Below are positions 1 through 40,951 of a DNA stretch of 40,951 nucleotides, piece after piece. This DNA is from Ectocarpus siliculosus (lineage: Eukaryota; Sar; Phaeophyceae; Ectocarpales; Ectocarpaceae), in assembly GCA_000310025.1 (NCBI GenBank), contig FN649741.1, positions 1 through 40,951 of the forward strand. Direction: 5' to 3'. Each line of letters begins with the position of its first letter. Positions within the stretch are counted from its first letter, which is position 1. A program made the position numbers and the translations under genes. Below the pieces are notes generated by a model. It was not told the DNA's origin. It made no database searches and saw only the letters and a list, made by a program, of their open reading frames with translations.

Positions 1-2354
1 ACCTCGGATGGGGCTCCGTCTGCCCTGTTTTCCGCTAGATATCTCCCGAATGCCTCTGCAGCGTCTGACTTGTTTTTCAAGAAGTAGACGCGGTTCCACC
101 TCGTGCAGTCATCCCTTACAATGAGAGTGTACCACTTCCCCCCCAAGCTCTGCACCCTTGCCTTCCCACTCAAATCCACGAAAACTCTCTGCAGTTTCTT
201 AACTGCTCGGGTTGACGTCCTGTTGGGGATGGGCTTGGATAGCCCCTTTGCCGTCGAGCACCCCATGCACTCCCGGAGCTGGCCCACCAGCGTCACCCCT
301 TGCTGCTTCGCCGTGTTCTTCAGCAGCACCTCGTGGGAGTGGCCGTGCGCGCAGTGGAAGTCGTTGATGTCAACGGGGGTGCGGTTCGCTTTCGCGTTAC
401 CAGGAGCAATTATGGCACAGGCTAGTTCCCTACCCGACTCTATGCGGTGACCAGTCTGAACGAACAGGTCCCCCCATAGAGGGAAGTACACCGACTCCCC
501 CCCACCAACGAACACCTCCAACTCGTGCTCGTCTGCGGCTAAGCGGCCATTGGTTTGTTTCAAGAGGGCTGTGAGGGACACGAGGTTGTAGTTGAGCTCC
601 GGCACATGAGCGACCCGTTTCAACAACAGGTCTGTGGTCCCAACGCGAGAACCGATGGTCACCCTCACGTCGCCATACCCTACGATGGCGAAGGCTTGCT
701 TCCCTGCGGCGACACTCAAACGTCGATCGCACTCATGGTAGTTGTCGAACGCGTTAGCGCTCGGGAACATGTGGTTGGTTGCGCCGGTATCGGCCACAAA
801 CCTTTCCTGCCTGGCCTGCTCTACACCCCCTCGATCAACGACTCTGTTCCACTCGCCTGTGAAGTCGCGGACCACTAGCGCCTCCTCTGCCACGTCCAGT
901 GCGGTGGCGTCCAAGACCGGCAGCTCCACCGCGAGCACCGCCTGCTCGGACGAGAACGTGCTCTTGTCGTGTCCGTAGCCCAGGCACTTCTCGCATCGCA
1001 GGGGCTCGGGCTTGGTACAGGCGGCCGCCTGGTGACCCTTCTCTCCGCACCGGAAGCAGCGGCCGTGCATGCTACTTGCACCGCCGCCGCCGCCTCCGCC
1101 GCTGTTGCCACCACCACCGCCCCCACCGCCCTTGCTGCCACCCCCTTTCCCCTTCTGGCCGCCACCACCGCCGCCGCCACCCTTGTTGCGGCCGCCGCTG
1201 CTGCGGCCGGGCGCTCCACCCCTGCTGTTACCGTCGCTCGCGAGGAAAGCATGCTCCGCCTTGTGCTGGCCCTTCGGGGCCTTCCTCCCCTCCGGGAGGC
1301 TCGCGTGCACCGTGCTTACGATCCTGACGATCTCGCCCCTGTCCAGCTTTGTCGCCGTCTCCAACAGGAACTTCGCTTGTTGGTACTCGGGTGGAAGCGA
1401 GTCGACGAAGTGTGCGAGGACAAATGGTGTGTCAGCGTTGAGCCCCTTTTCGCGTAGGCGCATGTATATCTGCTCGAGCTTGCTTAGGTGCTCGATTGGA
1501 TTGCTGCTGCTGTGTGCCGGGATCGAGAAGCGGAACATCTCTTTCATCAGGGCTTGTTTGGATCCCTGCGACTCGGGGTCGTAAACTTTTTCAAGCTCCG
1601 TGAGGACCCCCTTCGCCGTCACACAACTACTGACGACCGCTTTGTCGGTTTCTTTCGCCACGGCGGTAGTGATGAAGTGGAACGCGGCGAGCCCACGTGC
1701 GACCTCGCTCCTAGTGTAGCGCAAGTCGTTGTAAAGTGTGGAGGTGGGCATGTTCGGGTCGCCCACGGGGGCATGTCTCTCAATACTCCCGATGAATTGA
1801 CCGTCTAGTTCCACGGTCTTAGCGGCCTGGATGAAAGCTTTTCGCCACGTGCTAAATCCGCTGCTGCGGCCCCCCTCAAGGCGAGGGGCCACCACGTTCA
1901 CTTTCTTCGAGTGATTGAAGCTATCGATGTAATCACCGTTACCACGAGTTGCGGGTATCTCACCTGGGGGGTTTAACCCCCTCGCTTCCCCGCGGTCAGC
2001 TCCTACGCCAGGCCCCACTCTCGCTGGAACCCCAGGACTCGCTCCCGGTATGTTGTCCCAGCGGCTTTCCCGCGGGTGATTTGGCCCATCACGGGCCGCT
2101 TCCCGGGAAAATGCCCCGCCGCCCTCTGACGGCAAGGACTCTCTCTGGCTTGGGACGGCAGCACCGCCGCCCCTACTGGCATCGCCCACCACGGCGTCGC
2201 CAGGCTCCTTCCTCTTAAGCTCCATTACTATGCTCATCAGCTGCGATAACTGGCCCTCCAGTCTCGCAATCGCCGGGTCCTCGGCGTGTTGCTGTTGCAT
2301 GGCTGAGGTCTCTTCCCCCAGCCCTTCGACCGAACCGCTGTCCGACACAGCCAT
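1..2354 (-). CDS. Ty1/Copia retrotransposon Gag-Pol, 3'-partial
   Basis: One frame stays open from the ATG at 2354 down to the window edge, at least 784 codons, so the polyprotein continues to the left. Visible parts in order: a Gag region; a Gly-rich linker; a CCHC zinc knuckle (C433, C436, H441, C446; CX2CX4HX4C) with a second, incomplete CX2CX4H motif from C454; an aspartic protease site D-T-G-A from D522; the His/Cys pre-integrase domain (H667, H670 and C696-x2-C699); and the start of the integrase core near D727. The order Gag-protease-integrase, with reverse transcriptase expected further on, is that of Ty1/Copia elements. Gag would package the RNA, protease would mature the polyprotein and integrase would insert the cDNA. 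No stop or frameshift is seen in this part, which suggests a fairly young copy. I could not identify the 5' LTR; the leader between 2355 and 2398 is very short and is followed by a duplicated pol fragment. The start is the first in-frame ATG. Sure of the family, unsure whether the element is complete. Confidence 0.93.
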   Translation of the reverse strand, partial: MAVSDSGSVEGLGEETSAMQQQHAEDPAIARLEGQLSQLMSIVMELKRKEPGDAVVGDASRGGGAAVPSQRESLPSEGGGAFSREAARDGPNHPRESRWDNIPGASPGVPARVGPGVGADRGEARGLNPPGEIPATRGNGDYIDSFNHSKKVNVVAPRLEGGRSSGFSTWRKAFIQAAKTVELDGQFIGSIERHAPVGDPNMPTSTLYNDLRYTRSEVARGLAAFHFITTAVAKETDKAVVSSCVTAKGVLTELEKVYDPESQGSKQALMKEMFRFSIPAHSSSNPIEHLSKLEQIYMRLREKGLNADTPFVLAHFVDSLPPEYQQAKFLLETATKLDRGEIVRIVSTVHASLPEGRKAPKGQHKAEHAFLASDGNSRGGAPGRSSGGRNKGGGGGGGGQKGKGGGSKGGGGGGGGNSGGGGGGGASSMHGRCFRCGEKGHQAAACTKPEPLRCEKCLGYGHDKSTFSSEQAVLAVELPVLDATALDVAEEALVVRDFTGEWNRVVDRGGVEQARQERFVADTGATNHMFPSANAFDNYHECDRRLSVAAGKQAFAIVGYGDVRVTIGSRVGTTDLLLKRVAHVPELNYNLVSLTALLKQTNGRLAADEHELEVFVGGGESVYFPLWGDLFVQTGHRIESGRELACAIIAPGNAKANRTPVDINDFHCAHGHSHEVLLKNTAKQQGVTLVGQLRECMGCSTAKGLSKPIPNRTSTRAVKKLQRVFVDLSGKARVQSLGGKWYTLIVRDDCTRWNRVYFLKNKSDAAEAFGRYLAENRADGAPSE
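363..513 (-). repeat. pol segment also present upstream of gag
   Basis: This stretch of about 150 bp lies inside the Copia pol frame, between protease and the His/Cys domain. It is repeated almost unchanged at 2399-2550 in the same orientation. Here it is a normal part of the coding frame. Confidence 0.88.
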
Positions 2355-2398
2355 CTCCCGATGCGGCTATCCCTCGAGGGACAAATATTCTAACCCCC

Positions 2399-2550
2399 GT
2401 TGACATCAGCGGGGGTGCGGTTCGCTTTCGCGTTACCAGGAGCAATTATGGCACAGGCTAGTTCCCTACCCGACTCTATGCGGTGACCAGTCTGAACGAA
2501 CAGGTCCCCCCATAGAGGGAAGTACACCGACTCCCCCCCCCCAACGAACA
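2399..2550 (-). repeat. displaced copy of a Copia pol segment
   Basis: This copy of 363-513 sits 45 bp upstream of the Copia gag ATG. It differs by only a few bases and keeps the pol reading frame within an ORF at 2390-2743 (minus) that otherwise shows no Copia similarity. The left junction is a short inverted repeat (CCCCCG about 10 nt before CGGGGG). It may come from template switching during reverse transcription, or from a second, truncated Copia insertion. Either way it displaces the LTR or leader expected at this place. Confidence 0.85.
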
Positions 2551-3099
2551 TGTACAGCAGGTCGTGTCGTACACTTGCTTTGCAGCGGCCTCGCGGCAGG
2601 TGCTCCAAGCCTTCGAAGTCTTGAACTCCTTTCCTTACTGATTTTGATTTTGATAAAAAAAGTCCCCCGCGGACTTCTTCCCAGACAGAGGAACTTCTCA
2701 AAAAGCAAAGGGCGTCGTCAGGAGGTAGCAGATATTCAACCAATCAGATCTCGATTTTGATTTTGATTTTTTCGATTTTGATTTTCGGCACTTCGTTAAT
2801 ATACGCCCTTACGGTTTCCATTTTTATTTTTTCTCCTTTTTTTCTCTTTGTTCTTTTTTTTTTTCTCTTTTTTTCTCTCTTTTTCTGTGCCAGATGGCCT
2901 TGTCTCTGCTTGCGTTGTGAAGTACCAAGATTGAACCAAGGGGGTGTACCTCTTTCTCTCCGGCCCATGATAGATAGTGACTGCTAGTCTCAGTTGATAC
3001 CTCGCGTAGCGCGAAGAGGGAGTGGAGGATCCCAGAATATCTGTCGTTGATTTCTATTGACTTGCGGACCCCTCGGAGCCAGTTTATTTGAGTGTACCT
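2551..3099. other. AT-rich low-complexity region, no gene
   Basis: Holds a GATTTT-type microsatellite (about 2640-2655 and 2751-2785) and a long T-rich tract (about 2815-2890). Short ORFs here are products of the low complexity. The piece near 3025-3060 shares a short motif with the sequence following the SINE-like repeat at 4226-4260. Confidence 0.6.
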
Positions 3100-3235
3100 T
3101 TTAAGGGTAAGTTAACCTGTGACCACGGGAATCGACCGCGTCGAGTGTTGGGATCAGTACGGACATACGAAGGTACTGGGTAGAGAGAGATCGGAACGGT
3201 TTTTAATGTGAAGACAACAACAACAACAACAGAGA
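3100..3235 (-). repeat. short SINE-like repeat, copy 1
   Basis: Member of a three-copy family (also 4105-4260 and 34995-35148). Read on the minus strand it starts with a GTT run, continues with a conserved core of about 115 bp and ends in an A-rich stretch. The core contains GGTCGATTCCCGTGGTCAC, which can fold like a tRNA T-arm but lacks one T of the canonical B box. No ORF is shared between copies. Confidence 0.7.
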
Positions 3236-3564
3236 CGACATGTCTACGGTACCGCGCTGTACAGTAGTACAGGGTACAAAGGGTCACTCAAGGGGTGTGC
3301 CGACGAAGAGTCGAGTTTCAGGGCTCGGTCGGCGGTGTTATACTGCAAACCACACCAGCAATACAGATGACAACTTTGTTTGAAGGGTAGACTACTAGTT
3401 CGCGAGCGCGCCGAACGGTGTCGGCATGCGATGGCAAGAGGAAAAACTTTAGAAAAGCATTTTACTGTATGTGTAGACCTTACCTGCTGCTGTATGAGAT
3501 CATGCACAGGGCGTTCACGCCCTCGCAGCAGCGGTACACGTTATCAATCCCATTTTGCCCTCAC
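3236..3564. other. no gene recognised
   Basis: This stretch lies downstream of the orphan exon 1 and should hold intron 1 and exon 2 if that copy were complete. The exon 2 start found in the other copies (CAG followed by ACGCGAAGG) is not present. Confidence 0.5.
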
Positions 3565-3662
3565 ATTTTCCACAGCGCTTGAAACGTTGGGCGGAACGCT
3601 GCTGCAGCAGCCCCCCCGCTGTTGGACAACCACTGCCTCGGGAGCGATTACGCTGGTTGGTT

Positions 3663-3697
<35 letters not shown>

Positions 3698-3729
3698 TGG
3701 AGCTGTTGGGGCTGCTGGGTCTCTACCAT
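3565..3729 (-). pseudogene. orphan exon 1 of the membrane-protein family, enlarged Gln tract
   Basis: This 165-nt exon matches exon 1 of the gene copies at 18063-18176, 33776-33889 and 40734-40847, which are all 114 nt. It starts at an ATG in strong context (ACCATGG), encodes a Gln-rich N-terminus followed by the family sequence PTSVIAPEAVV, and ends at a GTGAGG donor in the same place as its relatives. The extra 51 nt are mainly CAG/CAA codons, giving runs of Gln. An upstream in-frame ATG at 3741 could add four residues. The conserved upstream region is also present. Exons 2-4 are not found further along the minus strand, so this is either a fragment of a copy or a gene whose other exons have diverged beyond recognition. 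Confidence 0.65.
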
Positions 3730-4040
3730 GGTGGCTGGCAAGATACAGAGTGAGTTAGGGTGATGAAAGCGACAACGGTGCGGGGGGTAGAAAGTGGAGG
3801 TGGAGAGTGAAAGAAAGGTGGTGCACGGTCAACGCCTCGAGAGGCTCGTTACCCTTCTGTCTTGCGCAACAGCAGTCGAACATATTTTGCTGCTGCTTCG
3901 GAAGTCGGAAGCGGTCCTGGGCTACACCATCTACGTACCAAATCTACGAAGATTGTGGAGGCGGACCTTGACAAAACATAGCGTCACACCAGCGCGCCAG
4001 CGCGCCAGCGCGTAGGACACGTACCAAATCTACGAAAAAG
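3730..4040 (-). promoter_or_regulatory. upstream region shared with other family copies
   Basis: Weakly but clearly similar to 18177-18400 and 33890-34110. It keeps two copies of the TACCAAATCTAC motif (minus strand GTAGATTTGGTA), at about 3938 and 4022, which also lies 180-230 bp upstream of the ATG in the intact copies. No TATA box is obvious. Confidence 0.4.
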
Positions 4041-4104
4041 CGGCCCGACCGATGTTTACTCCGCATATATACTGCTGACCTGCTGCAGCAGATAAGTTAT
4101 TATT

Positions 4105-4260
4105 GGTGTCTTCACACCTTCAAAACCGTCCCGATCTCTCTACCCAGCATTACACCTTCAGGTGTCCGTACTGATCAACGTACAGCAGTCGCACTTGACG
4201 CGGGTCGATTCCCGTGGTCACAAGTTGCGACGGATTCTGGGATCTATCTCGGATTTTATG
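4105..4260 (+). repeat. short SINE-like repeat, copy 2
   Basis: Same core as 3100-3235 and 34995-35148, with a roughly 12-bp insertion after GTACTGATC and without the full GTT run. It is the most diverged of the three. The following GACGGATTCTGGGATC resembles sequence beyond copy 1 (about 3025-3045), so the repeated unit may be longer than the core. Confidence 0.65.
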
Positions 4261-4634
4261 TTGTTTACGGTGACCACCTGGTACTACGGTTCACCGAGCA
4301 GCATACAGCAATATCTCCCCTGTCGCTAACAGGATCGACAAGACAGTTAGGTGGCCATCTCATATCTGACTGTATGCTATGTTGGGGATGTGTAGGGGAG
4401 TATGTTGGGAAAAATGATTGTTGTGGGCGGGAGGTACCCATGGTTGAGAGTCCACAACAGCACCCTACTTATACAATGTGTGTGGGCAAATTAAATTTTC
4501 CGGATATTATTGTTGACGGGGCACTTGGATGGTAATAATTGATGATCGGCGTGTATTGCCAGATTGCTGCATACGCGCTCCTGTTTTGTGACGCGTGATG
4601 CATCGTGAAGATAAGTATAGAGCTGTTTCTGTTG
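4261..4634. other. no gene recognised
   Basis: Unique-looking sequence of mixed composition. ORFs are short and show nothing I recognise. Confidence 0.5.
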
Positions 4635-5369
4635 TTACAGCAATACGCCGCACGCACGGGTTCCGTCTCCTCGTCGGTAACGTGTGGTTGTGATGACAAC
4701 GATGCGTGGTGTTTGGCGTGAAAGAATCCGCGGAGAGGCTGAGGGTGGGTGTGGTAGCGGTCCTCTCGTTGAGCATGTGTTCGACGCATGCGTTATAAAC
4801 GGGAATGTTCCTTGACCCGCGAGCGGGCAATCGTGACCCAGACCCAGACGCCAGTGCGTGCTGTATAGGAGGATTTGGAGAAGGGATTCAGTCGGCCCTT
4901 CCCCGGATCGACTATGAATCGAAATGTGTAATGGCTCAGATCTCGTAGATAATCGTTTGCGACCGAAGATAGACCAGTGGTTTGGTGAAACAGCGTTACT
5001 ATTACCATTCATACCACAAGACAACCCAACATCGCCAACGCAAGACGGACTCCCATTGGCCAAGCTCCCCGAAGGCCAAACGGTCATCGAACATAGTCTT
5101 GTTCCAATTACATAGTTCACCAATAGACTCCCGCCACGATATACCGCAAGAAACATTACAGACAGCAAAGACAGACGGAGGATAGTCCTACGGAGATACA
5201 AGTGGCTTCGATGGCGCCTTGCCCGTGGTCTTATCATACCGACTATACTGTACCTACTGGTAAATGTGGCTCTCGCACGTTTGTAATGCTTGGGATGGAT
5301 TTTCTTTTCGTTTCGGACGGTGCGAGAGTGATTGTTTACCAACAGCAACCTTTCAAAGACTGCCAACAA
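4635..5369 (-). CDS. hypothetical ORF, 244 codons
   Basis: The longest open frame outside the mobile elements and their immediate remains. Its middle (about residues 60-85) holds one hydrophobic stretch, TILRLSLLSVMFLAV, that could be a membrane anchor after a basic segment, as in type II membrane proteins. I recognise no domain. Length alone makes a chance ORF unlikely at this base composition, but there is no homologous copy in the window to test conservation. Shorter ORFs on the other strand (4924-5115, 5202-5510) overlap it and cannot be excluded. Treat as a candidate only. Confidence 0.22.
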   Translation of the reverse strand: MLAVFERLLLVNNHSRTVRNEKKIHPKHYKRARATFTSRYSIVGMIRPRARRHRSHLYLRRTILRLSLLSVMFLAVYRGGSLLVNYVIGTRLCSMTVWPSGSLANGSPSCVGDVGLSCGMNGNSNAVSPNHWSIFGRKRLSTRSEPLHISIHSRSGEGPTESLLQILLYSTHWRLGLGHDCPLAGQGTFPFITHASNTCSTRGPLPHPPSASPRILSRQTPRIVVITTTRYRRGDGTRACGVLL

Positions 5370-6678
5370 CGAATTGAAAACACTTCATTAGAGCCATACT
5401 CAAATATACCCAAGGGCCGAACTCAAGCTCTATCTAGGGACCATGAAATGAATGAAATTGTACCCTCAAGGCCGCTGACCTACCTTAGGACAAGGCCATC
5501 CACACTCTGAGTAGCTGGTCGATGGAAAACATGAACTATGCCGTTGGAAACGGCATCGTCTACGAAGTTGGGACGAGGGACGACCCTGACCGGCCCGGCC
5601 CGTCTCTCCCAGCGTGTCTATAGAAGAAGTGCATTCTCTGATATAGAATTTACACCCGTTGGGCCTTTTGGCGGTGCACGCTAAGTTGGTTGCCGCGCAA
5701 GTTATAGACAAATGTACATCTACCAACACTGCGAGGTATATTTAAACACAACGATAGAGTCTGTTTTACCAACACTTTTCGATATATCTAAATTCGTGTT
5801 CGTGTTGTCGACGTGCTCAAGAACTCATGACCGGACAGAGCGAACGGCGTGTGCTGAACAACCCTCCACTTTTAAACAACCAAAAATATCTGCAAGGTCA
5901 GGCCTAGAGCTTCGCGGCCCTGCATATCGCGTATTCCACAGCAGTATTCTAGTACCTCCTCCAACGCGGGGAAGACGTTAACAAGACCACGTTGAAGAAG
6001 GACGACCAACTTCAGGGGTGAGAGGGTGCCTCATATATACCTCGCTTCCCATCGAACACATCAGGTCGGTGAGCTACGGGCGAGCCGGAATGTCCTAATG
6101 TGCAGCACCGCGTGTCTTTCCTCGCGCCACGCACCGGTATTTGCGCATGATTCCCGAGTACGTCCTTGGAGGTCGTACGGGAGACTGTATCATGCTGTGT
6201 ACACTACCGGAAGACTGAGTATGATTTTAGTCCTAGGGCATGCATCATCCAGACCCGTGAACTGCGCCGCCGGTTGAAGCAGCGTAGGCTAGGAAACCTG
6301 CTCGGCGGGACGTGCGGGGGGGGGCATGCCGAGGGATTGCAGGCCAAGAATACTCAAAGAAATGCCTTCTTACCAGCACAGACGTCGGAGTATTTTTAGT
6401 GATTTGTCGAGGAATAGAGTTGAGAGTTATCTTGCTTGAGTGTCAAAAGGAGGGCGTTTAGGATCAGAGCGGAGCAGTTGTCATGGTTTAAACAAAGCTA
6501 GTAAATGTTCGCGTTTCCGGCTTTCTAATACACCAGGTACCCCGATCACGTATGGTTATCCTTAGCAACCAGAGGTTCGTAGCATTCCAAATATCCCGCT
6601 CACCGCCCCCAGAGACAAGGGTATTCTCCAGTGGTCAATCTCACCTCGCCTGCAGACTACCAACTGCCACCGAGTGTT
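5370..6678. other. downstream flank of gene copy 1, duplicated non-coding
   Basis: From about 5470 the sequence parallels 14450-15700 and 30130-31160, the regions downstream of copies 2 and 3. Shared blocks include TAGGACAAGG, the GTTGGGCC block near 5660 and the long block at 5940-6330. No open frame is kept across the three versions, so I read it as duplicated flank. Confidence 0.55.
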
Positions 6679-8197
6679 CTAGAGCAGTGACTCGCGCAAG
6701 GCACCGCTCTGTTCCCAGTTACCAACAGCCTTGAAGGCGAACACCAAGCCCACGAGGAAGGCGAGGGCCCCGAGGACAGGAGGGGTGACAAGTAGAACTG
6801 CTATATCGGCAGGTGTCGGCCCCATGTCGTCATCGTCGATCGTGACCAAGAATATCCTGACGGCAATTAAAGGCGTTCGGTAGCAGCGGCCGGAGAAGGG
6901 GGTGGCGGTGGAAGGGTGTGGGGCTGGGCGTTCGTGTCGCGACTGTCGGTTTCGAAGGAAATTGTAACGGTTTCGAACGGAGGAGCAACGTCCTCGCCCG
7001 TGATGCTGCTACACATACCTCCAATGACCCTAGTATACTATCGAGGCCCGTGTACCGTTTTCCGGCCGCAACCCGGCCAAACAATCACCAGCGAGCACGA
7101 CATCGAAAGGGTCGGCCTTGACGCGAAACAGATCATCATCACCAGTGATAGTGGCAGGTTGTTCTGCAACCTCTTTCAGTGTTGGCAAGAATACGTGTCC
7201 ACAACTCGAGGGTGGCATCGAAACATTATTTGGAGCTTTCACGGAATGCCTTCACATGCGGTGCATTGCGGCGCGATGCGTGAAGGTTTGAGACGGTTCC
7301 TGAAGCTCAGGGACGAGAAGAAACGACCGGGAGATGGGGCGCCCGGGAATAAGTGCCGGATTCAAAAATCTCAGCGACAACCCAACAATGCAACCTTAGT
7401 GACGTCAGTTACCATTGTCGACCAGTGCGAGTTACTGGTGGGAGTGGGAGTACCAACGGCGGTATTGGGGGAAAGACCGAGCACATCTGACCCACCGTTC
7501 GCACAATGCTTGGTAGACCATCTGATTCTTTGTAGTCTTCAGCAACACGCGACTGCTACCTTGAGGAAGTCAGAACAAGCCTAGTGTTCGACACGAATGT
7601 AGTATGAAACTGATATCATGCACTCACAATACGCCTGCGGCGCCAGCGTCGGAGATGAAGCTCAGAATGTACAGAACGCCAGCCGTCGTGTAAGTGCGTT
7701 TGGTAAACGAACAGAGAACGATGCTGCCCATGACAATGCCGATGATGTTCCCGACGTCCTGGACTGCCACAAACAATCGCGGAGAATCATGAGGGCGTGG
7801 GGCGGGGGAACGTTGAGCAACCGGTTTGGCCGTGAGTCCAACAATCAGGTGTACGTTGTCTCATGAAAGCCCAGAGCACACGAACACAATATTAAGACTT
7901 TGCAGCAGTTTTACTCGAAGCAGCGCAACTCTCTGTCTCCTTAAACTCAACAACTTCTTTGACACGTTTACGCCTTCTAAAACGTGGCTCGGTTGGCTGC
8001 AATCAAACTTGAGATAGCACTTATCGGGCAAAAGGAGACCTGTGGCGCTGTGAGAGAACGTCTAAAGCAACAAACACCGCAGTAAGAGAGCCTCGATATA
8101 CACAAGCAATTCAACGGAAAGAGGCGGGGAACTCACGCGGCCACGCGTAGAGAGTGATTATGTGGATGATGAGGATGATGATAGCGACCCTTCGCGT
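6679..8197 (-). pseudogene. membrane-protein family copy 1, exons 2-4, no exon 1
   Basis: Three exons on the minus strand match copies 2 and 3 in size, splice signals and phase: exon 2 at 8137-8197 (61 nt; CAG acceptor, GTGAGT donor), exon 3 at 7628-7763 (136 nt; GTGAGT donor) and exon 4 at 6679-6856 (178 nt, ending in TAG). All three are open. Exon 2 supplies the first membrane helix, exon 3 the second and third hydrophobic stretches (residue pattern GIVMGSIVLCSF, then AGVLYILSFI), and exon 4 a long hydrophobic segment ending in FAFKAVGNWEQSGAL. No Gln-rich exon 1 or conserved promoter is found to the right before unrelated sequence begins near 8400. The copy is therefore probably 5'-truncated, unless it uses a different first exon. 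Intron sequences are also similar to those of the other copies. Confidence 0.68.
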
Positions 8198-8884
8198 CTG
8201 GTGGTGTGCAGAATGACAGTGGAATGACACAATACAGGGGGGAACGGGGGTTAAGCATCGAAGAGCTGATGTCGCGACAAGCACCCATACTGACCGATGT
8301 CCTTCGTTGAAAATCGAGGGTATGTGTATGCCAGGAATTAGCTCCGAGAAAGAGATTAGGCAGGATGTTGTTGCGTGAAATTAATCCGTCCTGTGTCGAA
8401 AAGATACAGAAAAAGGTCACAACAATTCAAGCGGCCAGGGGGGACAAAAGGACGATTACGACTACGTAAGACTTTGACATCTGAGCCCCCCCCCCCCCCT
8501 CCCCTCCCTGCCAAGGCCGCGCCTCCTCCCGCTCATAAATCGCGCCGGGGTCATCGGCGCATAATTTGTTGGACACCACACACCACACACCCCTGATCCC
8601 CTTGCTTGGACCGTGCGGTCGGCGCTCAAACGCGCCCCGCCCTGGTTCTCTCCCGGGGCCGCTTTCCCGAACCAACAAGGCCTCCATCATGGGAGAATAA
8701 ACGAGATGCTGAGCGGGAGCACACATACGCAGGAGCGCGGTGCCAACGAAGGAGAGCCATAGCGCCGTGCTGTTGGTTGAACGCCGACGTAGTACCGGTT
8801 CGGTGGTGTCTCTGCACATTGATTTTTGGCGCGTTCTTTATCCCACGGCCTTGAAGCTTCGAGCTTGCATGCTTCTACGCACAT
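8198..8884. other. no gene recognised
   Basis: Up to about 8240 this is the flank of copy 1. The rest is unrelated sequence with a C run at 8486-8499 and short ORFs on both strands that mirror each other. Nothing recognised. Confidence 0.5.
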
Positions 8885-9525
8885 CACCCTCGCGTTCCGC
8901 GTCTTTTATGAGATATCGCACAAAGTCAAAACCAGAAATCCTCGACATTGGGAAGGGGGAACACTCCCGGCGGATCGTCGAGTCAACCCGCCCAGTGTGC
9001 TTCTGCCTCTCCTCCTCCCGCTGCTACTGCTGCGGCTGCTGCTGCTCCCTTTCCTAAGTTTCGTGCTGGGGGCTTTGCCTCCTCTGATGGTGTACCCTCC
9101 CGCGTACCCCCCGCCTCATCTTCAAAGCGCACCTCATTGGAGCACAAGTCAGTCCTCCCTCTACATCAGATAACGGAGGAGGAGCAGCTTGCGCTTTTCA
9201 AGGCCAAGGCCAAGGACACGATGTTCCGTGAGACCTTGCAAAGTGCAAGCTTCTCCCCCGCTCCGGTGTAGGGAGGGAATGACTTGCGCCCCGTGGTGGT
9301 GCGCTTTGAGGGTGTGGCGGGGTCTCATTTGGAGGATGCGCCACCGGAGGAGGCACCGCCCCTGGCTCGACCCGGAGGAGACGCAACAGCGGCAACAGCA
9401 ACAGCGGGAGGCGTAGAGGCAGAAGAACCTTGGGCGGGTTGGTTCAACGATCTTCCGGGACTTTTCTTTTTTCACATTGTCGAGGTCAGCGGCTTGGAAA
9501 TTTGTGCAATATCTCGTAAAGGGTA
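8885..9525. repeat. tail-to-tail inverted duplication, arms about 310 bp
   Basis: The left arm (about 8885-9205) and right arm (about 9215-9525) are diverged reverse complements, meeting near 9210. Both carry the blocks GTCGAGTCAACCCGCCCA / GTTGAACCAACCCGCCCA, CTTCTGCCTCT and TCAAAGCGCACC. One frame of each arm gives a similar Ala/Pro/Ser-rich peptide (PAQxxSASxPPA, later SSK and KRT), so an old coding segment may be the source. The right arm is broken by a stop. Confidence 0.75.
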
Positions 9526-9872
9526 CGAGACACGGTGTGATGTATGTCCATAACATTAACTTTTCTGTTGCTTCGGCACACCTTTGTCTGCCGAAAAGGG
9601 GCATTTCTCAGCTCGACATCTATTTAGAGTCATGGGCACTGACTCAATTTCCAGGGGATGCGTTCCGCACGAAAAACCCTGGTTGGAACCCACAATATTG
9701 CCTCGCAGTTTGCGGATTCCCATGAGGCGAATAGGCATGGGAATGTGTGAGCCTGTGCCAATTACTGTGAGAATCAACAATCAGACACCTTGGTTGACTG
9801 TATCATTATAATGAGCCGCGGAGCGCGAAGTGCAATCTCCGTTCATCCCTAGGAGGGAAAAAAAGACTGTAT
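9526..9872. other. no gene recognised
   Basis: Short ORFs on both strands only. Contains GGCATGGGAATGTG and nearby imperfect repeats but nothing I can name. Confidence 0.45.
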
Positions 9873-10140
9873 TCATCGGGCTCCTCCAACCAACGCGATG
9901 TAGGGGCCCTCTGCTATTTCCTCACACACAGTCTCGTTCCCTCCTCTCTCTTCACTCCGCCGGGAACCGTCTTCAACACCCCACTTCACCACCCCCCTGC
10001 TTGTAGTGTATGGGCCTATCATAAAAATCAACACGACGTCGAGTCCTGCCTGCATCTCCAGCTGGCGGTGCTGCTGATGCAACACCGTGAGCCTTGAACA
10101 AAGTGCATGTTCGGCGACCATTTTTCAAGTGCTGTTGAGG
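9873..10140 (-). pseudogene. fragment related to Helitron-associated repeat
   Basis: About 9920-10110 parallels 34240-34800 on the same strand: the block TCCCTCCTCTCTCTT, the CTTCAACACCCC block and GACGTCGAGTCCTGCC all recur there. Both minus frames give GVEDG followed by ERGG and ET. In the 34-kb copy this precedes recognisable Helitron N-terminal sequence, so I place this piece with the same element. No intact frame. Confidence 0.4.
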
Positions 10141-11342
10141 GGGGTGAGAATCGTGGAAAATTGCGCCACAGCGTCATGCGCACACCACGCTTGATTTGCA
10201 AGAAGAGGAAAACGTGCGGTGTGCGTGTGTGAGTATGTAACATCGACCGAGATACCCGGCTGACCCATCAAGGAAAAATATATACACCAATGGAAAGACG
10301 TCTCAGTTTCAGTGCGCCTTTGAAAACAAAAATAAATTATTCTACTGTAGGCCATGATCTGGGACCCTGTGACCGAGCGTCACGGGGGAGTCAACGCTAC
10401 TCTCCGGATTAAAGATAGATGATACCGTATCAATGTGTGTGTTTCTTTTCAGACCGACTGCTCGGCATATTTTTTTTATTTCCCTGGACGTTCGTCTACT
10501 GTAGACTAAATGTACATGTAAACTACTGCTGTATGTAGTAATTCCTCCTAGGTGGGGGGGGGGGTGGAATGACTTTTTTTACTGAAGACCGTACCTGTAG
10601 GCTCGTGTGTACGTTATCATTGGTGGAAGGACGTTGACTGGAGACGATCACGCAGGGAGACCACGTGCTGAAAGAAGGGCGTACCTGCGAACCGAGGAAA
10701 CGACGTCACTACAGTAACTGCCTCAGAACAAATCTCCGCCCGCCCACCAACACGAAACACACCGAGCCAAACATAGGGAGAGATATAGTGTCATCACCCA
10801 GCACGACTACCACCATTATCCTGCCCTTCTGGTTCTTGACTGCGTCGGTGAGGACGACCTTGAAGACTGCGACGCGGCATCCCTTTGGGCGGGTTTGTGG
10901 AAGAGTGCGAATCGAGCCCAAAAGCGTCGAGGGGGTAGGCTACGTACAACCAGGAGCCTGTCAAGGCGTCCTACTTCCCCGTAGCACGTATACCTCCCAC
11001 TCCAGCACCGATGGAGGGTTAGAAAGGTCCGGTATCTCCGGTCCACCTCGCCGTCGTCCCTCTCCACCGCTGTGCCGTCCTCCACCCGCTCCTCCGCCAG
11101 GTGAGCGTCCAACACGCACGCCCCTCGTCCTCCACCCTGCCTCCCCCCACCTCCTGGGTCCGCCCATCCCCCGTCATGCTCTAGGCGGGCGGGCGGTCCA
11201 TACGATGGCCGGCAATCCATGCTGACGGCGTGTGCTGTCCTCGATGCTCCGCACGTGGTCGATGGCGTCGAGGCGTTCCGGAAGGAACGACTGTCTGTCG
11301 CCAATTTTTAGGAATCATTCAAGGGAGAAGGGCTCGAGGGGT
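10141..11342. other. decayed sequence downstream of the Helitron-like helicase
   Basis: Includes a G run at 10553-10563. Overlapping ORFs of 160-186 codons at 10665-11225 (+) and 10816-11304 (-) are antisense to each other in GC-rich sequence, and neither is recognised. A minus frame near 11200-11310 reads GDRQSF..ERLDAIDHVRSIED, which could be the C-terminal tail of the helicase. No other gene is supported. Confidence 0.45.
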
Positions 11343-13574
11343 TCAATCTCCAGCATACCGCACCGGCTGTAGGCAGTGAACGATTAACCGTAGCCCCTCT
11401 TGCTGGTGTCGATGTTCAAGAAGCAGCGCACCCTGGCTCTTGTGGATAGTGATGCCGAAGGCGAGCATCAATGGTAATTGCGTTCTGCAGCGGGTATTGG
11501 AAGAGTCGTTCGAAGTACCGCTGCTTCTTCCGCGACCCGCGGGCGGTTGGTCGTCCATGGGGGCGATGGAGACTTGTGAGATCAGTTTGCCCTTCGCCCC
11601 ACCCCCTTCGTAGCGGCCCTAGAAGGTAATGAGGACCCCTGTAATTCTATACGCGAACCCACACGACGACTGGCAGTTCTGGCAGCGCTTGTTCAACCGC
11701 CCACTGCATATGCACCACTCCCCGATGGCTCCGCTGGCAAGGTCGGCCGATACCCAAACGCTGCTGTTGATCCCGAACGCTGTTGTTTTGAACACACTCG
11801 CATCTACGGCGAAGGAGATATGCGGCTGAAAACCTCTGAATCTTTTGGAGGACACTGCACCGTAGCCAGGGATGGTGTGCGTCACTTTGTTTCTCGCGAT
11901 GGGGGCTCCAAGAGAGGTCAAACACGGCCAGTTCCACTTGCCGGCGGCTGCGTGTGCATGTGGAGAAGATATGGAGAGCGTCGTCGAAGCTTTCACGCTC
12001 TACAACCCCCTACGGAGGTAGTGAACCTGTGCGCGAGAACGTCCCAGGCGGCTTCGGTCTGCATGCCCTCGGCGACACGCAGCAGTGAGTCGCGGAAGTC
12101 GGCCTGCTTCGGACCAAGTTTGCGCATGACCTGCGTGAGTTCGACAGCGTCGTTCATCGCCAACCACGCCTGGAGTTCTTGGAAGCTGAGGCCGACTGTC
12201 GAAGGTGTCCGGCTTCACAACGGACTAGCTCCGACTGGAGGAAGCTGGACTGGGTCGCCCATGAGGTTGATGCTCGGTCCTCAGAAGACGTTGAGGTGGG
12301 AGTTCTAACCAACCCTCTCGCCTCCACGCCTCCACGCCTCCACGCCTCCGACCTGTTTTCCGCTAGCTCTAGTCAGGCCGAGAATTTCCTGCCCCACCAT
12401 GGAGAACTCGTCTACGAGGATGAAATCGACGCCAGCCATCCGCTGCTGCTGGTCCCCGCAGGCTGCCTCCGTTATGTGGCTGAGGCCGAAAGAACGGTGG
12501 CCCTGTACGGGAATCCTAGAACCGCTGTGGACGGTCTGTAGCAGCGACAAGTGAGTATTTTGGTTGGAGGGCAGGAAAGATGTCGGAGCGAGTCGTGGGA
12601 ATGAACTCTTTAAGGATATATTCAGCGCGTAGGTTGGCGGGCAATGGAGCACCTCTGTGGACGCAAACAGTCTTTCCGGTGCCCGCGGTTCCAGTGAGCA
12701 ACAAACGAAGAGGAGCCGTGAGCACCGGCAGGGGCCCCATCGGCCTCGCGCCGTTGACTCCGCGGGTCACTTGATGAGCTGCCGCCCGGTAGTTGTCGAG
12801 GCTCGCCGCGTGTTCTTCCAACAGGCGTACAGCGAGAGCCTGTTCCTCGTTGAGGACTGGCACCGGAACCACAACCGCATCTGTGGAGGTGGGGGCGGCG
12901 ACGGCGGTACTGCCTTCCCCGACTCAGGATCTGGAGTCGTCGCGCACTCCTTGTGCCACTCATTGCGACTGGCACCAGTCGGGGTTGACGCCGTCGTGGC
13001 CGTCATTCCACCGCCGACGAGTTCGTCGTCCCCTGGCACCCCCCCCCCCCCCTGGTTCCCACGTCCACTCCTAGGAAGTACTTCTTAAACGCCTGTATCA
13101 TCTCCCAGACGCACCACTTTGCGATATGGGGGTTGGCGATGAGCAGGCGGGTGCGCTCCTGAATGGGACGGACATTTCTTTTGCCCACGCTCGCCTCAGG
13201 CGCCTCCGCAGCCCTTGGCATGAGGCGATAGAGGTCAGCCATGTGGTGATCAGCGGCGGAGTAAGTGGCGAACGTTGACAGAGTCGGAAGGTGGTCTATA
13301 GTGTCCTCGAGCTTGCCCTCCCACTTCGTCGAAAGTCGTCCGTCCCGGGTACATTTGCGACGTACCGTACCGTGATACTCATGAGCTGCTGAACAGTTTT
13401 GTCGCTTACTTCCCTAGGGTCAAGACTGGTAAGGACCGGGTCGTTGTTGAGGGAGACACGGCCCTGTGCCCTAGTCGTCTTTCTGAGCCGCATGTCCTGC
13501 GCGCAGTAGCGGAACATCCTGTGGCTCGTAAAACGGTGGTGAGTCAGGCGCTCCTCGCTCCTATCGACCCTCAA
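11343..13574 (-). pseudogene. Helitron-like replicase/PIF1-type helicase, broken
   Basis: Read on the minus strand in several frames, this follows a Helitron/PIF1 protein from N- to C-terminus. 13310-13410 encodes VRYVANVPGTDDF and 13065-13250 encodes PTLSTFATYSAADHHMADL, then RLLIANPHIAKW, a pattern known from Helitron-like N-terminal domains. The helicase follows: Walker A GTAGTGKT near 12680, Walker B FILVDEFSMVG near 12410, GDPVQLPPVG near 12250, a stretch with LTSLGAPIA at 11870-11930, and LAFGITIHKSQGA near 11440. At least four frame changes and several stops separate these parts, so it is not functional. I do not see the two-Tyr Rep nuclease motif, so the call could also be a non-Helitron PIF1-like protein with the same N-domain. 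The region ends against duplication unit A at about 13.6 kb. Confidence 0.78.
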
Positions 13575-14574
13575 ATCTCATGAGATGAGTGAAGACGTCA
13601 ACCTCCCGAATTATCGGAACACTTTTTTATCGGGTTCGCTCTGTGAACTATGCATGTTGCGTGTGTGTGGGTCTTCGAGTTCACCTCAGCTCTCTGAATT
13701 CTGGAGTCGAAAGGTCTCATCTCTGTCAGTTACGTCTTCTCTCTGATGTGTCTCCTCGCTCTCCTTCTCTTTCTATCTTGGTGGGTCCACCCGCCCATCA
13801 CTGAATCACGACGAGTCTATCATCTTCTATTCCCGCTAGCGGGCTCGTTCGGTCTCCGAAGTTACGAAATTACCGTGTACTTGTATAGTACCGTCACAGA
13901 CAGACTCGTTCTTGTAGGCCTCATCTGCGCTGACTACTCAATTGTGTTTCTCAGCCTCTAGGTTTTTTTTCCCTCTCATGCCCTGACAGCAGTTGCAGCT
14001 TGGCAACACGTCCGAGTTTCCTCTTTCTCTTTTTCTGACACTTGTTTCTCTCTATAGGGGCACCATGCATCGCTTCATCTATCCCATCTACCACGGCCGA
14101 AGCGCCAAAACCTTCTCTACTCGAGATTCTACTACCTTGCACACGACACAGCGCAATGGTACTTTACAAAAAACGTACCATAGTTGATTCAACATCCCGC
14201 AAACAAACTGAACATAGAGCGGGCCGATCGTTGGGGTCTGTTCATCGACCCATTACCCTAAAGAGTGTGCCTGGGGTACCCTCCACGTTAAACGTTGCCT
14301 TGGAATCGCTCCCATTTGGGGTGGCGCGAAGCACCAAACTACATATAATACTGAAAATGTTGTTGTTGTTCTTGCTGTTGTTGTTGCAAGACTTCCAATA
14401 ACATTTCATGCCAAGTAGACCCACCGGTCGTCTATGTAGACCCAATCTGCCACTGAGCTACCGTAGGACAAGGCCACCCATACTCTGAATAGCGAGCTGG
14501 TCTCGACATAAACATAAACTATGTACGTCATTGCCGTGAACAGCACCCTCTAAGAAGATATTTCAACTCTATTG

Positions 14575-15721
14575 TTGTTGTTGTAAGGCTTCCAACAACG
14601 TATACAATTCCTACACTATTCCATTTCATGCAATGCCAATCAAGTAGACCCAAGGGCCGATCCATGTGGAAGCCCATGACATGCCCGCAATCTTTACCCA
14701 CAAGGCTACTGGGCCAGCGTACGACAAGGGCGTACGTAACAAGTTAATAGATTTGAACATGAACTTGTACGCCATCACGGTAAACAACATCCTGGACGAG
14801 GAGGGAACGGAGGACGCCTTCAATGCTCTCCCAGGGTGCGCTATGATATACTCGGAGTACCGTATACTGGTATGTACTGTTTCGGACAAAAAATCACATC
14901 CGTTGGGCCTGTTGGCGGCGCACTCTATTTACTAGTTGCCGCTAGTATAACTGTAAATACTGAATGATACATGTAGCGCACGCCTATGCACATTCCAACA
15001 ATATGTCCACACGCGGATAATGCTGAGAATACTTCCACAAGACCACGTTGAGAAAGGACGGCCAACTCCAGGGGTGAGAGGGTGCCTCATATCCACCCCG
15101 CTTCCCATCGAACACATCAATCAATGCGGTGCGCTACGCGCGCGCCGAAATGTGCAGCCTGCCCTGACAGTGGAACACTGCGTGTCGTTCCTCGCATGCC
15201 CCACCGAGAGTCTCTACGACTCCCGAGTTCCTTGACGCTTGTACAGGAGACTATGCACACTGGGGGACTAAATATGATATGATGTTTCGTCCTGGGACAT
15301 GCATTGTCCAGATCCATGAACTGCGCCGGTTGAGCAGGCATAGGCTAGGGAACCTGCACGGCGACACGTGCGGGGTTGCAAACCGGGGAACAGCAGGGCC
15401 AGGATACTCAACAAAACATTTGCTTGCCAGCGAGCGTCGGAGCATTAAGCGTTTTGTCGAGGATAAGATTTTCAGTTCTCTCGCTTGAGTTGTCAAGGAT
15501 CATATTTGGGGCAGTTGTCCTGGTTTGAACCATGATCGCATTTTCCGCGTTTCCGGCTGTATCCTCAACCAAGGACTCCAAGTAACATGCGGAATTTTTA
15601 CACCTTAGCAAGCAGAGGTTCGTAGCATTCCGAATGTTCCGCTTACTGCATCCGGAGACAAGGTTCTCCTCCAATAGCCGGTTTCACGTCACCTGCAGAC
15701 CAGGAACTGCCGCCCAGTATT
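14575..15721. other. downstream flank of gene copy 2, no supported gene
   Basis: Duplicated at 29995-31160 and more weakly at 5470-6670. An 89-codon plus-strand ORF at 14666-14935 looks protein-like but is broken by deletions in the 30-kb copy, so I do not call it. The sequence from 15015 to 15370 is the best conserved part in all three versions. Confidence 0.5.
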
Positions 15722-18176
15722 CTAGACCGGTGAGGCGTACAAGGCACCACTCTGTTCCCAGTTGCAGACAGCCTTGAAAGCGAACACCGAGCCCGCGAGG
15801 AAGGCAAGAGCCCCCAGGATAGGAGGGACGGTAAACAGCAGTGCTAGACCGATAGATACGCTGCCGTAGTCGTTAAACTCGTCGTCACTGTTGAACATGA
15901 CCATCAAGGTAATCCTGTACGTGGTTCATGGAAGGGTAACAAGGCGTGGACGTGGTTGTTGCGGGTTATCAAAGGAAGCTTTGAAGGTTTCGAAGGAAGA
16001 AATGAACGTCCTCGACCATAAAGTTACAATGTCGAGTGAGTCGAGATGCGCTTTTCTCCAAACAACCACTGTCCAATCGAAACCTCGTCGAAGGTGACCA
16101 GCGAGCACGATGTGAGAAGGGTCGGCCTTGATGTCAAACACATCATTATCATCAGCACCAGCACGTCTTACGGCAACCATAACATTTCCAATCTTGGCAA
16201 GGGGTCCCGCAAACGTGTTTCGCCACCTCACTTCGACAAGATCGCGTGGGAACACACAAACTGTGAGTCTCTATACTCGTCCTTCTGTAACCCTCTGCCT
16301 GTCCGCTGTTCCCTTGCCCCCTCACCCCTCGCCCCCACTGATGTGCTTAGGTAGAACCGCGTGCCTCAAAACGATGTCAATTGCGATACTCTGGCCGGTG
16401 GTACAGGTGTGACACAAACAACACAGTGTGTCACAGCATATACTATATGGGGAAACCACCCCGGCAACCAGCTGCAATAACCTGTCCCAGGCACGCCAGC
16501 AAGAATCAAGAAATCGTGCAGCTCCTTTGTGAACGGAGGCTGCTAGAATGGCACCAACCCGATGTAAGTCGCGCCGTTTCTTCCTTCGTCATTGTATGCT
16601 AGACGTGTGTGCGATCGTTTTGAACTCCAGACATCAATCTTCCGATACTGCCAAGAACACGGGTCCACGACTCGAGGCACACGCGTCGCAACACTTTGAG
16701 AGCTTGCGAAGACAGAGGACTTACAAGTGTGGTGCATTGTCGTGCATGATGTTGGAACATTCGCGACAGCTCGTCAAACTCGGGAATGACAAGGGCAGAG
16801 ACGACGGGGAGGTCGGGAGCCCTCGAATAGGTGCCGGTTTCCAACACCTCAGCAACAACCACTCACTACGATTCACTCGGCTGAGGCAGTTACCACTATC
16901 ATCCGGTGCGGGTGTACCAGCAGGAGTTACAACGGCGTTGGAGGAAGGACCGTGCACTCTAGACTCACCGTTTGCATCATGCTTGGTACTGTAGATCTAC
17001 TCATTCTTGGTAGTCTTCGGCAACTTACGTCTGCTATGCGTACAGTGAGAGGTCGTCTCGTACAATGATCCATGCACTCACATTATGCCCCCGTTGCAAG
17101 CGTCGGCGATGAAGCCTAGAATGTACAGAACGCCAGCCGCCGTGTACGTGCGTTTCGTTAACGAACAGAGAACAACGCTGCCCATGACGATCCCGATGGC
17201 ATTCCCGATGTATTGGACTGCCACAAACGTGCAGGGGCAAAGGGGAGTAAGACGGGTGTACGTTGAGCAACCGTTTCGGCCGTGAGTCCAACCATCATGT
17301 GTACGTTGTCGCATGAAGAAGCACTTGAACAGTATACAAAAAAGAAAACAATGCGAGCTTGCATCGACCTCATAATTGTCCTCACAACATCACCACTACA
17401 GTAACGGTATGTATCTGACTCCGGCCAACTCCAAAAACACACCGAATCCGTACGCATACACGCTTCTCTAATAAAATCATGGGCCGGTTGGCTGCAATTA
17501 ATTACACTTGAGATGATACTTGTCGGCCGAAGGGAGCCTGTAGCGTGGTGCGTAAACGTCTGCCGTAACAAAACGTCTGCAGTAGCAAACAAGAAACTGA
17601 GACAGCCTTAGCCTTGGCATAAACAGGCAAATCAACTGAAAAGGGGTTTCAAACTCACGATACCACGAGTAGAGAGCGATGATGTGGATGATGATGATGA
17701 TGACAGAGATCCTTCGCGTCTGACGGTGAGCGGAATGAAAGTGGGACGACGCATTGGAGAGGGGGCTAGGGCTTGAGCTTTAAACGACTGCTAAAGCCGA
17801 GCACCCATACTGAGCGATGGCCATCAAGCATATGACAGCAGTCCAGCACACCCAGAGGAAACAAACAACTTCGGATCTGGTATACGCATCTACCTTACAG
17901 TACATAACATCCATGCCCACAACATGCATAGAGATACTGCTGTAGTAAATAGGTCGGATTATTTGTACAAAAACACATTGTTCAAAGTTTTAGCTCAACC
18001 GAGGCGTCTCGCCACCGCCCTCTTCTGTACCAGTCGTACACACAGTAGCAGTCCATCCTCACATTCTTCACAGCGCTCGAAGCGTTGGACGGAACGCTGC
18101 AGCAGCATCTTCGTTGTTGGACAACTGCCTCGGGAACAATGACGCTGGTTGGCTGCTGCTGGTGCTCTACGACCAT
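15722..18176 (-). CDS. four-exon polytopic membrane protein, copy 2 (intact)
   Basis: Spliced model: exon 1 18063-18176, exon 2 17659-17719, exon 3 17082-17217, exon 4 15722-15914; 504 nt, 167 residues. The start ATG lies in ACCATGG. Donors are GTGAGG, GTGAGT and GTGAGT; acceptors end in CAG. Phases fit at every junction (0, 1, 2), and the same junctions work in copy 3. The protein has a Gln-rich N-terminus (residues 1-38, HQQQPTSVIVPEAVV), a basic TRR, and hydrophobic stretches at about 43-59, 62-78, 85-98 and 122-150, so probably four helices. A short acidic stretch, NSDDEFND, precedes the last one. I recognise no known family; the shape suggests a small tetraspan-type membrane protein, function unknown. 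Introns are 343, 441 and 1167 nt. All exons are open, and exon 3 is 136 nt and open in every copy that keeps it whole, which argues for a real gene. No transcript evidence is available to me. Confidence 0.7.
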
Positions 18177-18400
18177 GGTTGCAAGACAAGTACTCCGGAG
18201 AAGTGAGCTAGGGTGGCGAAAGCGATAACGTTGTTGTTGGATGAAGATTGGTGGTGGGGAATGGCAGGTGGTGTACGCCTGGAGCAGCTACGACTTGTCG
18301 AAATGGAGTGGAGAATGATTGGAAAGGTGTCGGTCACGTGTCGGTGCTGTCGAATGTCGGGCTATTGTACCAAATCTACCAAATCTACCAAATCTACGAA
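18177..18400 (-). promoter_or_regulatory. conserved upstream region of copy 2
   Basis: Well conserved with 33890-34110 and with the start of the region right of 40847. It contains an ACTCCGGAG-type palindrome just upstream of the ATG and three tandem TACCAAATC units (about 18369-18398), about 195-220 bp upstream of the start. Conservation between copies could reflect recent duplication rather than function. No TATA box seen. Confidence 0.45.
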
Positions 18401-18430
18401 ACGAACGGTCCCGGACGACGAGGTGACGCT

Positions 18431-18774
18431 TTTTCCAAGAATTGACGAACGGCGAAGTGACCCATGCCTTTTCTTTTTGTGATACTGAGGCTCCTGTCAG
18501 GGACCGGAGACGGTGCCGTTGGAGTATTTGCCCACTGCCAAGGGTGGCTTATTTCCGTGAAATGTAACGAGGAGAGAGAGAGAAAGAGAGACCAGCAGAG
18601 AGGGCAGAGAGGGAGGAGAGTAGAAGACTCTCCGCCTCTACTCTCGGCCGCAAGCGGCCAAAAGACCGCAGAAGAAGAGAAGAGAACTACTTGTTATTCT
18701 TCCGATGGCAAGTTACCCCCAATGAATCGTATCTTTCTGTACTTTGTATGTGCACAAATGTTGGTTATACTTCC
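18431..18774. other. purine-rich spacer, no gene
   Basis: Contains a GAGA-rich tract (about 18570-18625) and otherwise unremarkable sequence. It marks the end of duplication unit A. Confidence 0.5.
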
Positions 18775-18999
18775 TCAGGAAAGTATCCCCCACATCTGAG
18801 CAATCAAGGCGTGTGTCGTCTCGCAACGGTCCTTTCCGCCCCCGATATTGTAAAGCAGCCGGATCTCTCCCCCCGTTGGTTCCCTGTACACCTCGCAATA
18901 TCCTCCAAACGCTGCCGCCGCAGAATCTCCGCCTCGCTCTTCTGCGTCCACCGGGCATCGGGAAGAAGCATTTTCTCCAGGCTCGCTCAGGACGAGCCC
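18775..18999 (-). CDS. candidate terminal exon, unknown protein
   Basis: After a possible CTAG acceptor at 19000-19001, a frame of 75 codons including the stop (TGA at 18775-18777) reads in a balanced, protein-like way: GGYCEVYREPTGGEIRLLYN, then GGGKD and IAQMWGIL. It carries no recognisable domain. A longer ORF in another frame (18713-19039) overlaps it and looks less natural. Upstream exons would lie across the assembly gap, so the call cannot be tested here. Confidence 0.2.
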   Translation of the reverse strand, partial: GLVLSEPGENASSRCPVDAEERGGDSAAAAFGGYCEVYREPTGGEIRLLYNIGGGKDRCETTHALIAQMWGILS

Positions 19000-19046
19000 C
19001 TAGATAGACCCGACGCATCCTCGAAGTCACGCACCACATTATCGCC

Positions 19047-19195
19047 TACCGGACCCGGGTAGAACACGTGTCNNNNNNNNNNNNNNNNNNNNNNNNNNNN
19101 NNNNNNNNNNNNNNNNNNNNNNNNNNNNNNNNNNNNNNNNNNNNTTCGAACTCCTCCTCGAGCGGGTTTGACACGTGTTCTACCCGGGTCCGGTA
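19047..19195. other. assembly gap flanked by a perfect inverted repeat
   Basis: An N run covers 19073-19144. The 24 bases left of it (ending GTAGAACACGTGTC) are repeated as a perfect reverse complement right of it (starting GACACGTGTTCTAC at about 19170), about 120 bp apart. This may be a hairpin or terminal inverted repeat that stopped the assembly, or a joining artefact. Confidence 0.8.
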
Positions 19196-20187
19196 TCTCC
19201 ATCGCCCTGAGGGTTACCAAAAATGTCACTGTCAGCCCCTGTTGTTGAAGCTCCTTCCTAAAATAATGTTTCGAAAGTTCCGATCAATCGAAAAATCGAG
19301 AGTCGTGCATTCCCGCTCTCGTCCCGGTACGCCCATGGCTCTCTCGACGTGTCAACCCCTTGGATGTTTTATTTCGTTTTTCACCACGCACGTTCGTTCA
19401 TCAGGTTCGTTGTGTGAACTACTTTGACAAATGTATGGTGTGCATGTTGCGTGTCGTGTGTGCGTGTGTCTTCAAGTTCTTTGTTTTGGTTTTTCTCGAC
19501 GTGGCGATGTACTCGGAGTATAGTATATAAAATCGGCCTCATCTCTCTCATTTTTGGAAGCTTTTCTGTGTGTCTTCTCTCTTTGTCCCTCTCTCTCTCT
19601 CACTCTCTATCTCTATCTTGGTGGTTCACCCGCCCATCACTCAATCAATCACGACGAATCTATCATCTTCATCGATTCCCGCTAGCGGGCTCGTTTGGTC
19701 TTCGAAGTTACGAAATTTACCGTGTACTTACATACAATAGTAGTACCGTCACAGACTCGTTCTTGTAGGCTTCATGTGCGCTGACATTTACTCGTTATGT
19801 TTCTCGGCACCTAGGTTCCTGTCATCGCCTGACAGCAATTGTTGGTAGCTTAGTCTAGGCCATTTCTTACGGTTCTATGTTGTTGGTGCTAGCTTTTTCT
19901 TTTTCCTTCTCAAAAAAAGACAACTGGCCACAGAACCCCTTCTCACGGTGTCTTCTTTCAGGGAAAAAGGCCAACAAAAAAAGACAACCCGTTTTGGACA
20001 GCCCATCTTGTCTTTATCTGGGGCAGTTTTGGATAGGTCGGGGCTGTCTTTTTCTGTGGTCTTTTTTTGGTCACAACCACATGACGCTACCTACGAAGTT
20101 AATCTCTTCTCGACGGTTGATCCCCGCAAACTCTAACGGTGTTCACACAAGCTGTGTCATGTGACTGGTGCAGAGTCAGTAGCATCT

Positions 20188-20572
20188 GCGAAGGTGTACC
20201 GTAATTCTGTGGGTGGAGAGTGTTAAAGAGGACCCGATTCGCAGGGTATCTGTCGATTGACTTTTACCAGAATCGGTACACCTTCGCATATATATGGCGT
20301 CAGCATGATACTGGTTCGGATCTCCTTGGGTGTACATTTTTTCTCCTGACTTGGACATTTTCCCATGGACACAATGTGTGTCAGTCCTGAGAACACCTCT
20401 TGGAATCGATCCTATAAAGAACCTTGTGACACTTCCATCGAATTACTACCCGTCCTGGCCACAAGAGGTTCCCAGTTGAGGGTAAACTCTGTGGGTGGAG
20501 AGTGTTAAGGAGGACCCGATTCGCAGGGTATCCGTCGATTGACTTTTACCAGAATCGGTACACCTTCGCACA
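20188..20572. repeat. 84-bp direct repeats with an inverted end
   Basis: The block starting GTGGGTGGAGAGTGTTAA at 20208 recurs at 20489 with only a few changes over about 84 bp. The first copy is bounded by TGCGAAGGTGTACCG on the left and its reverse complement CGGTACACCTTCGCA on the right, so it could fold into a long hairpin. The second keeps only the right arm. Confidence 0.8.
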
Positions 20573-20689
20573 TCAGCGGTAGCGTTGTTTTTTCATTCGA
20601 CTGGACCAAGTGGACAACCCGATGTGTGCGGCGCAAACAAGCGGCAAACGAGCCGAGAGAGTCTGGACGCAGCAGCGGGGGGTCTTTGT

Positions 20690-21260
20690 TGGTGTGCTGT
20701 CAACTTTGTTTGCGAACCCAACTTTTGGGCGCCCTATAGCCTCCTGATCTGTGTCAACCACCACACAAGACGGACCATACGCGCCGCTCATGGCGGATAC
20801 CTATGTCATCTCTGTTGCTGGAGTGGGTGGCGAGGGAGCATCGATGAACCAAAGTTGCGACACGGGCGAAAGAGCAAAAACAATTGCTTCAAGACGAGGC
20901 GGGTCATTTTTCCCGCTTGTTCACGACTCTTGCGCTCACAATTTTTGAGCGCCCTTCAGCCTCCTGGTCTGTATCAACCATCACACAAGGCGGACCATAC
21001 ACACAGCTCATGGCGGATACCTTTGTCATCGCTGGTGCTGGAGTGGGTGGCGCGGGAGCATCAATAAACCAAAGTTGCGACACAGGCCAAAGAGCCAAAA
21101 AAAACTGGTTGCTGGCGCGGTGGGTATTTTTCCGGCGTGCTGTTGACCCTCGCCACCTCAGTTTCCGTGCCTCCAATCGCCCTGTGGTCTCCAACAGCCA
21201 TCAACCCAAGACGGACGATACACACAGCTCATGGCGGATGCCTTTGTCATCGCTGTTGCT
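20690..21260. repeat. tandem array, unit about 220 bp, about 2.5 copies
   Basis: Units begin near 20746, 20969 and 21187, with a partial one before. Each carries a GTC-CAAC-CA block, a block CTCATGGCGGATRCCT and GTCATCKCTG. Two units also share AACCAAAGTTGCGACAC. Unit lengths (223 and 218) are not multiples of three and the frame is not kept, so a coding role is unlikely. Confidence 0.8.
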
Positions 21261-22085
21261 TCACTGTATGCGGAGATATCACCGAAACACCATAGCGAGC
21301 GGTGGAAGGTGTATGTGTGACGAACGGCCGTTGCAGGGTCTCTTTTTTTCGGTCGATGACTCGGAAAAAAAAAAAAAAAAGGATGGACCAGCACCGCAAG
21401 AAGGGGGTCATCTTTCTTGTAGATCATTTTTTAGGTCGTCTCTTTTAGGGGGAAAAAGCTCTAATAAAAAAGACACTGTAACAAATGGCCTTTTAGCAAC
21501 ACATCCAAATTTCCTCTTTCTCTCTTTCTGACGGTTCTGCTTCTCTCGGTAGGGGCAACTTGCATCGCTCCATCTATATCCCGTCTACCACGGCCGAAGC
21601 GCCAAAACCTTGCCTGCTCGAGATTGTAATACCTTACACACGACACAGCGCAATGAATGGTACTTTACAAAAAACGTAGTCGATTCAACATCCCGCAAAA
21701 AAACTGAACATTGGGCGGGCCGAACGTTGGGGTGTGTTCATCGACCCATTACCCTAAAGAGTGTGCCTGGAGTACACTCTACGTTAACCATTGCCTTGGA
21801 ATCGCTCCATTTTGGGCGGTGGCGCGAAGCACCAAACTTTCTTATACATACTGTTGTTGCGGTTGTTATTGTTGTTGTTGCTGCAAGACTCCCAATATCA
21901 TTTCACTTCATGCAGCGCCAAGTAGACCCAAGGGTCGATCTATGTAGACCCACGCTGCCACTGAGCTACCGTAGGACAAGACCATTCATACCCTGAATAG
22001 CGAGCTGGTCTCGTGCATAAACATGCACCACGTACTACGTCATTGATTGCCGTGAACACCCCCCTCGAAGAAGATACTGTTGTTT

Positions 22086-22733
22086 TCTTTAGAATTGCTT
22101 CAATCATTCATTCGGTTTCTAGGCCACGTGCTGTGAAGAGAGATACGCAGGAACGCCCATCGTCTCTCCAGCCGCGTTGCCTGCGAGGAATGGCGTCAAC
22201 TCCTACATAACTATCTCTCTCCCCACAAACACTAGCAGCCGGGGGACTACGACTGCAAAGGCAGGAGTCCCGAAACTGACCAAGACCTCAAATGGTACAC
22301 TCCTTTCTAACACATCCGACTAGTTACCGAGTACGCCGAACTTGTTCCCCCACCTTCGAAAGAAGAGGGATGGGAGGGCGGGATTTTACTAGACTGCCCC
22401 CACTACGTTGTGCGGCTGCTGCTGTCCTTCCGTTTCTTCACCCGCTCTGCAGCTCCCACACGTTGCTCGACTATGCACAGAATGACAGCGAAGGCAAATG
22501 TTTTTGACACTCGTGACCCCAGGTTTCCCGACAGATAATGAAGCCTAATCTAATTCGACCATTACAACAAAATTAAACCCCGGTTTCCGAAGTGTCATTT
22601 TTATTATTATTTTCCACGAAGTCTGAAAGGTAACTCTCTGGCAAATAACGAGGGGGCGACACCGGTCGCTTCCCTCTCTCATCCAGAATCCAAGTTCCCT
22701 TTCACGTCAACTGGCTGGGCCTAACAAAATGTC
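22086..22733. other. 3' untranslated side of the DIRS-like element, no gene
   Basis: Sequence between the left insertion border and the recombinase gene. No ORF recognised. A TTATTA microsatellite lies near 22600. It should contain the element's 3' terminal repeats, which I could not match to the other end. Confidence 0.45.
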
Positions 22734-22773
22734 GTCTCAGTATACCGAGACCCCCAATGGTACTCTACCATTG
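22734..22773 (-). terminator. two adjacent hairpins after the recombinase stop
   Basis: 22734-22751 is a near-perfect palindrome (GTCTC and GAGAC around GTATAC). 22755-22773 is a perfect 8-bp stem with a 3-nt loop (CAATGGTA, CTC, TACCATTG). They lie 70-110 bp beyond the recombinase stop and could form a 3' processing or end structure of the element RNA. Function is inferred from position only. Confidence 0.35.
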
Positions 22774-22839
22774 ACATCCACCAACATCGACGTTTAGTGG
22801 GACGGCATTCTGTCTCCCTTGCCCGTACCTTCGTATATG

Positions 22840-23964
22840 CTAACCCTCCTTCTGCTCCTTCCATCCCTTTGCTAGTTTACGGGATACTATGTCTACGTCC
22901 ACCATATTGTTCCGAGTATATATCTTGTACGTACCGGACCCTTCCTTCCATCTACCCTCTCTCTGTATAATTCTATCCGGTACGTCTCCTCCCGCTGCCA
23001 ACGTGGTGGCGGCCCCGATCCTCAATGAATGCAAGCCAACCTGTCTCGGGTCGCCACCTACCTTCTCCACAATCTGGCGAAGGGCGCTAAGAGCTTTGGA
23101 ATATCCCCAAACCTTAACCGACCTGCTCCTACTGCAACGAAACGAGCACAGAGGGGAGTTCTCAGGCAAAGCCAGATGGCACGCCATCAATTCCACCAAC
23201 ACCGCCACGGCACCGCCACCGGCGCCAATCTGAGAACTCGGGCCTCGTGCGACATCGCGCACTCGTGTAACGTACGCCCCCATTTCCGACTGATCTCCCT
23301 TGTGGCCACGAAACCGAACCCGGACACCCGTAGCCTTGTGCCAGTGCAACGGGGTTAACACGTGCTCCCCGTCGAAAAACTCGACGTCGCTCCGCCGCAA
23401 ACAATGCACCTGGTGGCAGTGTCCCGACATCGTGGCAAAAATCTCATCCGAACGCGCCACCAGAAAATACGACAACGCCAAGCATAGCCATAGGACCCGA
23501 CCGCCCGTCCCCCACAACGCCGTTAGCTGCTGGCCCTCCAGCAGCGTCTCCCACGAGACGGGAACACGACTCCGACGTTTCGTACCCACTCGAACGTGGG
23601 CACGCGCAACACCCAACAAACTCCGTTTAATGAGAGGCGTACTGGTCGGCAACTCGACCTGCCTATCGACTCGATGAAAATACTGTACAGCGGCGAGCTT
23701 GCCGGAAATGGTCGGTGCAACGTTACCCTTATCCGCACAACACCACGCCACAAACTCCATGAGTGCTTGTCCCAGTACCGCATCGTCCGCCTCTCCCGAG
23801 AGGTACTCCGACGCGCCAATTAACCCGCGAAAATCACACCAAGCCCGCCAACCCGACAGGTAAGTTCTTCTAGACGACTGCGCAACTGACTCGCGGACGT
23901 ACTCGCGGCTAAGACGCCGGTACAAAGATCGGCGACCTCCGGGTCCAAGACCTGTTGGCGCCAC
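22840..23964 (-). CDS. tyrosine recombinase of DIRS-like retrotransposon
   Basis: An intact ORF of 374 residues. The catalytic set of the phage-integrase (tyrosine recombinase) fold is visible: Arg171 in VARSDEIFA, His312 and Arg315 in LHSLRIGAATTLAAGG, Arg338-Trp339 in REGRW, and a nucleophile Tyr at 346 or 349 (TYKIYTRNN). The N-terminal 110 residues fit the SAM-like core-binding domain (SRRTYLSGWRAWCDF, then a helix-rich part). In DIRS-type elements this enzyme inserts a circular cDNA without staggered cuts, which explains the lack of an integrase gene and of target duplications. It overlaps the end of the RNase H ORF by 145 bp in another frame, as is typical. The first ATG at 23964 is taken as start; the overlap makes re-initiation or frameshifting possible. 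No damage is seen, so it may be functional. Confidence 0.92.
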   Translation of the reverse strand: MAPTGLGPGGRRSLYRRLSREYVRESVAQSSRRTYLSGWRAWCDFRGLIGASEYLSGEADDAVLGQALMEFVAWCCADKGNVAPTISGKLAAVQYFHRVDRQVELPTSTPLIKRSLLGVARAHVRVGTKRRSRVPVSWETLLEGQQLTALWGTGGRVLWLCLALSYFLVARSDEIFATMSGHCHQVHCLRRSDVEFFDGEHVLTPLHWHKATGVRVRFRGHKGDQSEMGAYVTRVRDVARGPSSQIGAGGGAVAVLVELMACHLALPENSPLCSFRCSRSRSVKVWGYSKALSALRQIVEKVGGDPRQVGLHSLRIGAATTLAAGGDVPDRIIQREGRWKEGSGTYKIYTRNNMVDVDIVSRKLAKGWKEQKEG

Positions 23965-24983
23965 GCGACATTGGGACGGGACAGGCGAAGGTGTGCGTCA
24001 ATGGTCTCAGGCTCCCATCGTGAAATACCGTCTGCAATCGTGTTATCGACACCCTTCACATGAGCCGCCTCAAAGCACCACCCACTACCCATCTCCAAAC
24101 AACCGAGCATACGCATAAGTGCCCCCGAGCGGGGCTCGCGGCCCCCCCGACCCTTGTTCACCCAAGCCACACTCGATGAGTCGTCGCCCATCATACGGAT
24201 GCTATTGCGAGCGTACGCCGGCCTCATGCCCGATTGCACAATAAACACCCAGGCGCCAACCACCATCGCGAGGAGTTCGAGAGTGTTGATGCTCAAATCA
24301 TCGCGCACCTCAGCCTGCTGGCGAAACCGCCCCCGCACGTCCTGACTGAATTCGAAACGCCACCAGACTCCCGAACGGAATTCAGCATGCAAGAAATACC
24401 CCCCCATGGCATCACCAGATGCATCTGACCACAAAAGACATGAATATGGTTGGTCGAAAAAACAAACAAGAGGGGCTGTTAACACCCGCGACGGCGACCC
24501 CAAGCCCCCGTCTACCATCAGACGCCAAAACTGCATATCCGCATGAAACTCGGGACCTATCCGTGTCCGCTCCTGCCCCCGGGCTGTCAATGGCACCGGT
24601 GGGAGTCCCAACTGGTTAAGCATACGGCGAACAAAATATTTACCAGGCCGCACGACTTCACATATATGCAACAGCGAACCAATCACCCCCCGCAACTCGG
24701 ACTCAGAAGCACAGTGGCGCGTGGGGGGCCACTCGCTGATGGTCGCCCGCAAACGTGCCAGCTTGTCTGTGGGAACCGAAATCGTCATAGCTACTGTATC
24801 AATGTCCCACCCTAACACACACAATCGTGTTTGCCACGAAGAGAGTTTATGCGGAGACAACAGGGGGGGGGTCCCCAGGTCCTCGCGTGCCAAACACACG
24901 GAAATGGTCCGATGCACACGACGCGGACGCCACTTTACACCGTGCGCCAGTCGGAGTCCACATGACTTCGACAAGGATACCAT
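23820..24983 (-). CDS. RT thumb/connection and RNase H part of DIRS-like pol
   Basis: An ORF of 387 codons whose first 35 or so are probably not translated as such, because the true frame enters from the RT ORF upstream. From about residue 36 (EDLGTPPLLSPHKLSSW) it continues the RT, with VLGWDIDT as the usual post-palm motif. RNase H follows with its acidic residues: D187 (WSDASGDAMGGYF), E235 (NTLELLAM), D267/D268 (GDDSSSVAWVN) and the NTIADGISR end motif near 313-322. RNase H removes the RNA strand during cDNA synthesis. It overlaps the RT ORF by 137 bp; the two frames can be joined at a run of nine C (minus strand) near 24862-24870. It also overlaps the recombinase gene by 145 bp. No internal stops. 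Confidence 0.88.
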   Translation of the reverse strand: MVSLSKSCGLRLAHGVKWRPRRVHRTISVCLAREDLGTPPLLSPHKLSSWQTRLCVLGWDIDTVAMTISVPTDKLARLRATISEWPPTRHCASESELRGVIGSLLHICEVVRPGKYFVRRMLNQLGLPPVPLTARGQERTRIGPEFHADMQFWRLMVDGGLGSPSRVLTAPLVCFFDQPYSCLLWSDASGDAMGGYFLHAEFRSGVWWRFEFSQDVRGRFRQQAEVRDDLSINTLELLAMVVGAWVFIVQSGMRPAYARNSIRMMGDDSSSVAWVNKGRGGREPRSGALMRMLGCLEMGSGWCFEAAHVKGVDNTIADGISRWEPETIDAHLRLSRPNVAWRQQVLDPEVADLCTGVLAASTSASQLRSRLEELTCRVGGLGVIFAG

Positions 24984-25845
24984 CGTCTACATAAAACTTC
25001 ACGAAAAACGAGTCGGAACGACCGCCGCCTGAACCGGGAGGAATGCGACACCCAGGGGGAAAGGGGGGTGGTGTCTCTCGTGCGCTAGGTAAGGGGACCT
25101 CAACATGGTCCGTGGCTCTAAGTCCTAGCTCGGTAACGACGGCATTAGCCAACGACGTGTGATTGTGAGAGTGTTCCAACGCGGCAGTCATGACACAAAA
25201 ATTGCCAGGTGAATTGCACCACCCAAACACCAAGCGCCGATCTACCACGACAAAGTCTCCAAACGAGTAACCAAACACGGTAGCTCCCGACCATTGGACC
25301 GCTACCTGCCGAAACGCGTCAGTAACGTCAATCTTGCTTAACACGATACGGGCCGACGGGCCGTACTTCTTCCGCAGCCACAAAATGCGCCACACAACGT
25401 CCCGCAACACGTTACCTAACGCGACCTTCGGCGCGGCCTCCGAATCCGTATCGGCATTGACACTACGTGACGGGGGAGAGCATTCAAACGTCAAGTCATG
25501 GATAATTCGAGTTTTGGTGGGCGACACGACCACGCCCAACGGGGACAACCGCAGCCCCGGAATCAAGTCTGCGGCGTCCCGCGGGAACACAAACGCCCGC
25601 CCGAACCGCACGTCATCAAACACTTTTCTGAGAATGGTGTCGGAGTGTGTGGCTACACTACGGTGGTTACCATACGACAGCGCCTTCCGAATGTCAGAAT
25701 ATCCACACACAGGCACGACGGCACCACGCTCGACAATAGCGGCGACGGTCTCTGTTTGAGGAAACCCCTTCATGCGTCCAAACCAAAACCGAATAAAATC
25801 AGGCCGCACCCGCGGCACTCCAATGCCGTTTTCGATGGCTTGCAT
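24847..25845 (-). CDS. reverse transcriptase of DIRS-like pol
   Basis: An ORF of 332 residues with the RT signature in order: SPLGVVVSPTKTRIIHDLTF at about 101-120, motif A KIDVTDAFR with D173, motif B FGWCNSPGNF at about 207-216, and motif C FYVDDGILVEV with the YVDD box at 285-288. The polymerase copies the element RNA into cDNA. After VFGTRGPGDPP the frame runs over a nine-C homopolymer and ends within a few codons, while the continuing RT/RNase H sequence is in another frame. A one-base change in the homopolymer, either real, an assembly error or a programmed shift, explains this. The ATG at 25845 follows about 120 bp of stop-rich sequence after a short ORF at 25960-25900, so pol appears to be translated separately from Gag. 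Confidence 0.93.
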   Translation of the reverse strand: MQAIENGIGVPRVRPDFIRFWFGRMKGFPQTETVAAIVERGAVVPVCGYSDIRKALSYGNHRSVATHSDTILRKVFDDVRFGRAFVFPRDAADLIPGLRLSPLGVVVSPTKTRIIHDLTFECSPPSRSVNADTDSEAAPKVALGNVLRDVVWRILWLRKKYGPSARIVLSKIDVTDAFRQVAVQWSGATVFGYSFGDFVVVDRRLVFGWCNSPGNFCVMTAALEHSHNHTSLANAVVTELGLRATDHVEVPLPSARETPPPFPPGCRIPPGSGGGRSDSFFVKFYVDDGILVEVMWTPTGARCKVASASCASDHFRVFGTRGPGDPPPVVSA

Positions 25846-26127
25846 GCACGAAAAACGTCCCCCGTGCCTACGTAAAAACCTAAAGCATTTTACCGCGATC
25901 TACGCAAGTATAGTAGCACGTGGCGTTCCCTGCTCGACGTTCTGAGACATATCATGTACCATGGAAACAATACGCCGAACGTCACTGCAATCTAAAGTAC
26001 CAACCCCACCTCGGGTCAACGCAGTAGCCGCCCTCGGTCGCAGGAGGTTCGTGCCCGAGCCCGAGACCACGCCCCCAACGACATCTAAAGACGGCCCTCC
26101 CCCCCCCGGGGGGCAGGGCCCGCGCCC

Positions 26128-27550
26128 CTATTCGTCGGTATCGCCCCCCGCGCCGCTGCCGCCGCCGCCACCGCCTTTCGTGCTCCCGCGAGTCTTCGGA
26201 CCGCCCACCACCGCCTTGGCCCGTTTCGCCGTGGGGGCGGCAGCGGGAGCTACGGCGGCGTCGGCGGTGGCTGGGGTACCGTGCGAATCGCCGTCGTCGG
26301 AGTGCCCACCAGGGTCGCCCCCTCCTTTGCCACCCTCCCTGCCAGCCTTCCGTTTCGCCACATGCTGGAATTTGCACTTCTCTCCATACCGGCAGAACCC
26401 CTTCCGAGTAAACTGGTAGCACGTCCCTTGCTGCTTGGTGGGACTGCCCGCCCCCGCGGCACCCGCCGCGGCGGCCGATGATCGGCCGGACTTGCCCTGT
26501 ACCATGGAATTGATCAGCCCTCCCGACCGGAGATACGCCGTAAACTTGGGAAACGCTGGGAGGGGGGCGGCCGGCAGAGCCTCAGACGGCGGAGGTAGAA
26601 CGTGGCGCCGCTGCATCTCGTCCGAAAACAGCTGCACGTCACGTACGTACGATTCCATATCCTTACCGAGGAACGTCAAAATGATGTCTCGGTTGTGTTG
26701 CTCTTGTATGGCGGCGTAATTCTCGCGAGCGTGACGCTCCACCGCACCGATGACCATCTTGAACGCATGGTCGATACCATCCACCCGCGCCCGCGAAGCC
26801 GCCGCTGCCCTCGCGTCGTCGGCTATCCCCCGGCGGGCTATGGTGATGAAAGCCCCGGCCATGAGGGACAAGTGCGTGGCAATGGGGAGGCGACCCCCGC
26901 CCGCACCCCGCGGCGTGAAGGCAACCACGTCGAAACCACGAAAGAAAAGAAGCATGTCGGCCACCGCCGCCGTGACCTCGACGCCGTCGTACATGAGCCC
27001 TTGCAGGCTCTGCTTCTCGATTTTTGGTGGAAAACATCCCATCACCACCCACCACATGCGGGTGTGCGACAAACTCCACGCAGTCACCCGCTGGTCCATG
27101 ATCACCTTTTCCATCCGTCGTGGATCATGCCACACCCCGGCGCCGCCCCCGTACGTACCGGGACCCATGGGCGAGCCGCCCGCTGCCCACCGGGACGCCG
27201 TCGCGGGGGTGAAGCCCAAACCGCTCCCGCCGCCCCCCCAACCAACGTCTGGCTGCAACTCGGGGCGTGGACCAACGGGATGCGGCCCGTAGGCGGACGA
27301 GGAGCTGTGCGCCCCCGCGCCCCCATACATCGGCGCCGGCGCAACCCCGGCAGCACCCGCCCGCCGCCGACCCGTCGCTCCGAGCGCGTACGGCCGCCAG
27401 CACCTCCTCGAACCTCGCCGCCATGTCGGCTTTGAGGTCCTCAACCGACGCGCTAATAATGGCCCGTTCATTAGCGCTGTCCTGCCTCTCCGCCTCGTAC
27501 TCCTCGCGGCCAATCACGGACTCATCCGAGGCGTCCCCGTCCCTACTCAT
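26128..27550 (-). CDS. Gag-like protein of DIRS-like element, one frame change
   Basis: The main ORF (27513-26128, 461 codons) has a Gly/Ala-rich start, a helix-rich middle (about 150-300) and a CCCH zinc finger: C365, C374, C380, H384 (CX8CX5CX3H), followed by basic and Gly-rich sequence. A finger of this place and type suggests RNA binding, like the Gag of other retroelements. The natural N-terminus seems to lie in a different frame, starting at 27550 (MSRDGDASDESVIGREEYEA), an acidic, helix-forming segment that runs to about 27370. There the GC-rich sequence CGGCGGCGGGCGGG would allow the shift. Either an indel has broken the gene or the assembly missed a base in this GGC-rich tract. The first 45 or so codons of the main ORF are then out-of-frame sequence. 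Confidence 0.75.
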
Positions 27551-27869
27551 ACCTCCGTCCCCCGACGACGGGCCCCCGATGACCGATCAATATCCTGATC
27601 ATAGGCGAACAAGTGGGTATGACGACGCAAGGACAAATAATATATGGGGAACGTCAGAACGATGACGCAGTAAACGCGTCACGGTATGCACCTGCCTACC
27701 AACACGCGTGGATGACTAACGAAGCATGCATATCTGTGGCACCCGCCACTGTCACATGTACATAGTGCCACCCCTTGATCCACACACCGGTGCGAACGAT
27801 GCACCACCCAAAGTCCACACCCCGGGTGTTTTGGGTTGGTTTGTGTGCCGTGTGTCTTTCCACCAAATT

Positions 27870-28610
27870 ATTTGGTTCCACCGATTTGTCCATGCACGGA
27901 ATCCACATTTGGGCGCGCACAACCGGCCCTTGCCACATATGGTATGTGTCCTGACGACCTCGTATCGTCTCGCAGTCGCACCAGCGACCTACATGCCATA
28001 CGCCCGGCGTGCGGTTCCTGACCATTACGGATCATCTTCAATGTCCGCCTGGGTCTACCATCAATAGGCCGTGAGCCGGCAACCATACGCTCCAGCGCAA
28101 CCAGCTCTTTATCTATTGACTTCTTCCGTTGATCGTGCCGTTCCACCGATTATTCCCAGCACCGCGATCCACCGTCGCGCGTGCACAACCGGCCCATGTA
28201 AGATTCCGTATGTGTCATGACGGCCGCACGCCGTTACACAGGCGCACCAGCGCCTACATGCCATACATCTTGCTGTTGGCTCCTGATCACCACGACTCAT
28301 CACATGACGAGACGCCACCATCAATAGGCCGCGAGCCGGCACCATACGCTCCAGCGCAACCAGCTCCATATCTATTGATTGTTCTTTGTTTATCGTGCCG
28401 TTCCACCGATTATTCCCCGCACGACTACCCACATTCGTGCGTGCCCAACCGGCCCATGTAAGATTCCGTATGTATGTGCCATGACGGCCTCATGCCGTCC
28501 ACATTCGCACCAGCGACCTACATGCCATACATCTTGCGTTCGGCCCCTGATAACTACGACCCATCATCGATTAGTCGTTATCATGTCCAACGATCGGTCA
28601 TCGTACTCTT
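27870..28610. repeat. three tandem units of about 262 bp upstream of Gag
   Basis: Units begin at GTTCCACCGATT near 27873, 28139 and 28400 and share many blocks, such as ACAACCGGCCC, CACCAGCG, CTACATGCCATAC, CCATCAATAGGCCG and CATACGCTCCAGCGCAACCAG. They lie 320 bp upstream of the DIRS-like Gag start on the transcribed strand. Tandem repeats in this place could be promoter or leader units of the element. Not coding. Confidence 0.82.
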
Positions 28611-29990
28611 CTCATCCGGTCCACATTGACTTCTGGAAAACCTCGTGGGAAAAAAAAAACCCGTCCATCAAGTGTACACGACATGGCAAGCAGCAATAAC
28701 AACCGAAATAGATTTGTTTTTGTGTGTGGGTTTGGCACTGGGTTTGGACGGCAGTTTTGTGTGTCACCAATCCACCACCCTTGTCGCACTGCGACAAACA
28801 CCCCAGACGACGTGTCTCGTCTCGCGATCAGTATTTCTGATAATCACACCATAGTGTCTCTGACACTACGACCGGGAAGCACAACGCGTTTTCGATGCGG
28901 TCCTGTCTTTCGCATCATTCTCATAGTCGATGCGTTGAAGTTTAAAAATTGGAACCGCAGTCACATCATAACCGCACGCAGCACCCCGAATTCCACCTTC
29001 GGCACGGTGCCCTGTAATGCGACACCCATAACCGGCCGCGGCGCCTCTCCCGCGCACACCAGCACACGCACCGCGGCCACCTAACCACATTGTCGGTGAG
29101 ACATAAATATATGCTGTATGCATACATAGGAACGCGAACACGCGCTCGTACCGCTCTATGTGACCATTACTCAGCACACCAGAAGTGATCGGGTGCTTCG
29201 GACATGCTCGATGATATCTGCTGTCGCATGATGCAACTCGGCCGGTACCCCGCGCAAGCGAACGACATCGAGGGAGTCGCGGCGCCTACCGCATGCACAC
29301 CCGCGCACACCCCGCGGTCACACCAGTAACCGGTGGCTTCTTTCTTCGGACTCGCTTGCCGAACACGCCCAACAGCAGTCAACAACATCGATACAGCATG
29401 CCCACACCCGCCCGCCACTTCACATATGGCACGTGAATCCTTACAGCCTCGGCCCCCGTGTGCCGTATACAATAACAACATTTGTCATTGTGTGCCCTAA
29501 CTGCTGTCTGCGAAAGCCAGCTCTCGCTGTGATGCTGCTGGGATAACACGCCACATCACAGTCAGTCGCACGTACCAAGCGAAGTCGATGTGTTCCAGTC
29601 TCGACGTAGCGACTCCTCCCGCCCAGCGGTAGTGGCCTCCGCCCCGTCGGAAAAGACGACAACACTAGCTCCCGCAGCAGAATGTCCTAAACCAGCAGCT
29701 GGCAGAGTGTTGTCCAATCGTACGTCTAGCAGTCCCTGTGCTCCAGCACTGCTGATGCTCCAACGTGATCGAGCGCAAACGGAATGTCCTGCGGGCAGCT
29801 GCCTTATCTCGGTGCGCATGCCTCCTCTCCTGCAAGCACGCAGACATACTCTTTGCCATATAGTATAAATGCCCACTCCTTCTACCAACTCCAATAAACA
29901 CCAATTTCAGACTCCTCCCCCCTTTGGTAGGATCCATCTGAAATATTCGCTTTATTCGTTCTGCTCGACGAATAAACTTTCCTTCTATGG
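28611..29990. other. no gene recognised; right part of the insertion
   Basis: ORFs up to 152 codons overlap on both strands without recognisable content. On the plus strand a TATAAAT at about 29864 and an AATAAA at about 29895 lie close together, which could be part of a promoter or LTR. I could not find a second copy that would support this. Confidence 0.4.
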
Positions 29991-31164
29991 TTATTGTAAG
30001 GCTTCCAACAAGGTATTTGTATACAATTCCTATATATACTATTCCATTTCATGCAGCGCCAATCAAGTAGACCCAAGGGCCGATCTCCGTGGAAGCCCAT
30101 GACAAAGTCGCAATCTACACCCACAAGGCTACTGGGCCAGCGTAGGACAAGGGCATCCATACTCTGAGCAGCAAGTTGATAGATATGAACTTCAGGAGGG
30201 AACGGGGGACGCCTTCAATGCTCTCCGAGGGTGTGCTACTATATACACTGTATATATATGTCCTGTTTCTGACAAAATGGGTCACATCCGTTGGGCCTGT
30301 TGGCGGCGCACGCTATTTACAATAGTTGCCGCACTGTTTCACACGAAGGTACAACTGCAAACACTGGAGGATACATGTAACAAAGCGTCTACACAATCCA
30401 TATACACGCGCTTATGCTGAGAATACTTCCACAAGAACACGTTAAAAAAGGTCGACCAACTCCAGGGGTGAGAGAGCACCTCATATCCACCTCGCTTCCC
30501 ATTGAACACATCAATCAATTCAGTGTGCTACGCGCGCGCCGAAATGTACAGCCTGCCCTGACAGTGGAACACTGCGCGTCGTTCCTCGCATGCCCCACCG
30601 GTAGTCTTCTACGACTCCCGAGTGCTTCTTTGACGCTTGTACAGGAGACTATGCATGCTGGGAGGCTGAATATGGAAGGGGACGTATTGTCCAGATCCAT
30701 GAACTGCACCGGTTGAAGCAGCAAAGGCTAGGCAACCTGCTCGGCCACACATGCGGGGGTGCATGACGGGGAATAGCAGGGCCAGGACACTCAACAAAGC
30801 ATCGTCTTGCCGGTACAAGTGTCGGAGCATTAATTGCTTAATCGATGGTATAACTTGGAAACTCGCTTCTTGGATTCTCTCGCTTGAGTTGTCAAGGAGT
30901 GGTGCAGAATCATTTTCGGGGCAGTTGTCATGGTTCGAACAAAGCTCGAAATTTCTACGTTTCCAGCTTTCTGCGTAATCAAGGACTCCACACCACATGC
31001 AGTGTTATTCATCCGTGACAAGCAGATGTTCGTAGTATTCCAATGTTCCGCTCACGGCACCCAGAGAAAGGGTTCTCCTCCAGTGGCCGACTTCACCTCA
31101 CCTGCAGACCAGACACTGCCGCCGAGTGTTCTACATCGACTGGCAACGCGCGCAAGGCACCACT

Positions 31165-33889
31165 CTATTCCCAGTTGCCGACAGCCATGAAAGCGAACAC
31201 CGAGCCCGCGAGGAAGGCCAGACCCCCGAGGAGAGGAGTGACGATCAATAGCAGTGCCTGACCGATAGGTATACTGCCGTTTATGGCTTCGTCACTGCTG
31301 CTGTTGAGCACGACCATCACGAAGATCCTGTATGTAGTTCATGGACGGGTGGCAAGGCGTGGACGTCTTTATTGCGGGTTTCGGTTTAAAAAAAGGGAGC
31401 TATGGCGGTTTCGAAGGAACCCCGTGCAACCACTGTCCGATCGAAACCTCGCCGAAAGGTGACCAGCGAGCAAGATACCAGAAGGGTCGACCTTGAGCAA
31501 AGTACACCATTATCACCAGCGCCAGTAGCACCGTCGTTTGGCAACAATTCCAATCATGGCAAGGAATCCCACACACTTGTTTCGCCACCCCACTTTGACA
31601 TGATCCCGCGGCAACACACGAACTGAGAGTCTCTATACACGTGTTTCTGTCACCCTGTGCATGTCCGTTGTTTCCTTGCCCCCTCCCCCATACTGCTGTG
31701 TTTAGGTGGGACCGCGTGCCTCAAAACGATGTCAATTGCGATATTCTGGCTCCTTGAAAAGGTGTGACGTAAACAGCACATATTACACGGGGAAACCACG
31801 TCGGCAAAAGCTGCAGTTACCCGTCCCAGACACGCCAGCAATAAGTCAACAAGTCGTGCAGCTCGTTTATGAACGGAGGACCCTCCTAGAAGAATACTTA
31901 CGCTGGGTCTCGCCGTTTCTTCCATCGTCATTGTATGGTAGACGTGGGTGCGATCGTTTCGAACTCCAGGCATCAATGTTCCGATACCGCCAAGAACACG
32001 ACTCCACGACTCGAGGAACACGTGGCAACACTACTGAGAGCTTACGCAGACAGAGGCCTTCACGTGTGGCTCATTGCCGCGCGCGATGTTTGAACGTTTC
32101 AGAAAGTCCGTCAACTTCGGGAATGAAAAGGGCAAAGACGACGGGTAGGTGGGGAGCCCGCAAATACGTACCGTTTTCCAAAACCTCAACAACAACCCCA
32201 ACGATACACTCGGCTGACGGCAGTTACCACTATCAACCAGTGCGGGTTACTAGCAGGAATTACAACGGCGCTACTTTGGGGAAGGACCATGCACTCTAGA
32301 CCCACCGTTTGCATCATGCTTGGTACTGTAGATCATACCTCATTTTTGGCAGTCTTCGGCAACTTACGTCTGCATTGCATACAGTACCTTGAGGAAGTCA
32401 GAGGTAGTCTCGTACTCGTACAAACAAGAATGTAGTTTGAAAATCATCTCATGCACTCACATTATGCACCCGGTACAAAGGTCGACGATGAAGCCTAGAA
32501 TGTACAAAATGCCAGCCGTCCTGTACGTGCATTTGGTGAGCGAACAGAGAACGACGCTGCCCATGACAATCCCGATGGCACTCCCGATGGATGAGACTGC
32601 CACAAACGTGCAGGGGCATGGTGGAGTAAAACGGAGGATCGTTTCGCAACCGTTTCGGCCGTGGGTCCAACCATCATGTGTACGTTGTCGCATGAAGCAC
32701 TGAACGGTACACAAAAGCAATTGTCCTCGCAGCATCACAACTGTAGGTAGGACTGCGGCATGTTTAAGAAGCACGCTAGTCAGCCCGCTGACTAGTAGTC
32801 TAGTGGTCATCGTGCTTCTCAACAAAAGATGATGCCCGAGTCCGTCAAGCTTTCTTTCAAGCCACGAACAGTTTCCGCCAAGGTTGCCATCCGTGTGATC
32901 AGTGTGGTCTTGCCCTATCAATGATCGGTATACCATGTACTTATTAGTACAACAAGAGATTCATCCATGATTCATCGGCATATTTTGCTAAGTCCAAGAC
33001 TTTTCCCATAGACTATACGTATATATAGGGCGCAAATAAAATCCTAGAAGGATAAAATACTCAAGGCGATATTCGAACCCCGGACATTAGCTTTTTTTGA
33101 CAAAAGCACGATGACCACTACTGTAGACTACGAAGTACTATTTAGTCAGCGTTGACTAATAGTATCTGCCTCCGACAACTCCAAGAACAAACCAAATCCG
33201 CATACGCCTCTCTAATGGGCAGTTGGCTGCAATTACACTTGAAATGATACTTGTCGGCCGAAGAGAGCCTGTAGCGTGGTGCGAAGACGTCTGCCGCCGT
33301 AACAAGCAATAAACCGAGACAGTGTTACTTGTAGCCTTGGCACACCCAGGCAAATCAACTGAAATGGGGTTCCAAACTCACGAGGCCACAAGAAGTAGAG
33401 AGCGATGATGTGGATGATGATGATGGCGATAGAGATCCTTCGCGTCTGACGGTGTGGCGGAATGAAAGTGGGACGACGCATTGGAGAGGGGGCTATGGTT
33501 TAAGTATTGAACACAGCTGCCAAATGACAAGCACTCAAGTTGAGAGATGGCCATTGAGGGTGTGACAGCCCAGCACACCCAGAGGAAACAAACAACTCGG
33601 ATGGCTACATGTACGCAGCTACAGTACCCATCGATGCACACATGCATACAGTACATAGACTACAACAATTACGGATTGTATGCATACGAAAACATTCTTT
33701 CAAAGTTTCAGATCGATCAAGGCATCGCCGCCGTCATCTGCACCAGTGGTACACACAGCAGCAGTTTGTCCTCACGTTCTTCACAGCGCTCGAAACGTTG
33801 GACGGAACGCTGCAGCAGCCCCCTCGTTGTTGGACAACTGCCTTGGGAACAACGACGCTGGTTGGTTGCTGCTGGTGCTCTACTACCAT
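31165..33889 (-). CDS. four-exon polytopic membrane protein, copy 3 (intact, shorter C-terminus)
   Basis: Spliced model: exon 1 33776-33889, exon 2 33382-33445, exon 3 32461-32596, exon 4 31165-31327; 477 nt, 158 residues. Splice sites and phases equal those of copy 2. Exon 2 is 64 rather than 61 nt, adding one residue. Exon 4 stops earlier (TAG after VGNWE), removing ten residues found in copy 2. N-terminus HQQQPTSVVVPKAVVQQRGG; hydrophobic stretches are in the same places; the acidic loop is changed (NSSSDEAINGS). Intron 2 has grown to 785 nt by insertion of a tRNA-like element (about 32750-33165), which should be harmless if spliced out. Differences from copy 2 are spread over exons and introns, so the duplication is not very recent, yet all frames stay open. 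Role unknown. Most likely a membrane protein of four helices. Confidence 0.66.
32750..33165. mobile_element. 0.4-kb insertion with tRNA-like inverted arms
   Basis: Missing from intron 2 of copies 2 and 4. The ends are inverted arms, 32776-32820 and 33107-33158. Each begins with its own small palindrome (CTAGTCAGC..GCTGACTAG on the left, TAGTCA..TGACTA on the right) and continues into TAGTCTA and GTGGTCATCGTGCTT, the latter looking like a tRNA D-arm. The inside is AT-rich and has no ORF. It could be a foldback or MITE-type element, or two opposed SINEs. Borders are accurate to about 10 bp. Confidence 0.65.
33060..33138 (-). other. tRNA-Asp-like sequence, degenerate
   Basis: On the minus strand an A-box-like TAGTCTACAGTAGTGG is followed by an anticodon-arm-like GCTTT..AAAGC with GTC (Asp) in its loop, and by a B box GGTTCGAATATC. 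The loop is one base too long and the T stem does not close, so it is not a working tRNA gene. It may be the tRNA-derived head of a SINE. Confidence 0.4.
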
Positions 33890-34110
33890 GGTTGCAAGAC
33901 AAGTACTCCGGAGTCGAAAGCAACAACGTTGTGGGGTGAAGATTGGCGGTGGAGAGTGGCAGATGGTGTACGCCTCGGGCAGTTACGACTTGGTCGAAAA
34001 TGGGAGTGGAGAATGATGGGAAAGGTGTCGGTGTCGGCTGTCGGTTGTCGGCTGTTCGAATGTCGGGCTGTTGTACCAAATCTACCAAATCTACCAAATC
34101 TACCAAACGA
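33890..34110 (-). promoter_or_regulatory. conserved upstream region of copy 3
   Basis: Parallels 18177-18400. The sequence next to the ATG (TACTCCGGAGT, CTTGCAACC) and the TACCAAATC triplet run (about 34075-34105) are kept. The same region recurs inverted at 34370-34625. Confidence 0.45.
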
Positions 34111-34660
34111 ACGGTCCCGGGACCGAGGTGATGCTTTTTCCAAGAAATTGACGAACGGCGAATTGACGTTGTTGCCTTGATTTTTTTTGTGGTTGTTGTA
34201 CCGGGTGTACCAGGGGGATGTCACGAATTTCTTCGCTCATCGCCTCGCCCCCAGTCTCACTCCCTCCTCTCTCTTGCACTCCACCGGGACCGTCCTCAAC
34301 ACCCCGCTTCATCGTCCCTAGACTATGAATAACCCCGCTTTTTGTGGGGCTGTTTGGCAAAACAGATCACCTCGGTCCGGGACCGTGCGTTCGTAGATTT
34401 GGTCCATTCTCTAGATTTCTAGATTCGTATGTACAACAATAGCCCGACATTCGAAAGCAGACACCACCGACGCCTTTTCCACCTTTCTTCACTCCCATTT
34501 TCGACCAAGCCGTAGCTGCTCGAGGCGTACACCACCTGCCACTCCCCACACCGTCAATCTCCACCCCACAACGTTGTCGCTCTCGCCACCCAAGCTCACT
34601 ACTCCGGAGTACAGACGTGGTTGTCTTACAACCAATAGAGAACCAGTAGAAGTTAACCCG
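33895..34660. repeat. inverted duplication of the gene upstream region
   Basis: The left arm 33895-34140 and right arm 34370-34625 are diverged reverse complements around a spacer of about 230 bp. The right arm thus points a promoter-like region to the right. Where the family start ACCATGG should follow, it reads ACCAATAGAGAACCAG, so the ATG and a few bases are deleted and no exon 1 frame remains. Confidence 0.75.
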
Positions 34661-35165
34661 CGTTGTTACTCATTGTGTCATTGAGTTCCCGAGTTAATAA
34701 ATGGCCGACAGGGAACGTCGAGTCCCGCCCGCATCTCCTACAGTACTCTACTGAGCTGTGCTGCTGCTGCTACACCGGGAGCCCTTGGTTCTGGCGAGCG
34801 ACCGTTTCGAGTTCCACGGAAGGAAGTACTTGTTGAACACCTCCCTCCTGCATCATCTCCTAGACGTAAATACCTATACGCGATATGGGAGTTGGCTCGC
34901 CCGATGAACCGGCGGTTGCGCTCCTGGATGAGGCAGACATTATATTATTTCCTTTGCCCACACGCTCGCCTTGGGCTCCTTCCAAGCCCATGGCATGAGA
35001 CGATTGTTGTCGTTGTTGTTGTTGTTGTTGTCTTCACATAAAAAACCGTTCCGATCTCTCTCTACCCAGTACCTTCATATGTCCGTACTGATCCAACACT
35101 TGACGCGGTCGATTCCCGTGGTCACACGCAAACTTACCCTAAAAAAGTACGCTGATAGAGGTCAG
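34225..35165 (-). pseudogene. Helitron-like N-terminal region, decayed copy
   Basis: 34830-34990 parallels 13060-13230 of the Helitron-like pseudogene on the same strand (GAAGTACTT, the GCGATATGGG block, CCCATGGCATGAGACGA). The reading frame is broken several times. 34240-34800 also matches 9920-10110. The remnant is interrupted at 34995-35148 by a SINE-like repeat and continues with CTGATAGAGGTCAG at 35150. It then resumes at about 36285 beyond the palindrome array. Confidence 0.6.
34995..35148 (+). repeat. short SINE-like repeat, copy 3
   Basis: Same unit as 3100-3235. Here its limits can be read against the uninterrupted sequence at 13220-13240 and 36676-36700: the GTT run starts just after CATGAGACGA and the A-rich end stops just before GCTGATAGAGGTCAG. 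This shows a mobile unit of about 150 bp with a GTT simple-repeat end. Confidence 0.75.
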
Positions 35166-35239
35166 TAATATAAATTAGTCTAATATATATGTGGTGGTCA
35201 ATGGCCGATCTCCCACACTATATCTTGGCAAATGTGTAC

Positions 35240-36250
35240 CGCTTCCATGGAAGTATATATCAGCTTCCATGGACGAAGTATACATCAGCTTCCATGGAAG
35301 TTGATCTACCTCCTCCATGGACAATGACACCTGTTCCATGGAAGCTACACGTTTCGCACTTCCATAACCCTAACCCGAAGCGCGAAACCGCGAAACGACG
35401 CTTCCATGGAAGCGATATTCACTTCCATGGAACTAAAGATATGAAATATAGATGTGCCACTTCCTCCATGGAAGTTAACTTCCACGGAAGTCCCACGGAA
35501 ATCCCCATGGAAGAAGTGGAATAACTCCATGGAAGTCGAACCTTAGGCTTCAATGGAAGCTATTCAAAACAGGTTTAGGGCAGCTTCCATGGAAGTATTC
35601 AGTCTCGGGTAGCTTCCGGGGTTAGGGTTAGGGTTAGGGTTAGGGTTAGGGTTAGGGTTAGGGTTAGGGTCGGGAAGCTGGAATGACTGTATGTCCAGAC
35701 GCTTCCTTCGTGGTGATGCTTTGGGGTTAGGGTTAGGGTTAGGGTTAGGGTAGGGAAGCTGGAATGACCACATGTCCAGACGCTTCGGTGGATGTTGCTT
35801 TCATGGAATTTTCGGTGCGTCCACGGAAGTCGGTTTCGACCTCTCTCACCCACTTCCTCCATGGAAGTTGCTTTCATGGGAGTTTTCGTGCTTCCATGAG
35901 AGTAGCAGAGACTCTGTCAAGCGACGAGCTTCCATGAAAGTAGTACTTCCATGGGAGCTCGTCGCGCTTCCGTGGAAGGCCGAAATGCAACTTCCATGGA
36001 AGCAACGAGCGGTTGATATCGGGTGCTTCTATGGAGGAAGCGGATTTCATGGAAGCTGGAGCCCGAAACAGACGAACAGATTCCATAGAAGTCAATTTGA
36101 CTTCCATGGAAGCCACTAACATCCTTCCATGCAGGAAGTCGATACTGACTTCCATGGAAGTATCAATGAATCCCATCGAAGAGGTAACCACTTTCTCCAT
36201 GGAAGAAGTGCTTCTTCCATGGAAGTCAACTTCGACTTCCTTGGAAGCTT
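35240..36250. repeat. dispersed array of CTTCCATGGAAG palindromes
   Basis: At least eight exact copies of the perfect 12-bp palindrome CTTCCATGGAAG and about twenty variants with one or two changes lie in about 1 kb, with spacers of roughly 10-50 bp that are otherwise mostly unlike each other. The motif appears in all three frames, so ORFs across it (rich in SMEV, FHGS and LPWK) are by-products. The whole block lies between two halves of a Helitron-derived sequence (CTGATAGAGGTCAG at 35150 and AATGGCGGAGGAAGTG at 36289), so it was inserted or grew there. Confidence 0.92.
35618..35751. repeat. interstitial telomere-like TTAGGG repeats
   Basis: About eight units of GGGTTA at 35618-35670 and four more at 35723-35751. 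Each run is followed by GGGAAGCTGGAATGAC and TGTCCAGACGCTTC, so runs and flank are one duplicated unit. They lie inside the palindrome array. The runs match a TTAGGG-type telomere, but the sequence continues normally on both sides, so this is not a chromosome end. Confidence 0.92.
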
Positions 36251-36284
36251 TTTCCATTTATTTGTCAATTAGTGTATGTTACCC

Positions 36285-37205
36285 TCAATGGCGGAGGAAG
36301 TGATGAAGGTCGACAGAGAAGGCGGAAGGTGGTCTATGTATAGTAGTGGTAGTGTCCTCGAGTTTGCCCCCCCACTTCTTCCAAAGCCGTCCGTCCATGG
36401 TACATTCGCGACGTGCCGCACCGCGACACCCATGTGAGCTACCGAATGGTGTCGTCGTCGTTTAATTTACTTTTTAGCCTTTAGAGGCCAAAGAAGTAAG
36501 GGCTAAAAAGTCTTGTAATGGTTTGATCTTCTAAAAAATTACTCACAATAAAAAGGTCGCGGGGTTAGAATGCCCCGACACTTGCACGGAGGGTGACTCC
36601 CCTCGCCAGCGCTGCTTTGGACGGGACGGACATTATTTCCTTCCCACACACGCTTGCCTCGGGCTCCTCCCAAGCCCTTGGCATGAGGCGATAAGAGGTC
36701 AGCCATGTGTGTGTGTGGTTGTTGTTGTTGTTGTTGTTGTCGTTGCCACTTGAAATCGTGTCCGTTGCTAATCCCAAAATCTAGCAAAGGCAAACTCGGT
36801 CCGTGGTCACAAAAATGCTAGATAGAGCAATCAGAAGATCTAAAGAACACGCACACCAGCAGTGTGGCGGTCAATGGCGAAGTAATAAGTGGTGAACGTC
36901 GACGGAGAGAGGCGGAGAAGCTGATCGATGATGTCCTCGAGTCTGCCCTCTCCCGCTTCTTCCAAAGCCGTCCGTCCCGGGTACATTCACGATGTACCGC
37001 ACGCACCGCAACGCCCATCCATGTAAGCGCTGAATGGTGCCGTCGTCGTTTACTTCGCTGGGGCCTTTACAAGCGAAAGATATCAAACCATTGATCTAGA
37101 GTCAGGGCTGGTTTGATTTTAAAAAGCAAGTTATAATAGTCGCGGGGTTCGAATGACCCGACACTTTCACCTCCGAGGAGGGTGACTCCCTTTCGCCAGC
37201 GCTTT
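36285..37205 (-). pseudogene. Helitron-like N-terminal region, tandem decayed copies
   Basis: Two direct repeats of about 330 bp (36295-36620 and 36880-37205) match each other. Their first halves match 13260-13400, encoding on the minus strand the VRYxxNVPGTDxF motif of the Helitron-like N-domain. Between them 36610-36710 matches 13170-13250 (NVRP, MPRA). The later halves share GTCGCGGGGTT, then GCCAGCGC; one reads GGTTCGAATGACCCG like a tRNA T-arm. A GTT run sits at 36715-36745. No frame is intact. Confidence 0.6.
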
Positions 37206-37267
37206 CATCCACCCAACCAATCAATGTATCGGTATTTCGCTTCGTTCATCACTCGTGTTGGAACTGC

Positions 37268-37704
37268 TGTCACGGTAGCATGAACGGGCGCTAATACTGA
37301 GGATCATTCCATTTCACGATGGTTTGAGGAGGGCTAGGGTATACCCCAGGGTGTACCTGAATCATTGGCGGAGCCCTTCTGGAGCTCCGCCTCAACACGT
37401 GTTTTGGGTGATCGCTCACTGTTAACACGGCCAATCTCGGAAGAGGAACTTTGACCCACATCGCTAAGCAGCAAACCAGTTGTGAGTCAATGCAGGAGGT
37501 AGACCCCCCTTGCTAGTCCCTCCTTGATTAGTCCCCCCTTGTTAGTCCCCCCCTTGACTCAAATGGTAAGAGTCCATGAACCTGACCATGAAATGGATGA
37601 AACTGACCATGAAATGGAAGAAACTAATTGAACCCTAGCCAGTGCTTGTTACGCTAACACATGAGTGAGCTACCTTAAGCAATAGCGCTATAACCGCTGT
37701 GACA
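37268..37704 (+). repeat. left LTR
   Basis: Starts TGTCACGGTAGC and ends CGCTGTGACA. Contains a hairpin (GGCGGAGC, loop, GCTCCGCC near 37370-37395), three tandem TTAGTCCCCCC-like units near 37510-37555 and a doubled ACCATGAAATGG near 37585-37620. On the minus strand GGGTTCAATT resembles a Pol III B box, but no full tRNA fold is clear. Confidence 0.9.
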
Positions 37705-38204
37705 TGGTGGAGGAGTGTAGGGCACCTCTGTATACTTTGGTGAATAGACGGGTGGTTCAGGGCGCTGGAGGAATAGCGTCCGCATGGGCATGGGAGTATA
37801 GAGGAAAGTATCAGGATGGCACTACTTCTCCGTGGATCACCGAAGACACTGCCAGGGACAGTTTCTCGCCTCTGCAACATGATGTTTTTCATGCCCTGTG
37901 GGAAGACTTTCACGGGGTGAATATCGCACCACGACCCCCGGGACCGCGGTCGCGAGGAGAATGCGAAGGAGCAACGCGGACCGAAGCTCTCGCGGAATTT
38001 CCCTGTGGAACCATGGTTGGACGGGAGCTCATGGATCAAGAGAACAACATTGTGCTCAGCAGAGGGAAAGTCTGCGATTTCTATGATCCGTATTGGGGAG
38101 TGGACTTCAGCGACGGAGATTGGGAAGAGCTCAATCGCAGGGAACTAAGGCGTGGAATGGATCTTGCCACCAGACTCCCACCGCTGACCGCTCAAGAATC
38201 GTGA
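37704..38204 (+). CDS. 166-residue ORF with Tudor/chromo-like motif, in LTR element
   Basis: The only ORF of the element. Its ATG uses the last base of the left LTR, so translation would start right at the LTR border. Residues about 105-147 read VGRELM, then GKVCDFYDPYWGVDFSDGDW and EELNRREL. This G-x-V-x-(D/S)-F-D-P...W-x-V-x-(F/Y)-x-D-G-D-x-E-(D/E)-L pattern is known from Tudor-like and chromo-like ends of retrotransposon polyproteins and from some chromatin-binding proteins. I therefore suspect a left-over of the integrase tail of the parent element, or a captured host domain. The N-terminal 100 residues are not recognised. No zinc knuckle or protease is seen. The rest of the protein could serve in packaging or targeting; this is a guess. 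Confidence 0.6.
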   Translation: MVEECRAPLYTLVNRRVVQGAGGIASAWAWEYRGKYQDGTTSPWITEDTARDSFSPLQHDVFHALWEDFHGVNIAPRPPGPRSRGECEGATRTEALAEFPCGTMVGRELMDQENNIVLSRGKVCDFYDPYWGVDFSDGDWEELNRRELRRGMDLATRLPPLTAQES

Positions 38205-38279
38205 AGTCGTACACTGCCTGCCATCTTCCGTCCTCCATGCGGGAAGCTGGGGGGGGTGTGACGGCAGTGTCACGAATGA

Positions 38280-38480
38280 GGAGTTCCAAGATCGTCTTCT
38301 ACAGCCGAAGATCGTCCTCAACAGTCGGTGATCGTCGGTCAAGATGCAAGATCGTCGTCATAGTCGTCGGTCTGTGGAGACTGTTGGTAGAAGAACGTCT
38401 TCAACAGTGGTGGAAGATCACCTTCTTCAGTGGACGATCGCCTTCTTCAGTTCAAGATCGTCATCGTCAAGGAGTCCGGT
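38280..38480 (+). repeat. minisatellite built on AGATCGTC
   Basis: About ten irregular repeats of AGATCGTC/AGATCACC-YTC with CAG in the spacers follow the ORF in the internal region of the LTR element. The spacing varies from about 15 to 25 bp. Not coding; might be a packaging or structural sequence of the element RNA. Confidence 0.7.
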
Positions 38481-38573
38481 ATACGGCGGCCAAAGTACTA
38501 ACGGCCGTCATTCGGGGCCGATGATTTCAGCAATGTAACATCGACGTCGAACACACCGGCATCCGTCCTCTCG

Positions 38574-38691
38574 AGGTTAAAATCCATTTTTTGTGGTTTA
38601 ACCTGGGGAGGGCGGCATCCTCCCTTTTCAGATCTAAATTCCCGGCGTGGTTTGATCTGAGGAGGGAGAAGCGCACGTTCTGCTACCTCCT
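38574..38691 (+). other. four consecutive hairpins before the right LTR
   Basis: In a row: AGGTTAAA with TTTAACCT (38574-38604), GGGAGG with CCTCCC (38606-38624), CAGATCTAAA with TTTGATCTG (38629-38659, one bulge), and AGGAGG with CCTCCT (38660-38691). They are nearly contiguous and end 40 bp before the right LTR. Such a run is unlikely by chance and suggests a folded RNA region. Confidence 0.7.
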
Positions 38692-38730
38692 GAGCATTTT
38701 GTGTTTTTCAACACATGTATGCTGGGGGGG

Positions 38731-39167
38731 TGTCACGGTAGCATGAACGGGCGCTAATACTGAGAATCATTCCATTTCACGATGGTTTGAGGAGGGCTAG
38801 GGTGTACCCCAGGGTGTACCTGAATCATTGGCGGAGCCCTTCTGGAGCTCCGCCTCAACACGTGTTTTGGGTGATCGCTCACTGTTAACACGGCCAATCT
38901 CGGAAGAGGAACTTTGACCCACATCGCTAAGCAGCAAACCAGTTGTGAGTCAATGCAGGAGGTAGACCCCCCTTGCTAGTCCCTCCTTGATTAGTCCCCC
39001 CTTGTTAGTCCCCCCCTTGACTCAAATGGTAAGAGTCCATGAACCTGACCATGAAATGGATGAAACTGACCGTAAAATGGAAGAAACTAATTGAACCCTA
39101 GCCTGTGCTTGTTACGCTAACACATGAGTGAGCTACCTTAAGCAATAGCGCTATAACCGCTGTGACA
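38731..39167 (+). repeat. right LTR
   Basis: Same length as the left LTR and identical except for about five bases (for example TGAGAATC for TGAGGATC, GGGTGTACC for GGGTATACC, GACCGTAAAATGG for GACCATGAAATGG). Directly preceded by the purine tract and followed by the target duplication CTGC. Confidence 0.9.
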
Positions 39168-39210
39168 CTGCATCACAGCATTGATAGATTATTGCATATT
39201 ATGAATATTG

Positions 39211-39827
39211 TGTGATACCCTGGCATGGTGGCTTAGAGGCTCTGTGTCGTCGACGTTAGTCGAGGTGATGACGCGTGCGAGAGGGTAGCCTGGAAGACGA
39301 GAATCCTTCCACGGTATGAAGAAGATGCTGAGATATTGGAACACTGGCGCTTAGTTAGGTGGCCAACACAATCCGGAAGGATCACACGAGAGGTGAGCTA
39401 CTCGACGACCACGCAGAGAATTCTGCGGGAGTAATAATTCCTCCTCATACACATACGCGTTACATTCGATCCGACATTCGAACCGACCCATATGAGATCT
39501 ACGATATACAAGGGCAGTGCTACTGAACATTGACCTATACCGGCTATGTGCTAACATTCCCACAACACTCCCCCTCAATGAAAGTTGCTCTGAAATGTAC
39601 GAAACAAATATTGATTCAATCAACCAATGTTATTCATTCGTTTCTTGCGTATAAACTCAAGCCGTTTCTTGCGTTTCAACCACAAATTAATAATACACCA
39701 AGTGATATTTCATGTTTTACACGTGCTACAATACATCCATGCGCTTGTAAAAAGCGCCTGCTGTTGTTTCCTGCGTAAACCAAAGTACCACAACTTTCAA
39801 TCCTACATGGATGGCTCGTTCAACTAG
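39211..39827 (-). mobile_element. Copia-type 3' LTR remnant with polypurine tract
   Basis: On the minus strand the sequence CATTGAGGGGGAG at 39568-39580 is followed directly by TGTTGTGGGAATG, the usual polypurine tract and LTR start of Copia elements. The LTR would run from 39567 towards about 39211, where the plus strand reads TGTGATACC, giving about 357 bp. No second LTR is available to confirm the end. The 250 bp right of the tract would be the end of the internal region, but I see no RNase H motif there. It abuts the truncated gene copy 4 at about 39828. Confidence 0.4.
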
Positions 39828-40847
39828 TATCGGCGATGAAGCCTAGAATGTACAGAACGCCAGCCGTCGTGTAAGTGCATTTGTTGAACGAACAGAGAAC
39901 GACGCTCCCCACCACAATCCCGATGGCACTCCCGATGTATTGGACTGCCACGTACAGGGGCATGGGGGAGTAAGACGGAGGTACGTTGAGCAACTGTTTC
40001 GGCTGTGAGCCCAATCAATCATAATGTGTACGTTGTCGCATGAAGCACTGAACAGTGTACACAAAAACAACAGTACGAGCTTGTAGCACCTCAAAATTGT
40101 CCTCACAGCATCACAACTCTCTGCCTCCGACAACTAACTCCAAGAACACACCAAATCCGTACACGCCGTTCTACTGGGCCAGTTGGCTGGGATTGAACTT
40201 GAATTGATACGCTTGTGGGCCGAAGGGAGCCTGTAGCGTGGTGCGAAAACGTCTGTCGTAACAAACAACAAACCGAGACAGGCTTGGCACACCCGGGTAC
40301 ATCAACTGAAAAGGGGTTTCCAAACTCATAGTACCACGAGTAGAGAGCGATGATGTGGATGGTGATGATGGCGATAGATCCTTCGCGTCTGCCGGTGAGT
40401 GGAATGAAAGTGGGATGACGCATTGGCGAGGGGACCAGGGCTTGCTAACGCCGAGCACCCATACTGAGCGATGGCCATCGGGGGTGCATGTGTAGACAAT
40501 CCAGCACACCCAGAGGAATCAAACAACTTCGGAGGGTATCTAGACTCTACATGCATGGTTGTCTACTGCTGTACTGCTGTACAAGATACACATAGACTAC
40601 ATGCGGAAGCGTCGGAGTGTATGCACATACAGCAGTAGGAATAGGAAACTCTTTCGTTCAAAGATTCAGATCAATCAAGGCATCGCCGTCCTCTTCTGCA
40701 CTCGTGGTACACACTACATTAGTTTGTCCTCATATTCTTCACAGCGCTCGAAGCGTTGGACGGAACGCTGCAGCAGCCCCCTCGTTGTTGGACAACTGCC
40801 TCGGGAACAATGACGCTGGTTGGTTGCTGCTGGTGCTCTACCACCAT
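39828..40847 (-). pseudogene. membrane-protein family copy 4, broken
   Basis: Exon 1 (40734-40847, 114 nt) is intact and starts in ACCATGG, but its donor reads ATGAGG instead of GTGAGG. Exon 2 (40330-40388) lacks two bases compared with copy 3, which shifts the frame, and its donor reads ATGAGT instead of GTGAGT. Exon 3 begins normally at 39944 after GGCAG and is open, but is cut off near 39828, before the donor, by Copia-like sequence. Exon 4 is absent. Read through intron 1, exon 1 meets a stop four codons later (after MRTN). The upstream region continues to the window edge and is similar to that of the other copies. This is the clearest dead member of the family. Confidence 0.75.
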
Positions 40848-40951
40848 GGTTGCAAGACAAGTACTCCAGAGTACATGTATTGAGTTACAAGGGTGGCGAA
40901 GCGACAACGTTGTGGGGTAGAGATTGGCGGTGGGGAGCAGTGACAGTGGTG

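Follow-up and report, generated by a model that had tools for sequence, protein, structure and literature searches.

The gene array at the contig end

The window, the whole 40,951-nt stretch of Ectocarpus siliculosus DNA analysed here, lies at the end of contig FN649741.1 and carries five remnants of one four-exon gene, all on the minus strand. The remnants and the duplicated DNA around them are as follows.

3565-3729, minus strand: orphan exon 1 (165 nt); its poly-Gln tract is expanded and its GT donor intact
6679-8197, minus strand: copy 1, exons 2-4 intact, 124 codons plus stop; exon 2 at 8137-8197 (61 nt), exon 3 at 7628-7763 (136 nt), exon 4 at 6679-6856 (178 nt)
15722-18176, minus strand: copy 2, complete four-exon predicted gene, 167 codons; exon 1 at 18063-18176 (114 nt), exon 2 at 17659-17719 (61 nt), exon 3 at 17082-17217 (136 nt), exon 4 at 15722-15914 (193 nt)
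31165-33889, minus strand: copy 3, complete four-exon predicted gene, 158 codons; exon 1 at 33776-33889 (114 nt), exon 2 at 33382-33445 (64 nt), exon 3 at 32461-32596 (136 nt), exon 4 at 31165-31327 (163 nt)
39829-40847, minus strand: copy 4, pseudogene
13734-18481: duplicated unit around copy 2, the gene plus about 2 kb of downstream flank
19572-34191: duplicated unit around copy 3, with other DNA interposed at about 19842-21492 and 22077-29989
5963-8446: region around copy 1 alike to the other units; detected similarity stops about 250 nt upstream of exon 2

The first-pass annotation had proposed five exon-bearing copies of one gene model. The model holds, but all four exons are present in only two of the five copies. 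In these two, copies 2 and 3, GT/AG borders flank all three introns, the phases are 0/1/2 and the splice sites are intact, so that the matching sites, phases and full frames of 167 and 158 codons claimed earlier withstood an exon check. The C-terminus of copy 3 is shorter than that of copy 2 because copy 3 has TAG where copy 2 has CAG. An exon 1 for copy 1 was sought upstream and not found. Decay is plain in copy 4: the donor of exon 1 (40734-40847) has changed from GT to AT, exon 2 (about 40331-40387) combines the same donor change with a 2-nt deletion, exon 3 is truncated near 39829, and a search for exon 4 did not find one. The array probably grew by duplication of a unit of approximately 4.7 kb, and insertions disrupt it: one of about 7.9 kb, retroelement-like, occupies 22077-29989. 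Copia-like gag/pol sequence lies at 3-2366 of the window. In Ectocarpus, transposons are described as enriched towards chromosome termini (PMC12477816). The array resembles gene arrays in such transposon-rich termini in being tandem, decaying and set among transposons at a contig end; unlike them, it sits on a contig that ends in a copia element instead of telomere repeats and need not mark a true chromosome end.

Relatives on other contigs

Exon-query searches of the 189-Mb genome located six further loci on three other contigs (C353, C301 and C104), and relatives were also recovered by searching from the other side; the resulting total of 11 loci on four contigs is a lower bound. Exon 3 matches C353 beyond chance, at E = 2.5e-14 and 1.7e-7, and in the four relatives that allow comparison over exons 2-4, identity to copy 2 is 29-41%. 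One of them, C353B, at C353:6569-11437, adds another four-exon gene: its exons measure 156/64/136/187 nt, its phases are 0/1/2, and its exon 1 is assigned from location and resemblance alone. When the genome was searched with that exon, no second copy appeared at E <= 0.04, and the window's exon 1 was not among the matches. The other three, two genes on C301 and one on C104, have exons 2 and 3 as a single 209-nt exon, which starts after AG at the same aligned position and ends at the same phase-2 intron 3; exon 1 was not identified for C301A, C301B or C104, and exon 4 of C301B was cut at a chosen position, as no stop follows at once. Since the two exons are continuous in these three relatives, the predicted exon 2/3 junction is independently supported. 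The remaining loci are less complete: C353A (L007, about 1637-3539, plus strand) has recognisable exons 2-4, with exon 3 72% identical, and the one splicing tried gave no open frame, while a lone exon 4 lies at C353:13776-13952. Our alignment A1 and the codon models leave out C353A, copy 4, the orphan exon 1 and the lone C353 exon 4.

These distant relatives support a predicted gene structure that is both real and old. The earlier proposal of a real gene family is thereby strengthened: intron positions are kept in distant relatives, exons 2 and 3 are continuous in three of them, and purifying selection is detected across the family. That distant paralogues with a fused exon can back an ab initio splice prediction makes this a useful case.

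Selection on the exons

Among the window copies, exons are better conserved than non-exon DNA in two of three comparisons. Identity between copies 2 and 1 is 77.3% in exons and 67.8% outside them (p = 2e-4), and the difference is also significant for copies 3 and 1; copies 2 and 3 show none (84.6% versus 82.4%, p = 0.27). Exon indels are depleted between copies 2 and 3 (2 observed, 9.5 expected, P = 0.004), between copies 2 and 1 (1 observed, 8.9 expected, P = 0.0014) and, without reaching significance, between copies 3 and 1 (3 observed, 7.5 expected, P = 0.061), in a count that scored only part of copy 1's 15-nt exon 4 length difference as an exon gap. A recount on the codon alignment gave 1, 1 and 2 gap runs for the three pairs against 7.2, 8.8 and 7.4 expected, the gaps of this protein-guided alignment being in frame by construction. 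Frame-breaking exon indels number 1 against 6.8 expected from flanking DNA for copies 2 and 3, 0 against 5.8 for copies 2 and 1, and 1 against 5.8 for copies 3 and 1. The one between copies 2 and 3 lies behind copy 3's stop, so the earlier statement that indels between intact copies fall outside exons or are multiples of three holds with a single 4-nt exception, downstream of that earlier stop.

Codon models, fitted to exons 2-4 of seven genes on an assumed tree, give a family-wide dN/dS of 0.38 (LR 61, p = 5e-15). Outside the window clade the estimate is 0.24, an approximate value as the long branches are near saturation; within it, dN/dS is 0.76, which significantly exceeds the value for the remaining members (LR 16.98, p = 4e-5) and does not depart significantly from 1 (p = 0.22). 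A separate estimate for copies 1-3 gives 0.75 (p = 0.21 against 1), pairwise values among them run from 0.67 to 0.91, none different from 1, and copies 2 and 3 alone stand at 0.91 (NG86 bootstrap 0.51-1.65). The first-pass annotation had reasoned that a dN/dS near 1 between copies would speak against a gene family, and for window copies 1-3 taken alone (0.75-0.76) that is the result. Close-pair dN/dS was accordingly rejected as proof of coding; the constraint signal comes from the distant members instead, and the case rests on these together with the suppression of indels. Judged from the codon models, the window copies are weakly constrained recent duplicates that have lost most of their amino-acid constraint, and the wider family is under purifying selection. 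Had the dN/dS of recent duplicates been considered alone, it would have been taken as no constraint.

These values bear on the alternative that every window copy has by now become a pseudogene or near-pseudogene, that the family is old and has its working members on other contigs, and that the frames of copies 2 and 3 are still open because these copies are recent. Such wholesale decay would account for the elevated dN/dS of the window clade, for a clear pseudogene and an orphan exon among five remnants, and for the undetected exon 1 of copy 1 and the earlier stop of copy 3. It fits less well with the intact splice sites of copies 2 and 3 and with frame-breaking exon indels below the number expected from flanking DNA, and we regard it as a serious contender that is nonetheless rather unlikely.

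Protein architecture and putative function

The predicted protein begins with a Gln-rich N-terminal tail containing a CCSVPS-type stretch. TM1 comes from exon 2, TM2 and TM3 from exon 3, and a net-negative loop and TM4 from exon 4. Hydropathy yields four peaks in all seven proteins, in support of the four predicted helices suggested at the outset. The TM1-TM2 loop has only a few residues; the TM2-TM3 turn is basic in five of the seven proteins, neutral in a sixth and net negative in the seventh; the TM3-TM4 loop, of variable length across the family, carries a net charge of -1 to -11 in every one. From these charges we infer that both ends are probably cytosolic and that the TM3-TM4 loop, acidic and quick to change, is exposed on the outer or luminal side; with the TM2-TM3 turn mixed in charge, this topology rests mainly on the acidic loop and a basic stretch before TM1. 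Thirteen columns are invariant among the seven proteins, including H50 (TM1), C76 (TM2) and D97 (TM3), all three within predicted helices of copy 2. An internal duplication, with TM1-2 resembling TM3-4, is not supported: equal or higher scores came from 12 of 60 column shuffles.

The first-pass annotation had not recognised the family, and neither did our searches: Pfam, NCBIfam, PHROGs (no match below E = 0.02) and PDB sequences gave no significant match. Two scans of viral contigs returned 13 and 154 pattern-matching stretches and one scan of prokaryote genome contigs returned 95, none confirmed by tblastn; a full-text literature search found no paper describing the family by its title or the start of its abstract. 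Weak likeness to the YrhK-like domain (PF14145) appears in two of seven members (best E = 0.074), in copy 2 over the TM4 segment (residues 136-160). This likeness is below threshold: copy 2 scores 13.2 bits against a curated cut-off of 26.1, and a PF14145 search of the genome gave no match at E <= 1.

MARVEL, tetraspanin and claudin/PMP22 groups are tetraspan scaffold proteins, and the algal proteins resemble them in their four predicted helices, putatively cytosolic ends, small size and exposed TM3-TM4 loop. In the seven members Pfam gave no MARVEL or tetraspanin match at E <= 1, and Claudin_2 matched one (E = 0.97). Tetraspanins are marked by a CCG motif together with additional cysteines in a large loop between TM3 and TM4, and claudin/PMP22 proteins by W-GLW-C-C between TM1 and TM2. 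None of the seven aligned proteins has a cysteine in its TM3-TM4 loop, and thus none has the CCG motif there; unlike claudin/PMP22 proteins, the algal ones have a TM1-TM2 loop too short for W-GLW-C-C. We judge this to be a genuine family of predicted tetraspan proteins and not a transposon product. Its most likely action would be that of a tetraspan membrane organiser: TM2 and TM4 would pack through faces rich in small residues, the Gln-rich tail would make contacts in the cytosol, and the acidic loop would form the exposed surface; this putative mode of action is offered with low confidence. As a whole, the probable reading is a tandem array, now in partial decay, of a eukaryotic gene encoding a small four-helix membrane protein, putative organiser role included.

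The invariant residues could instead belong to a small ion, proton or metal permease, with His, Cys and Asp as its site of coordination or proton relay and an acidic outer loop that gathers cations. Their conservation in seven of seven proteins down to about 30% identity, within predicted copy 2 helices, and the uniformly negative TM3-TM4 loop are consistent with this, but the sample is small, with seven sequences of a single genome, polar residues that are buried may have a structural role, and no transporter model matches significantly (OATP, Bestrophin-like and MFS reach only E >= 0.2, each in single members); we consider a permease unlikely. The loop also invites a reading as the diversifying surface of an array evolving as a fast-diversifying recognition system directed, for example, at viruses, parasites or gametes: between copies 2 and 3, 23 of the 57 bases in loop codons differ, versus about 561 of 3187 bases of non-exon DNA, and the loop ranges widely in length among family members. 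We hold this to be improbable. Highly improbable is the view that a transposable element carries the exons as passengers or gene fragments and that they are no host genes: elements do surround and interrupt the array, but copy number is low (at least 11 loci in 189 Mb), an exon-1-plus-flank DNA probe matched four places in the genome, each inside the window, though not the orphan exon 1, and two scanned frames, in and beside unit 1, had no Pfam match and no mobility domain.

Brown algae are multicellular and have an origin separate from that of plants and of animals, and the genes, if expressed, would add to one of them a protein family without a recognisable domain. Three invariant residues within the membrane and a fast-changing outer loop provide concrete handles on its function.

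Gene copies in the window and their repeated unit

The window, 40,951 bases long, lies at the start of the 8.06-Mb contig C16, in a genome of 189 Mb and 492 contigs, and carries five remnants of one gene:

3565-3729, minus strand: orphan exon 1, with a long poly-Gln run
6679-8197, minus strand: copy 1, exons 2-4, splice sites and stop intact
15722-18176, minus strand: copy 2, four exons with GT donors, AG acceptors and phases 0, 1, 2; 167 codons open
31165-33889, minus strand: copy 3, four exons with GT donors, AG acceptors and phases 0, 1, 2; 158 codons open
39829-40847, minus strand: copy 4, dead; two remaining donors AT rather than GT, a 2-nt deletion in exon 2, exon 3 cut

The four-exon gene is confirmed, and the splice model that the first-pass annotation had drawn for copies 2 and 3 was recovered, the frame of copy 3 being shorter because TAG replaces the CAG of copy 2. 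The same annotation had assigned five copies to one gene model; five remnants do exist, but all four exons are present only in copies 2 and 3. No exon 1 was detected upstream of copy 1 by tblastn, and copy 4 is considered dead because of its listed lesions and an exon 4 that was not found. Queries with the four exons (tblastn) detected nothing more in the 7 kb of C16 that follow the window.

Self-comparison of the window reveals a repeated unit of ~4.7 kb:

13734-18481: unit around copy 2
19572-34191: unit around copy 3, its matching pieces interrupted by two stretches of other DNA, ~1.65 kb and ~7.9 kb long

The ~1.65 kb insertion, in the downstream flank of the copy 3 unit, includes three tandem repeat copies at ~220-bp spacing (20710-21295). 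The ~7.9 kb that splits this unit (22077-29989) contains a weakly reverse transcriptase-like frame at 24850-25899 (Pfam RVT_1, E = 0.014), a CCCH-finger frame at 26131-27513 that we read as gag-like, and a stretch at 22843-23997 that looks tyrosine recombinase-like and has no match in Pfam. A stretch related to this insertion, 67% alike, lies on another contig, C104.

Distant relatives and the predicted protein

Exon queries of the genome recovered members on contigs C353, C301 and C104, and reverse queries with these returned the same set without adding a contig at significant E-values. At least 11 loci belong to the family: besides the five in the window, C353 holds three, C301 two and C104 one, all counts being lower bounds. 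All four exons are intact in three loci, copies 2 and 3 and C353B (exons of 156, 64, 136 and 187 nt; intron 1 of 3.5 kb); in four (copy 1, C301A, C301B and C104) no exon 1 was identified and the remainder is open, the stop of C301B not being located; and four are degraded or partial, two of them on C353 (C353A and an exon 4 on its own) and two in the window (copy 4 and the orphan exon). C353A, a decayed copy at positions 1637-3539 of L007 (C353), retains an exon 3 that is 72% identical to those of the window copies, and no open frame resulted from the single splicing attempted. Over exons 2-4, identity to copy 2 is 52/126 in C353B, 46/125 in C301B, 37/126 in C301A and 38/124 in C104.

In C301A, C301B and C104, exons 2 and 3 are a single 209-nt exon spanning TM1, TM2 and TM3, which begins behind an AG at the position of exon 2 in the window copies and is bounded at its 3' end by the same phase-2 intron 3. 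The exon 2/3 junction predicted for the window copies therefore has its counterpart in a continuous frame of these relatives; transcripts aside, nothing supports the splice model more strongly. A weak point is the assignment of exon 1 in C353B: the window exon 1 matches it in a small-database search (E = 7e-6), and C353B exon 1 as a genome query returns only itself below E = 0.04, the window exon 1 not being listed.

All seven aligned proteins have four hydrophobic peaks in a hydropathy scan and share 13 invariant columns, including H50 (TM1), C76 (late in TM2) and D97 (TM3). The TM3-TM4 loop varies in length and is negative in all seven (net charge -1 to -11); in the TM2-TM3 turn five carry a net positive charge, C301A none and C104 a net negative one, and these two exceptions leave the positive-inside case for topology incomplete.

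The family had not been recognised at first reading, and searches of Pfam, NCBIfam, PHROGs and PDB sequences yielded no significant match. Across seven members, nothing in Pfam fell below E = 0.042 (Herpes_UL43, one member; YrhK followed at 0.074, two members). The best NCBIfam match (E = 0.0075), to a cytochrome d ubiquinol oxidase subunit II model, came from a single member and is taken as hydrophobic chance. PHROGs gave a best E of 0.021; PDB sequences gave none at E <= 5 for a single protein and a best of 0.42 for a profile; viral and prokaryotic collections held no confirmed relative. From the absence of any Pfam family, we infer that the gene could be restricted to one lineage. As a discovery, a set of small orphan membrane proteins is modest; its value would rise with evidence that the invariant residues have a function or that the outer loop diversifies.

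Selection on the family and on the window copies

Codon models of exons 2-4 in seven members, on an assumed tree, give dN/dS = 0.38 (LR 61.1 against 1, p = 5e-15). Pairs that span deep splits have ratios of 0.21 (copy 1-C353B, p = 9e-6), 0.28 (copy 2-C353B, p = 5e-5) and 0.57 (C301A-C104, p = 0.033); among close pairs (copies 2-3, 0.91; 2-1, 0.71; 3-1, 0.67) none is distinguishable from 1. A two-ratio model assigns 0.76 to the window clade and 0.24 to the remaining members (LR 16.98, p = 4e-5). A ratio near 1 over the exons had been proposed beforehand as evidence against a real gene; taken alone, the window clade is not distinguishable from 1 (p = 0.22), unlike the family as a whole.

Full neutrality of the window copies sits poorly with a deficit of exon indels relative to the flanking rate: 2 seen against 9.5 predicted for copies 2-3 (P = 0.004), 1 against 8.9 for 2-1 (P = 0.0014) and 3 against 7.5 for 3-1 (P = 0.061), in an alignment that left some of the 15 nt by which exon 4 of copy 1 is shorter outside the exon. 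Recounting on a protein-guided codon alignment, in which gaps are in frame by construction, finds 1 gap run for 2-3, 1 for 2-1 and 2 for 3-1, where 7.2, 8.8 and 7.4 would be expected (P = 0.006, 0.0015 and 0.022). Exons are more alike than non-exon DNA in copies 2-1 (77.3% vs 67.8%, p = 2e-4) and 3-1 (74.5% vs 64.7%, p = 4e-4), with no significant excess in 2-3 (84.6% vs 82.4%, p = 0.27). In the TM3-TM4 loop, copies 2 and 3 differ at 23/57 bases, vs ~561/3187 in non-exon DNA (p = 7e-5). We do not claim positive selection on the loop, because in-frame indels scored as substitutions by the gap-free comparison probably account for part of the excess and the loop's synonymous sites show a rise as well.

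We read these comparisons as pointing to an old constrained family whose local duplicates were recently relaxed. The proposal of a real gene family is supported overall, with the correction that the window duplicates show little amino-acid constraint.

Location and neighbouring elements

A position of the window at a chromosome end is plausible. The contig starts without telomere repeats, in a copia-like element, and exact six-unit TTAGGG arrays occur on many contigs. The features concerned are:

3-2366, minus strand: copia-type gag/pol frame, 788 codons (Pfam Retrotran_gag_2, Pol_BBD), truncated where the contig ends, its zinc knuckle slightly below cut-off
35619-35670 and 35724-35755: interstitial (TTAGGG)n arrays

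In the copia region, a 153-nt piece at 362-514 recurs at 2398-2550 (97%). The palindrome TTCCATGGAA has 28 near-matches (<=1 mismatch) in the window against 1.5 expected, 24 of them clustered at 35243-36246. Direct repeats of 437 bp (37268-37704 and 38731-39167; 98.9% identity, starts 1463 bp apart) could be the terminal repeats of a recent small element. Frames at 11346-12923 (minus strand) carry helicase-like motifs, a P-loop GTAGTGKT and an FGITIHKSQG like that of Pif1/Helitron helicases; in Pfam, one frame has weak P-loop/AAA matches and the other none. The genome looks brown-algal: the EsV-1-7 cysteine motif (PF19114), whose expansion is typical of brown algae, is abundant in it, matching 150 of 150 scored candidates from 880 first-look candidates, and is positive in 0 of 14 control genomes.
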